Shown here: positions 1-64,000 of the stretch, piece after piece | How the letters are laid out: each line of letters starts with the position of its first letter | Numbering within the stretch: the first letter of the stretch is position 1 | Virus record (IMG/VR): IMGVR_UViG_3300026292_000004 | Location: 1 to 64,000 of that record | Length of the DNA stretch: 64,000 bases | Direction: 5' to 3' (one strand) | From: a virus | Made by a program: the position numbers and the translations under genes | Notes under the pieces: generated by a model | Seen by the model: the letters and a program-made list of their open reading frames with translations, nothing else | Databases searched by the model: none | Told to the model about the DNA's origin: nothing

Positions 1-1162
1 ACTCTTTTCCGTCTGCTAAATCAGGACGCATCAGTATAGATCTGTTACCTAATGCTCTGGGACCTAGTTCACCATGTCCTTGATACCATCCAACAATTCT
101 ACCATCAGCAATATACTCAGCAACCTGTGTAATAGTTTTAGGTGATGGTCTCTCAGCAGGTGCTTCATCATCTTGCCAGAATGGGAATCCACTTCTATCA
201 AATTCAGGTTGCTTCCACTGTCTTCTTAACCACTCAACTATACCAAGTGTTAGACCTTCATCAGCACAGTGTGGTATAATATTTAAGTTTGGTCTTACCT
301 TTTTAATCTTAGAATTTACGATAGTATTGAGAGCAACCCCACCACTGTAGAGTATAGTGTCATTAGGTCTACTACTCTTTACGAAATGATTTACAAGAGT
401 ATCTTCTGTAACACTATGACAGAATTGAATTTGATCTAGTACCTTATGATCTTCTTCCTCACCTTGGTGTATTAAACGTTCAATATATTCTAGGTTCCAT
501 AGATCCCTTATACCTTCAATACCCATATCATAGGTATGACATTCTAATTTAGTTTTTTCTAAACACTCAGGTGTCAATCTACCATAGGCTTTTAATGCCA
601 TGACTTTACCTGCCATGTCATGTGGACTACCTTGTAACTTTAATATATGACCACCAAGATCCCCTAACACTCCACCAAAACTAGGTGCATCATTAGTAGT
701 ATATCTTTGAAATCTTTCATCACCATGATATGCAGTGAAGGTTATCTTATCATCACCAAATCCATCATACACAAAATTAACATCCGATTCAATACCAAGT
801 GGCCATGCACTTAGCATATGAGCATAGTGATGATCTATTCTATAGATGGGACAGTCATACCCAATATCTCTGAAGACTGGTATTTCAATTTGTTCAAATA
901 ACTTCTTCTCGTCTGTCTGTATCCTTGGGTACATATGACAGTCTAATACTATACCAATAGCATCAACGTCTTTAGGATCAAAAGTCTCTCCAGTTCTACA
1001 ATATGAATAACGCTCTAGACTATGTGCCCACGATGTTAAATCCTGTGGTGCATAATGCTTTTGTTGCAAATCTCTTTCATGTTTATAGTACCATACCTTA
1101 TCATCAACAGTATAAGTGATACTACTATCATGGTCACATAATCTTAATCCTAAGAAGTTCAT
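1..1162 (-). CDS. NodU/CmcH-type carbamoyltransferase, C-terminus cut off by the window edge
   Basis: The frame opens with ATG at 1162 (residues [14 protein letters not shown]) and stays open to base 1, giving 387 codons. Family members usually run to about 550-600 residues, so the C-terminal part lies outside the window. Visible signatures are the N-terminal G-x-x-x-C-D-H-D-S-S stretch, a histidine cluster ([11 protein letters not shown]) and the motif [11 protein letters not shown] near base 50. This family transfers a carbamoyl group from carbamoyl phosphate to a hydroxyl of a sugar or related substrate. Homologues are known auxiliary genes in marine T4-like phages, where the substrate is not established. 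It is separated from gp23 by a strong terminator and has its own late-promoter-like octamer just upstream, so it is probably a separate transcription unit. Family assignment is firm; the role in infection is unknown. Confidence 0.85.
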
Positions 1163-1182
1163 AATGTAGTCAATCCTAATTT

Positions 1183-1190
1183 TATTTAGA
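1183..1190 (-). promoter_or_regulatory. Late-promoter-like octamer TCTAAATA upstream of the carbamoyltransferase
   Basis: TCTAAATA on the minus strand, 20 bases before the carbamoyltransferase ATG. It is one base from the T4 late consensus TATAAATA, and the same variant occurs upstream of gp19 and of the core-like gene. Confidence 0.4.
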
Positions 1191-1191
1191 C

Positions 1192-1226
1192 ACAAAAAAA
1201 AGACCCCCGAAGGAGTCTCTTTTTTA
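1192..1226 (-). terminator. Rho-independent terminator after gp23
   Basis: On the minus strand a GACTCC stem pairs with GGGGTC (one G-T wobble) across a TTCG tetraloop and runs straight into at least seven T residues. A-rich sequence on the 5' side gives T residues on the other strand too, so it could act in both directions. It lies 16 bases past the gp23 stop codon and ends the head-gene transcription unit. Confidence 0.9.
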
Positions 1227-1241
1227 ATCTTATGTGATGGA

Positions 1242-2630
1242 TCACATGAGGTTTGTAACTTGTACACGTCTGTAGTACTTGTTAGTATTAGCAGTAAGTG
1301 CGCCAGATCCTTGTGTAAGACCTTGTGAGAATGGGTTTGAAACCATGCCGTAACGAGTCTTGAATCCAATTTTTGGTTGGAAGGTATCAGGATTGATCGC
1401 TCTGACTTGCTGTAGAGGAACGTAAGGACAATAGAATAGTCCAGCGTCATAAGGAGAAGTACCTTTGTATCCAGCAACGTAGAAGTGCTTATCAGCAACG
1501 TTAGCAGAATATGGGTCAACGTAAACCTTAATGCGTCCGTTAAGAGTACCAACGAATGTTGAAGAAGTGTCATCAACAGATGTTAGACTGTTATTACCAT
1601 TAAGAGCAGGAGCGTAGTCAAGAACACCAGCCATGCCTAGAGCAGAAGCAACGTCTGCGGAGCAGATCATTATGTTGCCCTTCCCGCGACGAGTCTCTTG
1701 TCCGATAGCGTTTGCATCTCTTTCAATCTGGAATAGAAGTCCTTTGAATTTCTCAACAGACCATCTACCATTTGAGTCAACGTCTAGGTCAAAGATTCCG
1801 TCTGTTGCGGTATCATTGATAGCACCTTTAACAGCGTTAACGTAGATTGTACGAACAACTTCACGGTTGATTTCAGCAAGAATTTCAGTTGAAAGAATAT
1901 TGCTAAGTTCCTGTTCAGCATCCAAACCATGAATTGCCTTAAGGTCTTGAGCAAGTTCTAAACTGTACTCTGCTTTCAAAGCACGAGACTTTGCAGTCAC
2001 CGTTACTTTCTCAATGGCGAAGCCCATTTCGCGGAACTCAGTTCCAGACTCACCTAAAGCTTCAGCACTTGCTGTTGCTAATCCTTGAGCATCACCTGTT
2101 AACTCGTAAGTTCCTGGTGAACCGTCGTTAAGAACGGCAGGGTTAGTACCCTCAGCGTCGTTGTTAGCAGAGCTAGAAGCGCCTGGATCATAGGAGGTTC
2201 CTGAACCACCAGATTGACCAGCGTTTGGCTCGTTGAAGAATGCTTCTCTGTATGCTGCATTCTGAGGGTCTCTTTGTGTACCGTAGTTAGTACGCATTGC
2301 GAAGATAAGTCCAGTTGGACCTGTCATTGGTTGAACGCCAGCAATGTCATAAGCAATAAGCTTAGGCATTGAACGACGAATCAAACTAATGAGTACAGGG
2401 TCAAAACCAGCAACAGGACCTGTTGCAGTAGCACCAGCACCGAATCCGCCTGTTCCAGCAGAGTTAGTTGGGGCTTCTGTTAGCATCTGCGACTCTTCGC
2501 GAGCAGCAAATTCTTGGTTCTCAAGAAGTTGTGCGACAACTCCACGCTTGTGAGAGTCTTCTATCTTTGGAAGACTATCGTGCTCAAGTACGGGTGCCCA
2601 CTTCTCTTGTAATTGTTTTAGATCAGCCAT
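1242..2630 (-). CDS. 23: Major capsid protein gp23 precursor
   Basis: 462 residues, forming the hexameric lattice of the T4-like head. The order gp20, core-like protein, gp21, gp22, gp23 is the T4 head cassette. T4 gp23 is about 520 residues; cyanophage versions are typically shorter, as here. The N-terminal delta region has an L-T-E/A site at residues 50-53, matching the (L/I)-x-E rule for cleavage by the gp21 protease, so the mature protein probably starts at Ala53. A glycine- and serine-rich stretch covers roughly residues 135-160. An AAGGAA ribosome binding site precedes the ATG. A terminator directly follows the gene, fitting the most abundant virion protein. Very confident. Confidence 0.96.
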
Positions 2631-2680
2631 TTTAATTCCTTAAAATTGTTTTTAGAAAAGTAGTGTTTACAAAATCATGC

Positions 2681-3766
2681 TTAATTAGTCCAACGGCTCA
2701 GGGCATCAACATAAGCTCCCATCACGCCTTCTGGTTTGGACTCTTCTACTAGGGGTTCTGAGTCTACACTTGGGTCACTAGTAGATGTAACTACAGTTTC
2801 CTTTTTGTTAGTGAAGTAAGATTCCTTAATAGTTGTGATCTTCTTACGAAAATCATCCTCACTCTCAAACTCAACACCCTCAGAAAGTTCGCTTAGCTTC
2901 TCTTTCTGTGTCTCACTGAGACCTAGAGCACACTCTGTCACAATTTCCATTTTAGTAAAGGCACCAACTTTCTTATTCAAAGAAACGTTAGCTTCAATTT
3001 GCTCGTTGAGTTTTCCTTCCATTTCATCTAATTGCTCAACCATACCGTCTAGGAGGTTGAACTTCTCTTCGGGTACACCAACATGGTGTTCCACGAATAG
3101 ATCTTTAAGACCAGTCATGAATGACTCTGCAATCTCGTTTTTAACACCATGCTCAATAGCAAGGGCGTTTTCTTCTGCCCACTGCTTTGCAGCATACGAG
3201 ATGTAGTCGTCAACCTTCTCGGCCAATTCTGTTTTGATTGCTTCCACTTGTTCGGTAAGTGCAGCTTCAAATGCTTCTTGTAGTGATGCTTTCTCTTTAG
3301 TAACGCGAGAATTAACAGCAGCTTCAAAAATAGTAACTGCTTTGTCTCTAAACTCTTCGCTTAGTTCTTCACCAGCGACAAGAGCGTTAACATCTTCAGT
3401 AAAGTCGTACTCGGCTTCAGGGGTTTCTTCTTGGATCGCTTCGCCATCTGTCTCCTTAGAGTCAAAGATTTTTCCTGAGAGTCCAGCACTTACGTTACCA
3501 GATCCTGCATCAGATCCCTTCGTTTTAATTGAAGAGTCTTTAGTTGCACCAACAGGTGCGGCAGCCTTAGCACCGAGGTTATCTGTACCTTCGGGGTTAG
3601 ACTTGTTATCTGATCCACCGATGTCGGAATGTTTCGCACCAGAGGTATCAATTTTTTCACCAGAGGTTGCCCCCTTCTTTATGGCGGCAACACCAGTCGC
3701 TGCGTCTTCGTTGACAGCAGTTTCTGACATTGAAGCCTCAAATTCTGTGTCGCGGGTTTCGGACAT
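2681..3766 (-). CDS. 22: Prohead core scaffolding protein gp22
   Basis: About 361 residues, acidic, with long Glu/Ala/Lys-rich segments that look helical and coiled-coil. It lies directly between the gp21 protease and the gp23 capsid gene, as in T4. It should form the internal scaffold that is degraded by gp21 during head maturation. The N-terminal third (about 90 residues) is Gly/Ser/Asp/Lys-rich and looks disordered, and the C-terminus is a low-complexity acidic tail. An upstream in-frame ATG at 3790 exists, but I choose 3766 (MSETRDTEF) because an AGGAGA ribosome binding site sits 7 bases before it and none precedes 3790. A consensus late promoter lies at 3808-3815. T4 gp22 is about 270 residues, so this one is longer, mainly at the N-terminus. 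Confidence 0.9.
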   Translation of the reverse strand: MSETRDTEFEASMSETAVNEDAATGVAAIKKGATSGEKIDTSGAKHSDIGGSDNKSNPEGTDNLGAKAAAPVGATKDSSIKTKGSDAGSGNVSAGLSGKIFDSKETDGEAIQEETPEAEYDFTEDVNALVAGEELSEEFRDKAVTIFEAAVNSRVTKEKASLQEAFEAALTEQVEAIKTELAEKVDDYISYAAKQWAEENALAIEHGVKNEIAESFMTGLKDLFVEHHVGVPEEKFNLLDGMVEQLDEMEGKLNEQIEANVSLNKKVGAFTKMEIVTECALGLSETQKEKLSELSEGVEFESEDDFRKKITTIKESYFTNKKETVVTSTSDPSVDSEPLVEESKPEGVMGAYVDALSRWTN

Positions 3767-3773
3767 TTGTGGT

Positions 3774-3779
3774 TCTCCT
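3774..3779 (-). promoter_or_regulatory. Ribosome binding site that fixes the gp22 start
   Basis: AGGAGA on the minus strand with a 7-base spacer to the ATG at 3766. It supports 3766 over the upstream in-frame ATG at 3790. Confidence 0.75.
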
Positions 3780-3807
3780 GAGTTCAGCATTTGCTTTTAT
3801 CTAAGAT

Positions 3808-3815
3808 TATTTATA
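3808..3815 (-). promoter_or_regulatory. T4-type late promoter for gp22/gp23
   Basis: Exact TATAAATA on the minus strand in the short gp21-gp22 gap, 42 bases before the chosen gp22 start. This is the established T4-like late consensus. Confidence 0.75.
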
Positions 3816-3817
3816 CT

Positions 3818-4462
3818 TTATAATGTTTGTAAAAAGGATTTGAACGCGGAAATCTTGCGTTCTTGGATGTTGACGAGAGTAGCTGCATCAAGTTCTTTCT
3901 TAATTTCAGCTATTTTGGACTCTTTAATGACTCCGTTATCCCACACCCACTCTTTACCTTCCATGATTCCATCCACAAATGCGTCTGGAGCTGATGGATC
4001 TGCTACAATATCAGCAGCGGTTGCCAACATGAAGTCATCCTGTATGATGTTCATGTTATTTTCTCTACGGATGGATCCCATACCGCGAGATGATACACCT
4101 AGTTTTACACCTTCATCAAGTAGGTTTTTAGCGATAGATCCCATTGGTGTATCCATGATCTTCGCTCTACCGATGAAATTAGATCCCTCTTGTTTAAGAG
4201 AATTGATCTTGTGTGACACACGATCTAAGTTGATGGAAGGACCATCAGGGTGACCGAGTTCTCCAAGAGCTCTTCCTTTAGTAATGAAAGACTCTTCGTA
4301 TTTAGCAACTTCCCTACCAAGGGTTTCCACGGGATAGTATCTCCCGTTTCTATTCTTGATGTTACCTTGCAAGAAGACACCCTCAATGTAGTGTGCTTTC
4401 TTACCGTTTTTTTCTTCGGTAATAAATTCTACCTGATTGATTTCTTCAGCTATTAGCTTCAT
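3818..4462 (-). CDS. 21: Prohead core protease gp21
   Basis: 214 residues. This serine protease matures the prohead by cutting scaffold and capsid proteins after (L/I)-x-E. The fold shows in the N-terminal NRNGRYYP motif, a conserved His in GELGHPDGP (about residue 71) and the LGVSSRGMGS motif (about residues 121-130) holding the likely nucleophilic Ser. T4 gp21 is 212 residues, so the length matches. Two adjacent ATGs exist (4465 and 4462). A GAGGAG ribosome binding site is 7 bases from 4462 but only 4 from 4465, so I prefer 4462. The gene overlaps the end of the preceding core-like gene by about 17 bases, which suggests translational coupling. Confidence 0.93.
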   Translation of the reverse strand: MKLIAEEINQVEFITEEKNGKKAHYIEGVFLQGNIKNRNGRYYPVETLGREVAKYEESFITKGRALGELGHPDGPSINLDRVSHKINSLKQEGSNFIGRAKIMDTPMGSIAKNLLDEGVKLGVSSRGMGSIRRENNMNIIQDDFMLATAADIVADPSAPDAFVDGIMEGKEWVWDNGVIKESKIAEIKKELDAATLVNIQERKISAFKSFLQTL

Positions 4463-4811
4463 CATTCGTCTCCTCTTCTGGGGTAGTTTCTGTTTCAGCA
4501 GATGCTTCTGGTTCTACACTTGAAGGTGTACCAGGAGCTTCATCCTCTGGTGGTTCATGGGGTTGACGTTCGCCAGGATCGTAGTCCTTAACTTGGTTAG
4601 TCCCATCAGGCAGAGTAGCACTTAACTCATCAGCAGCAGCTTGACCAGTTTGTGCAGGATCGTAACCCCACTTCTGTGCCCAGTCTGCCTTAGTTGCTTG
4701 TACTAAGTCATAAGATGCAGCAGATAAAGCAGTATTAGTTTGATCCAATGCAGCTGCTTTATCATCAGCAAAAATCTTATTCACTATGTCAGTTGCTATT
4801 TCTGATGCCAT
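4446..4811 (-). CDS. Prohead core-like protein in the gp67/gp68 position
   Basis: 121 residues. The first 55 are helical in character (MASEIATDIVNKIFADDK...). The C-terminal half is very acidic, Pro/Glu/Thr-rich and probably disordered. Its place between gp20 and gp21 is where T4 has genes 67 and 68, both internal prohead core proteins; gp68 is helical and gp67 is acidic. I infer a core or internal head protein, possibly combining both characters, from position and composition rather than from sequence similarity. The 3' end overlaps gp21. Confidence 0.6.
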   Translation of the reverse strand: MASEIATDIVNKIFADDKAAALDQTNTALSAASYDLVQATKADWAQKWGYDPAQTGQAAADELSATLPDGTNQVKDYDPGERQPHEPPEDEAPGTPSSVEPEASAETETTPEEETNDEANS

Positions 4812-4833
4812 AATATGTATCTATGTATAGTAC

Positions 4834-4841
4834 TATTTAGA
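4834..4841 (-). promoter_or_regulatory. Late-promoter-like octamer TCTAAATA at the gp20/core junction
   Basis: TCTAAATA on the minus strand, 23 bases before the core-like gene start and overlapping the gp20 stop codon. Same variant and spacing as upstream of gp19. Confidence 0.4.
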
Positions 4842-6459
4842 AAGTTCCGCGCTTCGCATCTTCAGCACTAAGATCTTTGTCGTTAAATAACGGTTTTTGT
4901 TCTTGTGCAGGAGCTGCTCCACCAGCAGGATCCATTCCCCCACCAGCAGCGGCCATCATTGCTTCTTCAGCAGGATCAACGATCTTACCTTCTGCCATTT
5001 CTTCTTCAATCTGTTTATCTATTTCTTTAATTTCTACGTCAGTTTGCTTAAGAACCTGACGACGTACGTAATCTATTGAGAAGTATTTGCCTACGAATGG
5101 ATCAATTGTGTTAACCAGATTCATTCTTTCATTGCGGATCTCAGTCTCCTTCAGTTCGTTGAAGTAACTATCAGCGATATAATCTATCTGAATGTTCTCC
5201 TTCATGTCATCCCATTCTTCAATGGAGATGATACCCTTAAGAATTAACTGAGTTTTCAAAAGATCCATGAATAGTTCACCGAATCTCTTGCGTAAACGTG
5301 CAATGAATTTCTGGAATTTAACTTCGTCTCGTGTTATCTCTGCTGCGCGACCAATGTTAAATGTAGTTTCTGTTTCTAATCTAGAAGTTGGAACGTTAAG
5401 TGCTTTGTATAATTTCTTCTGGAAGTACTTAACATCTTCTAACTCACCTAAGTTCTGACCACCTGGTAAAGTTGTAATCTCAGTTCCTCTACCACCTTCA
5501 CGTCTAGGTAACCAGAAATCTTCTAGCATAGACATGAACTTCTTGTCATCTCTTATCTCACCAGTTGCTGCATCATATACTAACTTGTTACGGTATCTAC
5601 CCATAACTTCACGGAGGTATTGCTCCGCTTTTTGCTTAGGTAAGTTACCTACATCAATGTAGAAAATTCTTCTTTCTGGTGCTCTTGATAATCTGTAGAT
5701 AACAAGAGAGTCTTCAATCATGCGGAGTTGGTTTACCGCTTTAATTGCTTTATGTAAATGAGACAGTACCATGTTCTTATTCAGATCCATGATACCTGAG
5801 TGAACATAAGTAACAGAATCAGGAGAAATCTTCAGTCCTTGATTACCTGTTTGCTTAAGTCCCTTTGGATTGTATAGGAAATAATCTACTTGTTTCTGAG
5901 TTAGAGCATCATTTAATTCTACTGGTGCTCCAGAACGGATCTTATTAGCACCGTCTATCTCAGTAACCTTTCTAATCTTGCGAGGGTCAATATATCTAAT
6001 GTCAACCAGACCCTTCTTTGGTTGCTTAGGATCAATTACCTTATGATAAAAAAGTCTTCCGTCCACATACCAGCGGCGAAAGATCTCATAACTTCTATTG
6101 TCAAAATCTAAAAGTCTTAGAATCGTATCAAACTCTTCTCTAATTAACTTCTTGATTTTTTCTGATTGCTTTAAATTTGATAGTTCAACTGCTACTGGTA
6201 CTGCGTCAAAGTTCCCACATATTGTTTCGTTAACCACATCATCTACAGCAGAGTCACACTCTGGTTGTAGAATCATATCACGATAACGTCCAATTAACTC
6301 ATACTCATTACGAACAGTGCCATCTATATCTACGGTGTAGCCAAAGTGGGATCCCCCTACGACTGGATACGATCCGTCTAGGTGATCCTTTTGAACGAAA
6401 GAAGGCCCCTTTGGAGCCTTCTTCGCTCTTTCTATGGAAAAACCGAATAGTTGTGACAT
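4837..6459 (-). CDS. 20: Portal vertex protein gp20
   Basis: 540 residues from ATG 6459. It forms the dodecameric portal through which gp17 pumps DNA and on which the prohead starts to assemble. T4 gp20 is 524 residues. Recognisable parts are the N-terminal MSQLFGFSIER, the DDVVNE region, a VDGRLFYHKVID segment and the central RRIFYIDVGNLP / LEDFWLPRREGGRGTEI stretch conserved in T4-like portals. The C-terminal 60 residues are acidic and then Gly/Ala/Pro-rich. The codon before the ATG is GTG, so a start at 6462 is formally possible. Codons 13-20 contain an unusual perfect hairpin, listed separately. Confidence 0.96.
   Translation of the reverse strand: MSQLFGFSIERAKKAPKGPSFVQKDHLDGSYPVVGGSHFGYTVDIDGTVRNEYELIGRYRDMILQPECDSAVDDVVNETICGNFDAVPVAVELSNLKQSEKIKKLIREEFDTILRLLDFDNRSYEIFRRWYVDGRLFYHKVIDPKQPKKGLVDIRYIDPRKIRKVTEIDGANKIRSGAPVELNDALTQKQVDYFLYNPKGLKQTGNQGLKISPDSVTYVHSGIMDLNKNMVLSHLHKAIKAVNQLRMIEDSLVIYRLSRAPERRIFYIDVGNLPKQKAEQYLREVMGRYRNKLVYDAATGEIRDDKKFMSMLEDFWLPRREGGRGTEITTLPGGQNLGELEDVKYFQKKLYKALNVPTSRLETETTFNIGRAAEITRDEVKFQKFIARLRKRFGELFMDLLKTQLILKGIISIEEWDDMKENIQIDYIADSYFNELKETEIRNERMNLVNTIDPFVGKYFSIDYVRRQVLKQTDVEIKEIDKQIEEEMAEGKIVDPAEEAMMAAAGGGMDPAGGAAPAQEQKPLFNDKDLSAEDAKRGTF
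6401..6421 (-). other. Perfect hairpin inside the 5' end of gp20
   Basis: Nine base pairs (one G-T wobble on the minus strand) closed by a 3-base loop, located about 40 bases inside the gp20 coding sequence over the Lys-Ala-Pro-Lys-Gly-Pro codons. On the mRNA side it is followed by TTTCG, too short a T run for a normal terminator. Confidence 0.5.
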
Positions 6460-6481
6460 CACTTATGCTCTATTATGTAAG

Positions 6482-6489
6482 TATTTAGG
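6482..6489 (-). promoter_or_regulatory. Late-promoter-like octamer CCTAAATA upstream of gp20
   Basis: CCTAAATA on the minus strand, 23 bases before the gp20 ATG, in the gp19-gp20 gap. Weak match to the late consensus, but position and spacing agree with the other junctions. Confidence 0.35.
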
Positions 6490-6508
6490 TACTTACGCAG
6501 ACCCTATC

Positions 6509-7099
6509 TTAGGCGACTACGCCATCAGGGATTGCTTGCCAGTACTGAACCTGAAGTTCTACGGTGAATTCTTCAACAGCATCGTTGCTTCCGAAGTCCA
6601 AATCAATCGCCGAAACGTTGCTTGGGAATACATCTGTAAACTTATAAGATCTCAAGATGCTTGCCTTCTCTCCAGAAGATGCATCGCGAGATAGTTGGTG
6701 AACAAACATATCTGCAAAATATCCTGTAGCATCAGACTCATCGCCAAGTCCAGAGACCTGTGTGATGTTTTCATTAGCGGCTTGAATCTTTTCTACCCAT
6801 ACCTCAAATGCGTTGCGGAGTGCGAACTTACTGTCATTCATAACAGTAATTGTCCAAGGTTCAAAAGTCCTGTCTCCAGCGATCTTTAGAACACGTCCTC
6901 TAAAAGGAACCTCAACGATACCCATTTGACTGGAAGGTAAGTTCGCTGCGCGAACAGTGTACTTACCTAACTGTTGTAATCCAGTACCGTTTGCAATCAC
7001 CTGAGAAGGGAAGGCAAGGTCAATCTGAAATAGATTGGGTCTCGCAAAATCCGAAACTACGCTTGACTTAAATGAGTCAATAGTGCCTCTTACTGCCAT
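6509..7099 (-). CDS. 19: Tail tube protein gp19
   Basis: 196 residues. It polymerises into the inner tube of the contractile tail; T4 gp19 is 163 residues. The N-terminal MAVRGTIDSFKSS, the ANLPSSQMGIVEVPFRGR segment and FEPWTITVMND are typical of T4-like tube proteins, where the gene regularly follows gp18 and precedes gp20 as here. A strong CAGGAGA ribosome binding site precedes the ATG and a TCTAAATA octamer lies in the gp18-gp19 gap. Confidence 0.95.
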   Translation of the reverse strand: MAVRGTIDSFKSSVVSDFARPNLFQIDLAFPSQVIANGTGLQQLGKYTVRAANLPSSQMGIVEVPFRGRVLKIAGDRTFEPWTITVMNDSKFALRNAFEVWVEKIQAANENITQVSGLGDESDATGYFADMFVHQLSRDASSGEKASILRSYKFTDVFPSNVSAIDLDFGSNDAVEEFTVELQVQYWQAIPDGVVA

Positions 7100-7124
7100 T
7101 TTCTCTTTCTCCTGATGTTATTAT

Positions 7125-7132
7125 TATTTAGA
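7125..7132 (-). promoter_or_regulatory. Late-promoter-like octamer TCTAAATA upstream of gp19
   Basis: TCTAAATA on the minus strand, 26 bases before the gp19 start in the gp18-gp19 gap. Confidence 0.45.
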
Positions 7133-9535
7133 CTAAGAAGCAATTTCAGAGAAGGCTACGCCCGTTCTGGTTGCTGTGAAGGTCAATGTAATGTAGTTGA
7201 TAGTACGTGTTGGCTTAACGTATATCTCAGCGTAGAACTCACCACGATCAACAGAATCAGGAGGGTTATTCTCTTCGTCACACTTAACCAAGAAATCGGT
7301 GACCCCACGACGGCCTTGGACATCGCGTAAATAAGGTTCAACGATATTACGGAAGAGTGACCTTGAAGTCTCATCGTTCTGCTCAAATAGTTGTTGCTTT
7401 GCAGCACTACTTATAACTCTTTCCATTGTAAGGAAGAGACGGCGAACGTTAATTCTGTCAAAGGCAGACTGGTAACCAAGTGCAGTCTTATCACCGAATA
7501 GGATAATACCTTGTCCAGGGAATGAGACGATTGGGTTAACTCTTTCTGCGTACAACTTATCGCGTTGATCTTTGTTAGGAGAGTAAGCAAGTTTAATTGC
7601 ATTACGTAGAACACCACGAGAGAAACCAGCAGGTGAATACCAAGGATCTTGGTTGATACCTGTTTCTAGGCAGAGTCCAGCAGTGTCTCCATTGCAAGGA
7701 ATGTAACGATAAACATCATTGTACTTGTCATAGACGTACTTGTAACCTGCGTCTAGAACAGCATAAGATGTAGAACCAATTTTATTAAAATAGGTTAGGA
7801 TGCGTTCTGTAATCGTATCAGCATTTGATTGACCAATAACATCAGTTCTCTGTGGAGAGAAGAATGCTAGGCAATCCTTACGTGTATTAACGATTTGAAG
7901 AATAGCATTTGCTTTTGCTACAGCAGCATCAGTAGTTTCTCCTTGAGGACCACTAAGGATGTAATCAACTTGTAATGATTCTGCATCAGATACTAAGTTG
8001 TATGCTGTACTAAAGTTTGCTGAAGTGTTAGAATAGTCATCTGCACCACCAGCGAATTTATACTGAAGTGAAGAACCTTCAAATCCACCAACGTGCTCAC
8101 GTCCACTTGGTTCTGAAATAACAGGACCAGCAGATTGGATTAAGTTGAATGAACGGTTTGCAGCAGCATTACCCCAGTCACCTGAAGAAGCAGCAGCACC
8201 TACTGTAAATGTATCAGCAGGATGTGAACCCCAATAGATGTAAGAAGAAGTCTGCTTAAGAACATTACCGTAGTAGTTGTTCTCTCCGACTGTGCTCTTA
8301 GCATCAGTTGCTTTAGATACTGAGATGAACTTCTCTAGAAGTGTATTAGGTGTTCCACTTAGAGCACCATCACCATCAAGAACGATGACGTGAAGCTCGT
8401 CACGATATCCACCTTTGTCAGTTGTATAGAGTGAAGTTGCTGGACGTGGTGCAATAGATACCCACTTTTTACCAGGAAGATACTCACGCTCAGGATACTC
8501 ATCTCTTACTGCACTTATAGTAGCAGTAGCAGAGTTGTCATCTGAAATTGTATTAGTTGCAGCGAATGCACCAGAGTCTTTGGCAAGTGCAACTTGTAGT
8601 TCACGAGTAACACTATCAATAGAACCTGTAACAGTACCCTGTGTCAATACCATTGTGCTATCAATGATACCAGTAATACCAGCACCAGGAATTGCAATCT
8701 CAGCAATACGATCTGTTGGATTCCATGCAAGAATAGTAATCGTCTGAGGTGAACCACCAATTTCAATAGTGGAAGCAGTTACTGTACCTTCAAAGGCCCA
8801 AATAACAGCACCGTCAGTAACGTTACCAGACGTATGGGTAGGAGCAGTAGCACCAGCAGTACCAGCATTTTGAGCAACGTAAGACTTACCACCGTTACTA
8901 ACTCTAGCGTACTGACTATAGTATGAACCTTGTGACCATGCATCATGCACTACAGGAGTGAAATCACCTGTTACGTCTGTTTCAATTTGAAGTTTGATTG
9001 TATAGCGGAAAACCTTACCAGATTTACCACCGTTAGAAACACCAGCACCTTTAACAAACTCATACTCGTTACCAGATGAGGGAGCAGTAATTGTTGCGAT
9101 CTGATCAGCACCAGCGTCGGTTAAAAATACTCTTAGTGAGTTTCCATAAGCACCTGGAGTTTGTGTTCCAATCTTCCAGTTGTTTGTTTGACCAGTCTCA
9201 TATGTGGTCTCGTAGTCTTGTAAATTCTTGATCTTAACAGCAGCTGCATTGCTAACCGCATTTTTCAAGTTTGTTGCATCTGCACGGATGGTTTTTAGTG
9301 TGCCTCCGTAGCTTAAGAATTGAGCGGCTGTGAACCAGTACTCGTAATTACTGTCGTTTGGTTTGCCATAGGTGGAGATCAGAGTCCTTTCGTTGTTTAC
9401 ATCAACGATTTGCTCTACTGGACCTCTTTCAAATGGGGCAGCAATCGCACCAATGTTAGCCAGTGATACTGTGCTAACTGTAGTGAAGTCGCGCTCCCTA
9501 ATAACGACACCTGGCGATAGTTGTGACGCTGCCAT
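7133..9535 (-). CDS. 18: Contractile tail sheath protein gp18, with an inserted module
   Basis: 800 residues, forming the contractile sheath around the gp19 tube. The N-terminus (LSPGVVIRERDFTT) and the C-terminal DVQGRRGVTDFLVKCDEENN and YITLTFTATRTGVAF stretches are the conserved sheath core; T4 gp18 is about 660 residues. The extra length is in the surface-exposed middle. Residues about 196-247 hold a compact aromatic/Gly/Thr module (GSYYSQYARV, then APTHTSG, then DGAVIWAFEG). It resembles small carbohydrate-binding-like modules and has a relative in the fibre-like protein at 19103-26461. An AAGGAG ribosome binding site and a consensus late promoter precede the gene. Confidence 0.95.
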   Translation of the reverse strand: MAASQLSPGVVIRERDFTTVSTVSLANIGAIAAPFERGPVEQIVDVNNERTLISTYGKPNDSNYEYWFTAAQFLSYGGTLKTIRADATNLKNAVSNAAAVKIKNLQDYETTYETGQTNNWKIGTQTPGAYGNSLRVFLTDAGADQIATITAPSSGNEYEFVKGAGVSNGGKSGKVFRYTIKLQIETDVTGDFTPVVHDAWSQGSYYSQYARVSNGGKSYVAQNAGTAGATAPTHTSGNVTDGAVIWAFEGTVTASTIEIGGSPQTITILAWNPTDRIAEIAIPGAGITGIIDSTMVLTQGTVTGSIDSVTRELQVALAKDSGAFAATNTISDDNSATATISAVRDEYPEREYLPGKKWVSIAPRPATSLYTTDKGGYRDELHVIVLDGDGALSGTPNTLLEKFISVSKATDAKSTVGENNYYGNVLKQTSSYIYWGSHPADTFTVGAAASSGDWGNAAANRSFNLIQSAGPVISEPSGREHVGGFEGSSLQYKFAGGADDYSNTSANFSTAYNLVSDAESLQVDYILSGPQGETTDAAVAKANAILQIVNTRKDCLAFFSPQRTDVIGQSNADTITERILTYFNKIGSTSYAVLDAGYKYVYDKYNDVYRYIPCNGDTAGLCLETGINQDPWYSPAGFSRGVLRNAIKLAYSPNKDQRDKLYAERVNPIVSFPGQGIILFGDKTALGYQSAFDRINVRRLFLTMERVISSAAKQQLFEQNDETSRSLFRNIVEPYLRDVQGRRGVTDFLVKCDEENNPPDSVDRGEFYAEIYVKPTRTINYITLTFTATRTGVAFSEIAS

Positions 9536-9578
9536 GTGATAACTCCTTATAAAGAATACTATATCAGTTTTCTGAAAT

Positions 9579-9586
9579 TATTTATA
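9579..9586 (-). promoter_or_regulatory. T4-type late promoter for gp18
   Basis: Exact TATAAATA on the minus strand in the gp17-gp18 gap, 44 bases before the gp18 start. Confidence 0.78.
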
Positions 9587-9604
9587 ATTTTCAACTACTG
9601 AGTT

Positions 9605-11260
9605 TCAGCGATACTCCCACATATAAGCACGATCTCCGTATTCATCAGTGTGCCAAACATCTCCATCCGCATCTACAAATGTTTCATCCGCACTCCCATC
9701 ATCTATAAATCCGAATGGTGCCATGTCCTGTTCTATATTTTCTTTCTGGTCATCATAAATTCTTTGACGGACATCATTGTCATTCATCTCTCTGAAATAT
9801 GGTTGTAATGCCAACCATGCAAATATCACCAAAGTCATTGCCAGGTCATCGTTGCAACCATCTTCTGCTTCAAATGACTTACCCTTTTGAATGAATGTAG
9901 TAAGTTCTGAAATTATGTCATAGTCTGCTATTAGGAGTTTATCTTCTTCTATCAATGCTTTTAGATTAGAACATCCTACCTGTTTAACAGTGGTGCTCAT
10001 CTTAACTCCCATCTGAGTTTTATTACCTGAGAATCCCTGACCAACAACTTGACCTGCTCTACCTCTCATGGATGCCATAAGAAGATTATCATATTCCAAA
10101 TCAAAATGTATGATGTCAGCAACCTGTCCACCCACATCATTAATCTCTACTAAAACAAATGCATGATTATAGTTAGCAGCAGTTTGTACTATGATGTTAG
10201 GAAATAATAGAGGTTTTATAGTATTGTTTCTATACTTGGCAACCAGTTTATATGGGAACGTAGTAGTATCTACAACTGTGAATGCAGAATAGTCATGAGA
10301 CACACCTCTGGCCACATCAACTGCTATGACATACTGATGATCTTTAATTGCTTCTTCATATATGTCTAGTCCCGCATTAGATGTTATTGCTTCATCGTAT
10401 GCTAATACTTTTAATTTAGATGGAGCTATAAGAGTATCAACAGATCCTAAGAATTCACATTCAAACTCAACTTTGAACTGTTGTTCTGATGTGTTCCTAA
10501 TTGTCTGCTCTCTCCATGCAGCATCTCTACCAGGTATCTCCGACCAATGCACTTCAGTATTTACATACTCATTTTTACCACGTTCTGAATCGTGCCACAA
10601 CTTGTAGAACATATTCATACCATGTGGTGTGGATATGATTATAACTTTAGTTTTCTTACCAGATGAAATGGTAGGATATACAGAGGAGAAGAACTCATCT
10701 GCGATATGAGTTGGAACGAACGCGAACTCATCTAGGAATATAACGTTAAATGACATACCACGAACAGCACTACTAGATGTAGATGCTGCCATGATCTTAG
10801 AACCATTCTCTAATTCTAGACTACCTCGGTTCCAGTTTACGACCCCTTGCTGGAGCCATTTCGGTAAGTGTTCGTACGATTTTTGTAACCTCCCCAACAT
10901 TTCCCGCGACGTTGCCGCTTTGTTGGCGAGGATCGCGACGTTAACCTCTTCATTAAATAATACGTACCATAGAAGGTAACTCGTAACAATAGTGGACTTC
11001 CCAGATTGCCTGGGTAGTTTTGCAATGTTGAATCTGTGCTCATGAAATTTATTCACCATCTCCTCTTGAAAAGGATACATGTTAAAAGGTACAAGACCCT
11101 CATCAAGAGAAACAATTTGAACATACTCACGAATGAAGTATGCAGGGTTGCCAGCACATTTTAAAAATTCAGCAACCTGTTCTTTGGTAAAATTCTGAGC
11201 GACATTAGATCGCTTCAGATTGGGATTACCTAAGTAAATATCATTTGGGGCGGTTGCCAT
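9605..11260 (-). CDS. 17: Terminase large subunit gp17
   Basis: 551 residues; the ATPase/nuclease motor that packages DNA through the gp20 portal. The ATPase domain has the Walker A motif LPRQSGKST (about residues 82-90), Walker B VIFLDEFAF (about 173-181) and the coupling motif IISTP (about 208-212). The C-terminal RNase-H-like nuclease shows its acidic residues in VIAVDVARG (about 311-319), LVEINDVGG (about 378) and NDDLAM (about 480). No intron or frameshift is seen. The ATG overlaps the stop codon of the upstream 2OG oxygenase gene (TAATG), so the two are translationally coupled. Confidence 0.97.
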   Translation of the reverse strand: MATAPNDIYLGNPNLKRSNVAQNFTKEQVAEFLKCAGNPAYFIREYVQIVSLDEGLVPFNMYPFQEEMVNKFHEHRFNIAKLPRQSGKSTIVTSYLLWYVLFNEEVNVAILANKAATSREMLGRLQKSYEHLPKWLQQGVVNWNRGSLELENGSKIMAASTSSSAVRGMSFNVIFLDEFAFVPTHIADEFFSSVYPTISSGKKTKVIIISTPHGMNMFYKLWHDSERGKNEYVNTEVHWSEIPGRDAAWREQTIRNTSEQQFKVEFECEFLGSVDTLIAPSKLKVLAYDEAITSNAGLDIYEEAIKDHQYVIAVDVARGVSHDYSAFTVVDTTTFPYKLVAKYRNNTIKPLLFPNIIVQTAANYNHAFVLVEINDVGGQVADIIHFDLEYDNLLMASMRGRAGQVVGQGFSGNKTQMGVKMSTTVKQVGCSNLKALIEEDKLLIADYDIISELTTFIQKGKSFEAEDGCNDDLAMTLVIFAWLALQPYFREMNDNDVRQRIYDDQKENIEQDMAPFGFIDDGSADETFVDADGDVWHTDEYGDRAYMWEYR

Positions 11261-11859
11261 TAGCTTAAAGGATAAGGTCTTTCGTTTGGTAGTTCTTGTT
11301 CAGCATGTGCAAGCATATCTTCTTCTTGCCCAGGAGTGAACTGAAATACTGCACTGAATCTTGCTACACCACCGTGCTGACGGTTAGGAGCTTTACCTCC
11401 ATGTGGTATTGATCCAGGAAAAATTACTACTCTACCAGGTTTGGGTACTACACAATCAGTAACCTCACCATCTCTAACAAATACTGTTTCTCCACCCCAA
11501 GATTCGCACCACTCGGTAAGTGGATATACCATGAAACTTAATGAGTCTTCAGACTCACCGTCATGGTGTAGATTAGGAGAATCTCCAAATCTGAAACAAT
11601 TATATACTACTCTATGAAAAGGAGGGACTGGTATACCAGATCTCTCTTGAAATGCTTGTGCACAAAATACATCAAACTCTCCAAAGTTAGGTTGGTCTAT
11701 AACCTTACCTAAAGAATATGTATTTAAACTTTGTGATGGATCGTCAAAAATCAATTGCCATCCATCAAAGTGAATGAAGTATTCCTCCATCTGTTCCACT
11801 TCACGCTTGGTGAACAGGTCATCTATAATCATGACCTGCTCTCGCTTCATAATTTGCAT
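11260..11859 (-). CDS. 2OG-Fe(II) oxygenase
   Basis: 199 residues with the full facial triad: H98-x-D100 in NLHHDGES, distal His in SIPHGG (H153), and the 2-oxoglutarate-binding Arg in ARFSAVF (R167). The length is normal for a phage prolyl-4-hydroxylase-like enzyme. Such enzymes hydroxylate proteins, nucleic acids or small molecules using O2 and 2-oxoglutarate. They are very common in cyanomyoviruses, where substrates are unknown and influence over host 2-oxoglutarate (nitrogen/carbon signalling) has been proposed. It is directly coupled to gp17 through a TAATG overlap, so it is made with the late packaging genes. That leaves a structural-protein substrate possible, but this is inference. 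Confidence 0.9.
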   Translation of the reverse strand: MQIMKREQVMIIDDLFTKREVEQMEEYFIHFDGWQLIFDDPSQSLNTYSLGKVIDQPNFGEFDVFCAQAFQERSGIPVPPFHRVVYNCFRFGDSPNLHHDGESEDSLSFMVYPLTEWCESWGGETVFVRDGEVTDCVVPKPGRVVIFPGSIPHGGKAPNRQHGGVARFSAVFQFTPGQEEDMLAHAEQELPNERPYPLS

Positions 11860-11864
11860 TGGAA

Positions 11865-12056
11865 TTACTTCTTAAGTTTCTTACAACCAAACTTAAGTAT
11901 AGCACCTGCTGCTACTACACCTACTACTATTCCTATACCAACTCCCCAACCGATACCTTGTGGTTCTGGTTCAATAAGTTCCTGTAAGGCAGGTACTTCC
12001 TGAATCATCTGTTGTGCTTCTTTTGGTAAGGGAAGATCTTTAAATGCGCTTTCCAT
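11865..12056 (-). CDS. Small single-span membrane protein, unknown function
   Basis: 63 residues. The acidic N-terminal 30 residues are followed by one hydrophobic Gly/Val/Ile-rich segment (about residues 35-55) and a basic tail (KFGCKKLKK), so the C-terminus probably faces the cytoplasm. The gene starts 2 bases after the thermonuclease stop codon and ends 5 bases before the oxygenase ATG, so it is clearly part of the operon. The glycine-rich span could suggest a holin-like or envelope-interacting peptide, but nothing in the sequence proves this. Confidence 0.7.
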   Translation of the reverse strand: MESAFKDLPLPKEAQQMIQEVPALQELIEPEPQGIGWGVGIGIVVGVVAAGAILKFGCKKLKK

Positions 12057-12058
12057 TG

Positions 12059-12523
12059 TTAGGACTCAATTAGTGTACCGTGAGCACGACGTATCTCACG
12101 TAATGATTCAAAGTCTTTCTGCTTGGTTCCACCATCGTAGGCCCATGCATAACCTTCATCAATCATTTTTTCGTTAAGGGACAATTGTTCATCCCCAATA
12201 TATAGCCACCCAAGAAGCCTGCCATACTTCCCAACGCCGCCGTGAAGCTCAGTACGAACAATGAGCTCATCATCGCCAGCCAAAACATCTTCCAGTTTTT
12301 CTTTGAGCCAGTTTGTTGCATGAATCCCCAGTTCCTTTTCTTCTAGGTCTCGCGTACGTTTCTCTGGTGTATCTACTCCAGCTACTCTGACACGTTCTTT
12401 TTTAAATAAGTCAAATCCAAGATCAATGGTGACATCTATAGTGTCTCCGTCAAGGACTTTATCAACTGTTACTACTCGGAAGTTGTAACAACTCTTCCGA
12501 CTTGGCGGAACCATCGCTCCCAT
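12059..12523 (-). CDS. Thermonuclease (SNase)-like nuclease
   Basis: 154 residues of the staphylococcal nuclease fold. Catalytic positions are all present: Asp25/Asp27 in VLDGDTID, Arg46 and Asp51/Glu54 in RVAGVDTPE, and Arg102 in KYGRLLG, with the same spacing as the S. aureus enzyme (R35, D40, E43, R87). It should be a Ca-dependent phosphodiesterase acting on DNA or RNA. No signal peptide is evident, so it probably acts in the cytoplasm, for example in host nucleic acid breakdown or in DNA processing near packaging. The N-terminal 15 residues overlap the preceding small frame; a later start is possible. It sits 2 bases from the next gene. Confidence 0.88.
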   Translation of the reverse strand: MGAMVPPSRKSCYNFRVVTVDKVLDGDTIDVTIDLGFDLFKKERVRVAGVDTPEKRTRDLEEKELGIHATNWLKEKLEDVLAGDDELIVRTELHGGVGKYGRLLGWLYIGDEQLSLNEKMIDEGYAWAYDGGTKQKDFESLREIRRAHGTLIES

Positions 12524-12698
12524 ATTCTAACTCCATTAGTGATCTATTTATCATATCTTCAATTGGCTCTCTTTCCTTCTCCTGCTTCCACTGCTTGAGT
12601 TTATTTACTATACTTTCAAGCTGATAAAATTCTCTGGCAGACTCACTCGGTATGGGAGTCGTTGCTATCAGAGATGTCATTAGGAGTGTGGGTATCAT
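12462..12698 (-). CDS. Small possible exported or membrane-anchored protein, unknown
   Basis: 78 residues: a short hydrophobic N-terminus (MIPTLLMTSLIATTPIP) followed by a charged, probably helical region and an acidic/Ser-rich end. It overlaps both neighbours (about 56 bases with the gene before, about 62 with the thermonuclease) and lacks a good ribosome binding site. I therefore treat it as probable rather than certain. An exact TATAAATA octamer lies 58 bases upstream. If it is real, the N-terminus could be a signal sequence or a membrane anchor. Confidence 0.5.
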   Translation of the reverse strand: MIPTLLMTSLIATTPIPSESAREFYQLESIVNKLKQWKQEKEREPIEDMINRSLMELEYGSDGSAKSEELLQLPSSNS

Positions 12699-12783
12699 AA
12701 GTAAAGATCCAATATATTAGATACCCTACTCCACCGAGTAACGTACCTAGCATAATATTTATAGACCAAATAACATCATTCAT
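12643..12783 (-). CDS. Small membrane protein coupled to ferredoxin
   Basis: 46 residues from ATG 12783 ([13 protein letters not shown]). One hydrophobic span covers roughly residues 5-28 and is followed by an acidic Asp/Ser/His tail. The frame is open further upstream, but the start is fixed by the TAATG overlap with the ferredoxin stop codon and by the AGAGGAGAA sequence just before it. Translation is thus coupled to ferredoxin, and a membrane partner of the electron-transfer genes is conceivable. There is no family match I can name. Confidence 0.68.
   Translation of the reverse strand: MNDVIWSINIMLGTLLGGVGYLIYWIFTYDTHTPNDISDSNDSHTE
12756..12763 (-). promoter_or_regulatory. T4-type late promoter inside the small membrane protein gene
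   Basis: Exact TATAAATA on the minus strand. It lies in coding sequence, so it may be chance, but it would give late transcription of the thermonuclease, 2OG oxygenase and gp17 block downstream of petF. Confidence 0.45.
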
Positions 12784-13073
12784 TAATAGAGATTCTCCTC
12801 TTGTTCTGTTAATAGTGTTAGATCTGATGTTGGTAAAGCAACACATGTTAGGACATAACCTTCTTCAAGTTGGTCATCATCCAGAAAGGATTGCTCCTCT
12901 TGGTCTACTGTACCTGACTCAATTTTCATAGCACATGATGAACATGCACCTGCACGACATGATGAAGGATGATCTAGACCTGCTTCTTCTAAACCCTCTA
13001 GTATACTAGTTTCTTCACCACATTCAAATGATTCTGTGGTTCCGTCAGGTGCTTTAAGAGTTATAGTAGCCAT
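12783..13073 (-). CDS. petF: Plant-type 2Fe-2S ferredoxin
   Basis: 96 residues, the normal length for cyanobacterial ferredoxin. All four cluster ligands are present: C39, C44 and C47 in CRAGACSSC and C77 in VLTCVALP, nearly the same numbering as host PetF. It accepts electrons from photosystem I and donates them to ferredoxin-dependent enzymes such as FNR, bilin reductases, nitrogen assimilation enzymes or ribonucleotide reduction. Phage-encoded PetF is known in cyanomyoviruses. The acidic surface (rich in Glu/Asp in the C-terminal half) is typical for this carrier. It shares an operon with plastocyanin, one small gene apart. A weak late octamer (AATAAATA) lies 21 bases upstream. Confidence 0.95.
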
Positions 13074-13093
13074 AATTATTTTACAAGGCCATG

Positions 13094-13101
13094 TATTTAT
13101 T
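13094..13101 (-). promoter_or_regulatory. Late-promoter-like octamer AATAAATA upstream of petF
   Basis: AATAAATA on the minus strand in the short gap before petF, 21 bases from the ATG. One mismatch to the late consensus. Confidence 0.35.
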
Positions 13102-13102
13102 A

Positions 13103-13366
13103 CTACAGCGGAGGGTACTCAGATTCAATGTCAACTTCCACATCAATATGAGGATCAAATTGTTTTGCTAACCTCTCTACTTGTTTTCTATCAAGACCTG
13201 CAAGTGCTCTAGAATTATCTAAACACTTGTAAATACATTCTCTATCAGAAATGGGTGGCTTCTTTGGCCACCCTTGATGATCTACTTCACCTCCAGCACT
13301 TGCTTCTAAATGAGAAAGGTCTTGTTTCTCAGAGGGGTTAGTATAATTATGTGTTTCAGGAGACAT
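13103..13366 (-). CDS. Hypothetical protein between petE and petF
   Basis: 87 residues, hydrophilic, with no signal peptide or membrane span. The N-terminal half is Ser/Glu/His-rich and probably disordered. Residues about 42-65 ([18 protein letters not shown]) look helical with two Cys (C-x3-C). The end is acidic and Pro-rich. It overlaps the 3' end of petE by about 10 bases and so is translated in the electron-carrier operon. I do not recognise a family. The coding region contains a 7-base-pair inverted repeat (13253-13273) over the GWPKKPP codons. Confidence 0.7.
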
Positions 13367-13736
13367 GTACTACGCCTTTCATACCAGCACCAGCATGAGG
13401 TTCACATTGAAACTCATAATCTCCTGCTTTGTCAAAAGTAACTGGAATCTGTTCACCACTCATAAATGCTAAATCAGGATGTGATATCTCTGGATTGTCT
13501 AGGAATACTATATTATGAGGTGGTAGATCTCCATTAAGAAAGGTGACCGTATCTCCTACTGAGACCGTCACCTCGTTTGGTTCAAAGACTAAGTTACCTC
13601 CTGCACCCATTTGTATAGTTTCAGCAGCATATGCTTGTGCTGCTAGTGTCATGGATAGGAATAATGCAGATACCATTAAGGTTAATCTGCTCATCCACCA
13701 CATGATTTCATGTTTGTGTTTAGTAATAGTAGTCAT
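13356..13736 (-). CDS. petE: Plastocyanin
   Basis: 126-residue precursor. A basic N-terminus and a hydrophobic core (about residues 14-36) end in an AQAYA/AE signal peptidase site, so the mature protein of about 89 residues goes to the thylakoid lumen. The type-1 copper ligands are all visible: H74 in LPPHN, then C111, H114 and M119 in CEPHAGAGM. It carries electrons from cytochrome b6f to photosystem I. Phage petE is a known cyanophage auxiliary gene, thought to support photosynthetic electron flow during infection. The start at 13736 overlaps the previous stop codon by ATGA; an internal ATG (residue 12) directly before the hydrophobic segment is an alternative. Confidence 0.95.
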   Translation of the reverse strand: MTTITKHKHEIMWWMSRLTLMVSALFLSMTLAAQAYAAETIQMGAGGNLVFEPNEVTVSVGDTVTFLNGDLPPHNIVFLDNPEISHPDLAFMSGEQIPVTFDKAGDYEFQCEPHAGAGMKGVVHVS

Positions 13737-13969
13737 GATCTTGTAGCATAGTCAATAAAATGAGGATGCTCCCTTAAATATGGGACATCCTCTTTGCTGT
13801 GTTCTATTGCTTCATATGCGTCAGTCGCATACTCACAAATTTCTAAATGATGCTGTTCCGTATCGTGGTAACCTACGGTGTAATGAGTCAGGGGCATGAT
13901 TGTTTCAATCCCATACTGCATATATTTATCCGACCAATGAGTAGAAATTACTAAGATGTCCTGACTCAA
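13733..13969 (-). CDS. Hypothetical small protein upstream of petE
   Basis: 78 residues, with no signal peptide or membrane span, rich in Tyr, His, Asp and Glu (HWSDKYMQYGIE...; YHDTEQHHLEICEYATDAYEAI). The codon at 13969 is TTG and overlaps the upstream stop codon (TTGA). Translation could also begin at the ATG of residue 17, giving 62 residues. It overlaps petE by 4 bases (ATGA), so it is coupled to it. The fold is probably small alpha/beta; I do not recognise the family. Confidence 0.65.
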   Translation of the reverse strand: MSQDILVISTHWSDKYMQYGIETIMPLTHYTVGYHDTEQHHLEICEYATDAYEAIEHSKEDVPYLREHPHFIDYATRS

Positions 13970-14292
13970 AGACCTGGTACAAATCTCTGATATTTTTGTA
14001 CGTGAGGGATAACATCTCTCTCAACTCTATCAACTATATCATCTATTATATCAACGTCAATATCCATGAAAGGTGGAATGATACCAAGGATTCTCAGGAG
14101 TCCATCTACAAACAATGCTAATACAGTGAACCCTAATATCATGCTAATGATAGTAGCATCACGGTTGTGCTTTGCCATAGAGATGCGATCAATTTCTTGT
14201 GCTTCTTCAACAGCAGCACGAATCATCTGGTCAACTTCTGTCTTGGTATAGAAATCCCCTAGAATGGGTATGTCGTGTCTATCTGGTGTCAT
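13966..14292 (-). CDS. Small membrane protein, first gene of the electron-carrier operon
   Basis: 108 residues. The N-terminal 45 residues are charged and helical (YTKTEVDQMIRAAVEEAQEIDRI). One clear membrane span covers about residues 47-70 (IISMILGFTVLALFVDGLLRIL), followed by an acidic and then basic helical tail. It is the first gene after the near-consensus sigma-70 promoter at 14312-14340, with a leader of only about 13 bases. It precedes petE and petF in the same transcript, with 4-base overlaps between neighbours. A role at the thylakoid or inner membrane with the carriers is possible, but no family is recognised. Confidence 0.75.
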   Translation of the reverse strand: MTPDRHDIPILGDFYTKTEVDQMIRAAVEEAQEIDRISMAKHNRDATIISMILGFTVLALFVDGLLRILGIIPPFMDIDVDIIDDIVDRVERDVIPHVQKYQRFVPGL

Positions 14293-14311
14293 GTTATATC
14301 TATCCGTTCAC

Positions 14312-14340
14312 AGTATACCACAAGGTATAGATGTTGTCAA
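14312..14340 (-). promoter_or_regulatory. Near-consensus sigma-70 (host-type) promoter of the petE/petF cassette
   Basis: On the minus strand TTGACA (14340-14335), a 17-base spacer and TATACT (14317-14312) end 19 bases before the ATG of the 108-residue gene. It lies in the only real gap in this part of the window and is quite unlike the late octamers. An inverted repeat (TATACC, 4-base loop, GGTATA) at 14314-14329 overlaps the -10 element and the spacer and could bind a regulator. Confidence 0.8.
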
Positions 14341-14606
14341 TTCATCTCATGAAGGTGCTTTCCTGATGATGCACGTTTTCCATCGTGCTGATCTTTTTCC
14401 CGTTCAAGATCCTGGATCTTTTGCAGCATCTGCTGTTTCTTTTCAATGTTCTCCAGTTTCTTTTGTAATTCTTTTACTTCGTCGTTAATAGACATGGGTT
14501 CGTTTTTGGTAGAGATCCCCCAACTGAGACCAGCAATCCCTGCCACGATTATAATCAATCGTGCGAATCCAGTGATTGCTAACACCAACATCAATTTTCT
14601 GTTCAT
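14337..14606 (-). CDS. Membrane-anchored coiled-coil protein
   Basis: 89 residues: an N-terminal hydrophobic segment (about residues 5-30, LMLVLAITGFARLIIIVAGI) followed by a strongly charged heptad-like helix (about 40-75, VKELQKKLENIEKKQQML) and a basic/His-rich end. The architecture is reminiscent of spanin- or Rz-like or tail-associated membrane proteins, but with no lipobox or lysis neighbour this is speculation. The -35 of the sigma-70 promoter overlaps its last codons. It follows the basic protein gene by 16 bases. Confidence 0.7.
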   Translation of the reverse strand: MNRKLMLVLAITGFARLIIIVAGIAGLSWGISTKNEPMSINDEVKELQKKLENIEKKQQMLQKIQDLEREKDQHDGKRASSGKHLHEMN

Positions 14607-14622
14607 TATATAGGTGAGTTAT

Positions 14623-15366
14623 CTACTTGTTGTAATGATAACTTGGTTTGTTGGTCTTCTTCGGTAACTTGCCACTACGCACCTTCGTTCCAGATGTTTC
14701 TCCAGAAGATGATGGGTGTTTTCCTGCTTTGGACTTTCCTAATGATATGGACTTACCAGGCTTTTTAGATTCTGTATCGTGCAGTTTTGCTGGTTTGTTC
14801 TTATCTTTTGTAATAACTGATTCTTGGCCATGCTTCCGTCCTAGTCGTCGCATGACTTTACCAAAGCGACGCTTGGACATCTTATCGGGTTTGGAGGTTT
14901 GGTATGATACTTCACGACCTTTTTTACCATCGCCGTACTTGTATTCACCTACACCTTTCTTGTGACCAATGCCTTTCTTTTTGAGATCTTTCTCTAGAGC
15001 GCGGCGTTTCTCACGGTTCTTTTTTTCAGAGTCCCCTCTATCAGCAGAAATATTTCCTGTTACTGAGGTCTTTGATTTATGAAGCATACGAGAGGTTGGG
15101 TTGCCCTCCATAAACTGAGCAAAGGTCTTACCTTCTTTGTTGAGCTTTCGCTTCTCAATTTTCTTTTTCTGCCAAGAGTCAAGTGCGTCTACTGGACGAC
15201 CTCCCTTAGCTAGAACTGATGCTTTATGCTTCTTAAATGCATCAGCGGATTTAGCAGCCTTTGCTTTCTTAGCATCAGAAGATGCTTTTTGTTTTGCAAC
15301 GTTTGCTTTTGATTGACGGTCAATACGTTCAGCAGGAGTTTCCTCCTTAAGATGATCAGTACTCAT
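14623..15366 (-). CDS. Lysine-rich basic protein, unknown, possibly virion-associated
   Basis: 247 residues dominated by Lys, Arg, Ser, Gly and Ala, with very low hydrophobicity. It has runs such as KKAKAAKSADAFKKHKAS and a C-terminal SGKLPKKTNKPSYHYNK tail. This composition suggests nucleic-acid binding or an internal head protein. Two lysine-rich halves flank a short more ordered segment (EGKTFAQFMEGNPTSRM). A GGAGG ribosome binding site 5 bases before the ATG is formed by the last codons of the upstream gene. It lies between gp16 and gp17, within the late block; function unproven. Confidence 0.7.
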   Translation of the reverse strand: MSTDHLKEETPAERIDRQSKANVAKQKASSDAKKAKAAKSADAFKKHKASVLAKGGRPVDALDSWQKKKIEKRKLNKEGKTFAQFMEGNPTSRMLHKSKTSVTGNISADRGDSEKKNREKRRALEKDLKKKGIGHKKGVGEYKYGDGKKGREVSYQTSKPDKMSKRRFGKVMRRLGRKHGQESVITKDKNKPAKLHDTESKKPGKSISLGKSKAGKHPSSSGETSGTKVRSGKLPKKTNKPSYHYNK

Positions 15367-15367
15367 G

Positions 15368-15907
15368 TTAACCTCCTACTACTTGGACTTCTTCAACTAC
15401 AATAGCATTACCTGTTACTACGATCTTAACGCAACGTTTTACTTTTGCTTGACCGCCAGATGCATATGTGTAGTCACCTGATGCTGCTTGTGAATCAATA
15501 TCAGTTGTTATAGTTGCACCAGTAGTAGCAGTAATTTTCTTACCAACTGTACCAGCACTTAAAAAACCAGCATGTATTGCAGGAGCAGTACCATCATCTA
15601 TCACAGCGATGAAGTCATCAACTGAGAATGGATGCGTATCTCGCGACATGTTTTCTTGCAGGTTGTTACCTAATGTATAGACTGCTGTAGCAGCATCGGT
15701 TCCTTTAACTACTTTCGCAGTACCAGGTTTGCCACCTCTCACCAGTAGAGATTCATTATCTATTAAAGTTATAGCAGGTCCGCCATTAAATGATACCGTA
15801 GCATCTCCAGCATTTGCTATGACTCTAAAATAGCCAGTTTGTACAACTTGATATTCAGTAGCACCTGCGGCCACTGCGTTTGTACTTAGAACATTTAGGA
15901 CTGTCAT
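15368..15907 (-). CDS. Probable virion structural protein, beta-rich
   Basis: 179 residues rich in Gly, Ala, Thr and Val with alternating beta pattern. The first 75 residues look like a small beta-sandwich (YQVVQTGYFRVIANAG; VSFNGGPAITLIDNESLLVRGG). A TTGATITTDIDSQAASG linker leads to a C-terminal beta segment ending VVEEVQVVGG. No enzyme motif is present. The position downstream of gp16 and the composition suggest a head decoration or fibre-tip protein, but this is inference. A CATAAATA octamer lies 25 bases upstream. The stop codon region supplies the ribosome binding site of the next gene. Confidence 0.6.
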   Translation of the reverse strand: MTVLNVLSTNAVAAGATEYQVVQTGYFRVIANAGDATVSFNGGPAITLIDNESLLVRGGKPGTAKVVKGTDAATAVYTLGNNLQENMSRDTHPFSVDDFIAVIDDGTAPAIHAGFLSAGTVGKKITATTGATITTDIDSQAASGDYTYASGGQAKVKRCVKIVVTGNAIVVEEVQVVGG

Positions 15908-15920
15908 TGTCGTGTCGTGT

Positions 15921-16340
15921 TTAATCCTTATTATTTATGTTGTTTTGTTGCTTCAATAATTTTTGAAGTTCAGTAGTGCTACCTACAAACATTGCATTTG
16001 TAACATTAGTTGGACCTTTTCTTTCTTCCTTATCAAGTTCTTTCATCTTACCTTGAAGATCAATTAACTTGTCTGCTACATCCCCGACTGACTTAATGAG
16101 TTGACCTGCAACCTCATAAGCACGTGGATGATCGCTTGCTCGTGCCACATCAAGTATACCATCTACTGCCTCCTGCCCTTTCATAACTAAGTTATGTAGT
16201 TGAGCACGAGAAACTTCATAATCCTGTTGTATCTCAGGATTATCTGTTAGTTTAGTTATTTCCTTCTTTTTCTCAACATGCTTTTGTAACTCAGATGGTT
16301 CATTACCAAAGACTTCATTCAACCCATCAAAGGTGCTCAT
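15921..16340 (-). CDS. 16: Terminase small subunit gp16
   Basis: 139 residues; T4 gp16 is 164. The central pattern DYEVSRAQLHNLVMKGQEAV...ARASDHPRAYEVAGQL and the end NAMFVGSTTELQKLL align with T4 gp16 (DYGVVRRNMH..., ADSPRHMEVFATL, NATVFMGSPTELMD). It recognises concatemeric phage DNA and stimulates gp17. It lies directly after gp15 (2 bases apart), the T4 order, but is separated from gp17 by the accessory block of about 4.7 kb. Confidence 0.9.
   Translation of the reverse strand: MSTFDGLNEVFGNEPSELQKHVEKKKEITKLTDNPEIQQDYEVSRAQLHNLVMKGQEAVDGILDVARASDHPRAYEVAGQLIKSVGDVADKLIDLQGKMKELDKEERKGPTNVTNAMFVGSTTELQKLLKQQNNINNKD
15932..15939 (-). promoter_or_regulatory. Late-promoter-like octamer CATAAATA downstream of gp16
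   Basis: CATAAATA on the minus strand, 25 bases before the start of the 179-residue gene and overlapping the end of gp16. Confidence 0.45.
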
Positions 16341-16342
16341 AA

Positions 16343-17128
16343 TTAAATTGCCTCATCTTGACCGCTAGTAGGATTACGTTTCTTACCGTCACCAAAATCC
16401 TCCCATGTTTCACCGAATCCAAAATCGTCATCTGCATCAGCAGTAACAGGATCTGGTTGTACAGTGTAACGAACTTCTCTTGGTGCAGTACCAACCTTGG
16501 TGCTGGTATAAGAATCTGTAATAACCTTTTTGATTGTAGAAGATTCTGTAACAGGACCGTAGATGTAAGTCTTAGCAGTAAAACTTAAAGTGTAAATGAT
16601 TGCGCGACGAGTGGCAAAATTGCCCTCATACTCATCATCATAGTCAATATTATTAATAACGACAGGAACATCCTTTGTTTCGTTGAGTCCTGGAACCAAC
16701 TTGAGGGGTAGGTTATAACTTGGCTGGAAGTAAGGTAAAATTTGTTCCAGAATTTCAAGGCCGTCATCTTGCGTTTTAGAAATAATTGCTAACTCAAATC
16801 CTACACTATAAGGAACTGGCATATATGCCACCTTACTCTTATCTGAAGTACTTGTTACCGTTATCTTCTGAGTAGGACTAACCTTTCTTGCAGGGTCATA
16901 ATCAATACTAGTTATCTCAAATGAGATTCTAGGAAGAGTAATACCTACTCTTTTGTTTGTTGGATCAGGAGTCTGTTCCAAACGTGCTAAAAACTTTTGC
17001 TTTGGACCATAAGCAAGAGGTACTTTCATAACCTCACTGCCTTGTTTGATCTCTATATTATTAAACAGAGTACCAAATCCAACAACGGTCTTTCTAAAGA
17101 CTTCGTGATAGTGATATTTTCCTAGCAT
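16343..17128 (-). CDS. 15: Tail sheath stabiliser / tail completion protein gp15
   Basis: 261 residues; T4 gp15 is 272. The opening MLGKYHYHEVFRKTVVGFG and FNNIEIK, then VPLAYGPKQKFLARL and TLPRISFEI, match the T4 gp15 N-terminus in order. It caps the tail tube and sheath and joins them to the neck. The C-terminal 40 residues are acidic and polar, probably disordered. The ATG overlaps the gp14 stop codon (TAATG), so it is coupled to gp14. Confidence 0.92.
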   Translation of the reverse strand: MLGKYHYHEVFRKTVVGFGTLFNNIEIKQGSEVMKVPLAYGPKQKFLARLEQTPDPTNKRVGITLPRISFEITSIDYDPARKVSPTQKITVTSTSDKSKVAYMPVPYSVGFELAIISKTQDDGLEILEQILPYFQPSYNLPLKLVPGLNETKDVPVVINNIDYDDEYEGNFATRRAIIYTLSFTAKTYIYGPVTESSTIKKVITDSYTSTKVGTAPREVRYTVQPDPVTADADDDFGFGETWEDFGDGKKRNPTSGQDEAI

Positions 17129-18288
17129 TAGATTGTTAAGTCAGTAGTAGAACCGATGGATCCAAATGGATTACCTTCGGAGAAATCAATAATGTCATCG
17201 TCAGCTGTCTCAAATGAGTAGTTCTGATCAACTTCACTGTTAGTATTATCTATCGTATTAAAGGATTCAGGACTCCAGAGAGCACCAGATGTTTGACCTT
17301 TAATGTTTTCTCCAGTATTAAATGTACCTGTACGATTTATAACCTGAAGCGTTCTAGTACCAGCATCCCAAGATTTAACCTCTGCCTGTGTATCCTTCGG
17401 TGAATTACCAAAGGTAACCGTTGGTGCAGAAGTATATCCAGTACCAGCAGTATTTATGGTAACTCCAGTTACCAATCCACCAGCAGATATTACAGCAGTA
17501 CCAGCAGCACCAGATCCTCCACCACCACTGAATGTTACAGTAGGAGCAGAAGTATAATACTCACCACCATCAGTAATGGTAATACTGTCAACACCATCAC
17601 CAGATATAGTAGAAGTTCCAATGGCAGTATTAAGATCCCCAATAACAATTTCACCAACTGTAAAAGCACCAGTCCCACCAGTACCCATGACAAACGCCGT
17701 GGAGTTACTAAAGGCGTATTCAATAGCATCAATGTCAGCGATACCAGTATCAAGGTCTTCATTAGAGTACTCAAATATTTCGCATTGCATTTCCCAGACG
17801 TATCCTTTACCTAACTGGTAAAATGGTCTTTCTGCTTCTACGAATTTAATTTCAAATAAATGTTTTGTTGTCGGGAACCAAACTAAATCTCCTTCATTGG
17901 GTCTACCTTCAACATTTAATGTAACGTTGTTATCAACCTTCTCAGTAAACTTTTCACGGGAAACAATAAAGGTTGTCTTGTCTTCTATTCTAACACCAAA
18001 TTTAGTTAGGAGTTCTCCTTGTCCTTCCCAACCTTCAACATTATTAACATATGCTCTGATAGGATATGCATTACTAAAGGTACTAGTATCTACCTCATCT
18101 AAGATTTGATCTCTTCCAACGTAGGTTCTAGGTAAGTAATAAACATCTTGTCCATACAATTCAATAGACTCCACAACAAGATTCTCCATGAACTTACGTT
18201 CCTGTGCAGAACCGTTAATGTTCAATCTACAGGCAGAATTATAATCTGACTGTACACAATCCTTTGCTGGAGTATTGGAATATGACAT
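17128..18288 (-). CDS. 14: Neck protein gp14, with an inserted glycine-rich module
   Basis: 386 residues against about 256 for T4 gp14. The N-terminal 190 residues carry the conserved neck sequence (DVYYLPRTYVGRDQILDE; EGQGELLTKFGVRIEDKTTFIVSR). Residues about 203-316 are an insertion made of two modules seen elsewhere in the window. One is a Gly-rich repeat (TSAPTVTFSGGGGSG, then GTGYTSAPTVTF). The other is a W-D-x-x-T-R-T-L-x-V module ending GENIKGQTSG. The tail returns to gp14-like sequence. It joins the head to the tail with gp13. Codon and base character do not change visibly across the insertion. Confidence 0.9.
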   Translation of the reverse strand: MSYSNTPAKDCVQSDYNSACRLNINGSAQERKFMENLVVESIELYGQDVYYLPRTYVGRDQILDEVDTSTFSNAYPIRAYVNNVEGWEGQGELLTKFGVRIEDKTTFIVSREKFTEKVDNNVTLNVEGRPNEGDLVWFPTTKHLFEIKFVEAERPFYQLGKGYVWEMQCEIFEYSNEDLDTGIADIDAIEYAFSNSTAFVMGTGGTGAFTVGEIVIGDLNTAIGTSTISGDGVDSITITDGGEYYTSAPTVTFSGGGGSGAAGTAVISAGGLVTGVTINTAGTGYTSAPTVTFGNSPKDTQAEVKSWDAGTRTLQVINRTGTFNTGENIKGQTSGALWSPESFNTIDNTNSEVDQNYSFETADDDIIDFSEGNPFGSIGSTTDLTI

Positions 18289-18289
18289 A

Positions 18290-19096
18290 TTAACCTACAA
18301 GATCTAGTGGTGGTATTTCATAACGATCTCTAATCTCTTCTTCCAACTGGACTTTACGAGTAGATGCATCTTCTAAGATCTGACGACCATTGAGTGTTAC
18401 ACCACCTAGCATTTGAATGCCATCATACTTACTTAGGTTACGACCCCACTGTTGCATGAAGATCGCTTCACAATAATCTTTTAACCAGTTGTCATTATAA
18501 GAAGAAGTAAAGATTTCAGTATCAGTTCTCATAGTACAGTCAACTAAAATATAGTTACCTACTGTGAGTTCATCCCAACTAAAGTCAAGGTATAATTTAT
18601 TCTCAACCCTATTGTATCTAATTCTACGATTAGCACGAGAGTTAGTTACCCAATCAAGTGTCTCAAGATATTGAGAAACCATATAATAATGTAGGATTTG
18701 AGAGTTCGTGAATGCGTAAATATCATTCAAGAAAATCTGGTACTTAATGTTAAACATGTTACCAGGTACTACGCTACTGCTACTTAAATTAGCATACACC
18801 TGATTAATTCCTACCACGCCAGGAGGTAGATCAATACTAAGATTATTCTTCTTCCAGTCAGTTCCAGTTATGTCTGTACTGCCCATTGCAGAAGTCTTAA
18901 TAGCTTCAGTAACCTCAATCTTAATCAACTGTTTATCAGAACCATCGTAATGATATTCTTGCCAATAGTCAATCGCTTCTTCCACTAGGTCATCCAGCTG
19001 CTCATCACATACATTGATGTCAATAGCAGGGTATCCTAATCTACGAAGAGCATAGTTTTTTAACTCAGTTTTAGTGGCAGGTTTTGTAGCAGACAT
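18290..19096 (-). CDS. 13: Neck protein gp13
   Basis: 268 residues; T4 gp13 is about 309. The typical N-terminus of cyanophage gp13 is clear: KTELKNYALRRLGYPAIDIN followed by EEAIDYWQEYHYDGS. A conserved central segment covers ILHYYMVSQYLETLDWV and the end has GGVTLNGRQILEDA. With gp14 it completes DNA-filled heads so tails can attach. It stands one base from gp14 and a few bases after the large fibre-like gene. Confidence 0.93.
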   Translation of the reverse strand: MSATKPATKTELKNYALRRLGYPAIDINVCDEQLDDLVEEAIDYWQEYHYDGSDKQLIKIEVTEAIKTSAMGSTDITGTDWKKNNLSIDLPPGVVGINQVYANLSSSSVVPGNMFNIKYQIFLNDIYAFTNSQILHYYMVSQYLETLDWVTNSRANRRIRYNRVENKLYLDFSWDELTVGNYILVDCTMRTDTEIFTSSYNDNWLKDYCEAIFMQQWGRNLSKYDGIQMLGGVTLNGRQILEDASTRKVQLEEEIRDRYEIPPLDLVG

Positions 19097-19102
19097 TTTT
19101 TA

Positions 19103-22100
19103 TTAAGCGAATGAGGATATAGTCAATGTAGTTACATCGTTAGCAGCAACAGCTTCTCCAACTTTGAAGAATCCATCAACATTATCAACAGTAATTAAAC
19201 TTGTACCCATAGCAGTGATAACTCCAGTAGTACCAGAGGTTGCACCAGTTACGGTTGCACCAACTTCCATCGTTGTGATATCGGATAGTGCGAAGGTAGC
19301 ATGAGTATAGGTAGTTGCGATATCAACCGTTGCGTTAGCAAAGATTGTTGCAACATCAATAGTTGAACTATTACCATGAATAGCAGATACAGGTATCGTT
19401 GCACTGTTACCATGAATTGCAGAAACTGGAATCGTTGCTGCACTACCATGAATAGCACCCACAGTTAGGGTAGCACTGTTACCGTGGATAGCACCAACAG
19501 TAGTTGTTGCATTACCATGAATAGCAGCAACACCAGTAATTGAGTTACCATCTCCAGATCCAGAAATTGTGATCGTGTCAGAAGCAGCATATCCAGTACC
19601 ATCATTATTAATTGCAATACCAACTACGTGTCCAGATCCATTGGTAGTAACGTCAAGAGTCAATCCAGTACCAGAGTTATTAGTAGTTGTAGCAACACCA
19701 GTTATAGTTTGACTAGCAGGGTATCCAGTACCAGCGACCATTATTGAATTAAGAGTCTTAACACCAGATGCATTAGCATTAGTTAATGTGATTGTATCTG
19801 ATGCAGCATAACCAGAACCATCGTTAACGACAGTCATTCCAGTTACTCCACCAGATCCATTAACAGCAACAGTAACTGTTAATCCAGTACCAGAACCTCC
19901 AGAGGTTGTATTAACTGTACCAGCAGAATAACCTGAAGCAGCAGAAACAATAGAACCAAGTGTATTAACACCAGTTGCATTAGCATTGGTGATTGTCAAT
20001 GTATCACCATTAGAATAATTTATACCATCATTATTAACTGCTACAGCAGTTACTCCACCAGATCCATTAGCTGTAATGTCAACAGTTAAACCAGTACCAG
20101 ATCCACCCGTTGTAGTTGCAAGTGCAGAACCAGTAGAGTATCCAGAACCAGCAGCAGTAACAGTACCAAGTGTATTAACACCAGATGCGTTAGCGTTAGC
20201 AATCGTAATTACTTCAGATGCAGCATATCCTGATCCATCGTTGTTAATTGAAACACCGTCAACAACACCGTTAGTAACAGTAACGTTAACAGTTAGACCA
20301 GATCCAGAACCAGATGATGTCGTATTTAGAGCAGTACCTGAACCGTATCCAGTACCACCTGCACTAATTGATCCTAGAGTTTTAACTCCAGATGCATTAG
20401 CGTTAGTGATTGTTAAGACTTCAGAGTTAGCATAACCAGAACCATCATCATTGATAGTTACTCCAGTTACAGAACCTGAACCATCAACTGTAATGTCAGC
20501 AGTAAATCCTGTACCAGATCCAGATGCAGTTGTTGCAATTGCAGATCCAGCAGCATAACCTGTTCCAGCAGTTGCTATAGAACCAAGAGTTCTAACACCT
20601 GTTGCATTGGCATTGACAATAGTGATTGTATCATCTACTGCGTAACCAGTACCAGCAGCGTTAATAGCAGCGTTAGTTACAACACCATTAGATGTTGTGA
20701 GGTTTAGAGTTAATCCTGATCCACCACCTCCAGTAGTTGCAATAGCAGTACCGTTTGCGTATCCTGTACCACCAACAAGAGTATCAATAGTAGAAGCACC
20801 ACCAGCGTTAGCATTAACTATAGTGATCGTCTCTCCGTTTGCATATCCTGTACCAGCAGCATTAACTGAAAGGTTGGTGATGTTACCATTTCCATCAACG
20901 GTAGTGTCAAAGGTTAATGCAGATCCACTTCCACCAGTTGTAGAAACGTTAGTACCAGAAGTGAATCCACCAACTCCACCTGATAATGTACCCAAGTTCA
21001 AGGTAGAAACACCACCAAGGTTAGGGTTAGTAATTTGTAAACTATCTCCGATTAAGTATCCTGTACCAGCACCATTTACAGCAATGGCAGTTATAGCACC
21101 AGCAGCACTTACTGTAGTATCAACTGTCAATCCAGTTCCAGTTCCACCAGATGTGGCAACTGCGGATCCAGCAGTGAATCCACCAAGACCACTAGCAGTA
21201 ATTGATCCAAGACTTACAACAGTTCCTGGTGTAGGATCTCCAGATAAGTTAAGTGTTAATGTTGTTGCAGTAGCAAGGTTATTCAACATAGCACTAAGTT
21301 GTGCATATGCGTTGTCAAGTTTTGCTTGAACTCTTGCTTCTGTATAGTAAAGATTAGTTCCTTCAGAAAGATCAGCAGTATCATGGTTGCTGAGGTTTGC
21401 TGCTTGAGTAGCAGTTGCAGGAGTGATGTCAGCAGTACCATTAAAGGCAGTACCACCAATATTTCTTGGAGTTGCTAGAGCAGTAGCAGTAGCAGCATTT
21501 CCAGAGGTGTCCTGATTACCCGCTGCGTTAACGCCTGGAAGGTTAATTGCAGCAGTACCGTCAAATGATACCCCACCAATGTTTCTTGCCGTTGCAAGGG
21601 CAGTAGCGGTGTCTGCGTTACCTGTCACATTACCAGTGACATTACCAGTAAGAGCACCAGTTATAGTTCCACCTGCTTCAATATCATCCGTCCAGATCTT
21701 ACTCCATCTGTGAGTAGTAGTTCCTAAAGTATAAGAACTATCTGTATCAGGTCTAACATTCTTAGAATCAGTAGTTGTAGCAAGAAGATTACCAGTAACG
21801 TTACCAGTAACAGCTCCAGTTAGTGATGCTGTAATAACACCAGCAGCAAAGTTACCAGATGCGTCACGAATGACTAGGTTGTTTGCTGAGTTAGCAGAGT
21901 TAGATGTAATTGTAATACTTGGATTACCAGCAACACCACCACCGTTTGAAATACCAATACCACCACCAGATACCTGAATAGTACGTTGAGCATATGTGTT
22001 AGCAGCTGTACGGGCAACCAGACCTGTTCCACTCATTCCTGCCAAAGCAGTAATATCTGCGTCATTAAAGGTAGTAGTAACAGTAAAGTCTGCACTACCA

Positions 22101-25100
22101 TTTACAGAAACCGTACCATCTACTACACCATCAATGGTGAGAGTTCTAGCAGTTTTCCAAATATCAGCAGAAGTTGCGTTACCCTGAATACCAGCAGAAG
22201 CACCAGCACCACTTTCAACAGTGATGATGTGAGCAGAGAAGTCTCCAGAAGAGTCACGAGCAACAACTGTAGAGTTTGTAGCAGCAGTTGCAGTTGTCAT
22301 TCCATCTAACAAGTCTGCGTTAAGGTTAGCAATCTTGACTGTATTAGGAATAACTAAAGCAGGTCCAGAAGGAACTTGTGAAATTAATTGTCCGTCAACA
22401 GTAATAGTACCATCAACGTTTACGTTGTTATCTACATCAAGAGCAGTACCAGCACCAGTAATATTAACTGAACCAACCTGTAGAGTACCATCAGTTCCAC
22501 TGAATGTCTCAGCACTATTGGTTGCAGCAGTTAAAAGTCTGAATGTATTAAGGTTGTTATCCCATCCAAAGAATCCAAGTCTTGCTTGAGAATCATAGTA
22601 TCTAAACTCAATACCACGATCTAAACCATCATTAGAAGTAGGAGCAGTAGCACCACCCAAAGTCATTACAGGGTCTTCTACCGTAGTGACAGTACTTTCT
22701 ACTGTGGTAGTAGATCCTAATACGGTGAGGTTTCCACCTACTTGGAAATTATTTCTTACTTCAGCATTACCTGAAGATGTATCTACAAAGAAACTATTCT
22801 GAGTTCCAACAGTATCATATACAACAAAGTCTCCACCAGTATAGAGGTTCTTATTTACTCTCGCACCACCAGTAGTTGTTAATGATACCTGAGCATCACC
22901 ATAGGATGTAATATCCTTAGTATCTGTAATGGTAATCTTACCAGCAAATGCTGCATCATCAGTCTGAGTTAAGGTTCCTGTAGTTTCTAGGTTACCATAA
23001 ATTCTTGCACTACCACCAATAGCAGTGTCTCTAGCAATACCAACACCACCAGTTACTTGTAATGAACCATCAGCAGCATAAGATCCTGTTAAGGTTTGCT
23101 GTGTGTTGTTAGTAACAGATGTAATACCAGTAACACCTAGAGTGTTGTTAATACCAGCAGCAAGAGATACGTCTAGTGTACCTGAAATAGTTGTATTACC
23201 ATTATCTGTGTCAACAGTAAACTTATCTACTGCACCAGCAGTCTGAATCTTGAACATCTTGTTGTCAGACTTGACAATAAGATCATCTTGGATAGTTGTA
23301 GCACCATCTACATTTAAAGTAGTGTCAAAGTCAACTGCATCCTGACCATTCAGTGTACCTTTAATAACTGTATTACCAGTTGAAGATGCAACTGTAAATT
23401 TATCAGTTGTACCTGATCTAACTGCAAAGTTATTATCTACATCTACAGTTCCATTGAACTCTGAATTATTTGTGACTTCTAATGTTCCACCAATAGTTGT
23501 ATTACTATCAACGTTAAGAGTTGAATTTAACTCAGTGTGTCCATCAGCAGTTAGAGTACCCTCAATATTAGTATTACCAGTTACGTTATCAACGAAGAAC
23601 TTATCAGTAGTACCGTTGCGAACTGCAAAATCAGCATCTACATCAACAGTACTGTTAAATTCTGTAGCACCAGTTACAGTTACGTCACCATCTATCTGTA
23701 CATCTCTACCAAGAGTAGTATCACCATGAACTGTGAATGTACCTACAGTTGCTGAACCAGTTGCAGATCTACCAACAGTAGTATTACCAGTTGCACCAAT
23801 TACTTGGAACTCAATATCGTCTCCACTATTCTTCTTACCAATAAAGAGACCTTCACCAGAACCAGTAGCACCAATGAATAGTGAGGTGTTAATACCAGCA
23901 CCACCATAGACCCTTAAGTTAGATGTGTTATGGTTTGAATAACTTGGAGTGTATGCAGAAACAGAACCAGTACGTAGTTTATAACGTATTGATAGGTAGT
24001 TTCTTAGACCGTAGTTTTCAGTTGCGTCTTCTTGCTGGTTAAAGTCACCGTTTAGATATAAGTCACCATTAAAGAGAACGTCTTTATCAAAGTATGCACC
24101 ACCATCTACTCTCAATGCACCGTAGTCAGAAGACCCAATTGTATGTGGAGCACCAGATACAATATTAGGATTGTCTGTAGACTCAAGATAAACCAGACCA
24201 GCTACATTTAAACTAGAAGCAGCATCAATAGCACCAGTCTGAGTTAAGATACCACCAATATCAACATTACCTGTGGTAGTATGAAGTGTAGTCTTAGTAG
24301 TTCCTGAACCATTCTTAAGTTCTAAAGTCTTAGAAGCACCTTGGAATACGATATTATCATCAAATCTACTTGTACCGTGAGTACGGAAGTTAGTATCTAC
24401 ATCTAAAGTACCACCAATATTAACATCATCTCCAATACCAGCACCACCAGCAACTACTAAATCTCCAGTAGTATTTGATGTTGAGTTAGTATTAGTTGTT
24501 AGACTTAAGTTACCAGCGATGATCCCTGCATTTGTTCCAGTGAATACCTCTGAGGTATTTGTGGCATCGTAGAGGAATGTGAACGCTCCTGTATGCCCTC
24601 CAAGATCTGAGGCCGAATCATCGTAACCAAAGAATCCAACTTTTGCGCTTGCGTCGTAATATCTGAATTCAACTCCTCTATCCTTATTGTCGTCTGCCGC
24701 AGGAGCAGTATCACCACCAAGAGTGATAATAGGGTCATCCACTGCAAGAGTGGTAGAATTAACCGTTGTAGTTGTTCCATCTACTTGTAAATTTCCTTGT
24801 ACTACTACCGTTCCAGTGACCGCACGGTCATCACCTGGATCCAAATACATTGTTGCATTGGAAGTAGCAATATAATTTGATTGGAATCTTGAATCTTCTA
24901 TATGAACTTTACCAGTTGCTTCAGTAGCATCAATAGTTACAGTATCTTCTGCTTGAATAACAACACTACTTGTTCCAGCACCAGCATTAAGGGCAACAAG
25001 TGTTAGGTTTCTAGCACTACCACTGTTCTGAGACAGACCAAGAGTGAAGTTTCCATCACCTGTCTTACTTATTGTTTGATTAACTGCACCATCAAATGTT

Positions 25101-26461
25101 ACGTCAGGGTCACTGAAGTAAGATCTGACGTTAATATCAATTTCTCCAGCACCACCGTCACCAGTATTATTAGCACCGAATAGAAGATTCCCTGAAGTAT
25201 CGTTAATTTTAACATAGTTTAAATAATCAAATCCATGATGTGAACCTGCTATTGTTAACTCTTGATCTAGTTCAAAATTCTGTTGTGTATTATTGTCAGA
25301 GAATGATAATCTATTATTCTGAAGTTGAGTATTATCAATACCTTGAGCAGCAATGCTTACATGACCATTATCATCAACATCAAAATCTTCTTGTGCAAAT
25401 GAAGCAAGACCTTTTTGTTCTACCTTAGCAGCAGCAAGATATCTCCATCCATTAGTATCAGATGCATCTGTATGAGTTGGTGCTGCAACTCCAGCAGAAA
25501 TACCTGTAATTGCCTGATAAACCTTTGAAGCGTTCTCAATAATATCGTAACGCACATACGTAGTACCTGCATTGTAAGCAGCATACTTACTACCTTCTAT
25601 TGCAGTAGCAATAGGAATAGTTAATGCGGATGTAAATCTACCCCACTGATCAACTGTAAATTGTGTTGTGTTAACAGTTATATTTGCAGCAGTTGGAAGA
25701 CTATCTCCACCAACCGAAATTAAAGTAGATGGATTGTATACACCAACTTGTGCAATAAATTCTGCCTCTGATGCAATTGATGTATCAATAAGGTCAATCG
25801 TTGGGTTACCTGCAACACCACTACCATTAACAATAGATATCTTTCCAGAGGAACCCTGAAGGGTTCTAGGGATCATATTACCTGCTGATGCCCTAGTAAT
25901 CAAACCTGTTGCAGTCATTCCTGCAATAGATGTTAAGTCAGTATCTAATGGTTGTACGTCAGTTAAACCTAAATCTACATATGAAGAAGGTGAAGCACCT
26001 GTTGTAATTCTACCTTTTGCGTCTACTGTTACCTTTGAATATTGTCCTGTAGATGTTGTAGTACCATCATAATGTGGTAACGAAGTTAAGATCTGTAATT
26101 GTGCCGATATTGATAAGTTAGAAGATCCATCAAATGTGCCCGAACCTGCTAAGTCACTTGATAACTGTATCTGACGTGGGTTTGCTAGTCTAGATGCTGT
26201 AGCAGCATTACCAATAATAGTGGCGGTGATAGATCCTGCACTAAAATTACCATCTGCGTCTCTTGCTACAAGAGTATTTGCTGTGTTAGCAACTGACTCT
26301 ATCGGTCTAGCATATGGCAACGTGTTCCAACCCCTAACACCATCACCAATTTTGAATCGGTTTGTATCAAGTTCAATTCCAAGTTCACCTTGGGCTAACG
26401 TTGGGTTTTCGTTTGCCCACTCTTGAGCACCCCCTCGTCTTAGTTGAATTCTATTAGCCAT
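19103..26461 (-). CDS. Large tail-fibre-like structural protein with tandem repeats
   Basis: 2,452 residues. The first 55 residues (IQLRRGGAQEWANENPTLAQGELGIELDTNRFKIGDG) match the phage fibre N-terminal domain seen in major-tropism-determinant-like proteins. A GSxYxxYxxV...APTHT module (about residues 310-360) is related to the insert in gp18. The middle consists of many beta-repeats of the form GTTDKFxVxxxTGNTxIxGTL. It also has two copies of a D-P-x-x-T-L-G-G ... EFRYYD ... GFFG domain (about 24500-24790 and 22470-22720). The C-terminal third has eight units of about 70 residues, then five AIHGN units, then a TSG module. It is probably a long adhesin or fibre of the tail or baseplate. No chaperone or enzyme motif is seen. 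Confidence 0.85.
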   Translation of the reverse strand: MANRIQLRRGGAQEWANENPTLAQGELGIELDTNRFKIGDGVRGWNTLPYARPIESVANTANTLVARDADGNFSAGSITATIIGNAATASRLANPRQIQLSSDLAGSGTFDGSSNLSISAQLQILTSLPHYDGTTTSTGQYSKVTVDAKGRITTGASPSSYVDLGLTDVQPLDTDLTSIAGMTATGLITRASAGNMIPRTLQGSSGKISIVNGSGVAGNPTIDLIDTSIASEAEFIAQVGVYNPSTLISVGGDSLPTAANITVNTTQFTVDQWGRFTSALTIPIATAIEGSKYAAYNAGTTYVRYDIIENASKVYQAITGISAGVAAPTHTDASDTNGWRYLAAAKVEQKGLASFAQEDFDVDDNGHVSIAAQGIDNTQLQNNRLSFSDNNTQQNFELDQELTIAGSHHGFDYLNYVKINDTSGNLLFGANNTGDGGAGEIDINVRSYFSDPDVTFDGAVNQTISKTGDGNFTLGLSQNSGSARNLTLVALNAGAGTSSVVIQAEDTVTIDATEATGKVHIEDSRFQSNYIATSNATMYLDPGDDRAVTGTVVVQGNLQVDGTTTTVNSTTLAVDDPIITLGGDTAPAADDNKDRGVEFRYYDASAKVGFFGYDDSASDLGGHTGAFTFLYDATNTSEVFTGTNAGIIAGNLSLTTNTNSTSNTTGDLVVAGGAGIGDDVNIGGTLDVDTNFRTHGTSRFDDNIVFQGASKTLELKNGSGTTKTTLHTTTGNVDIGGILTQTGAIDAASSLNVAGLVYLESTDNPNIVSGAPHTIGSSDYGALRVDGGAYFDKDVLFNGDLYLNGDFNQQEDATENYGLRNYLSIRYKLRTGSVSAYTPSYSNHNTSNLRVYGGAGINTSLFIGATGSGEGLFIGKKNSGDDIEFQVIGATGNTTVGRSATGSATVGTFTVHGDTTLGRDVQIDGDVTVTGATEFNSTVDVDADFAVRNGTTDKFFVDNVTGNTNIEGTLTADGHTELNSTLNVDSNTTIGGTLEVTNNSEFNGTVDVDNNFAVRSGTTDKFTVASSTGNTVIKGTLNGQDAVDFDTTLNVDGATTIQDDLIVKSDNKMFKIQTAGAVDKFTVDTDNGNTTISGTLDVSLAAGINNTLGVTGITSVTNNTQQTLTGSYAADGSLQVTGGVGIARDTAIGGSARIYGNLETTGTLTQTDDAAFAGKITITDTKDITSYGDAQVSLTTTGGARVNKNLYTGGDFVVYDTVGTQNSFFVDTSSGNAEVRNNFQVGGNLTVLGSTTTVESTVTTVEDPVMTLGGATAPTSNDGLDRGIEFRYYDSQARLGFFGWDNNLNTFRLLTAATNSAETFSGTDGTLQVGSVNITGAGTALDVDNNVNVDGTITVDGQLISQVPSGPALVIPNTVKIANLNADLLDGMTTATAATNSTVVARDSSGDFSAHIITVESGAGASAGIQGNATSADIWKTARTLTIDGVVDGTVSVNGSADFTVTTTFNDADITALAGMSGTGLVARTAANTYAQRTIQVSGGGIGISNGGGVAGNPSITITSNSANSANNLVIRDASGNFAAGVITASLTGAVTGNVTGNLLATTTDSKNVRPDTDSSYTLGTTTHRWSKIWTDDIEAGGTITGALTGNVTGNVTGNADTATALATARNIGGVSFDGTAAINLPGVNAAGNQDTSGNAATATALATPRNIGGTAFNGTADITPATATQAANLSNHDTADLSEGTNLYYTEARVQAKLDNAYAQLSAMLNNLATATTLTLNLSGDPTPGTVVSLGSITASGLGGFTAGSAVATSGGTGTGLTVDTTVSAAGAITAIAVNGAGTGYLIGDSLQITNPNLGGVSTLNLGTLSGGVGGFTSGTNVSTTGGSGSALTFDTTVDGNGNITNLSVNAAGTGYANGETITIVNANAGGASTIDTLVGGTGYANGTAIATTGGGGSGLTLNLTTSNGVVTNAAINAAGTGYAVDDTITIVNANATGVRTLGSIATAGTGYAAGSAIATTASGSGTGFTADITVDGSGSVTGVTINDDGSGYANSEVLTITNANASGVKTLGSISAGGTGYGSGTALNTTSSGSGSGLTVNVTVTNGVVDGVSINNDGSGYAASEVITIANANASGVNTLGTVTAAGSGYSTGSALATTTGGSGTGLTVDITANGSGGVTAVAVNNDGINYSNGDTLTITNANATGVNTLGSIVSAASGYSAGTVNTTSGGSGTGLTVTVAVNGSGGVTGMTVVNDGSGYAASDTITLTNANASGVKTLNSIMVAGTGYPASQTITGVATTTNNSGTGLTLDVTTNGSGHVVGIAINNDGTGYAASDTITISGSGDGNSITGVAAIHGNATTTVGAIHGNSATLTVGAIHGSAATIPVSAIHGNSATIPVSAIHGNSSTIDVATIFANATVDIATTYTHATFALSDITTMEVGATVTGATSGTTGVITAMGTSLITVDNVDGFFKVGEAVAANDVTTLTISSFA
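19342..19530 (-). repeat. AIHGN 36-base tandem repeat
   Basis: Five consecutive 12-residue units of the form AIHGNSATxxVx in the fibre-like protein, followed by two degenerate units. Each carries one His at a fixed position, so a regular His ladder is expected if they form a beta-helix. Confidence 0.85.
19540..21222 (-). repeat. Eight tandem units of about 70 residues (210 bases) in the fibre-like protein
   Basis: Each unit has GxGYxxGxxxxTTxGGSGTGLTVxxTVxGxGxVTxVxINxDGSGYAxxDTITIxNANAxGVxTLGSI. The units differ at many positions and the array runs in frame. The same Gly-Tyr core recurs in gp8, gp14 and other structural genes in this window. Confidence 0.9.
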
Positions 26462-26499
26462 TTGTTATATATTCGTGATGGGCACAGATCTATCCTAGA

Positions 26500-26507
26500 T
26501 ATTTATA
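26500..26507 (-). promoter_or_regulatory. T4-type late promoter for the 2,452-residue fibre-like gene
   Basis: Exact TATAAATA on the minus strand, directly downstream of a terminator and 39 bases before the ATG. A terminator-promoter pair marks a transcription unit boundary. Confidence 0.78.
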
Positions 26508-26509
26508 AC

Positions 26510-26537
26510 AAAAAAAGAAGGGGTCATGTGACCCCTG
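26510..26537 (-). terminator. Rho-independent terminator before the fibre-like gene
   Basis: On the minus strand an 8-base-pair perfect stem (AGGGGTCA / TGACCCCT, 2-base apex that would open to a 4-base loop) is followed by TTCTTTTTTT. It begins just past the stop codon at 26542. Confidence 0.88.
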
Positions 26538-26541
26538 ACCT

Positions 26542-26778
26542 TTATTCTTCAGTTGTGACTTCATCCACGGTCTCAACACCGCCAGGAGGACCGTCCTCAA
26601 GATACTGCAAAGTCTCTAGAGCACCTTGCAATTTGAGAGCAGTAGTCTCATTTTCTTTAATTTTTGCTGCCAATTGATTGTTTTCATTAACCAATTTGGT
26701 TAGTCTCTCAGTAAATTGAACTTTCAATTCTTCTGGAGATACCTTTTCAACTGGGCTTTCAGTTGGAGTTGCTGTCAT
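26542..26778 (-). CDS. Small coiled-coil protein, unknown
   Basis: 78 residues: Pro/Thr/Glu-rich N-terminus, a long charged helix with heptad pattern (about residues 18-58, FTERLTKLVNENNQLAAKIKE...), then an acidic disordered tail. It overlaps the preceding small gene by about 20 bases and is followed directly by a terminator, so it is the last gene of the gp8 transcription unit. It may be a small tail or baseplate accessory, or a chaperone for the fibre proteins; this is inference from position. Confidence 0.7.
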   Translation of the reverse strand: MTATPTESPVEKVSPEELKVQFTERLTKLVNENNQLAAKIKENETTALKLQGALETLQYLEDGPPGGVETVDEVTTEE

Positions 26779-27028
26779 TTTCTTTATTAAGTAGAAGTTT
26801 CAGTAGGTCTTTGACATCGCCTATATCAGATTTTAACCCATCTACGTCAGTTTGTAAAGTAGTAAAATCTTTTTTCTTAGCTTGCCTTGCCTCATATTGT
26901 GCCATGTACTCATCGTACTTGGTCATATTACAATTGACAATTGCATTTGATTCTGGATCACGATACCACCCATCCTGTCCTTCAACAGGAATGAGTTCAT
27001 CGGTAAAGTTAATTTTATTGTCAATCAT
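26759..27028 (-). CDS. Small protein with C-terminal coiled coil
   Basis: 89 residues. The N-terminal half is a compact segment (GWYRDPESNAIVNCNMTKYDEYMAQYEARQ), followed by a C-terminal helix with a regular Leu/Val/Ile spacing (TTLQTDVDGLKSDIGDVKDLLKLLL). The ATG overlaps the stop codon of the 2,484-residue gene (ATGA), so it is coupled to that product and may help fold or cap it. Such small genes are common downstream of large structural genes in cyanomyoviruses, but a function is not known to me. Confidence 0.72.
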   Translation of the reverse strand: MIDNKINFTDELIPVEGQDGWYRDPESNAIVNCNMTKYDEYMAQYEARQAKKKDFTTLQTDVDGLKSDIGDVKDLLKLLLNKENDSNSN

Positions 27029-30000
27029 TTAGCAAGTGCAATAGCACGGAAGTCAGAGATCAAAGGAACACGAGCTTGGTTTGTAGAACGCATTACAATT
27101 TTAACTTGCATTGCATTGAAGTTCAAACCTTTCACTTCATATTCATAGTCTTTCCAAAGTTCCTCTTCTGTAGCAGTTGAGTTATAATTTGTTTGATAAC
27201 CCATGTTGACCCACTGTTGCTCATCTATGTTACCAGTTGATCCAACAGGAACAACCTTATAATAGATTGAGATAGTAGTGTCAGGATGTCTACTAGCAGC
27301 GAACGAAACCGTCAAAGCAGTTGCCTTGGTTGCGAGTTTAGTTAGACGTGTAATGTATATAGCTTCGTTTGGATCACCCTTTGCTACGGTTGACCAGTCT
27401 GTATTTGTACTGAATCCACTGTCTCCACTCTGCATATAATAACCAGATCCACTAGTACTAGAACTAACAATATTGTTGATTCTATTAGAGGTGGTAATTA
27501 GAGAAGAACGGTCAAGGTCAATAACAGGTGATACATTATCAGACTCACTAGTTAATATACATTCCATAGTGAATGATTTATTACCACTCAATTCATTATC
27601 TTCATTCAACTTGGAGCATATAATACGAGGTGTTGGGAAGACATTTTGCTCATTTAAAATAATATCTTCAAATACACCATCATTTATAAATGACTGTTGA
27701 GTCATATTTGCTGCCTTACCATCATTCATTGACGTACCAGTAACAGTATTACATCTAGCACGAATTTCGGTCTTAGGTAGAACCATAGTCTTCATGTTAG
27801 GTGTCAATACTTCAAATGGTAAGTTCTGAGTTGCAACACCAAATAGACCACCTGAACGTATGCCAGCAGTAGCGACAGAATCCAAGTGAAGCATATAAGT
27901 GTCCATAGTAGGACAAGAGATTGAGGTATGTACCTTATTAATTTCTGTTAGAGGAACACCATCAATGTTGTAACAGAATATTGGTTCTGCATTAGCATGA
28001 GCAGCAGCCGTAGTACCACCAGCACCTCTACCAGCAGCATTAGGAACTGTGATGGTCTTTCCATCACTAGAAATTCCACTATACTGAATAATTTCATCTT
28101 CAATTTTTAAGTAACCAGGATTACTTACAGAGATTGCAACACCGTTAACTATCTGATGGAATACACCAGCAGACTCAACACTAATTGAAAGTGCGTCAGC
28201 AGCAAGAGCAGATGTCAATACAGTTGGAGCAATCTCAGATGTAATACCTGAAATTTCAACGTTGTTTCCACGATCATGCATACCGTGGTTCTGATGATAG
28301 ATCCAGCACTCACGTTCTGCATTATTATATGTTGGTTGTGCAACTGGGTATGCGTTAACACTATCACCAACGGCAGTAACACCACCACTAGCGTGTGAAG
28401 TAGCAAATGCACCAGCAGCAGTACTATTTTCTTGGTCAATTTGATCGTTAGCAGGATCAAATACACCACTTACATAACGAACTGTTAATTGTGAAGGAAC
28501 ACCTGATGAACCTTCAGTAAATCCTGTAATTTGTGCTCTAGTAGAACTAGAAGATCCAACAACCCATCCACCTTCAACATTATTACCTGCATCAGGAACA
28601 GTGAATGTACCTGTAACAGGGTGTGTTAGATATAAAGTAGCAGTAGCAGCAGAAGATACGATACCTTGTACTGTATTACCAGAGTTGTCTATAGATCCTG
28701 ATAACCACGATCCTTTAATATCAGTAATAGTAATTGTGTCAGGGTCAGTTGTACTATTGAATGCTGTAACAGTTGCTTCAGCGTTAGTAGTTTCTTGATA
28801 CAGACGAGCACCAACTGATATAGTATAGTTAGTACCAGTAGCAAGTGTTAGAACCTGTTGAGGTTTCAATGTCTGAACTGGGTTCTCAACTAGAGTATGT
28901 GAACCAGCATTTGCTAATCCAAGTTCTGCGTTTTCAAACTTAGCAAGACCACCAGCACTAGTATCAAACTTAGCACGGTAAATTGTAAACTTCAAATCTT
29001 CGTACTGGTCAGCAGTCCACGTAGATGCGTTCTGTGACTTGAATAGTACACCAGCGTAAGGCTGTTCTGATATAGTTCTATCTCCACCAATCTCTAGGTC
29101 TCCCATTCGGGATATCCAGATAGTATATTCGTTAGAGTCAGATAATAGAACGAAACAATATTCAGTTGACTGCTGAATATAAACAGGTGCTTGGAATACA
29201 AACGTTGTTGATACAGCAGCATTATCAGAAATTTCAACATCCTCTGGGTTTAAACTAACGTCAGAGAAAGGTAGAATAACTTTAGAAGGATAACCATTTT
29301 CCATAGCACGAATCTGCATGGAGATTGGAATGTTCTTATCCTTACTTCCAAAGAATACGTCAACCTTAGTTAAGAATACTCCACCCTCAGTGTCAACAAT
29401 AAAGGATTGTGCAACAGGGTCATACCAACCAATCTGTCTAACCTCAGTTCTAGTAGATCTAACAGTACGACTATCTGTAACAGTATCCATAACGACTTGA
29501 GCGTTACGTATTGAGTGGATAGTCTCTTGAACGGTAGTTAAAGTACCTCTTGCTGTAAAGTTTGCTTCAGCAGATGAATCAACTGTACCTGGAACTAGAG
29601 AGTTCTTTTCACTAGATGTAAATCTAATTTGTCTAATACCAGTTGCCCAACGTGGGTTAACGTTCTTAACTGGAGGTGGTATAAAGAAACAACCTCTAGC
29701 ATATCCACGCTTATCGGTAATAAGACGACGATCTTTAACAACAGCACGAGCACCAGATGTCTGTCCTATCAATACTTCTCCTACCTGAATATTACCTCTT
29801 GCTTTGTTATTGGTAATCTTTGCCATCTGTGCAGCATTGTGGTTTAACAATGGTGTCTGAGATGAATAGGATGATGGTAGTGCAGCATCATCAGTTGAAT
29901 ATGGGTTAGTGTCATATACACTATTAGGTTTCAAAACTTTCAAACGAACGTCTGAAGTCATACCTTTAACAATTTCACCAACAACAAATGGTGTTTCATT

Positions 30001-33000
30001 TGTTCTAGCATCTTCAGTTGAGTTCTTAACTAACTCAATCAGTTTAGGAGTAATATAGTTACTAATCTTTTTCTTATCAAAGAAAGCATAAAGTCTTGTC
30101 TTAGGCTTAGCACGAGTAATAGTATAACGAATATTTCTGGATCTCATCCAAGGAATATTGGTTTGTGATAGAATTGAATCACCCTGTGATTGCCTTGTAA
30201 TCTTAGGTACAACACGAGTTCTGATACCTAAACGAGTTTGGTTGTTAGTAACAGTAAACTCACGACGTTGGTGTAGATAGAATAGACCTTGAGAACGACC
30301 AGCGTGACCCAATCTACCTAATCTACGACCACCACCTAGGTTAGTTCTAGAACGGAAGTTACGAGTAGATCTTACTCTTTCACCAGTCCAGTTAGTTGTC
30401 CAACCAGTCCACTGAGTAGGAGAAAATCCATTCTTATCAACGTTAAGATCTCTTGATACTTGTGAGAAGTCACCTTCAACGTTCTCAACACGAGCAGGTA
30501 GACGCTTGATGTCAACCCAGTCATCAGAGGATGGAAGAAGGTCAACACGTCCAATGAATGTGAATACGTTAAATGGGTTTACGTTCTCAAGTCTTGAAGC
30601 ATATGGTTGCTCAATAATCTGTTCAGATTCATAAGGAAGAGTAGCAACTAATGCCTCATCAACATCATCTATATCCCAAGGAGTTAACATAATACCTGTT
30701 GAGGTAGTAGCATTAAACTCCAATGGGCAGTTATTGGTATAGTGAGAAGGTCTTAAATATCCATTCTGTATATCAATAGATGCTTTATAATCTTCGTTTA
30801 AAATGTCACCAATAGTATGGTCAGTAAAGTCATCTACAACATAACCATTCTTAAATCTGTTTAAACCATCTTCATCGTAAGTAGTAGCATTCTGAGTCTC
30901 AGTTTCTAAAAGAGATAGTGAAGTATAGTATTCAACGTTATCTAATCTAGTTTCAATGTTACCAATGTCACGCATTGTATAACGTCTGTTATTCTCAACC
31001 TCTACTAAAATATCTCTTTCTGGATCATAGCAATATGGTTTATGTTCAAGAACTGCCAAGAGCATTGCTGAGTCCATATGGTCAGGTTCTTGAGGTTCCT
31101 CAGCAGACTTACCTCTAACAATAGTAAATTCTCCATCATGTGTAAGGAATAATTTATCAATTCTTGGTAGATAATAATCAAAGTCACATCGGAATGATGT
31201 GCCAGTATCCATTATATCAAAGACAGTTGAAGTAGCATCAAAGACACGGGATTCAAAGTCAAAACAAGTACAAGTCACATAGTATGGGTTTCCAACTGTA
31301 CCAGAACCATTAGCAAGTTCTTTAACACCTGGACGGAAATCAATTGTATCACGTAAGAACATAATACCGCCTTCTGGTTTCCAGTTAGGAATCTCAGAAT
31401 AATCTATACCAACATATGACTGAGCATTAAAGTAGTCTCCTGAAGACTCATGCTTGAAGTAGTCAAATACAACTGCTAATTGATGTCTTGGTTGCGAATA
31501 AGATCTTCCACGAACAAGTCTTGATACATCATAGTAATAAGAATCTTGTCCTGGTTGTAGGTTGAACTGTACAGTGATATCTGTTGATCCATTCTCAATT
31601 GCACCATCAGCATCAGAAACAAATGCTTGAATTGTTTCAGAGTTACTATTAACACCTGTTACAAGTTCACCAGGTATGAATGTACCATCAAGAACTACAT
31701 GGTATAATTTTAGTGTTGAAGAAACAAAGTCTACAACTGTTGCACGAGCACCAGAAGTTGTACCTTCAATAATAGTACCAGTTGCAAAGAATGCTGTTTC
31801 AACTAGAGTTACAAAAGGAACCTTAGCAGCTTCACCATCTAGTGATTCATATACTGCATGAATCTTATAAACGTCATTTAAACCAAATGTAATTTCCTCG
31901 TCTTCAATACGGGTTCCGTACTTGTTACTATAACCTAATCCAAATAATTGTTGATCCTGCTTAGTTCTAGTCTTATTGACTGCCATAACTTGCATCTTAG
32001 ATGCAGTTTTAATTTTACGTTGGACTACAGACTTAGATAATGCAACTGTGGCTTTAATAGAAGTAATATTCTTAAGTCCAGTATTAGCACCACCTGGAGA
32101 TGTTAACGTAGCAGTTTGTCTATCAGCACCAAATGTAATTGCAATAGTACCTGCATTAACAGCAGCTTCCATATCAATCTTAGTACCAGGACCAGCGTAG
32201 TCGTTGTTACTACCACCACCTGTGTCAATAGTTACTACAAAGTTATCATTGGAGAATGTTTCAAACTGTTCATTCTCACCAAGAGTAATTGTTGTACCAC
32301 CATTATTAATACTGGTAGCATTGTAACTTCTATAAACTGTGAAGGACTCGTCAGAAATTGACTTAATGGAGTGCTTCGGCATGTCAATGGTAAGGTTACC
32401 ATTCTGATAATTCTTGAGGAATACTCTAGGTCTCATACGACCTACTTGCTGATAATCTCCATCTACAACAGTACCTATCTTATCTGCACCATCACATAAT
32501 ACAGTCTGAGCACCTGGTGTACCAAATATAACATTGGTTCCACTATTCTTATTAGCAGCAGTAACGTTAATATCAGATTGATTAACTTTCTCTGCTCTAA
32601 ATGTATTGTTACCTACTTCATCAGATAGACCTACAGTTAGAACTTCACCTGGTCTTATATCTGAAGCATAGTTAGATGCAAATCCAGTCAGTTTTGTAGT
32701 AGGTATACTACCTGTCAATACAACATTATGAGTTGAACCTTCAATCTGTTCAACAGTATTCAATAGAAGGTCAGCAGTAAATACTACTTGTGATGATAAT
32801 GAAAGATCAGCACGTCCTACAACAGAACGAGTATCAGTAAATTCATATTCCCACAAAGCAGAAATAGATGTTAATGATACACCATCCAATTCAATAGCTT
32901 CTCCTTGTCTAAATCTACCTTTAACGTCTGTTAATTGAATAGTAGTTGTACTAATAGCACGAATAGATCCTATAGCACCTGAAGAAGCACCTCTAACGAT

Positions 33001-34479
33001 CATTCCAGTCTCATTAAGAGTGGCAGATACATCAGCAGCAGTATTTAATACTGTATACATTTGCACGTCAAAGATGTGCAATTCATTACCTTCAGTAGCA
33101 CCAGCAATACCACCATTAGTAAGGTTATTGCTTAACTGTGCACATCTTGCAAAACCAATTATATTACCTTGAGGTGTACCTTCACCAGCAACATCCCAGT
33201 CATCACGTAATTCAAGTACTTGATAGTTATAAGTTACGTTTGGTCCTGTAAGTAATGGCCAACCATATATGTTAGTAACTAGAACTGACTGTGCAAGTTC
33301 AAATGGAATAATTGTATTCTGAACTGCCTTAGTATCTCTTGCTTTTGGAATATCAACATAAGTTGGTGCAAGGGTATGAAGTCTATAACCTCTTACATAC
33401 GCTTTACCTGGAGCAATCTCAGCAGCAATATATTCATCAGATGCTGCTAGTCCAGCATCAGAACTTTCATCCTGTTGATACACACCATTATTAAATCCAT
33501 CATCCTTATGCTCACGCATAGTGATGTCAAAAGTATCAAGAGCATAGTCTCCAGACTCTTCGTAAGTACGAATAGCCATTGATCTTTCAAGTTCTGAGTA
33601 TGCAGTCTTTTCTACAAACTCTTGTACCTTAGAGTTCTTAAGACGCAACAATTCTATAAAGTTTTTATCCGAGTCATCGTCTATTGCTTTCTTAACCAGA
33701 GTAGTTCTAATTCTAAATCTATGACCACCTGGAGCAGAGTAGTTTGACGTACCTGCTGCGTTATCATTTAGAGTTGGATCATCCTCAGAGGTAATAATTG
33801 ATTCTGATACCTCAAGTCCTACTCTATATGATGGAGTGTTTGTATACTGGTCTAGAATAATATAACCAGTAGGAACATCAACAAAATATCCACGAATGAA
33901 ATATACACCTTCGTTAATATATGCTGCTGAAGCAGTTGCAGTAGCACCATCTGGTAACATCTGAGCGAAAGGTGAACCCATTTCAATCAGTGTAGTACCA
34001 AAAGTGATGTCAGCATCTGCCATCAACTGTTCATTATTTTTAAATTGTTTAACATCTGTATCAGAAGTAGAGTCAGCAGAATCAATATACTTAACGTATA
34101 GTGTAATATACCCCTTGTCTGATATAGTTGATGATATAGAATATAATACTTTTGCCTTAATACCTGTTGTAACACCAGTAATTAACTTACCTGTCAACTG
34201 TTCCCTATACAACTCAACGTCAGCCCCTAAGAAGTTTTGTTGTAAAAGAATAGCAGAAACATTTAAGTCATAACCAATTTGACCAGGTATAACCATCGCA
34301 CCTTCTTTAAAGAAGTGCGTTCCCATGTTCTCAATCTGATTCTGCATGATTGATTGCATGGTCGTGAGTTCACGAGCCTGGATTGGAAACCCTGGTCGGA
34401 ACAACACCTTATAAAAATTTTTATCCTTGTCAAAGTCGTCGTAATACGGCGTGACATTCAGGTTAGTATTCTGTGGCAT
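27025..34479 (-). CDS. Large DUF4815-type virion protein, probably baseplate/tail associated
   Basis: 2,484 residues. The N-terminus (YYDDFDKDKNFYKVLFRPGF, then QARELTTMQSIMQNQIENMG) is the signature of the DUF4815 family of phage baseplate/tail proteins. The gene lies between gp8 and gp13, where T4 has genes 9-12, so a baseplate wedge, pin or fibre-connecting role is likely. The middle contains several TSGA-type modules (for example EGTTSGARATV, GQTSGARAVV, RGASSGAIGSI). There is a long Arg-rich beta/linker segment around 30000-30400 and a C-terminal beta part ending VPLISDFRAIALAK. No enzyme motif is seen. The family call is fairly firm; the exact position in the virion is inferred. Confidence 0.82.
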   Translation of the reverse strand: MPQNTNLNVTPYYDDFDKDKNFYKVLFRPGFPIQARELTTMQSIMQNQIENMGTHFFKEGAMVIPGQIGYDLNVSAILLQQNFLGADVELYREQLTGKLITGVTTGIKAKVLYSISSTISDKGYITLYVKYIDSADSTSDTDVKQFKNNEQLMADADITFGTTLIEMGSPFAQMLPDGATATASAAYINEGVYFIRGYFVDVPTGYIILDQYTNTPSYRVGLEVSESIITSEDDPTLNDNAAGTSNYSAPGGHRFRIRTTLVKKAIDDDSDKNFIELLRLKNSKVQEFVEKTAYSELERSMAIRTYEESGDYALDTFDITMREHKDDGFNNGVYQQDESSDAGLAASDEYIAAEIAPGKAYVRGYRLHTLAPTYVDIPKARDTKAVQNTIIPFELAQSVLVTNIYGWPLLTGPNVTYNYQVLELRDDWDVAGEGTPQGNIIGFARCAQLSNNLTNGGIAGATEGNELHIFDVQMYTVLNTAADVSATLNETGMIVRGASSGAIGSIRAISTTTIQLTDVKGRFRQGEAIELDGVSLTSISALWEYEFTDTRSVVGRADLSLSSQVVFTADLLLNTVEQIEGSTHNVVLTGSIPTTKLTGFASNYASDIRPGEVLTVGLSDEVGNNTFRAEKVNQSDINVTAANKNSGTNVIFGTPGAQTVLCDGADKIGTVVDGDYQQVGRMRPRVFLKNYQNGNLTIDMPKHSIKSISDESFTVYRSYNATSINNGGTTITLGENEQFETFSNDNFVVTIDTGGGSNNDYAGPGTKIDMEAAVNAGTIAITFGADRQTATLTSPGGANTGLKNITSIKATVALSKSVVQRKIKTASKMQVMAVNKTRTKQDQQLFGLGYSNKYGTRIEDEEITFGLNDVYKIHAVYESLDGEAAKVPFVTLVETAFFATGTIIEGTTSGARATVVDFVSSTLKLYHVVLDGTFIPGELVTGVNSNSETIQAFVSDADGAIENGSTDITVQFNLQPGQDSYYYDVSRLVRGRSYSQPRHQLAVVFDYFKHESSGDYFNAQSYVGIDYSEIPNWKPEGGIMFLRDTIDFRPGVKELANGSGTVGNPYYVTCTCFDFESRVFDATSTVFDIMDTGTSFRCDFDYYLPRIDKLFLTHDGEFTIVRGKSAEEPQEPDHMDSAMLLAVLEHKPYCYDPERDILVEVENNRRYTMRDIGNIETRLDNVEYYTSLSLLETETQNATTYDEDGLNRFKNGYVVDDFTDHTIGDILNEDYKASIDIQNGYLRPSHYTNNCPLEFNATTSTGIMLTPWDIDDVDEALVATLPYESEQIIEQPYASRLENVNPFNVFTFIGRVDLLPSSDDWVDIKRLPARVENVEGDFSQVSRDLNVDKNGFSPTQWTGWTTNWTGERVRSTRNFRSRTNLGGGRRLGRLGHAGRSQGLFYLHQRREFTVTNNQTRLGIRTRVVPKITRQSQGDSILSQTNIPWMRSRNIRYTITRAKPKTRLYAFFDKKKISNYITPKLIELVKNSTEDARTNETPFVVGEIVKGMTSDVRLKVLKPNSVYDTNPYSTDDAALPSSYSSQTPLLNHNAAQMAKITNNKARGNIQVGEVLIGQTSGARAVVKDRRLITDKRGYARGCFFIPPPVKNVNPRWATGIRQIRFTSSEKNSLVPGTVDSSAEANFTARGTLTTVQETIHSIRNAQVVMDTVTDSRTVRSTRTEVRQIGWYDPVAQSFIVDTEGGVFLTKVDVFFGSKDKNIPISMQIRAMENGYPSKVILPFSDVSLNPEDVEISDNAAVSTTFVFQAPVYIQQSTEYCFVLLSDSNEYTIWISRMGDLEIGGDRTISEQPYAGVLFKSQNASTWTADQYEDLKFTIYRAKFDTSAGGLAKFENAELGLANAGSHTLVENPVQTLKPQQVLTLATGTNYTISVGARLYQETTNAEATVTAFNSTTDPDTITITDIKGSWLSGSIDNSGNTVQGIVSSAATATLYLTHPVTGTFTVPDAGNNVEGGWVVGSSSSTRAQITGFTEGSSGVPSQLTVRYVSGVFDPANDQIDQENSTAAGAFATSHASGGVTAVGDSVNAYPVAQPTYNNAERECWIYHQNHGMHDRGNNVEISGITSEIAPTVLTSALAADALSISVESAGVFHQIVNGVAISVSNPGYLKIEDEIIQYSGISSDGKTITVPNAAGRGAGGTTAAAHANAEPIFCYNIDGVPLTEINKVHTSISCPTMDTYMLHLDSVATAGIRSGGLFGVATQNLPFEVLTPNMKTMVLPKTEIRARCNTVTGTSMNDGKAANMTQQSFINDGVFEDIILNEQNVFPTPRIICSKLNEDNELSGNKSFTMECILTSESDNVSPVIDLDRSSLITTSNRINNIVSSSTSGSGYYMQSGDSGFSTNTDWSTVAKGDPNEAIYITRLTKLATKATALTVSFAASRHPDTTISIYYKVVPVGSTGNIDEQQWVNMGYQTNYNSTATEEELWKDYEYEVKGLNFNAMQVKIVMRSTNQARVPLISDFRAIALAK

Positions 34480-34493
34480 CTTAGGGACTTATA

Positions 34494-36026
34494 TTAGAAT
34501 TCAATAACAACTTTAATGTCTTCAATCTGGTCGTTAGCACGAGAAATCGTACGTCTATTATCTATGTAGATAAGATTACCAGAGTTAGACTCTATCTCAG
34601 GTTTTGCATAACCAGAGGTAAATCTCATACCTAGGTCATATTCGGTGTTGTTAATAACACGAGAAGAGGTGTTAGGAACAGCAGGGAAGTTCACATCTGG
34701 GTCGCCAGAAGCACCAGACGAGGAACCTTGAATGGCATTAGAACCATCAAACTCGTTCAAAGAACCAGTAACAGCAGGGAAAATACCATCAACTCTATTT
34801 TGATAATACTTAAGAACCTTAGTTGTTGAGTTCCAAGAAATAACCTTACCAGTTGCAGTAACAGACTGACCACCCACAATACGAGTTTGTGTAATTGTTT
34901 CGTCAGGAATGAAGTTACCTTGGAAGGTTGTTGGGAAGATAACTGCTCTTGCAGCAGATAATGTTAGATCAGAAAGAAGTTCAGTAGTACCATACTTCTT
35001 AGGATTAGTGCAAAGACCAATACGACGATAATCGTTATCAATCGGGAAGTCTCCAGCACCTTCATCATATGATAGTTTAGCGTTAACCATAACACGGTAA
35101 GCACCCACTTCCACTACTGGGTCTTTACCATGACCACCTGGAGGTGGAATGATAACGTCAATTTGACCACCAGTTCCAGTACCAATACCAGAAACTGAGT
35201 TAACGGTTACTTTACCAAAGGAATATCCAGTACCACCAGATGTCACAGTAGCAGAAATAACACGACCACCATCAACCACGATGGAAACACGTCCACCAGT
35301 TCCATCTCCAGCAATCGCTACGTTATCATATGTACCATTGTTATAACCTGAACCAGATGAAGTAATGACAACAGTGTCAATTTCACCAGCAACAGCGTTA
35401 GAACTTACTGAAGCATCTGAGAATACAGGCATGTAATCAGCAGAGAAGAACTTCAGAACCTGTGCGACAGGAATAGTATACATATACTTCCAACGATACC
35501 CGTCAGAAGTAGTGATGATGGATGTAGAAGTACCAGTAGGTTCAATGGTAGAAGGCTTACCATTAGGGTCAGCAGGAGAAGTACCGTTATAAATGCACTT
35601 ATATACTTGGTAATTGGAGTTAACGACATAGAAGTCAGAGTCATACAACTTAGTAGCACCAGACGATGCTGTGTTAGTTGGTGAGTAGTCATGACGATAC
35701 ATGTCATAAGTATAACCCAAACCACCAGTAGTTTGTTCTGGGGGAATCCAGTCAATACGACGTACGACTTGAATCGTGTCAGCAGCAAGAACACGCTTCA
35801 ATGACATCATATCATCGTAAGCATCAGAGAACTCATCAAATGAGTCTACCGCTTGCGGCGGTGAGTTTTCGTTGTCCCATTCTTGGGGACGACCAATAAA
35901 GATGTATAGACGATCTCTATCATCACCCGCAGTTGTGTCACTTGCCAGAGGATCTGGTCCTTCTAGTGACTTAATAAACTTCTGGGCTGTAAATATTCTA
36001 AATTGATCAGTAAGTAGTGCTGCCAT
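34494..36026 (-). CDS. 8: Baseplate wedge protein gp8, with an inserted glycine-rich module
   Basis: 510 residues against 334 for T4 gp8. The beginning (LTDQFRIFTAQKFIKSL; IFIGRPQEWDNEN; VVRRIDW) and the end (SGNLIYIDNRRTISRANDQIEDIKVVIEF) match T4 gp8 (ITFGRSEPW; VIPRRDW; SGEMIYMENRPPI...). A central YRWKYMYTIP corresponds to T4 GYVWEYLFEIP. Residues about 209-309 are an insertion of the window's recurring GSGY/GTGY Gly-rich module. gp8 dimers form part of each baseplate wedge. A late promoter lies directly upstream. Confidence 0.9.
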   Translation of the reverse strand: MAALLTDQFRIFTAQKFIKSLEGPDPLASDTTAGDDRDRLYIFIGRPQEWDNENSPPQAVDSFDEFSDAYDDMMSLKRVLAADTIQVVRRIDWIPPEQTTGGLGYTYDMYRHDYSPTNTASSGATKLYDSDFYVVNSNYQVYKCIYNGTSPADPNGKPSTIEPTGTSTSIITTSDGYRWKYMYTIPVAQVLKFFSADYMPVFSDASVSSNAVAGEIDTVVITSSGSGYNNGTYDNVAIAGDGTGGRVSIVVDGGRVISATVTSGGTGYSFGKVTVNSVSGIGTGTGGQIDVIIPPPGGHGKDPVVEVGAYRVMVNAKLSYDEGAGDFPIDNDYRRIGLCTNPKKYGTTELLSDLTLSAARAVIFPTTFQGNFIPDETITQTRIVGGQSVTATGKVISWNSTTKVLKYYQNRVDGIFPAVTGSLNEFDGSNAIQGSSSGASGDPDVNFPAVPNTSSRVINNTEYDLGMRFTSGYAKPEIESNSGNLIYIDNRRTISRANDQIEDIKVVIEF

Positions 36027-36049
36027 GGCCTATGGGGTTTCCTCCGTTT

Positions 36050-36057
36050 TATTTATA
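36050..36057 (-). promoter_or_regulatory. T4-type late promoter for gp8
   Basis: Exact TATAAATA on the minus strand, 24 bases before the gp8 ATG in the short gap after the 1,145-residue gene. Confidence 0.75.
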
Positions 36058-36058
36058 C

Positions 36059-39000
36059 TCAGTCGTTGCGGATACTTGTATCGTAGGTTATTCTCTTTAT
36101 TCTCCAAGAAGCACCACCCGCACCAACGAGCTTCTCACCACCAAGGATAACCTCAGCGACTGCACCACTTCCTGTAGTATCAATTCCTGCATTTGTAAAT
36201 GTCACAGTAGGGTGCAAAGTACCTGCTGTAACTACTTTCTTATATCCGTAACCACCATTGGTCACAGTTAAAGAACCAACCTGGTCACCGTCAGATGTCA
36301 TATTAACAACTGCCTGTGCTTGTATCTCACCAGAATTTTCAATTACAACTGTTGGAGTTGCAGTATAATCAAGTCCTGGTTCCAGTACCCTAACCTCTGT
36401 CACAGTAGAATCATCAGAGAACTCATAGAAATAACCATTTGTTCCGAGGTTTAGATTGTTAGTAAAGTATGGAAGTGGGTTGATAAGAACTAGAGTTCTA
36501 GTTGCTTGCTCCCATGATTCCACCGTTGCTTGAATATTAGAACTTTGTCCTGTTACAGTCTCACCTACAACAAATGCTATACTATTAGTATCTGTTGTTG
36601 CTAATGTTACTCTTATTCTAGCAGTATGCTCAACACCATCTCTTAATGCTCCAGCAGATTCAACCGTGGAGTACTTAAATGGTATAGAAGCATCTTTTAC
36701 TTGATCACCAATTGCGAAGATAGTAGTATTCTGACCACCAACGGTTTCTTCAATACCATATAATGAACTATGTATCCCACCATCTAAGTTAATTTGGTCG
36801 GCATAATCAGTTCCAGTATTGAATACATCAGGAATACCATCACCTGCACCTGAAGCTTCAGCATCATCTTCAAATGCTTTGTCTGTCAAAGTTAATTGAT
36901 AGACGACAATATTACTTCCTACCTCATCTATAATGTTATGTGGTAACTGTGTATTGTTTGATGCATTAGGAGTACCACCATCAAAAGCAACTGTTCTATC
37001 TGAAGTAGATGGAATACCAGCATCAATGAATGCCAACTCATCAACTTGGAATACAATTAACAGTTCTCTACTTACTGGGTTCCAGTCATAAACTTTAGCA
37101 ATCTTATTACTTGCACTCTCAACCTTACGAACTAACCTATCTCCAACATTAAATTCGTATGTTGATACACCATCAACGTTCTGAATACCATCAACTATAA
37201 CTCTCTGGTCATATCTAAAGTTAGTACCTCTAGTACATCCTAAGAATTTTTTAGTATTTTTACTAGTATATTCAATGATCTCCTTACCGATCATGAATTT
37301 TCCAGATCCAGGATAGGCATCTGTACTATCTACAACTACTTCTTCATCGTTAGTATCAAGAGATTTTTGAAGACCAGTAACAAAGAAACTAGCAGCATTA
37401 TAAGACTGACGATTTCTAACCTTTCTTTTTACATTAACTAATTTAGTAAATATTATATTAGGTGATGATGTATATCCTCTACCTGGATCTATAACATCAA
37501 TACCTACAACTTCACCTTGATCAATCCTTGCAGTTGCTCTAGCACCAACTCCACCACCACCTTGAATGTAAATATATGGTGGTTCTTGATAGAATCTACC
37601 TGGATTAGTAACAGCAATATTAGTAACTATACCACTATAATCAATGTTAGCAACACCCTCAGCATCTTGTCCACCACCACCTTGGAAGAATAAAGTTGGT
37701 GGAGTTATATAACCAGAACCAGGATTATCTAATGATAAACCACTTATAGACTGTGTTACGGGAATAGCAGTAGCACCCGTACCTTCACCACCAAGAATAT
37801 CTGCTCTTGCTTCACCAAAATATCCATCACCACCAGCAATCATCTTAACATATTCAACCTGACCAGCATTAGTTTCACTAAGAACAACTTCTGCTCTAGC
37901 ACCGCTAGGTACTTCAGATGCTTGTACAGGAGGATTTGCACCTTTTCTAACTACATCACCATAATAAGTATTACCAATAGCATAAGGGTACTCTGGAGTC
38001 CCATCAGCTGCCGTTGTCATAAAGTATGCATAAGTTCCATTTGGATACTCAGGAGTTACACAATACCTACCATTATGCTCATCAAGATCACCTTCAGTAA
38101 CATCCCAAATATAATCTGAAATGAATGTACCAGCAGGATAATTTAGAATATTAGTCTTATTACCCATGTTAGGATGCATATAACAGAAGTAATGCAAATT
38201 AGCAGGTGCAAACCAAGGAACTGTAATTACAAGTTTTCTATTAGTAGCAGAGGTGTAATTAGAAACATACTGAGAATAGGTTACTTCTGCATTATTAATA
38301 TAATACTTAACACCACGTTCATAAAGAACATCTTGATCATATAAGGTTTGACTATCTGCATGCCAACCTTGCTTATCTGTTTCTCCAGCAAAATCTGTTA
38401 ATAGTAATACATGACCATCATTACTTGCATCATCTAAATTAAATGTAACTGTATCACCACGATTAATAAGTTCAATAGGTGCTACAACTCCATCTAATAA
38501 GAACTTACTATTAGCAGTAGTAACAACATAAGTTGTATTAGTAGGTGTATTGATTCCTACTCTATTACCATCAATTTCAACACCAGTTTTAAACCTATAA
38601 CCAGTATCAATTCTCTTAATTGCAGACTGATCATCTAATGGTGTTGTATAACCAAATGGTCCATATATCGGATACCCATCATATGATATACCTAAAACCT
38701 TACTATGTCCGTTAGTATGACGTGACTTATCTCCACCAAAATTAGTTTCATTATAATAAGTCTTAATTGTAAATAAACTATTGGCAGCAGCAAATGAATC
38801 AACTACCTTAGCATCTTGGAACAAATATAAATGATCATTATTTGGATACCCATGATAAGCATCATGATCTCTATAATTTATCTTAATCTGATCAAAATTA
38901 AATCCAACAGGAGGAGTACCATCTGATCCTGCATCTGGAGATATTAATGGTGATCCATTAGCAAGTAATCCAACCTGTTCAGGAAGACGATTAGGATTAT

Positions 39001-39496
39001 TCTGTTCAGGAACATCTTTACCACCACGATAAACTATCGTATGAGAATATGTCTGACCAAAAATATTATTGTTATTAAATGTACTAGGAAATACTCCTGT
39101 CCTAGCAGGATCTGGAAGATTGTTAGATACTAGTGTTAACCTATCTCCAGCAAATGCTCCTGTAGTAATAGATGCAGTTGTACTACTTAAAATACTTCTG
39201 ATATCAAAAGAATCGTTGGTTAAGTTATCATCCTGTTTTGCTGTTATAACAACACGCAAAGGATCATACCCTTTACCACCATTTAATACTCTTACATGAA
39301 CAACCTTACCAGCTTCTATTATTGGATATAATATTGCTTCAATCTCTGGTGTACCACAATTAGTGATATCTAACTTAGGTGGATCTGTAGCAACATAGTC
39401 TTTACCACCGTCTTTAACGACAACAGCATCTACACCAAAGTCTTTATTAAAGATTGGTGTAATAACTGCTCCAGATCCAGGTATTGTTCTCGTCAT
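36059..39496 (-). CDS. YHYH-type protein with a nested cupredoxin-like domain and Gly-rich repeats
   Basis: 1,145 residues. Residues 1-75 carry a Gly-rich module pair. About 100-300 is the first half of a YHYH domain (GHSKVLGISYDGYPIYGPFG), but the YHYH tetrad itself is replaced by DHLYLF (about residue 220). Residues about 327-447 look like a cupredoxin: a His in NDGHVLLL and C-x2-H-x2-M in FCYMHPNMG. The second half of the YHYH domain resumes at about 455-508 (GTFISDYIW; DLDEHNGRYCVTPEYPNGTYAY). Residues 552-683 hold three more Gly-rich units and the rest is beta-rich with a WEQATRTLVLIN module. It is probably a tail-surface or baseplate adhesin. Confidence 0.8.
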   Translation of the reverse strand: MTRTIPGSGAVITPIFNKDFGVDAVVVKDGGKDYVATDPPKLDITNCGTPEIEAILYPIIEAGKVVHVRVLNGGKGYDPLRVVITAKQDDNLTNDSFDIRSILSSTTASITTGAFAGDRLTLVSNNLPDPARTGVFPSTFNNNNIFGQTYSHTIVYRGGKDVPEQNNPNRLPEQVGLLANGSPLISPDAGSDGTPPVGFNFDQIKINYRDHDAYHGYPNNDHLYLFQDAKVVDSFAAANSLFTIKTYYNETNFGGDKSRHTNGHSKVLGISYDGYPIYGPFGYTTPLDDQSAIKRIDTGYRFKTGVEIDGNRVGINTPTNTTYVVTTANSKFLLDGVVAPIELINRGDTVTFNLDDASNDGHVLLLTDFAGETDKQGWHADSQTLYDQDVLYERGVKYYINNAEVTYSQYVSNYTSATNRKLVITVPWFAPANLHYFCYMHPNMGNKTNILNYPAGTFISDYIWDVTEGDLDEHNGRYCVTPEYPNGTYAYFMTTAADGTPEYPYAIGNTYYGDVVRKGANPPVQASEVPSGARAEVVLSETNAGQVEYVKMIAGGDGYFGEARADILGGEGTGATAIPVTQSISGLSLDNPGSGYITPPTLFFQGGGGQDAEGVANIDYSGIVTNIAVTNPGRFYQEPPYIYIQGGGGVGARATARIDQGEVVGIDVIDPGRGYTSSPNIIFTKLVNVKRKVRNRQSYNAASFFVTGLQKSLDTNDEEVVVDSTDAYPGSGKFMIGKEIIEYTSKNTKKFLGCTRGTNFRYDQRVIVDGIQNVDGVSTYEFNVGDRLVRKVESASNKIAKVYDWNPVSRELLIVFQVDELAFIDAGIPSTSDRTVAFDGGTPNASNNTQLPHNIIDEVGSNIVVYQLTLTDKAFEDDAEASGAGDGIPDVFNTGTDYADQINLDGGIHSSLYGIEETVGGQNTTIFAIGDQVKDASIPFKYSTVESAGALRDGVEHTARIRVTLATTDTNSIAFVVGETVTGQSSNIQATVESWEQATRTLVLINPLPYFTNNLNLGTNGYFYEFSDDSTVTEVRVLEPGLDYTATPTVVIENSGEIQAQAVVNMTSDGDQVGSLTVTNGGYGYKKVVTAGTLHPTVTFTNAGIDTTGSGAVAEVILGGEKLVGAGGASWRIKRITYDTSIRND

Positions 39497-39499
39497 TTA

Positions 39500-40684
39500 T
39501 TAAGTTACGATTACGATTTGGTTGCCCATAGTGGGATGCATGGTACACTGATAATATAATGTTGCTGGTGCATCCATAGGTACTGTGAATGTAGTTGTAC
39601 CAGAACCATCATTAGTCACTCCAGCAGTATAAGCATTACCACCATTTGATTGTCTTATCTCAAATGGATGAACAACATACTGTGAATCATTCTTAAATCT
39701 ATAGACTTGTCCTCTTTGTAGATAGAGGATAGGATCATTAGTAGCACTTACAAATCCTGAACCAGTAAATGTATAGTGACTATTAGTTCCATCTTCACCT
39801 AGAGTCCATGTTAATGTTGGACCTGAAACTGGAATCCAGTCAAATCCATCATACATCAGCATGTCTCCTTCAGCTACACCTGTTCCTTCATAGGAGAATC
39901 CACCAGAACCAGTATAGTTAATGGTTAAGGTGTCACCAGTAATACTGGTTGTTATAGATGTACCACCAGTAACAGTTAATGTATCAGTTGCTCCAAGAGC
40001 AGTTGTTGTACCAGTGTCAGCATTGATTGTAGCAAATATATTTCCACCGCCAGCCCCGCCACCAGTTCCAGGTCTAAACTCACCATTAGCAGAATTCCAG
40101 GTAGGAACTTCCCCGTCTGCATAAGTTGTACTTTGAACATTACCAATACTTTGTAATGTAGAAGTAGAAGTGTCTAAGATCTCACGCCATCCAGCAGCTG
40201 CTGAATAGTATGCTTTACCTACATCATTAACATAGGCAAACATTCCTGTATACGTTCCATGTGCAGGAAGATTAGCAGATGCAACATAAGGAGCATTCCA
40301 CTTTAGAAATCCATCAGCACCATCAATAATAGTATCGGTAGCATTAGTACCATTTCTTAAAGCAATATCACCACTTCCATCCGATTGAATTACAATATTA
40401 CCATTACCTGAAGATACAATGTTATATCCATTAACGTTTAAATTCTGTTCTAACGTTGCTTTATTAGTACCTTGACCTGGAGCAAAAGCAGTACCATTCC
40501 AAGTCAAAGAATCTCCTAAGTTAGGAGATGCAGTACTTACTAGAAGGTTTCCTGCTCCAGCCGATCCACCTAATGAATCATAGAGTTCTGTGAAATTTTC
40601 ATTGACTTTAGTACCACCAGCACGTAGTGAATCACCAGTGCCATCATTAGCTGTAGTACCAAGTGCTAGTAGTTGTTTTGCCAT
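39500..40684 (-). CDS. Tail-fibre-like protein with C-terminal cupredoxin-like domain
   Basis: 394 residues. The first 40 residues (LALGTTANDGTGDSLRAGG, then VNENFTELYDSLGG) are the common attachment domain of marine phage fibre proteins. A beta-rich shaft follows. The last 95 residues form a cupredoxin-like fold: a His in YVVHPFEI and C-x2-H-x2-M in YYQCTMHPTMG near the end, matching the cupredoxin-like part of the adjacent 1,145-residue protein. The C-to-M spacing is two residues shorter than in true plastocyanin (the PetE in this window has C-x2-H-x4-M), so copper binding is plausible but unproven. There is no signal peptide, so it is not a soluble lumenal carrier. Confidence 0.8.
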   Translation of the reverse strand: MAKQLLALGTTANDGTGDSLRAGGTKVNENFTELYDSLGGSAGAGNLLVSTASPNLGDSLTWNGTAFAPGQGTNKATLEQNLNVNGYNIVSSGNGNIVIQSDGSGDIALRNGTNATDTIIDGADGFLKWNAPYVASANLPAHGTYTGMFAYVNDVGKAYYSAAAGWREILDTSTSTLQSIGNVQSTTYADGEVPTWNSANGEFRPGTGGGAGGGNIFATINADTGTTTALGATDTLTVTGGTSITTSITGDTLTINYTGSGGFSYEGTGVAEGDMLMYDGFDWIPVSGPTLTWTLGEDGTNSHYTFTGSGFVSATNDPILYLQRGQVYRFKNDSQYVVHPFEIRQSNGGNAYTAGVTNDGSGTTTFTVPMDAPATLYYQCTMHPTMGNQIVIVT

Positions 40685-40701
40685 TAGACTAAGTTTTTAA
40701 G

Positions 40702-40709
40702 TATTTATG
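40702..40709 (-). promoter_or_regulatory. Late-promoter-like octamer CATAAATA
   Basis: CATAAATA on the minus strand, 18 bases before the 394-residue gene and overlapping the previous stop codon. Confidence 0.45.
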
Positions 40710-41559
40710 AAGGTCTCTGTTCTTTAGTACTAGGACCGAAGATGTATGGGTAAACTGGCTTGTTATCCTCATCTAATGTGAGGTAATAAGCAAATGTACC
40801 ACTAGGAAATTCAGGAGTAACTGCGTATCTACCATTATAAACATCAAGGTCTCCTAAACCATTTACGTATTCATAATCTTGGATAAAAGTTCCAGCATTA
40901 TATTGGCTGTAACTATATGTCCTATTCGCAGGTGGAGTAGTTAATACTCTATATGAACTAGTGAGTCTTTTAGTTCCTTGTGAATTATCAGTTGAAACTT
41001 TATACCCAAATGGTCCATATATCGGATACCCATCAAAACATACACCAACGATCTTTGAATGACCATCAGGATGTCTAAAGAAGTTACCTTCATAGTTGGA
41101 ATTTGAGAAGTATCCATTGGATTGAATTACTCCGTTTGCCCAACAGTTAGTAAGAAAACTTCCTGAATGATAATGATATGATCCATTCTGCTCTGGGTGA
41201 CCCCCACAAGGGTCTACACCGTACGCTTCTTCATTATATACTGCATTCCATTGAAAGTTCGCTGGTAGAGCATTAGTATCACCAGGTAGAGGACCACCAG
41301 CCGCAGAAGGGTTGGTCATCAATACACCATTAAGTGCAATACCTATACCACCAAGACCAGTTGCTTGAGGGTTAGAAGTATTAGTTCCACCTCTATATGT
41401 AATATCAAAACTATAAGTTTGTGCAGAGATATTGTTAGGATTATTAGGAAAATTCCCAGAACCTAAAGGATATCCAGCCAAAGCAGGATCGGGAAGACCA
41501 TTACTTGTTACAGTAAGAGTATTCCCATCAATAGTAGCAGTAGTATTAGAAGCTGGCAT
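40705..41559 (-). CDS. YHYH-domain protein
   Basis: 284 residues, almost entirely one YHYH domain: CGGHPEQNGSYHYHSG (YHYH at about residues 125-128), GHSKIVGVCFDGYPIYGPFG (about 170-190) and GDLDVYNGRYAVTPEFPSG near the end. The family occurs in secreted bacterial and phage proteins; the His/Tyr tetrad suggests metal binding but no activity is established. There is no signal peptide, which fits a virion component. It is a paralogue of the split YHYH domain in the 1,145-residue protein two genes downstream. A Cys-rich stretch around the motif (CGGH, NCWANG) is absent from that paralogue. Confidence 0.85.
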   Translation of the reverse strand: MPASNTTATIDGNTLTVTSNGLPDPALAGYPLGSGNFPNNPNNISAQTYSFDITYRGGTNTSNPQATGLGGIGIALNGVLMTNPSAAGGPLPGDTNALPANFQWNAVYNEEAYGVDPCGGHPEQNGSYHYHSGSFLTNCWANGVIQSNGYFSNSNYEGNFFRHPDGHSKIVGVCFDGYPIYGPFGYKVSTDNSQGTKRLTSSYRVLTTPPANRTYSYSQYNAGTFIQDYEYVNGLGDLDVYNGRYAVTPEFPSGTFAYYLTLDEDNKPVYPYIFGPSTKEQRPS

Positions 41560-41577
41560 GTCTACAGAACTTTTTAA

Positions 41578-41585
41578 TATTTATG
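41578..41585 (-). promoter_or_regulatory. Late-promoter-like octamer CATAAATA at the end of the giant gene
   Basis: CATAAATA on the minus strand, 19 bases before the YHYH gene start and overlapping the giant gene's stop codon. Confidence 0.45.
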
Positions 41586-44500
41586 GGGCGGGTGTACTTG
41601 ACCATATGCTTGTTACAGCGAAGGTTCCAACTGTAGTACCTGTACCCGCTGGAGATGATCCTTGTCCAGGAATGTCTCCACTGTCCACGTTGGCAAGATT
41701 TTCGGGTGTTACATTAATAACATCAGTATCAACAACCTCTTCTTTATAAAGAGCTTCTTCACCGTATGCACTGAGATCTGGAGCAGTCCATTCATCAGCA
41801 ACCACGTTAGTGATAGTAACACCAGGATAATTATAATTTGAACCAGGGGCGGTTGTATCTACACGAGAAACACCAACCAGTGCTTTAACTGCACCATCAA
41901 AACCAGATGCACTGTCAACACGGATAACTGGACGTGCGCTGAATCCAGATCCAGGATTGGTTACCTGAACAGAATCAATTCTATTCTTAACGATAGCAGC
42001 ATTACCTTGAGCATCACGACCAAATACAGATCCGATATACTCAAATGTTACTAGTGTATTAGAAGATTCAATGACAGCAACTTCTCTATCTTCAGTCTCA
42101 CCTTGAATGTCTAAGAGGTCACCTGCCTCAATTGGAGGAACAATCTCAGACTGCGTAACGTCAGCATCAGAACCAATGTATGCGAAACCAACGAATGTTG
42201 ATCCTACACGAGGAGTTTCTTTGAAAACGACACGAGAACCAACAAGTTCAAAACCGATTCCAGGTTGCTGAATAACACCGTTAAGCGAGATAATGATGTT
42301 GTTGTCTGCGATAATAGACTCAGTTGCCTGTACACCTTCAGTAAGTGCGATAGAGTAGAATGTACCGTCACGCTTAAGGTTGAAGGATGATCTCAATGAG
42401 TCAAACTCAAATGATATGTCATCCAACTGACGCATCTTACCTACGTAGAAACCAGTGAAGGAAGAACCAATGGTAGGTGCTTCGTTGAACTGTATGATGT
42501 CAGAGAATGCTGTGTATGAACCAGCCGCGCCTGGAGGTTGTAGAATACCATTCACAAAGACCATCATGTGACCTTCAGGATCTGGGAAGTATGGAGTACC
42601 GTTTTGCTCAGTTAGTTTGAACTGTGTTTGTGTACCATCAAATCCAACGAACCAACGCTTAGTACGTCCTACGACATCTATCTTCTCACTAGATGCTGCT
42701 TTATATCCATCATCAGAAATGATAGTATCATTTCCAGTAAATGTTCCAACAACATCACTTAGATACACACGATTTGTTAATCCAATTTCATCAATTCTAC
42801 TGACTGTACCGTAAGCAGTTGTAGTTGCGTTAACTGTAGTAGATACCTGACCATAAATTATTGGACTTGAAGTTTCACCTAATTGGTATTGACCAATATA
42901 TTGACCATTAGCGAATGCTGAAGATCCTATTGGTGACACGTACAAGTAATTATTTGCATCATCCCATCCAGTAACAATACCATATGCACCACCGTCAATT
43001 ATTGACTGATTATTGTTTGCTTGATAAACATACTGACCAACAGAGAAGTCAAGAGTTGCGTTAGCACCTGTGAGAGTAACACCTAAGCGTGTGTAACCCG
43101 TAGCAACAACCTTATCACCCGTAGCAATATTTGCTGCTATTGAAGGATGCTTAGTAACATCTAAGTAAATTCTAGTAGCATCTGGGTAAACAACTGAATT
43201 CTCTTCAAATGCACCTACGACACTCTCAGTATCAATTGTAAGTTTACCACCAGTATTATCAAGAACTGCACCTTCATTCTTATTGAATGCTACGATATCT
43301 GCCTTAGCACCACTACTATAACCCTTGAATGAGTATCCTGCCTTCATCTCATTAACGAGATTAATAACTTGGAATCTATCAACGATAGTTTGAATACCCG
43401 CGTTAGTTAAAGTACCAACTTCAAATGTGATATTTGGAGCACCACCATTACCTAATAGTGCATCAGGAAGTGTTAATACATCACTAACACCATATCCAGT
43501 ACCACCATTAGCAATTGTAATATTAGCAGCACCTTGATCATCAACAGTTATGTTAAATGTTGCGTTAGAACCATTACCACCTGTAGCAGCGATACCATCG
43601 TAAGAACCTTGAGTTCTATTTACGTTAGCACCTGCATTTGTTAAGTTCGTAATAGATCCAACAAGGTTAGTACCACCTGCGAGAGCAGCACCAGAAGTTT
43701 GACCTGTAATTCCTAGGTATTGTGTGAATGTACCTGCACTGATTACAACGTCCATATAACGGAAGTTATCATCAGAAGAAGTAGCATAAACAACACCTGT
43801 TATAGCAGCGTTACCAGTGATTTGTATGATTTCACCTAAAGCGAAGTCTGCATTACCACCACCTAGAGTAACTTGATCTGCTTTGAAACTAAATCTCTTA
43901 AAGATCTTAGCAATTCTTGCTTCGTTACTTGTAACTTTCTCAATTTCAGCATAACTATCAGATCCAACAGCATAGAAGTGATCAGAACCAACTATTTTTT
44001 GTCCAAGTCCTACAGGAACGTTTCTAGTACCACCAGCCACGTACGTAGTTGTTGGAAGTGTTACACCAACATAACCAGTTTGTTGCTCATAGAAACTATC
44101 ATCTACAAGTTGTGACTTATAAAGTCTGATAGTATTCTTGATACGGAACATTACTTCAGGTGTATCATAGTATATGTTCAATTCTGGTTTGTAAGCAGGT
44201 ATTGTTCCAGAATCAGGAGCAGGATTAATCAAATTATTATTGAGTTGCTCCTCAACAAAGTCCTCAAATTTATCAAGAATATAGTTCTTAATATTAAATT
44301 CATCAGAGATATAGAACTTCTCACCAGCCTCAGACTGATAGATGTCTAGGAATCCCTTATTAAGTTTAGCACCCCAGATAAATGAACCCTTAGTACCATC
44401 ACCCTCAGAACCACCACCAGCTAAAGTACCAGTATTATTGAGCATGTATTCCTTCATAGTGATAGTAGAAATACCGAATGGAACACGAATTGTTATGAAT

Positions 44501-47500
44501 GGTCGGAACCAACCAAATCCATAAGGTTTAACACCCCAGTATGTTCCCTTCATACCATTTGAATCTGAACCATCACCAACAATTACGTTACCGTTAATGA
44601 ATAGTGAAGGACCAATAGCACCTGTTACTGCATCCCATGTAAATTCTGCCTTATCGGTAGCACTCCATGAAATACTATGACGGAACTTATAATACTCATC
44701 TTGCTTAACAAAGCAACTGAATGTATATTCCTGATAGGATAGTGAAGAACCTTCGTCAAACTTGTTGATAGCATCATCAAATTTGATTGTGTCCTTATCA
44801 AAGGTATCATATGTTGGTAGTGTAAATTCTCTTTCAATTACCTTAGCACTAGTATTAGCACCAGGAATATACTTGTCAGCAGTCATAGTGCCGTCTGGTG
44901 CAACACCTATATCATTAGAAATAGTACCACCAGTTACAGTCCAACCACCAGCATCAAAAGTCTCTCTTTGACCACTTGGCCAGATATTATCTGATTGAGT
45001 CTCACCTGAGACTGGTGATTGTATTAGACGTATATTTTTTAATGCTGCGGTATTGTTGAGGGTAGCAGTAGTTACTGGACCTTCAATACATTCTTCATCA
45101 GCACTCGTAAATGTATGAGTGAAATCACCACCAGTTTGTATCGCATTAATAGCAGCACTTTGTCCAGCAACAAATGTATGTGGGTACTGATCAGCAGTAG
45201 CAGCAATACCAACATTAACAATAATAGTACCATCTTGCTTCTTAATACCGTTAGGTGTACATGTTACGTACGTGTGTAAAGAAGTATCAGGTGAAGCACC
45301 AATATTAACAGAAAGCTGATCAGCACTAATGATTGTAGGTTCTAACCACTTTTGACTCCAAGGATCAGTTGATCTTGGATAAGCATGAACACTAATCTCA
45401 TTATCTAACTGACACTTGAATGTGATTGCTCCATCCTCAAATTTAATCAAATCACCAGCAGAAAGACCGTGGTTGTTGATGTCAAGTGTTAATATACCAT
45501 TATTAGGATTATATGAAGCAGTATCAGGATCATCTACATTATCTGTACCTACTGATTTAATGTTAATTGACTTATTATAGAATGGGTCAGTTGTACGTGG
45601 GTATGTTTGGTTACCACCACCTTGAGTACAAGTGAATGTCAAACTATTAGGTGCAAGTCTAATACTAGTACCAGCAAGCAATCTATGACCAGTCATCACT
45701 GCACCAGGTAGACTGGAAGCATATGTATGAGATAATGGTACGCTAATAGCACCCTGACCACCGTTAACGTTAACTGTAATAGTTGTAGAACTAGTTCCTG
45801 TAATAGCGAGTCTGTTCTTGGCAGCATAATCTATACCACCTACAGCACGAGAACCAGTTAATCTAGGATACGCAGATTGAGTTTGATTACTTTGTCCAAC
45901 ATCAACAGTAACAGTTGTTCCAGTTACAGCATCAATTGATAATATTTGTCCAGATGCAGGGTCGGAAGAACGAGGATAAGGGTGCTGTGTAGCATGACTA
46001 TCAGCATCGCAAGTAAAGATGACTGCCTGATCATCAATCTCAAGAGTATCAGAAGTAGTATAACTATGAGATCCAATCTCCAATACTAGAAGTCCAGTAG
46101 CAGGAGTATATGTTGTACCAGCAGCAGCAGTCTTTTGACTTAAAGTTCCACCAACATCAAAGGTTAATCCATTAGTTACACCAGTAACAAATGTATGAGT
46201 ACCTGTTGCAGCAGCACAAGTAAAGGTGAGAGATTCTGGTTTAAGACCAATGGTATCATCAGTAGTCAATCCATGATTAAGACCAACAGTCAACTCCATA
46301 TCACCACTTGTGGCATTGTATGTTGCGTTAGTTACATCAAGTGCCCCAACTGTCAACTCCATATCACCAGTAGTATGGTTATAATCAGCAGCAGTAGGAG
46401 TATAAGTTCCAGCAGTTGTCTTACCAACATCAACCGTAATAGTATTTGTGGTTACAGATTCAACAGCAATATCTTTCTTATAGAATGGATCAGTTGGTCT
46501 TGGATATGAATGGTAACTACTATCATCATCCATTGCACAAGTAAATGTCAATGAATTTGGTTTGATTTGAATTACATCATTCTGTTTCTGGAGACAATCA
46601 CTAAGTGCTGTCTGGAAAGTATGAGCAGTAGTGTTAGAAGATATTCCTACATTAACCACAAAAGTATTTGTAGTTACTCCTGTAATAGTCAACCATCTAC
46701 CACTAGCAGGGTCAGATGATCTTGGATAAGTCTTAGTTACACTATTGTCTTGAGCACACTTGAATGTTAATGAATTATCATCAAGTTTAATCTTATCACC
46801 ATTACTAAATCCATGACCACTTAAAGTGATAGTCATTGCACCTGTAGCAGGTGTAAAGGCAGCACCAGTTGGTGTATGCTTAGTATATGGTGTCATTCCA
46901 TGACCAGCAATGGTCAGTACCAATTTACCTGTTGAAGGAGTATATGATACATTAGTTGGACTATAAAGTGTACCAATTAAATCAGGTGTAGAAAGTAAAT
47001 CATAGATTGCATCATCTTTAACCTGAGTTAAGAATGCAGTTTCTTCTTCCTCTTCCCAAACTCCACCCCAGTCAGCGATGGTAGAAGACCTAATCTCTTC
47101 TTCAAAGTATTCATCACCAACAAGTATTTGTAGTGCTGATTCACGACCTTGCTTACCAGAAGGTACAAGAATCTCAATTATAGTTTCAATTAAAGTATCA
47201 ATAGCAGATTGAACATTAGCACAATCTTGAGCAGTATAATCAGTACTATAACCATCATCCTGAGAATCAGTTATAGTTAAATCTGTAACAGCAGGAATTA
47301 TGTTTTGATCAGTAAATCTACCAACATAATGTTCTGGAGATAATTGACCAGCACCAGTACTCTGAAGTAAGTTATTAACTGCTTTCTTACAAAGGAATCC
47401 TACTCTTTCAATTGCCTCAGCAGTTTGAGCAAGTTGATCTTCAACCTGTACAATATTTTGAGATGTATCAAGGAACTTCTTAGCAGCTTCTACAGAACTG

Positions 47501-50500
47501 TAGTTACCACCAACAAGAAGGTCAGAAGCAATAGAGTCAACAATAAGAGTCATATCTCTGACACACTTATTCTTACCGTCAGTATCGCCACCTGGATAAT
47601 TAAATACTCTGACATCATTACTACCAGCATCCTGATAAGTAAATTTCTCTTGCATTAAACCAACTGCTTCATTACCAATGTAATCCTTGTTAAAGATCAT
47701 CAAATCAGCAGCATCAGCATATCTATCACCAGTTGGTGAAAGAGTACTATTCATTAAAGTAATAAGAGTATCAATAGAGGTTTTAACATTAGCACATCCA
47801 CCACCATCAACAGTAATTCCAGCAGGAGGAATAATAACATTAGTAGAGTAATTAGCAACTAGAGTTCCGTCAATTGCTGCCTTAGCATAGAATGCTAAAC
47901 GCTCATGAGCATATAGTGATTGTAGAAGTTGTAGTCTAATGTGAAGTATCTCACCATTAGAACCAAGATAGAATCTAAAGGCAGTAACAGTATTTGCATT
48001 ACCACCATACTCTAAATCTTCTGCAATAGCATCAAGAATTAAACCAAGGTCAGTCTTACAACGTATTGTACCAAGACCAGAAGCACCACCTTCGTTTCTA
48101 GGCATATCCTGTACAAGATCAGGATAGCGATTAAGCATATCACCAGCAGTCTCGTCAACAATAACAGTTGCATTAGCACGAATTAGATTCGCGGCATCCT
48201 TATATCTGTTAAGTGCATCTGGATTTAATTGATTACTTACAAATAAGTCATCATCTGGGAATTCCTTATCACAAGTAAATTCACTAGTAACATAAGCATC
48301 AACTACACCACCACCAGTTTCACTAGTAGGAGCAGTTCTAGTTACAGTACCAAGATGATCACTTGGTGTTAATGAATCTGCATTAAAGATAGTATCAGAA
48401 ATAATACCAGTGTATGTTGTGATAGCAGTTGCTACATCCTGACAATAAGGATTAGCGGTATCTGTAGTGATTGTATTATCAATTACCTGCTCATAACCAT
48501 GATCACCTGTGATTGATATAGCGTCTCTACGCATCACATTGATCATGAAATCACGAACCTTACCAATTGCCCATACAGTCTCACCCTCTTCACCTGAAAT
48601 ATGATTAATAAGTATATTATTAGTATCTGCACGATTAACATAATATGCAGCAGTATCCCAAGACTTACTGTTACCTTCGTTACGAAGATCATAGCATATT
48701 GCCTTAACCCACTCCTTAGCATCTCTAACACACTTAGAGAATGATGGATGAGTTCTTTGAATAAAGTTAACTGAACTTGGATATTCAATTGTTCTTAAAG
48801 CACCAGGATCAGATAAAGTATCTGTCACGATCTTCATCAAAGCATCAAGACGTGCATTTGCTTCAGGATATCCACCATAAACGAATGGAATATTTGAATT
48901 AGTTTGCTGAATTTCACCGTGAGAAGTAATTGCATTATCTTCAGAACTTACAAATGTATGTGCATAACCACCACCAGTCTTAACAGCACCAGCAGCAGCA
49001 CTCTGGAATACATGAGTATAGTTACCACCAGCAATTACAGCACCAGCAGATGCACCGATGAATGTATGTGCTGTAGGTGAACCTACAGAAGTAATTGGTT
49101 TTACATCAACTGTAATAGTTCCAGTCTGTGTCTCAAGACCATTAGATGAAGCACTTATAAATGTATGTTCAAAATCTCCAATACTAGTTTGACCAACTTG
49201 AACATCAAATGTATTATCAGTTATATTACTGATTGCTGTCCACTTATTACTAATAGGATCATTTCCTCTAGGATAAGTATGAAGTGTCTGATGTAAATCT
49301 TGATTACATGTAAATGTTAATGAGTTATCTAATATTCTAATCTTATCTTGATCAGTAAATCCATGATTAGCAATAGTTAGTCTTAAAATACCAGTAGAAG
49401 CAGTATATGTTGCACCTGTTACTGTGTGCTGGTTCTTACCAATAGCAGTAATAGGAAGTGCTCTCTGCCAAGCATAGTCAGCACCAGATGGTGTACCACC
49501 ACTGTAACTAGAACCTGTGCCACGAGGATATGCAACCTGTACAGGTGAACCACCGTAAGTACACTGGAATGTTAATGAACTATCTGCTAGTTTAATACTC
49601 TGTGCTTCAATTAAGTCATGAGTTCCGATATTAAGTACCAAATCACCAGAGGTGAAGTTATAAGTTGCACCAGCAACATCATATAGAACTTGAGGTGATG
49701 CACCAACATTAACTGTAATTTCACCAGTCTGCTTCTTAAGAGCATTACCTACACAACTGTTAAAGGTATGAACAGAAGTATCTGGTGACTTACCAATTTG
49801 TATGTCAAATGTATGTGTTGTTAGGTTCTCAATTGGGATCCACTGAGATGCAGAAGGATCTTTTGGTCTTGGATATGAATGATATGAAGTATCACCATCT
49901 AACTTACAAGTAAACTTCAGAGCTTCGTTATCAAGTTTAACCTGATCACCAGCAACCTTAATACCATTAGAAGCAGAAGATTGCCATACATGAGTATAGT
50001 TTCCACCAGTTCTAACAACAGAAGTTAGAATACTATTGTTTACAGCATTAACGAATGTATGTGTATAGTTACCACCACTTGTTATAGCATTAGATGAAGT
50101 ACCACCAACCCATGTATGTGTTGATACGTTAGAAGAAATACCAACGTTAACAGTAATAGTTGTACGAGTTACACCATCAACATAGATTGTTCTATCATAG
50201 TATGGGTCTCTCTGAATTGAAATACCATTTGCAGTAGCAGACTCAAATATATGAGTATCTGGGTTTGTAGAAGGTGCAAGATCTAAAACTTGAACTTTAA
50301 ACGTAGTTGAAGTTACATCAAAAATTGGTAACCATCTACCACTAGCATAATCACTTCCACGAGGATATGAGTGGTTAGTAGCATTACCATCCTTAGCACA
50401 CTTGAATGTTAATGAATTATCTGCGATCTTAATCTTCTCACCATACTTGTAACCATGAAGAGGTACAGTCAATGTCAAATGTCCTGTAGCAGGATCATAT

Positions 50501-53500
50501 GATGCAGTATTAACTGTAGAAGTATCAATTGTATTTCTTGGATAAGTATGAGTTGTTACACCATCTGGTTCAGCGAGAGTAGCATCTTGCTGACACTTGA
50601 AGGATAACTTATCCTGTCCAATCTTAATACCTTGTCCTTTCTTAATTCCGTGGTTATGACCAACAGTAAGAACCATCTCACCTGTATTTGGTGAATAAAC
50701 TGCATTAGTTACATCATGGTTAACTAGAGGTGTTGTACCAACAGGAACAGTAATTGTATTAGCATCTACAACAGTAACATCTAACCACTTGTTAGCAACT
50801 GGATCTGTTGAACGAGGATATGCATGAACAGTTTCATGATGATCCATGTCACATGTAAACTGAAGTGCATCCTCAGCAATCTTAATTCTACTTGTACTTT
50901 CAAGTCCATGACCAGTAATAGTCATCTGAAGAGTACCGTTACCAGGATTATATGTTGCAGCAGTAGGTGTTAATCCTACAGCAGGAACAAACTTATGGGC
51001 AAACTGGTTACCACCAGATCCTACATTTACATTAATAGTAATAGTAGTTGGAGTAACTCCCTTAATATTCAATGCTGCATTATAAGCAGGATCAGTTGAT
51101 CTTGGATACTTATGAGTAGTAGCATAACCATCATTAGAACATGTAAATTCTAAAGATTCTTTTGCTAGTTTAATAGCAGTTCCAACCTTAAGATCGTGAT
51201 TACCAATCTCAAGTACTAAATCACCACCAGTATGATCATATTCAGCATGAGCAACATGGAAATCTTTAAGAGGTGACTTACCAACATTAACTTTGAATAC
51301 TGTAGTACTGTCAACATCTACATCTAACCACTTACCGAAAGTAGGATCACTCTTACGTGGATAGGTCTTATTACCAGAACCCATTGCACAACTAAATGTG
51401 AATGCACCTTCTTCAAATCTTACACGAGCACCGTTAGCAAGACTATGAACACCAGTTGTAGTAACTGACAATTCTCCAGTTGCAGGGTCGTATGTTGTTC
51501 CAGAAGCACCTGTTAGATTAGTTGGTCCACTCCAACCATGATTTTGAATATCAAGAGTTAGAACACCTGTTTCAGGATTGTACTTAGTACCAGCAGTACC
51601 AATACCAACATTCATTGTAATGTCGTTTCCAGCCTTAGTGATTGGAATAGTTCTACTCCAAGTAGCATCTGAGGTTCCTGTTCCTAATGTAGTAAAGATT
51701 GGGTCGGTTGCTCTTGGATATGCATGGTTAGTAGCATTTTGATCAAGATCACAAGTCATTGTTAGTGAACTTACCTTCATGTTAATGAAGTCACTAGCAG
51801 CAAGTGAATCTGTACCATCAGCACCAACAGTAAGAACTAGGTTACCAGTTTCAGCAGTATAAACTGCATTAGTTACTGTATAAGTATTGCCTGTAGCACT
51901 AGCATCTCTGATACCGCCACTAAGAGCAGAAACAAATGCATGGTTACCAGCAACTACTGTATGTTGAGTTTGACCAACAGCAGTAATAGGAATATTTGTG
52001 TTATGTACTGGATCAGTTGATCTTGGATAAGTCTTATTAGTATTCTGACTATCCATGTTACACTGGAATGTCAGAGAGTCAGTATCAATCTTAATAGCAT
52101 TACCAACATTCATATTGTGCTTACCAATATTGAGTGTTAGATTACCATCAGCAGGAGTATATGTAGCAGCAGATACATCATGTCCGACTTCAGGAGAAGC
52201 ACCAACATTAAATGTAACGTTACCATCTTGTCCTAAAAGTCCATGTGGAGCATGAGACTTGAATGTATGATTATAAGCACCACCATTGTATACAACTGCT
52301 CTTGATACACAATTGAATACCGCAGAAACAAATGTATGAACTGTATTATTAGAAGTAATTCCAACGTTAATAGCAAATGTATCTGTAGTGACCTTACCAA
52401 TCTTCATCCACTTACCGCTAAATGGATCGGTCTCTCTTGGATAAGAATGCTGTGTCTTATTATCGTCAGTAGCACAAGTGAATACTAAACCAGCATCAGC
52501 AACCTTGATATATTCACCACTTGCAAATGTATGACCAGCAAGAGTTAGAGTCATCCAACCTGTAGCAGGATCATAATCAGCATCAGTTGGAGTATACTGG
52601 TTGTTAGCATTAACAAATTGATGAGTACTTGTATTGGTTGGAGTAGTACCCTGTAATGCATTAACCTTAATAATACCACTCTGATACTGAAGACCATTAG
52701 CAACAGCACTGTCAAATGAATGAACAGTAGTGTTAGAAGAAACTCCTACGTTACACTTAAAGGTATCAGCATCTACTACCGTTACTGTAATCCACTTACC
52801 ACTTATAGGGTCAGTAGATCTTGGATATGCATGAGTACCACCACCAGCAGTACAAGTAAACACGATTGAACTGTCTACTATTTTAATTCTTTGACCAGAA
52901 ACAAATCCATGAGCAGCAGATGTAATTGTTAATAAACCTGTAGTAGGTTCGTAAGTTGCACCAGTTGCTGTCTTAGCATTAGTTCCAATATCAGTAATCT
53001 TAAGGAACTTATTGTATGCAGGATCAGTTGTTCTTGGATATGACTTATTAGTGATGTAGTTATCACTGTTATGGTTACAAACAAAGTTTAGAGAGTTGTT
53101 TGCAATCTTAACATACTCACCAACAGAGAAGTCATGATCTCCAATAGTAAGTTCTAGAACTCCAGATGCAGGTGTATAAGATGCACCAGTAACACCAAAT
53201 CCTTCAATATTTTCACCAGTACCAGTTTCAATACAGTTATTATCAGCACGAACAAATGTATGTCCAGATGTATTAGAAGATACACCAACGTTAACAGTAA
53301 TCTTACTGTCTCTTCTTATAATACCATTTGCAGCAACTGCTGTACAGTTATGATTAGAAGTGTCTGAAGACTTACCTATTTGAACATCAAAACTATCTGT
53401 AGCAACAGCATCAATACGTAACCATTGACCACTAGCAGGGTCAGTTGGACGTGGATATAGATGATTACTACCGTAACTATCAGTATTACACTGGAAGGTT

Positions 53501-56500
53501 AAGGACTCATCAACAATCTTAACGTATTCACCGACAGTGAAATTATGACCTGTTTGTCCAATTGTTAGAACACCTGTAGTAGGTTCGTAGTCAGTATCTG
53601 ACTGAGCAGCAGTATATGGTGTACCTTCATACTTAATAGGAATTGAAGTATCATATACTTTGTCACGTTTCTGTTGAATACCATCAGCAACACCAGAAAC
53701 AAATGTATGAGTGTAGTTACCACCAGTCTGTACAGCACCAGCAGAAGCAGAAACGAATCTATGCTCTGTCTGATCTGTTGAAGGAGCAGATGGAAGAACC
53801 TGCATACTAATAGTCATGTCCTGACCAGTAACACATCCAGCAGTACAAGATACGAAAGTATGCTCTGTTGCGTTAGTAGAAGGTACAGAAGCAAGAATCT
53901 GAACATCAAATGTATCAGGAGTTCTATTGAATACAGTTAACCACTTACCACTTGATTCATCAGTTGCTCTTGGATAAGAATGTACTGTGTCATGATTGTC
54001 ATGATCACATGTAAAGCTAAGAGCATTGTTTGCAATCTTGATCTTATCACCATTCTGTACAGGATGATCCTTAATAGTTAAGGTTACATGACCTGTATTA
54101 GGATTATAATCAGCAAATGTAGGTGTTAAAACAGCATCGCCAACCGCAGTGATAGCAATGGAAGTGTTGTATGTAGCACTATCATTACCATTATTTCTAG
54201 GATAAGTCTTAGTTGTTGCGTGATTATCGTTGTTATAATCACAAGTAAATGTTAATGAATCCTGAGCAAGTTTAATTGCATCACCCGCAACCATTCCATG
54301 AGTACCAATGGTAAGTTCCATGATACCTGTGGTTGGGTTGTATGCAGCATCAGTTGGTGTATAGTTTACAGCAGGTGACTTACCTACATTAACAGTAAAT
54401 CTTGTTGTACTAGGAACACTCTCAACTTGTAACCACTTATCATATGTTGGGTCAGTCTGACGTGGATATGCCTTATTAGAACTACCACCGTCCATTGTGC
54501 AATTAAATGTGATTGCACCTTCATTAAACTTGATCCAATCACCTACTTGCATACCATGTGTAGCAGCAGTAGTAACATCTAAAACACCAGTTAAAGGAGC
54601 ATAAGTTGAACCAGATGCTGCCTGATGAGTATCAATAGCTGTACGAGGATAAGTATGCTCAGTAGCATTACTATCTAAAGCACAAGTCCAAACTAATGAA
54701 TTGGGTTGAATCTTAATTGTCTGACCAGCAGCAAGACTATGAGTACCAATATCAAGTACCATATCTCCTGTAGTAGGATCATAAGTACCAGCAGAAGGAG
54801 TAAATGTGTATGATAAACTCTTACCTACATTAACTTCAAAACTGTCTGGATTTGAATTAGAAATCTTTAACCAACGACCATTCCAAGGATCAGTTGTTCT
54901 TGGATAGTTATGATCAGTATGATGATCATCTTGATCACATGTGAATACTAATGACTTACCAAGAATCTGAACACTATTACCATCTACAAATTTATGTCCA
55001 GGAACCCATAACTGAAGTATTCCAGTCTCAGGATCATAAGTTGCATTATCTATAGTATGAGATGTAATACCAACTTCTTTAATTGCATTCTTACGTAAGT
55101 ATGATTGATCTTCAAGACGAGGATATGTGTGCTCAGACTTATTACCGTCCATTGCACAAGTAAACTTCAATGAGTTAGCAGTAACACATGCACTACCATT
55201 AGAACGAGTAGAGTTAACTATAAAGTTGTGTGATTTACCAATATCTACTGTAAGATCACCAGATACAGGTTCATAAGTTGCATCAGATGCCTTAAATCCA
55301 TTATACTGAAGAACTGGAGAGTTGTTGATTACTCTCTTAGCAATATCTCTTGCTTCATTAAATACACGAATTGAGAAACTTTCTTTACCCTTAAGGTGAT
55401 CAAGTTTAGCATTATTAACATATAATTTAGCAGCATCATAGGTCTTATTGTTAAAACCATATGTTAGGTTATAAGAAATATTACGAATAATATCTTTTAC
55501 GTCATCCTTACAATCTATAGGACCAGTTCCTGGAGGTGGTTCTGGTGAAATACGATCATATGCTTCAGCAGCAATGAAATCTAAGTTACTATTGATAACA
55601 TCGTAGAATTCCTTACCGTAAGTAATAGGTACTTCAGTATCAGGATGAGGAATGTGTAATTTAACAAACTCTTTATCAGTCTGATAAATTGCTTCATTAG
55701 CAATCAATTCAACGTTGTTTAATATCTCAGTTGAAGCATCAAAGAATCTGAAGGTAGTATCTCCAGTTAAGAACTGATCACCTTCGTTCCATGTAGGTAC
55801 TCCAGACCAATCTTGGAAAGTAGTAGATAGGTTAGCACCATCAAAGTGTACTAAGAGGAGAGTATTAATATCTCCTTGATGCATATAAGTTGCATTAGTA
55901 AAGTTAGTAGTGTAACGCTTATTATTAGATACTCTTAATTCATCAACATATCCTTGGAACTGGTTAGCAGCAGCGTGATCTGCACCAACCTTAATTGGTT
56001 TTGTAGTACCATAATCAGTAGCATTAGACCAAGTAGAACCTACCTGAGTTCCATCTAAGAACATTCTATGATTGTTTCCGTCTCTAGAAACTGCTACATG
56101 ATGCCATGTATTTTGAGTTACAGTACCACCAGTAATTACATCAGCACCACTAACATGGTATTCTAATCCAGTACCATCAAGTCTTATGCAAGGTGATGCT
56201 TCTGAAGCTTGAGTTCTAAAGTCAATTAAATGCTGAGTACCAGTAACACTAGCAGCATAGAACCAACACTCAACTGTCCACTCACCATTTCCAAAACCAA
56301 ATTCAGTTGAAGTTGGAACTGAAACATAAGCAGAACCATTCAAATATAGAGATGCACTACCAAATTTCTTCTGTAGAGTTGCATTAATAGCACCACTTTG
56401 AGCAACAGGAACGTGTAAATCTGTACTACGACGTGCTACCTTACCAAGATAAAGGTATTTACGTGCATAGTTAGTACCAATTACTTGAGCAGTACCATTC

Positions 56501-59500
56501 TCACTACGGATAATATCACCAGTTAAAATTAAACCATCAGGAGTAACTTTAGGTTCATCATATGCAAGTTTGTATAGACGAACTGTTTCTCCATCAATTA
56601 AATCGCCTGAGATGTTAGAGTAGTTAACAATGTGGTTACGAATATCTTCGTCAACTGTAAACGTACCAGCAGCATTATTATACTCTAGAATTAAGTTACT
56701 TACAACTTCAGAATTAGGGAACTTACTATTAAATTCAGTATTCTTATCATTAACATCAGTTAGTTGTAACTGAGTCTGTGAAACATTATCAAGAATAACG
56801 TTCTGGAAATTAATATTAGTAATTCTGTTGAATACTAATCCTTGGAAAGTAGATCCTTCAGAAATAATAACTTGGTTATTTGGTTCATTAGTTACAGGAT
56901 CTCTGTATGCAGAAATACCAATAACTTCAGCAACAATATTACTCTTCTGACCAATGATTATATCACCAATAACAATATCAAATAAACCAGCAGTAGACTG
57001 ATAAGTACCAGCAGTCTTACTTAATAATACAGTATCTCCAATCTCAATAGTTGTTCCAAAGACATTACTATCAGTTTGGTGACCTACAACAGCAGTTCCA
57101 TCAACACCTCTGTTAGCAGTAACAGTGTTACCAACTATAGTTGCCACCTCAAATCTCTCAGAATCAATCTGATAAACTCCACCAGTATTAGCAACAATAG
57201 TAACAGTAGCATCTTGATTACCACCACCACTAATTGTAATTACATCTCCAAGAGCATATCCTGTACCACGTTCCTTAATCTTAGTTGCAGTTATTACTCC
57301 ACTACCATCTGCATCAACAGTAACAGTCATTCCAGTACCAGATCCACCTGATGTAGATACACCATCAATATTATCAATGTATCCAGTACCAGCAGTAGTT
57401 AATGTTACCTTAGAAAGTGCATATCCAGAAGCAACATCAAATGTGTTACCAGATGCAGAAAGACCAGCAGGGATAGTAGTTAGAACCTGACCATTATCAC
57501 CTTCTAGGTTAACTCTTTCAATCTTAGCATTGTCCCCTCTAAGGTTCTCAATATCTTCTTTAAACTGGAATAAGTTAGTATTTGTGATAGGATCAATACT
57601 ATCAACGTTTGCAGTAAATCCTGTAGCAGATGAAGTGATAGCCTCACCTTCATATGTAAGAGTTGTAGCAGGATCATCAACCTGGAAAGGTTGACCAGCA
57701 GTAGTCTTATAATAGAAGTCAACAGTTGTTAAACCAGTAGCAACAACAATTGCCTCATAATCAGTTATAATACCTCTAATAGTACCACCTACAAGTGGGA
57801 AAATACCAGAAATAGTACTTAAATTCGCTCTATAAAGAGTTTTAAACTCTAATGTAGCATTTGAATACTGAACATTAGCAGGAGGTTGAGGTGGTGATGA
57901 GAATACAACATTTGATCCCTGAACAGTAAATGCATCTCCAGGAGACTGTACAATACCATTCAAACTAATTAAGAGTTGATTAGCAGATGCAATAACAGGT
58001 TCTGTTACAACATTACCATCTTGGTTAATATTTTGAACAGTCAATCCAAATGAGATCTTCTCGCCATCAAACTGATCTGAAATATCATTAATCTTCTGAA
58101 CAGTAGAAGTTAGAATCTGCTCGGAAGAAGTCAAATTCTTCTGTCTGAAACGAACCTCAGTGTTATCAAATTCAGTATAAACTGGTTCAACTAGAGTAAA
58201 GTTCTGTAGATTTGGAACAATAGCAGATTCTGCAAGGTTAACTGACTTAGTAAGTTCAAATGCAGTCTCTTTGTTCTCAATAGTTGATTTTTCAACTAAT
58301 CCCAATTCACCAAATACCTTAAATCCAGCAGGGTGAACGTTAGTAATAAGGATGTCTCTCCAGTCAGATATTGAAACAGGAGCCTTAACACTATAGGAGA
58401 AGTCCTGATAGAAATAAGAGTCTTGAATCTTCTGAATGATTTCTGAAGGTTTACCTACATCATCAACGAATCTACCTGGAGTTGTAGTGATAGCACCAAC
58501 TTCTAGGACACCCTTAGCAATACTAAAGTTATCAATTGTACCAGATGCCTTGGAAATAGTACCAGTAACAATCTGATTCTTACTAAATGTACCAGTATAA
58601 TCAACAATCTTAAGAATTCTAGGTCCAATTTGCCAACCATCATTCTCTGAAACGTATCCAGTTGCAGTTGCATTTTCTAATGTATCACCTTGATAGATTA
58701 ATTCACCAGCAAGGAAACGACCAGTAACAACGTTTGCAGTAGCAGCACCACCGAATGAATCTGTTAAAACGACCTGTCTACCAGTACCAGCATTAGTATA
58801 TGAAATATAATCACCAATTGCAGCATTATCTTTAGTAATTGCTAAACGCAATTGATCATTTTCTAGTGAATTACTAATACCAGAAATAGCATAATATGTT
58901 GTATTGGCATTCAATCTACCGAAAGATGAGATTGGTAGTTCTGGATCATCTCCACTACCATCATCATTAGAAGTTAATGTTACAGCAGAACCATTTACAA
59001 TACCATGTGGGAACGAGAATTGTAGTAAATTAAGGTCAAGGTTAACAACATAGTTAAAGGATGACTTCAAAGTTACAGCAGGTTGTGAGGAGTAACCTGC
59101 ACCTGGATCCTTAACTTCAATAGCATCAATACGTCCGTTCTTAATAGATGCCTCAGCAGTTGCTCCTGAACCTCCACCACCAGCAATAATAACAGCAGGA
59201 GGGGTAGCATATCCAGAACCTGGGTCAGTAACAGTAATACTATCCAGTATGTTTGTACTAGTTAACTGAACGTTGACTGGGAATGTGATTTCAGGACGTA
59301 ATGTATAGTCATGAGTATAATCAAAACCGAAGTTGTTGTTCTTAAGTTTCTTAATCTTACCGATCTTATCTGCTTTAACGAAGACAGATGCACCAGTTCC
59401 ATTTGGAGGAATAACAACAGTTAATTCTGCACCAGAACCAGTAAGTCCAGCACCTAAAATACCAGTGATAGACTCAATGTCAATAGTTGCAGTAGTATAA

Positions 59501-62500
59501 TTCTTACCTGGATCAGTAACGATTACCTCAGCAATCTGACCTGGAATGTTGTTACCTTCATCATCCTCACCATCAGCAACAGTAATATTAACCTTACCAC
59601 CTTCTCCATCACCACTAATAGGTACTCCAGTGTATTCTCCTACAGCATATTCAGTACCTGGTTCAGTGATTGCAACTCTTTCAATCTTACGATTGGAGAC
59701 AATTTGTGAAATAACAGGTAACTTCTTGTAGAACCCACCACCATTTACTAGACGGATATCTCCAATTGGTCCAACTGCTTTAGTTGAGAATGTTGTATAT
59801 TTAACTAAACTTGCTTGAGCAGTACCTTCTGGTTCCGAAGTTAATGGGAACTTAAAGATTGTATCACCAGTAGTAATAGTACCACCACTAGTAGAGTATA
59901 TTACGAAATTGCCGTTATATGGTGTAGTTACAACATCCATGTAAGTACCAGCATCAACTGGAGATGTATCACCAGTTTTTGATGGATCAAAGTAATATGA
60001 TATATTTGTTACATCATTATTAATAGAAATCTGAACATAAGGTTCTGGTTGGTTTCCAACCTGATAACCTGGAGTTCCAACACGAGTAATTGAGTTGAAT
60101 GAATATTCTAACTTAAATAGGTTATCCTTAGAGAAGGACATGAAATATCCTTGCAAGGATGTATCACCAAGCATAAACTTATACTTGTGCTGATAATACA
60201 TCTTAAGTACAGGATGCTTGGCATATATGTCAATTGCCGAAGCAGCAACAGGTAAACCAACAGCAACTGCTCGTAAACCAACAATAAATGATCTAGTGCT
60301 TAAAACATTAGTAACATTGAATGATCCATTAAATTCCTCAAGATCATTACCAGAAATTAATAGATTATCTCCAACTTTATGGCGATGTGCTTCAGCAGTA
60401 GTAAAGTAAATCTTATCAGTATTAGCAGCATCATCAAGGATTATAATCTTCTCAAGATTAGTAATTAGAGTAATCTGAGTTACAGCAGTCAATTGATTAG
60501 GTGAAGCACCAATTGTTAACTGAGTTCTATCGGCATTCCAAGAAACAGTATCTGAAGTTGGAGTAATAACACTTCCAACAATATATGGAGATCCAGCAGG
60601 TGCAGTAGCATCAATTCTTACAGTATAATCATTAATACTATATTCCTTAAATCTAGCAGATAATCCACCAGGAATGTCAAATATGAATGTACCTTGTCCA
60701 GCAGTAGCATCATGATCCTGATTAGCAAAGGTTTGTGATGCAATTTCATTAACTTCAGTTCCAGTAGATACAATTTCTCCAGTATCTTCCCAACCTACCC
60801 AATCAGTAGCAGTACCGTAACTTGCAACATATACACCAGTAGAATCACTATCTACAATAGTAGCAGTTCCTATAACCTGCCCACCAGCATTCTTTTGTTG
60901 TAATTGAGATCCAACATTAAAAGTTGCAGGTTGATTGAATGTGAATTTAAGAATATTATCTGCTTGTATAGCATCAACAGTCTGAATATAAAACTTACCC
61001 CAAGTTAGTGGAGTTGCTTTAACCTTTCTACCACCAATAGCAGGTATAGTAGCAGTTCTAGTAGACCATACATCTGTAGTAGATGATATAGTTACAGAGT
61101 CAAGTACAAGAGTTGAGTTTGCATCATTGTAGTCTAGAACCTGTAAACCTTCACCTGCAAGTGTTAATGCTCCTGGATTAATTACCTGATCAGTAACATT
61201 ACTGTAGGTATATGCAGCAGTATTGAATTGCCACGTAGTATTAGTTCCAGTAAAGTCTCCTTGACGACTAGTATCAACATTCTTATCAGTCTTAAGTATT
61301 AAACTGCAATCAACAGCGTAAGTATATTTCTGGAGATAAGTATTAAAATCAGCAGTAGTAGAAGGAACTATAACCTGTATTACACGGTCAGTAATCTTAA
61401 ATCCATCAACATTAAATGATCCAGCAGTGGTAACAGTCAATCCTGAAGAAGCACTCTGCCAATTAGGTGAGTTACCCATGTAAATCTTAGCAGTAGTTGC
61501 AATATTGCTATTTCCTGGAAGAGTTCCTGTACCTACTTGAGTTCCATTAGCATATACAGTATAGACATTACCATTCTTAGTTAATGCAATATGAACATAA
61601 CCAACGTTGTTAATAAGAACATTATCAACACTAGCAATAGCACCAGCAGTTCTTTGAGTAGTAGCAGAAGCATACATCTCAATCCGCTTATTACTACGGT
61701 TTAACATGACCGTAATACCTGGTTCATTACCATGTCCTACACCAAATAGGATATGGTGACTAGATCCAGCAGTACCTAATCTAGTATCTTGCTGATCATT
61801 AGATTCATCAACTGAGAAGAATCCTTCAATTGTCCAATTACCATTAACATCAAATGAATCCTTGAATCCCCAAATACCTGTATTATTGCCTGGTTCTAGT
61901 TCAAAGTGAGTATCTGCCCATGCAGATCCATCCCAAGCATCAATCATCAAACCACCAGTACTACCCTTACCATTAGGAGCACCACTAGTAATATTAGAAC
62001 CTTTATAGTAATCTCCAATAAGATTTCTATTAGTAATGTTACCTGTTGTATCTACAGGTTCAGTTTCACTAGTTTGTTCAAAGTTAAAGAGTCCAATGAC
62101 TTCATTACGGAATGCTTGTCCTACAAAAATTGGGTCACCAGAAGCATCTGAAACAAAATCGTTAATTTCAAATCCAACTATATTTCTAGTAAATTTAACT
62201 ACATTAGTAGAAATTAAAGTACCATCATACTTAATCTTGGTAATTTCACTTTGCTTACGATATGCATCATACTCAGCAGTAGATTCGTTAACCTCATAGT
62301 TACATGCAACGTTATACTGTCCGAATACATCAATATTACCACCAATTGCCTTTAAATTTCTCCAAGTAGTTCCTCCAGTAGGAGTCCAACGCTTACCCCA
62401 AACAACAGTGTCACTAGTAGTTACTTTAGTAACAATTATTGAATTTGAGTTAGATGCAGAGTATGCAGTACCAGAAACATAGAAATCTCCAAATTCGTCA

Positions 62501-64000
62501 ATATCAAACTTAGGATCCCAGAAATTATAACTGGTTGCAGTAAAGTTAGTAACTTTGTCTACAGCAAGTTGGAATTGTTGTGCTTCACAATGTGCAATAG
62601 CAAATGACTTCTGAGGACTAGTATTAGTAGGTGCAACCTCTAAAAGAGCATAGAATTTACCATTATCAGGATTATACTTAATATCTGCTACTTTTTCAGA
62701 AGAATCGGTACTAGCGATCTTTCTCTTTTGTTGAATAAGAAGGTTTTCGTTGAATACAATCAAGAAAGCATCATAAGGGTTAGAAGTGTTAGTATTGGTA
62801 TAACCACCCATACAGAACTTATTTTCACCAACCTTAGTAAGTGCAGTTACTATATCTTGACGAGTAGAACCTGAAATACCAGCAATTTCCTTCTGATACT
62901 GTATTCCTACATTAGCACCACCTGAAGATTGATTGAACTTCATCAAAACAATATCAGGGTTGTAGTTAATATTGAGTGAATTTGGTTTTGTAGTACCACT
63001 TACATATACATCTTGAGTATCACTAGTAATATCAACATATATTGCAGCAAAATCACAATAAGTATCTTGACCACTTGGTTGCTCAGATCTAGCAGTTTTA
63101 GACCAAATTAAGTCTCCAGACTGAGAATACTTAGCAACATAACCTACTCTGTTGTTATATTCATCTAATGTATTACCACAAACGTAATAATCCTTAGTAG
63201 AATTATCAGTGAATATAGAATTGGCAACAGTATTCTTTAAATTATTTGTATTGTTAAGGAAGTATTCTGCCTTCTTAAATGACTGAGGATGTGAAATTAC
63301 TAATTTTGGAGCAGTAGTAAACCCATTACCAGATCTAATAATATTAAATTCTGATACAGTACCATTACCAGTATCAATTATTGGAGTAATAGCAGCATGT
63401 TGTCCTACACCATCAATTTCAACACTAATAGGTACATCATCATTATATCCAGTACCAATCTGAGTAACATTAATTTGTTCAATACCATCAACGGCTTTAA
63501 CCTTATAAGTCTCTAATTCACTTGCTGAATTTGGAGTATAATCAATAAGAACTCTATCAGTAGCAAGAAGATCATGAGGTTCAGCACATTCCACAACACC
63601 ATGAGGAACATCATCAATTAACTCATAACTGTAAGAACTAACAGATTTACCTTCAATTGTTCTAACAACAGCAGATATACCATATCCTTCAGTATCAGTG
63701 TTATCAAAGACCAAACGGTCATTAACCTGATAACTATCACCTGGGTTCTCTACAACAAATGATGAAACAGCAGCATCCTCAAATTTAGTCGTTGTTTCAA
63801 CTTCAATATCAACTTTAGAGTCAAATCTAACTTTAGGGAAGTAGTCAAATAATTCTAACTTGTTTTCTTCAAGTAAAGATCCAACATCTGTAAGTTCTTC
63901 AGCAGTTGTTGTAGTATTAGTGATTTCATAGGTAGCGCGGAAACCGACGTACTCAATGTCAGTAATATTAGCACTTTGTGAAGTTCCGTTATTATCATAA
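41581..64000 (-). CDS. Giant modular virion protein, N-terminus beyond the window
   Basis: At least 7,472 residues. The frame stays open from 63714 to 64000; the apparent start at 63714 is a TTG inside coherent sequence (DSYQVNDRL before, FDNTDTEG after), so the true start is outside. Going N to C: a beta-propeller-like part with repeated VxVSGTT...DIVLMKFN blades (about 63250-62100), a LamG-like fold (62090-61365), beta modules including GSGYxxPP units, and a second LamG-like fold (56400-55830). Then come a helical unit, about 25 F-x-C...YPR repeats (55300-45090) interrupted by a helical insert (48900-46975), and a baseplate-like C-terminus with LNGVIQQPG modules. It is probably baseplate or tail-periphery. 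Its place upstream of gp8 would fit an expanded gp7, but no similarity was shown. Confidence 0.85.
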   Translation of the reverse strand, partial: YDNNGTSQSANITDIEYVGFRATYEITNTTTTAEELTDVGSLLEENKLELFDYFPKVRFDSKVDIEVETTTKFEDAAVSSFVVENPGDSYQVNDRLVFDNTDTEGYGISAVVRTIEGKSVSSYSYELIDDVPHGVVECAEPHDLLATDRVLIDYTPNSASELETYKVKAVDGIEQINVTQIGTGYNDDVPISVEIDGVGQHAAITPIIDTGNGTVSEFNIIRSGNGFTTAPKLVISHPQSFKKAEYFLNNTNNLKNTVANSIFTDNSTKDYYVCGNTLDEYNNRVGYVAKYSQSGDLIWSKTARSEQPSGQDTYCDFAAIYVDITSDTQDVYVSGTTKPNSLNINYNPDIVLMKFNQSSGGANVGIQYQKEIAGISGSTRQDIVTALTKVGENKFCMGGYTNTNTSNPYDAFLIVFNENLLIQQKRKIASTDSSEKVADIKYNPDNGKFYALLEVAPTNTSPQKSFAIAHCEAQQFQLAVDKVTNFTATSYNFWDPKFDIDEFGDFYVSGTAYSASNSNSIIVTKVTTSDTVVWGKRWTPTGGTTWRNLKAIGGNIDVFGQYNVACNYEVNESTAEYDAYRKQSEITKIKYDGTLISTNVVKFTRNIVGFEINDFVSDASGDPIFVGQAFRNEVIGLFNFEQTSETEPVDTTGNITNRNLIGDYYKGSNITSGAPNGKGSTGGLMIDAWDGSAWADTHFELEPGNNTGIWGFKDSFDVNGNWTIEGFFSVDESNDQQDTRLGTAGSSHHILFGVGHGNEPGITVMLNRSNKRIEMYASATTQRTAGAIASVDNVLINNVGYVHIALTKNGNVYTVYANGTQVGTGTLPGNSNIATTAKIYMGNSPNWQSASSGLTVTTAGSFNVDGFKITDRVIQVIVPSTTADFNTYLQKYTYAVDCSLILKTDKNVDTSRQGDFTGTNTTWQFNTAAYTYSNVTDQVINPGALTLAGEGLQVLDYNDANSTLVLDSVTISSTTDVWSTRTATIPAIGGRKVKATPLTWGKFYIQTVDAIQADNILKFTFNQPATFNVGSQLQQKNAGGQVIGTATIVDSDSTGVYVASYGTATDWVGWEDTGEIVSTGTEVNEIASQTFANQDHDATAGQGTFIFDIPGGLSARFKEYSINDYTVRIDATAPAGSPYIVGSVITPTSDTVSWNADRTQLTIGASPNQLTAVTQITLITNLEKIIILDDAANTDKIYFTTAEAHRHKVGDNLLISGNDLEEFNGSFNVTNVLSTRSFIVGLRAVAVGLPVAASAIDIYAKHPVLKMYYQHKYKFMLGDTSLQGYFMSFSKDNLFKLEYSFNSITRVGTPGYQVGNQPEPYVQISINNDVTNISYYFDPSKTGDTSPVDAGTYMDVVTTPYNGNFVIYSTSGGTITTGDTIFKFPLTSEPEGTAQASLVKYTTFSTKAVGPIGDIRLVNGGGFYKKLPVISQIVSNRKIERVAITEPGTEYAVGEYTGVPISGDGEGGKVNITVADGEDDEGNNIPGQIAEVIVTDPGKNYTTATIDIESITGILGAGLTGSGAELTVVIPPNGTGASVFVKADKIGKIKKLKNNNFGFDYTHDYTLRPEITFPVNVQLTSTNILDSITVTDPGSGYATPPAVIIAGGGGSGATAEASIKNGRIDAIEVKDPGAGYSSQPAVTLKSSFNYVVNLDLNLLQFSFPHGIVNGSAVTLTSNDDGSGDDPELPISSFGRLNANTTYYAISGISNSLENDQLRLAITKDNAAIGDYISYTNAGTGRQVVLTDSFGGAATANVVTGRFLAGELIYQGDTLENATATGYVSENDGWQIGPRILKIVDYTGTFSKNQIVTGTISKASGTIDNFSIAKGVLEVGAITTTPGRFVDDVGKPSEIIQKIQDSYFYQDFSYSVKAPVSISDWRDILITNVHPAGFKVFGELGLVEKSTIENKETAFELTKSVNLAESAIVPNLQNFTLVEPVYTEFDNTEVRFRQKNLTSSEQILTSTVQKINDISDQFDGEKISFGLTVQNINQDGNVVTEPVIASANQLLISLNGIVQSPGDAFTVQGSNVVFSSPPQPPANVQYSNATLEFKTLYRANLSTISGIFPLVGGTIRGIITDYEAIVVATGLTTVDFYYKTTAGQPFQVDDPATTLTYEGEAITSSATGFTANVDSIDPITNTNLFQFKEDIENLRGDNAKIERVNLEGDNGQVLTTIPAGLSASGNTFDVASGYALSKVTLTTAGTGYIDNIDGVSTSGGSGTGMTVTVDADGSGVITATKIKERGTGYALGDVITISGGGNQDATVTIVANTGGVYQIDSERFEVATIVGNTVTANRGVDGTAVVGHQTDSNVFGTTIEIGDTVLLSKTAGTYQSTAGLFDIVIGDIIIGQKSNIVAEVIGISAYRDPVTNEPNNQVIISEGSTFQGLVFNRITNINFQNVILDNVSQTQLQLTDVNDKNTEFNSKFPNSEVVSNLILEYNNAAGTFTVDEDIRNHIVNYSNISGDLIDGETVRLYKLAYDEPKVTPDGLILTGDIIRSENGTAQVIGTNYARKYLYLGKVARRSTDLHVPVAQSGAINATLQKKFGSASLYLNGSAYVSVPTSTEFGFGNGEWTVECWFYAASVTGTQHLIDFRTQASEASPCIRLDGTGLEYHVSGADVITGGTVTQNTWHHVAVSRDGNNHRMFLDGTQVGSTWSNATDYGTTKPIKVGADHAAANQFQGYVDELRVSNNKRYTTNFTNATYMHQGDINTLLLVHFDGANLSTTFQDWSGVPTWNEGDQFLTGDTTFRFFDASTEILNNVELIANEAIYQTDKEFVKLHIPHPDTEVPITYGKEFYDVINSNLDFIAAEAYDRISPEPPPGTGPIDCKDDVKDIIRNISYNLTYGFNNKTYDAAKLYVNNAKLDHLKGKESFSIRVFNEARDIAKRVINNSPVLQYNGFKASDATYEPVSGDLTVDIGKSHNFIVNSTRSNGSACVTANSLKFTCAMDGNKSEHTYPRLEDQSYLRKNAIKEVGITSHTIDNATYDPETGILQLWVPGHKFVDGNSVQILGKSLVFTCDQDDHHTDHNYPRTTDPWNGRWLKISNSNPDSFEVNVGKSLSYTFTPSAGTYDPTTGDMVLDIGTHSLAAGQTIKIQPNSLVWTCALDSNATEHTYPRTAIDTHQAASGSTYAPLTGVLDVTTAATHGMQVGDWIKFNEGAITFNCTMDGGSSNKAYPRQTDPTYDKWLQVESVPSTTRFTVNVGKSPAVNYTPTDAAYNPTTGIMELTIGTHGMVAGDAIKLAQDSLTFTCDYNNDNHATTKTYPRNNGNDSATYNTSIAITAVGDAVLTPTFADYNPNTGHVTLTIKDHPVQNGDKIKIANNALSFTCDHDNHDTVHSYPRATDESSGKWLTVFNRTPDTFDVQILASVPSTNATEHTFVSCTAGCVTGQDMTISMQVLPSAPSTDQTEHRFVSASAGAVQTGGNYTHTFVSGVADGIQQKRDKVYDTSIPIKYEGTPYTAAQSDTDYEPTTGVLTIGQTGHNFTVGEYVKIVDESLTFQCNTDSYGSNHLYPRPTDPASGQWLRIDAVATDSFDVQIGKSSDTSNHNCTAVAANGIIRRDSKITVNVGVSSNTSGHTFVRADNNCIETGTGENIEGFGVTGASYTPASGVLELTIGDHDFSVGEYVKIANNSLNFVCNHNSDNYITNKSYPRTTDPAYNKFLKITDIGTNAKTATGATYEPTTGLLTITSAAHGFVSGQRIKIVDSSIVFTCTAGGGTHAYPRSTDPISGKWITVTVVDADTFKCNVGVSSNTTVHSFDSAVANGLQYQSGIIKVNALQGTTPTNTSTHQFVNANNQYTPTDADYDPATGWMTLTLAGHTFASGEYIKVADAGLVFTCATDDNKTQHSYPRETDPFSGKWMKIGKVTTDTFAINVGITSNNTVHTFVSAVFNCVSRAVVYNGGAYNHTFKSHAPHGLLGQDGNVTFNVGASPEVGHDVSAATYTPADGNLTLNIGKHNMNVGNAIKIDTDSLTFQCNMDSQNTNKTYPRSTDPVHNTNIPITAVGQTQHTVVAGNHAFVSALSGGIRDASATGNTYTVTNAVYTAETGNLVLTVGADGTDSLAASDFINMKVSSLTMTCDLDQNATNHAYPRATDPIFTTLGTGTSDATWSRTIPITKAGNDITMNVGIGTAGTKYNPETGVLTLDIQNHGWSGPTNLTGASGTTYDPATGELSVTTTGVHSLANGARVRFEEGAFTFSCAMGSGNKTYPRKSDPTFGKWLDVDVDSTTVFKVNVGKSPLKDFHVAHAEYDHTGGDLVLEIGNHDLKVGTAIKLAKESLEFTCSNDGYATTHKYPRSTDPAYNAALNIKGVTPTTITINVNVGSGGNQFAHKFVPAVGLTPTAATYNPGNGTLQMTITGHGLESTSRIKIAEDALQFTCDMDHHETVHAYPRSTDPVANKWLDVTVVDANTITVPVGTTPLVNHDVTNAVYSPNTGEMVLTVGHNHGIKKGQGIKIGQDKLSFKCQQDATLAEPDGVTTHTYPRNTIDTSTVNTASYDPATGHLTLTVPLHGYKYGEKIKIADNSLTFKCAKDGNATNHSYPRGSDYASGRWLPIFDVTSTTFKVQVLDLAPSTNPDTHIFESATANGISIQRDPYYDRTIYVDGVTRTTITVNVGISSNVSTHTWVGGTSSNAITSGGNYTHTFVNAVNNSILTSVVRTGGNYTHVWQSSASNGIKVAGDQVKLDNEALKFTCKLDGDTSYHSYPRPKDPSASQWIPIENLTTHTFDIQIGKSPDTSVHTFNSCVGNALKKQTGEITVNVGASPQVLYDVAGATYNFTSGDLVLNIGTHDLIEAQSIKLADSSLTFQCTYGGSPVQVAYPRGTGSSYSGGTPSGADYAWQRALPITAIGKNQHTVTGATYTASTGILRLTIANHGFTDQDKIRILDNSLTFTCNQDLHQTLHTYPRGNDPISNKWTAISNITDNTFDVQVGQTSIGDFEHTFISASSNGLETQTGTITVDVKPITSVGSPTAHTFIGASAGAVIAGGNYTHVFQSAAAGAVKTGGGYAHTFVSSEDNAITSHGEIQQTNSNIPFVYGGYPEANARLDALMKIVTDTLSDPGALRTIEYPSSVNFIQRTHPSFSKCVRDAKEWVKAICYDLRNEGNSKSWDTAAYYVNRADTNNILINHISGEEGETVWAIGKVRDFMINVMRRDAISITGDHGYEQVIDNTITTDTANPYCQDVATAITTYTGIISDTIFNADSLTPSDHLGTVTRTAPTSETGGGVVDAYVTSEFTCDKEFPDDDLFVSNQLNPDALNRYKDAANLIRANATVIVDETAGDMLNRYPDLVQDMPRNEGGASGLGTIRCKTDLGLILDAIAEDLEYGGNANTVTAFRFYLGSNGEILHIRLQLLQSLYAHERLAFYAKAAIDGTLVANYSTNVIIPPAGITVDGGGCANVKTSIDTLITLMNSTLSPTGDRYADAADLMIFNKDYIGNEAVGLMQEKFTYQDAGSNDVRVFNYPGGDTDGKNKCVRDMTLIVDSIASDLLVGGNYSSVEAAKKFLDTSQNIVQVEDQLAQTAEAIERVGFLCKKAVNNLLQSTGAGQLSPEHYVGRFTDQNIIPAVTDLTITDSQDDGYSTDYTAQDCANVQSAIDTLIETIIEILVPSGKQGRESALQILVGDEYFEEEIRSSTIADWGGVWEEEEETAFLTQVKDDAIYDLLSTPDLIGTLYSPTNVSYTPSTGKLVLTIAGHGMTPYTKHTPTGAAFTPATGAMTITLSGHGFSNGDKIKLDDNSLTFKCAQDNSVTKTYPRSSDPASGRWLTITGVTTNTFVVNVGISSNTTAHTFQTALSDCLQKQNDVIQIKPNSLTFTCAMDDDSSYHSYPRPTDPFYKKDIAVESVTTNTITVDVGKTTAGTYTPTAADYNHTTGDMELTVGALDVTNATYNATSGDMELTVGLNHGLTTDDTIGLKPESLTFTCAAATGTHTFVTGVTNGLTFDVGGTLSQKTAAAGTTYTPATGLLVLEIGSHSYTTSDTLEIDDQAVIFTCDADSHATQHPYPRSSDPASGQILSIDAVTGTTVTVDVGQSNQTQSAYPRLTGSRAVGGIDYAAKNRLAITGTSSTTITVNVNGGQGAISVPLSHTYASSLPGAVMTGHRLLAGTSIRLAPNSLTFTCTQGGGNQTYPRTTDPFYNKSINIKSVGTDNVDDPDTASYNPNNGILTLDINNHGLSAGDLIKFEDGAITFKCQLDNEISVHAYPRSTDPWSQKWLEPTIISADQLSVNIGASPDTSLHTYVTCTPNGIKKQDGTIIVNVGIAATADQYPHTFVAGQSAAINAIQTGGDFTHTFTSADEECIEGPVTTATLNNTAALKNIRLIQSPVSGETQSDNIWPSGQRETFDAGGWTVTGGTISNDIGVAPDGTMTADKYIPGANTSAKVIEREFTLPTYDTFDKDTIKFDDAINKFDEGSSLSYQEYTFSCFVKQDEYYKFRHSISWSATDKAEFTWDAVTGAIGPSLFINGNVIVGDGSDSNGMKGTYWGVKPYGFGWFRPFITIRVPFGISTITMKEYMLNNTGTLAGGGSEGDGTKGSFIWGAKLNKGFLDIYQSEAGEKFYISDEFNIKNYILDKFEDFVEEQLNNNLINPAPDSGTIPAYKPELNIYYDTPEVMFRIKNTIRLYKSQLVDDSFYEQQTGYVGVTLPTTTYVAGGTRNVPVGLGQKIVGSDHFYAVGSDSYAEIEKVTSNEARIAKIFKRFSFKADQVTLGGGNADFALGEIIQITGNAAITGVVYATSSDDNFRYMDVVISAGTFTQYLGITGQTSGAALAGGTNLVGSITNLTNAGANVNRTQGSYDGIAATGGNGSNATFNITVDDQGAANITIANGGTGYGVSDVLTLPDALLGNGGAPNITFEVGTLTNAGIQTIVDRFQVINLVNEMKAGYSFKGYSSGAKADIVAFNKNEGAVLDNTGGKLTIDTESVVGAFEENSVVYPDATRIYLDVTKHPSIAANIATGDKVVATGYTRLGVTLTGANATLDFSVGQYVYQANNNQSIIDGGAYGIVTGWDDANNYLYVSPIGSSAFANGQYIGQYQLGETSSPIIYGQVSTTVNATTTAYGTVSRIDEIGLTNRVYLSDVVGTFTGNDTIISDDGYKAASSEKIDVVGRTKRWFVGFDGTQTQFKLTEQNGTPYFPDPEGHMMVFVNGILQPPGAAGSYTAFSDIIQFNEAPTIGSSFTGFYVGKMRQLDDISFEFDSLRSSFNLKRDGTFYSIALTEGVQATESIIADNNIIISLNGVIQQPGIGFELVGSRVVFKETPRVGSTFVGFAYIGSDADVTQSEIVPPIEAGDLLDIQGETEDREVAVIESSNTLVTFEYIGSVFGRDAQGNAAIVKNRIDSVQVTNPGSGFSARPVIRVDSASGFDGAVKALVGVSRVDTTAPGSNYNYPGVTITNVVADEWTAPDLSAYGEEALYKEEVVDTDVINVTPENLANVDSGDIPGQGSSPAGTGTTVGTFAVTSIWSSTPAP
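45090..55300 (-). repeat. About 25-copy YPR repeat array in the giant protein
   Basis: Units of roughly 80-130 residues share YxPxTGxLxLTIxxHxLxxGxxIKIxxxSLTFTC, then a charged Asn/His/Asp loop, then HxYPRxTDPxxxKWLxI, then a VNVGxSSNTxxHTFVSA strand. I count 25 units with F-x-C followed by YPR, plus at least two degenerate ones. Each unit has one Cys. The array is split by a helical insert at 46975-48900. Confidence 0.9.
46975..48900 (-). other. Helical insert with C-x2-D units inside the giant protein
   Basis: About 640 residues, largely helical, unlike the beta repeats on both sides. Three units share C-x2-D-x2-x-I-x-D-x-I-x-x-D-L followed by Gly/Asn and an Ala-x-x-Tyr/Phe helix (for example CVRDMTLIVDSIASDL, CKTDLGLILDAIAEDL, CVRDAKEWVKAICYDL). 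A fourth unit lies at 55310-55600. Confidence 0.75.
55310..55600 (-). other. Single helical C-x2-D unit flanking the repeat array
   Basis: The sequence CKDDVKDIIRNISYNLTYGF and following helices match the units of the insert at 46975-48900. It sits directly N-terminal to the first YPR repeat. Confidence 0.7.
55830..56400 (-). other. LamG-like (concanavalin-type) fold in the giant protein
   Basis: The stretch SASLYLNGSAYVSVP, WTVECWFYAAS, TWHHVAVSRDG, MFLDGTQVG and GYVDELRVSN shows the ordered strands of a LamG/Laminin-G-3 domain, a common sugar-binding fold. Confidence 0.85.
61365..62090 (-). other. Second, more N-terminal LamG-like fold in the giant protein
   Basis: Sequence NWTIEGFFSVDES, HHILFGVGHGNEPG, YVHIALTKNGNVYTVYANG and FNVDGFKITDRV follows the same strand order as the other LamG-like fold. 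Confidence 0.75.
62100..63250 (-). other. Beta-propeller-like blades in the giant protein
   Basis: Repeated segments such as VYVSGTTKPNS...DIVLMKFN, FCMGGYTNTNTS...DAFLIVFN, FYVSGTAYSAS...IIVTKV and PIFVGQAF resemble SBBP/propeller repeats (strand, Gly turn, D-[AI]-x-[LV]-x-K-[FV]). At least four to five blades are visible. Confidence 0.65.

Follow-up and report, generated by a model that had tools for sequence, protein, structure and literature searches.

A candidate host-type promoter at the head of the plastocyanin and ferredoxin island of a T4-like cyanophage

The photosynthesis and carbon genes of phages are believed to fuel infection, which makes it important when they are switched on. 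Their position can be puzzling: auxiliary genes are found inside the late virion block, an odd place if they are needed before virion assembly. How might such genes be read ahead of their neighbors? We address this question for the electron-carrier genes petE and petF in a window of 64 kb (the whole stretch analysed; GC 38.6%) from a 90.5-kb viral contig of a T4-like cyanophage, whose nearest isolate across the promoter region is Prochlorococcus phage P-SSM7. The reading that we favor, and hold to be probable from the sequence features, is that a host-type phage promoter (sigma-70, extended -10) of the orf89-mem108 junction heads the auxiliary island between gp16 and gp17, which would thus have early or middle starts followed by late ones. 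A conserved host-readable promoter combined with late octamers would be a simple and testable escape from purely late timing.

The promoter-like site and the genes behind it

The minus strand carries, in order, gp14, gp15, gp16, orf179, orf247, orf89, the promoter-like site, mem108, a 54-aa open reading frame (ORF), petE, an 87-aa ORF, petF, a small membrane protein, a small ORF, a nuclease, a small ORF, a 2OG-oxygenase-like ORF, and gp17 (Table 1). This succession of gp14, gp15, gp16, petE/petF island, and gp17 places the locus in the cyanomyovirus hyperplastic region (g15-g18). Upstream in the island, orf247 (minus 14623-15366) matches the Pfam family S-AdoMet_lyase (PF23780) at 29.8 bits, barely over the 28-bit cut-off; its PHROGs matches are to unknown families only, the protein is lysine-rich, and the PF23780 match may be compositional. 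Elsewhere in the window, minus 41581-63714 is a single ORF of 7,377 codons, pieces of which match phrog_701 and phrog_18802 (virion structural proteins), and 2 more ORFs of about 2,450-2,480 codons each span 19103-26461 and 27025-34479.

Read directly, minus-strand positions 14340-14312 are TTGACA-N17-TATACT with an extended -10 (TGG). The original prediction, which gave TTGACA, exactly 17 bases, and TATACT, was exact for this strand; its description lacked the TGG, at 14320-14318. The site sits within a 44-nt intergenic gap upstream of mem108, its -35 hexamer overlapping the TGA stop codon of orf89 (14339-14337), and the predicted start would leave mem108 a leader of 11-15 nt. With 11 of 12 hexamer matches, 17-nt spacing, an extended -10, and elements that are kept while the spacer changes (in L092/L004 and in L090 of the sister clade), it falls in the sigma-70 class. 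The T4-type late octamer NATAAATA is not found at its -10, where 14317-14310 reads TATACTGT. Direct reading likewise reveals no MotA box (TGCTTTA) near -30 in 14312-14340 and no NtcA motif (GTA-N8-TAC) upstream of the -10 around 14312-14360. Nor does the site have the form in which an extended -10 is fused to a late octamer (TGNTANAATAAATA); the window holds both elements separately. A second sigma-70-like site, TTGACG-16-TATAGT with TG, lies in the mem108 coding sequence (minus 14060-14033) and is kept in L004/L092.

Table 1. Positions of the promoter elements, genes, and late octamers of the island
Feature	Position	Strand	Remarks
-35 hexamer TTGACA, 6/6	14335..14340	-	identical in L004/L013/L092
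Extended -10, TGG-TATACT (hexamer 5/6 + TG)	14312..14320	-	recurs at the orf89-mem108 junction in diverged relatives
Predicted transcription start, ~14305	14303..14307	-	inferred from -10 position
Dyad TATACC-TTGT-GGTATA across spacer and -10	14314..14329		judged incidental
Hyperplastic island with promoter and cassette	11260..15907	-	gp16 (15921-16340) to gp17 (9605-11260); PMC2984593
orf89, upstream partner of mem108, T4-GC 245 family	14337..14606	-	
mem108, small membrane protein, first gene of unit	13966..14292	-	phrog_7360/1096, T4-GC 246 ('gp7' of cyanophages)
petE leader ORF, 54 aa	13733..13897	-	phrog_8866, T4-GC 224 family
petE, plastocyanin with signal peptide	13356..13736	-	PF00127 2.2e-20; phrog_515
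87-aa hypothetical protein	13103..13366	-	phrog_1201
petF, 2Fe-2S ferredoxin, four cysteines	12783..13073	-	PF00111 4.9e-22; phrog_844
Small membrane protein after petF	12643..12783	-	ATG 12783 overlaps petF stop
Late octamer GATAAATA, T4-type	13923..13930	-	25 nt upstream of petE leader
Late octamer AATAAATA, T4-type	13094..13101	-	20 nt upstream of petF; kept in L092
Late octamer TATAAATA	12756..12763	-	57 nt upstream of next ORF
Late octamer GATAAATA	12545..12552	-	21 nt upstream of nuclease (12059-12523); kept in L092, L174, L175, L180, L200

The genes behind the site are only partly as tightly packed as first described. The petE leader probably starts at ATG 13897, with the longer 78-aa ORF reaching to 13969 being over-extended, since MPLTHYTVGYHD-like starts recur in relatives and phrog_8866, with a length of 54 aa, begins at the same place. 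This start leaves a 68-nt gap after mem108 that contains the first late octamer, and the 29-nt gap preceding petF is occupied by the second; overlap or coupling of the genes, as had been proposed, thus applies to part of the unit. The petE translation holds the cupredoxin copper ligands H, C, H, M, and no counterpart of the 87-aa protein was found in L004.

Late octamers dominate the surroundings. All 12 copies of NATAAATA in the window lie on the coding (minus) strand and 11 of them stand 17-57 nt before a gene start, so the earlier statement that all surrounding promoters are of this type is right outside the cassette; 2 of the 12 lie inside it. Relatives retain these octamers of the petE leader and petF, and a spacing of about 25 nt before the petE leader is similar in many phages. 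No terminator-like end to the cassette was found in the window; the only minus-strand candidate, at 13273-13253, lies within the 87-aa ORF and has a weak tail. The notion that the promoter isolates the cassette is therefore not borne out: the petE leader and petF each have a late octamer upstream, and the genes are not closed off by a terminator.

A probable promoter of the orf89-mem108 pair

The promoter site is identical in L002, L003, L086-L088, and L166. In L004, L013, L092, and L093, with mem108 93-96% identical, both hexamers, the 17-nt spacing, and the TG are kept while several spacer positions differ and the dyad is disrupted; the matching gap of the sister clade (L089-L091) reads TTGAAA-17-TATAAT with TGG. 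In all lineages compared, including P-SSM7 and P-SSM2, an extended -10 stands 19-30 nt upstream of mem108; the -35 is weaker in L017, L026, L029, L032, and P-SSM7, and some relatives have the extended -10 only, with no good -35. A TATAAT-type -10 occurs in the gap of most of 60 distinct orf89-mem108 junctions, for which the automatic count of 52 is a rough figure because it includes some matches inside the mem108 coding sequence. Such a site is absent from most of the remaining mem108 homologues, whose genes belong to other operons.

At a subset of junctions the geometry differs: in 20 of 28 examined (among them L342, L346, L347, L349, L353, L370, L386, and L391), TATAAT follows TTGACA or TTGACG after exactly 7 nt instead of 17, in some cases under long inverted repeats. 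As a general cyanophage promoter type, TTGACA-N7-TATAAT was discarded: TTGACN8TATAAT occurs just twice in 11 isolate genomes, which makes it a local feature.

To which genes does the promoter belong? In P-SSM2, the corresponding junction, with TGATATAAT, is about 10 kb away from petE; in L017, junction and -10 are present and petE is absent. From these 2 genomes we assign the promoter to the orf89-mem108 pair and not, as originally proposed, to petE/petF. The strongest rival to our reading goes further, in that the promoter would serve mem108 only, as part of an orf89-promoter-mem108 module, and petE and petF would in practice be late genes read from their own octamers. Besides the same 2 genomes, it is favored by the many junctions (most of the 60) that have a -10 without petE nearby, by the conserved octamers at the petE leader and petF, and by the apparent loss in the window (TGGTCGGATAAATA) of the sigma-70 half of a fused element found at the petE leader of P-SSM2 and P-SSM7 (TGGTATAATAAATA). 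However, mem108 and petE are not separated by a terminator, host-type elements sit right at the petE unit in other petE islands, and the auxiliary genes of P-HM2 are middle, not late (PMC5082946). We regard service to mem108 alone as rather unlikely, and expect petE and petF to be expressed both early or in the middle phase and late, given the late octamers at the petE leader and petF, the absence of a terminator at the end of the cassette, and a promoter tied to orf89-mem108.

Host-type elements across gp16-gp17 islands

Could the hexamers be a chance match in AT-rich phage DNA, with the unit read only from upstream late promoters? The site is the top-scoring sigma-70 match in the window and TTGACA-N17-TATACT occurs once in the whole contig, yet dinucleotide shuffles of the minus strand yield a mean of 0.23 sites of such strength against the 1 observed. 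Moreover, 11 of 12 matches can be fortuitous, as in TTGACT-18-TATAATG at the petE start codon in L174/L180; where such matches fall on petE start codons (L174, L180, L200), we discarded them, as their -10 runs into the ATG. Against chance stand the 44-nt gap, in a span (1242-63714) with a non-coding share of just 1.7% by our own gene list, the conservation of the elements across a diverged spacer, the recurrence at the orf89-mem108 junction, and an enrichment in islands but not in structural genes. We consider a chance match improbable.

The enrichment was measured on islands gathered by orf179, not by promoter; P-SSM7 was added and loci selected by pattern were left out of the counts. With strength scored as hexamer matches, +1 for TG, and a threshold of at least 12, 14 of 25 non-redundant gp16-gp17 islands carry one equally strong site (shuffle control: mean 0.16, maximum 1), and 11 have none of that score. 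No such site occurs in the 108 kb of structural DNA lying upstream, in the 47 kb that begin with gp17, or in antisense orientation. The 14 are not independent: 12 share one ancestral site, and the other 2 (L087 of the window clade and L090 of the sister clade) share one junction, giving about 2 origins, plus weaker P-SSM7-type sites. The comparative evidence thus rests on few ancestral events. In P-SSM7 itself, sites of this class stand directly before gp55, hli03, and nrdC, and none of such score occurs from 46.4 to 122 kb, which includes the structural genes gp13-gp23; the plus strand of S-SM1 has a single TTGACA-type match between 38 and 139 kb, namely the island promoter. The placing of a host-type promoter in the late region is supported by comparison, and its ownership by petE/petF is not supported. 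P-SSM7 also has a strong TTGACA-17-TATAAT at 170724-170752, ahead of T4-GC 285 and ferredoxin (petF) and downstream of psbA, so the nearest isolate likewise has petF close to a host-type promoter.

Host-type promoters also head petE-bearing islands of relatives. A site shared by Synechococcus phages has a -10 that runs into the late octamer, TTGACA-N16-TACAATAAATA; in 21 sequences of it TG, TAC, and ATAAATA are invariant and the remainder nearly so, and the exact pattern occurs in 43 viral contigs. It stands ahead of T4-GC 392, petE, PTOX, gnd, and zwf in S-SM1 and S-SSM5. On the suggested search for the same promoter before petE cassettes of other cyanophages, a host-type promoter is present in these 2 phages, in fused form and before T4-GC 392. 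There are 8 copies of the core TGNTANAATAAATA in 6 genomes, every one on a single strand, against 0 hits for the reversed pattern. They lie at petE islands (S-SM1, S-SSM5, S-CAM22), at talC (P-SSM4, S-SSM5, S-CAM22), at the P-SSM7 homologue of the petE leader, and close to gp32 in P-HM2. One more free base brings some reversed-control matches, so we trust the stricter pattern. Directly upstream of talC (transaldolase), fused elements are seen in S-SSM5 (160065), S-CAM22 (154901), S-SSM4 (145010), and P-SSM4 (166033), and in 3 of the 4 a hairpin that resembles a terminator and has a T run comes immediately before the element.

A fused element also precedes the petE leader in P-SSM2 and in 12 other distinct petE loci. 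The site before the window's petE leader looks like such an element with its -10 half lost, a reading and not a proof. A fused -10 is found at 0 of 5 petE leaders with mem108 close upstream vs 13 of 71 others; these loci are too few, and a move of the sigma-70 half from petE to mem108 was dropped as a proven event. Auxiliary-gene units (petE/PTOX/gnd/zwf, talC, and mem108-petE-petF) may tentatively be seen as sharing a dual sigma-70/late promoter, fused or split, that would give middle timing without MotA. It is a similarly guarded conjecture, taken jointly with the first, that the halves are split in the window clade, with the sigma-70 half one gene upstream at a mobile orf89-mem108 module. 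The differing promoter layouts suggest one outcome reached by several routes.

A repressor of host or phage that binds the dyad over spacer and -10 is the least probable reading, a very slim prospect despite a perfect 6-bp inverted repeat and longer repeats at the same junction in L347, L342, and L391: about 0.09 such repeats are expected per 30-nt span (p = 0.10 vs shuffles), in the closely related L092/L004, whose mem108 is 93% identical, one of the arms is disrupted, the window form is absent from L090 and P-SSM2, and no dyad sequence is common to the relatives. The p-value and the broken arm speak against an operator, and the hint of regulation once drawn from the dyad is not supported.

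Timing and known systems

Cyanomyoviruses are without the T4 systems that change early promoter choice and also without MotA/AsiA. Host sigma-70 is believed to serve their early genes, and overlapping early and late promoters have been proposed for the middle genes of RB49, S-PM2, and Syn9 (PMC2984593). The auxiliary genes of P-HM2 fall exclusively in the middle cluster (PMC5082946). Together, this promoter scheme and these middle genes make an early or middle start at ~14305 plus late octamers the best model for the window. No petE expression timing was found in the literature searched. Doron and colleagues reportedly mapped the transcription start sites of Syn9 in 2016.

The sequence shows the promoter elements and their conservation, the late octamers, and no terminator; promoter activity, timing, and read-through are what we infer, the last assumed to cover the 1.2 kb to petF. 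Early in infection, transcription by the unmodified host RNA polymerase would begin at ~14305 and, meeting no terminator, proceed through mem108 into the petE leader and petE and perhaps as far as petF. A gp55-type late sigma factor would then take over, and the octamers at 13930 and 13101 would restart the petE leader and petE, and petF. The electron carriers would be made from the early or middle through the late phase, despite the location of their genes among late genes.

Several known systems resemble this arrangement. As in the middle-gene promoters of RB49, S-PM2, and Syn9, host-type and late elements would serve one unit with no MotA system; there the elements overlap (PMC2984593), whereas a distance of about 400 bp separates those of the window, which stand at different genes. 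The sigma-70 early promoters of cyanomyoviruses (gp55, hli03, and nrdC in P-SSM7) share the hexamer class, the spacing, and in some cases the extended -10, but the window site lies inside the late virion-gene block. The hyperplastic region g15-g18 of Millard et al. 2009, in the description of PMC2984593, is alike in its location in the virion-gene block, in its auxiliary metabolic genes between gp16 and gp17, and in an endonuclease before gp17; the window phage differs in having petE and petF with mem108, with no PTOX, gnd, or zwf seen in its gp16-gp17 island. Finally, the petE-PTOX-gnd-zwf cassette of S-SM1, S-SSM5, and Syn9 (Sullivan et al. 2010, PMC3037559) likewise places petE in the gp16-gp17 island, headed in S-SM1 and S-SSM5 by a host-type promoter. 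There, upstream of a T4-GC 392 gene, late octamer and sigma-70 -10 form one fused element (TGNTACAATAAATA), whereas the window keeps the two apart and its unit begins with mem108.

Follow-up and report, generated by a model that had tools for sequence, protein, structure and literature searches.

The window analyzed here is a stretch of 64,000 nucleotides that makes up bases 1 to 64000 of the 90,508-b virus record IMGVR_UViG_3300026292_000004. It contains most of a single giant gene, which continues past the window edge and is flanked by genes for predicted baseplate components:

41581..64000, minus strand: window part of the giant gene, predicted to be of the gp7 family; the rest lies past the window edge
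40705..41559, minus strand: downstream gene for a 284-aa YHYH protein (PF14240)
39500..40684, minus strand: downstream gene for a 394-aa protein with a T4 gp9/10-like N terminus (PF07880, phrog_677)
36059..39496, minus strand: downstream gene for a 1,145-aa YHYH baseplate wedge protein (phrog_708, PF14240)
34494..36026, minus strand: gp8 homolog (PF09215, phrog_438)

Upstream, in the same direction, lie genes for gp25 (PF04965) and gp6 (PF21379, PF21871). The resulting order, gp25-gp6-X-...-gp8, places the giant gene directly after gp6 and before gp8 and, since the order in T4 is gp6-gp7-gp8-gp9-gp10, where T4 has gene 7. A preliminary description of the window, made from the sequence alone, had already assigned it to the gp7 position near gp6 and gp8, and the same order is seen in an independent contig (see below).

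That description had reported one giant open frame that is incomplete in the window, had doubted that the TTG at 63714 is its true start, and had called for an extension past base 64000; the parent record bears it out on both points. The minus-strand frame is without a stop from 41581 to 63999 and goes on past base 64000, again with no stop, until an ATG is reached at 69312 in the record; the stop codon of gp6 lies 20 b upstream of this ATG. The whole gene spans record positions 69312..41581 (27,732 b or 27.7 kb) and codes for a protein of 9,243 aa, 990 kDa (about 1 MDa), and pI 4.7. The longest open runs that the five remaining frames contain here are 44 to 113 codons, and with this base composition a stretch of 9,243 codons would be free of stops by chance with a probability of about 1e-282. 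The giant gene is genuine and complete in the parent record, as one gene in one frame. The 22,419 b of its frame in the window, together with the 7,359 and 7,455 b of the genes for proteins of 2,452 and 2,484 aa, account for 58% of the 64,000 b, as first described. The 2,452-aa protein (window 19103-26461) has a fiber-type N terminus and, near the C terminus, short repeats of glycine-rich and "IHGNSATI" types in long arrays; it is possibly related to the YadA-type fiber that was fastest evolving in S-TIM4 host-shift experiments (PMC6224464).

Short-read assembly can go wrong in repeat-rich genes, and the initial concern was that several genes had been fused; a repeat array might likewise have been inflated. 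Such an artifact is extremely improbable, given an independent contig from another metagenome, IMGVR_UViG_3300020470_001313 (150,607 b), which at 94988-122716 codes for an ortholog of 9,242 aa. The two agree in length to within one residue and are 94.5% identical with two indel sites, and the neighbors occur in the same order (gp25, gp6, YHYH, gp9/10-like, second YHYH, gp8, and the 2,484-aa protein). Further, the repeat copies within the protein are only 38 to 56% alike, so that reads can tell them apart, and a 78.6% identical relative (G004) has all 21 repeats of the first block in the same order, each with 60 to 93% identity. We accordingly rejected assembly fusion on the grounds of the independent contig, the syntenic neighbors, and the divergence of the repeats. 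Selection along the frame also argues against it: differences between the two orthologs (9,243 and 9,242 aa) number 424/249/1063 by codon position, and dN/dS is 0.177 for the whole gene, ranges from 0.107 to 0.242 across the 750-codon windows, and falls to 0.046 in the gp7-like core. The giant gene is under purifying selection throughout. None of the about 60 environmental relatives scanned has an internal stop within the match.

The preliminary description had also noted a modular character, and domain analysis identified the modules, namely, a YHYH domain, two LamG domains, and about 28 copies of an 88-aa domain. From the N terminus onward, the protein is laid out as follows, all on the minus strand:

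residues 1-120, past the window edge: conserved N terminus
residues 600-1010, record 66283-67515, past the window edge: gp7-homologous core with the motif FY.xKGT..S..LFK.L.GE
residues ~1410-1588, record 64549-65085, past the window edge: YHYH domain (PF14240, E = 1.6e-25)
61456..61854, residues ~2487-2619: LamG/concanavalin-like domain 1 (PF13385, E = 2.5e-8)
55921..56340, residues ~4325-4464: LamG/concanavalin-like domain 2 (PF13385, total E = 1.8e-27, best stretch here)
49159..55287, residues 4676-6718: repeat block 1, with the ~88-aa "YPR" beta domain present ~21 times
47053..48924, residues 6797-7420: conserved nonrepeat segment between the blocks, ~65% identical to ACG-2014d (phrog_701/18802)
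45268..46959, residues 7452-8015: repeat block 2, with the ~88-aa domain present ~7 times
41581..45042, residues 8091-9243: conserved C-terminal part, about 60% identical to S-SSM4 (phrog_18802/701)

PHROG_701 ("virion structural protein") matches the protein end to end, at both the N and the C terminus, and PHROG_2885 ("baseplate wedge subunit") matches the core. The size and the repeats had raised the candidate of a bacterial giant RTX-type adhesin, which we rejected: no RTX calcium-binding or Ig-like Pfam repeats were found in the giant protein, and the locus is a phage tail gene cluster. No plasmid records matched the N terminus.

Proteins encoded between gp6 and gp8 form a size continuum across related phages, from 874 aa in the Pelagibacter phage Mosig through 1,454 aa in S-CRM01 (annotated as gp7-like), 3,048 in S-PM2, 3,274 in Syn1, 4,024 in S-B05, 4,458 in MED4-213, 5,195 in P-SSM2, 6,180 in S-SM1, 6,198 in S-RIM14, 6,483 in Syn19, 6,737 in S-WAM1, 6,817 in ACG-2014d, 6,932 in S-SSM4, and 7,312 in P-SSM4 to 7,351 aa in P-TIM40, with frames of up to 8,458 and 9,131 aa in environmental contigs. 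The locus between gp6 and gp9/gp8 is shared with S-SSM4 (YP_007677248), ACG-2014d (YP_009133414), P-SSM4 (YP_214641), and S-SM1 (SSM1_102), and the P-SSM4 homolog is already called gp7 in GenBank. The 9,243-aa protein is the largest member seen here and stands at the end of the continuum in a known Kyanoviridae family. Its size was originally judged extreme for a T4-like phage, and so it is beside T4 gp7 (1,032 aa), but not beside marine cyanophages; among the Kyanoviridae, 3,000 to 7,400 aa is common, and T4 gp7 is a poor yardstick for a position at which the homologs reach 8,000 to 9,100 aa in environmental relatives. Our search of the literature on a named "longest phage protein" yielded nothing usable, and we claim no world record. 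One member of the family is known from virions: the S-SM1 ortholog SSM1_102 (cluster T4-GC969, a label that the Syn19 gene also carries) was detected in purified virions by mass spectrometry (PMC3037559). S-CREM2 ORF122 is much shorter (1,937 aa); it is the published annotation that places it between wedge genes of the gp6 and gp8 types, and 91 unique peptides of the protein so annotated were obtained from virions (PMC10665884).

The comparison of the N-terminal part with gp7 that had been proposed at the outset gave a positive result for the core. A profile of residues 600 to 1010 built from twelve family members, searched against all PDB sequences, retrieved T4 gp7 (5hx2/5iv5; E = 8e-5) and a second gp7 (9f4a; E = 4e-4), and no other chain. 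The match to 5hx2_A persisted with a profile lacking any close relative (E = 3.7e-5) and was weak with one restricted to the giant subgroup (E = 0.005). It falls on residues 730 to 758 of T4 gp7, a site at which hhalign gave a probability of 82 over 63 columns, and in the reverse search T4 gp7 matched PHROG_2885 and PHROG_17744 at the motif site. These profile matches show that the core is homologous to T4 gp7, a relationship that is genuine but local, resting on a segment of about 30 to 60 residues. The giant protein thus resembles T4 gp7 (5HX2/5IV5) in following gp6 and in this short core segment but is nine times longer; the other parts of T4 gp7 are unrecognizable in it by sequence, and outside the core it consists of lectin-like and repeat domains, unlike T4 gp7. 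An unrelated structural protein that has come to occupy the gp7 position would account for the lack of overall sequence similarity to T4 gp7 and for the failure of a single-sequence PDB search with the N-terminal 1,104 aa to retrieve a relative. We regard this as improbable, as a T4-type gp7 was the top PDB chain for all three profiles, and both the hhalign site and the gene order agree. The corresponding single-sequence PDB search with S-CRM01 gave only unrelated low-scoring matches, and an AlphaFold2 model of the core from 21 sequences, with relatives 52 to 98% identical, was poor (mean pLDDT, 46.7).

The S-CRM01 protein (1,454 aa; "baseplate wedge initiator, gp7-like") has the same N-terminal segment and gp7 core as the giant protein, but it is much shorter and lacks the 88-aa repeats. 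In short relatives, the N-terminal ~120 residues directly precede the core, whereas here a repeat insertion of ~500 aa separates the two. In Anabaena phage A-1(L), the minor wedge subunit uses its N-terminal 107 residues to build a helical bundle together with two major subunits (PMC10966104), and by analogy residues 1 to 120 of the giant protein may have the same role.

The ~88-aa domain, with the consensus Y.P.TG.L.L.I..HG...G..IKI...SLTFTC.......H.YPR..DP...KWL.I..V...TF.VNVG, is present 28 times at E < 1e-6, the copies falling into two blocks. There are four copies in S-SSM4, 14 hits in P-SSM4, and 16 hits in a separate gene of S-SSM7, and none was found in S-WAM1, S-RIM14, Syn1, S-CRM01, or Mosig; compared with the 2 to 14 copies of Kyanoviridae gp7/PHROG_701 relatives, the giant protein has about 28 in a total of 9,243 aa. 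It shares with S-SSM4 the N-terminal ~4,650 residues (68% identical), the C-terminal ~1,500 (60%), and the repeat domain, and is collinear with it over residues 1-4891 (68% identity), about 6938-7420 (63%), and 7734-9234 (60%). About 24 extra 88-aa units explain most of the surplus of ~2,300 residues over S-SSM4. The array itself is old and stable rather than a recent product of slippage, since each block 1 copy has one counterpart, in order, in the above-noted 79% identical relative, with 60 to 93% identity, against 38 to 56% between copies within the protein. In S-SSM7 (NC_015287.1), the 3,007-aa gene at the gp7 position lacks the 88-aa repeats, and the separate gene with the 16 hits (3,001 aa) stands two genes downstream (57561-66584 and 67650-76655).

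AlphaFold2 predicted two repeat units to be all-beta domains (mean pLDDT, 88), and the best structural matches of the model were other structural proteins of cyanophages, among them an S-SCSM1 long tail fiber protein, an S-WAM2 tail protein, and an S-PRM1 "endosialidase." By sequence, the domain is also found in annotated short and long tail fiber proteins of cyanophages. A fold search of the model in PDB gave no significant match (best E = 0.01, to the phi92 endosialidase, with a TM score of 0.29); hence, we claim no fold family.

On the basis of these observations, the giant protein is likely to be a gp7-family wedge protein of a Kyanoviridae-like marine cyanophage, in which the gp7 core is fused to a long arm directed towards the cell surface. 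The N-terminal ~1,000 residues, comprising the conserved segment and the core, would probably sit in the wedge with two copies of gp6, and the remaining ~8,000 would form a tail fiber-like arm radiating from it, made up of GGGSGA-type repeats, the YHYH domain, the two lectin-like LamG domains, the ~28 88-aa domains, and the conserved C terminus. This arm might extend towards or contact the cell surface during adsorption, suggesting a role in adhesion. Six copies would be expected per virion, a number taken from the stoichiometry of T4. The recurrence of the repeat domain in proteins annotated as "long tail fiber," "short tail fiber," and "tail" counts in favor of a fiber-like arm. In chemostats in which host and phage coevolved, S-PM2d081, the 3,048-aa positional homolog from S-PM2 (same cluster, T4-GC826, as Syn1_094), acquired nonsynonymous changes both early and late (PMC9910659), which lends some indirect weight to a function at the interface with the host.

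We tentatively take the model one step further: each of the six wedges might carry one uncleaved chain of ~1 MDa that comprises both the gp7 core and a complete long fiber, with its reach set by the number of 88-aa domains and its longest version found here. If so, the fiber would be covalently part of the baseplate in these cyanophages, and six copies (~5.9 MDa) would rival the mass of the whole T4 baseplate. The modules are separable in evolution, as seen in S-SSM7, where gp7 (3,007 aa) and the repeats belong to separate genes, and in the small relatives from Mosig (874 aa) and S-CRM01 (1,454 aa), which lack the repeats; a polyprotein cleaved into a wedge protein (the N-terminal ~1,300 aa) and at least one fiber protein could be conceived from this. 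Such processing seems unlikely, as no protease or cleavage signal was found in this analysis, the single frame is kept in every relative scanned, and the Kyanoviridae annotations have one gene. A variant of the wedge-and-arm model, rather than an exclusive alternative to it, is that the repeats are a structural spacer setting the reach of a fiber network, with binding left to LamG, YHYH, or other proteins. A spacer would fit the all-beta character and the divergence of the repeats, the stability of their number in close relatives, and its apparent tunability, as distant family members have 0 to 16 copies; the presence of the same domain in annotated tail fibers and its weak resemblance to parts of phage endosialidase tailspikes speak for a more direct part in binding. 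The spacer version is thus a reasonable contender, though we would not favor it outright.

T4-like marine cyanophages widely carry a giant protein in the gp7 position, and about one-tenth of the genome is spent on it. The family is already known; the interest of this member lies in its size, the largest seen here, and in how the family grows, with the extra size coming from the number of copies of a single small beta domain that tail fiber proteins also have. Through the profile matches, the family is now linked to T4 gp7 at the sequence level, and what the extension does in host attachment can be tested in the graded series, from 0 to ~28 repeats and from 874 to 9,243 aa.

Elsewhere in the record, small ORFs at window positions 12783-13073 and 13356-13736, within the tail/packaging region, resemble ferredoxin and plastocyanin, as judged from their sequences; these are photosynthesis genes, typical of cyanophages. 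At the left edge, the ORF at window positions 2-1576 is carbamoyltransferase-like from about [12 protein letters not shown] onward, and the start assigned to it mechanically falls within the major capsid gene, in a different frame. A GIY-YIG-like endonuclease ORF at record positions 77799-78770 (plus strand), opposite to its neighbors, is likely a mobile homing gene, and record positions 89166-89864 hold a SAICAR synthase-like purC, a purine gene common in cyanophages.
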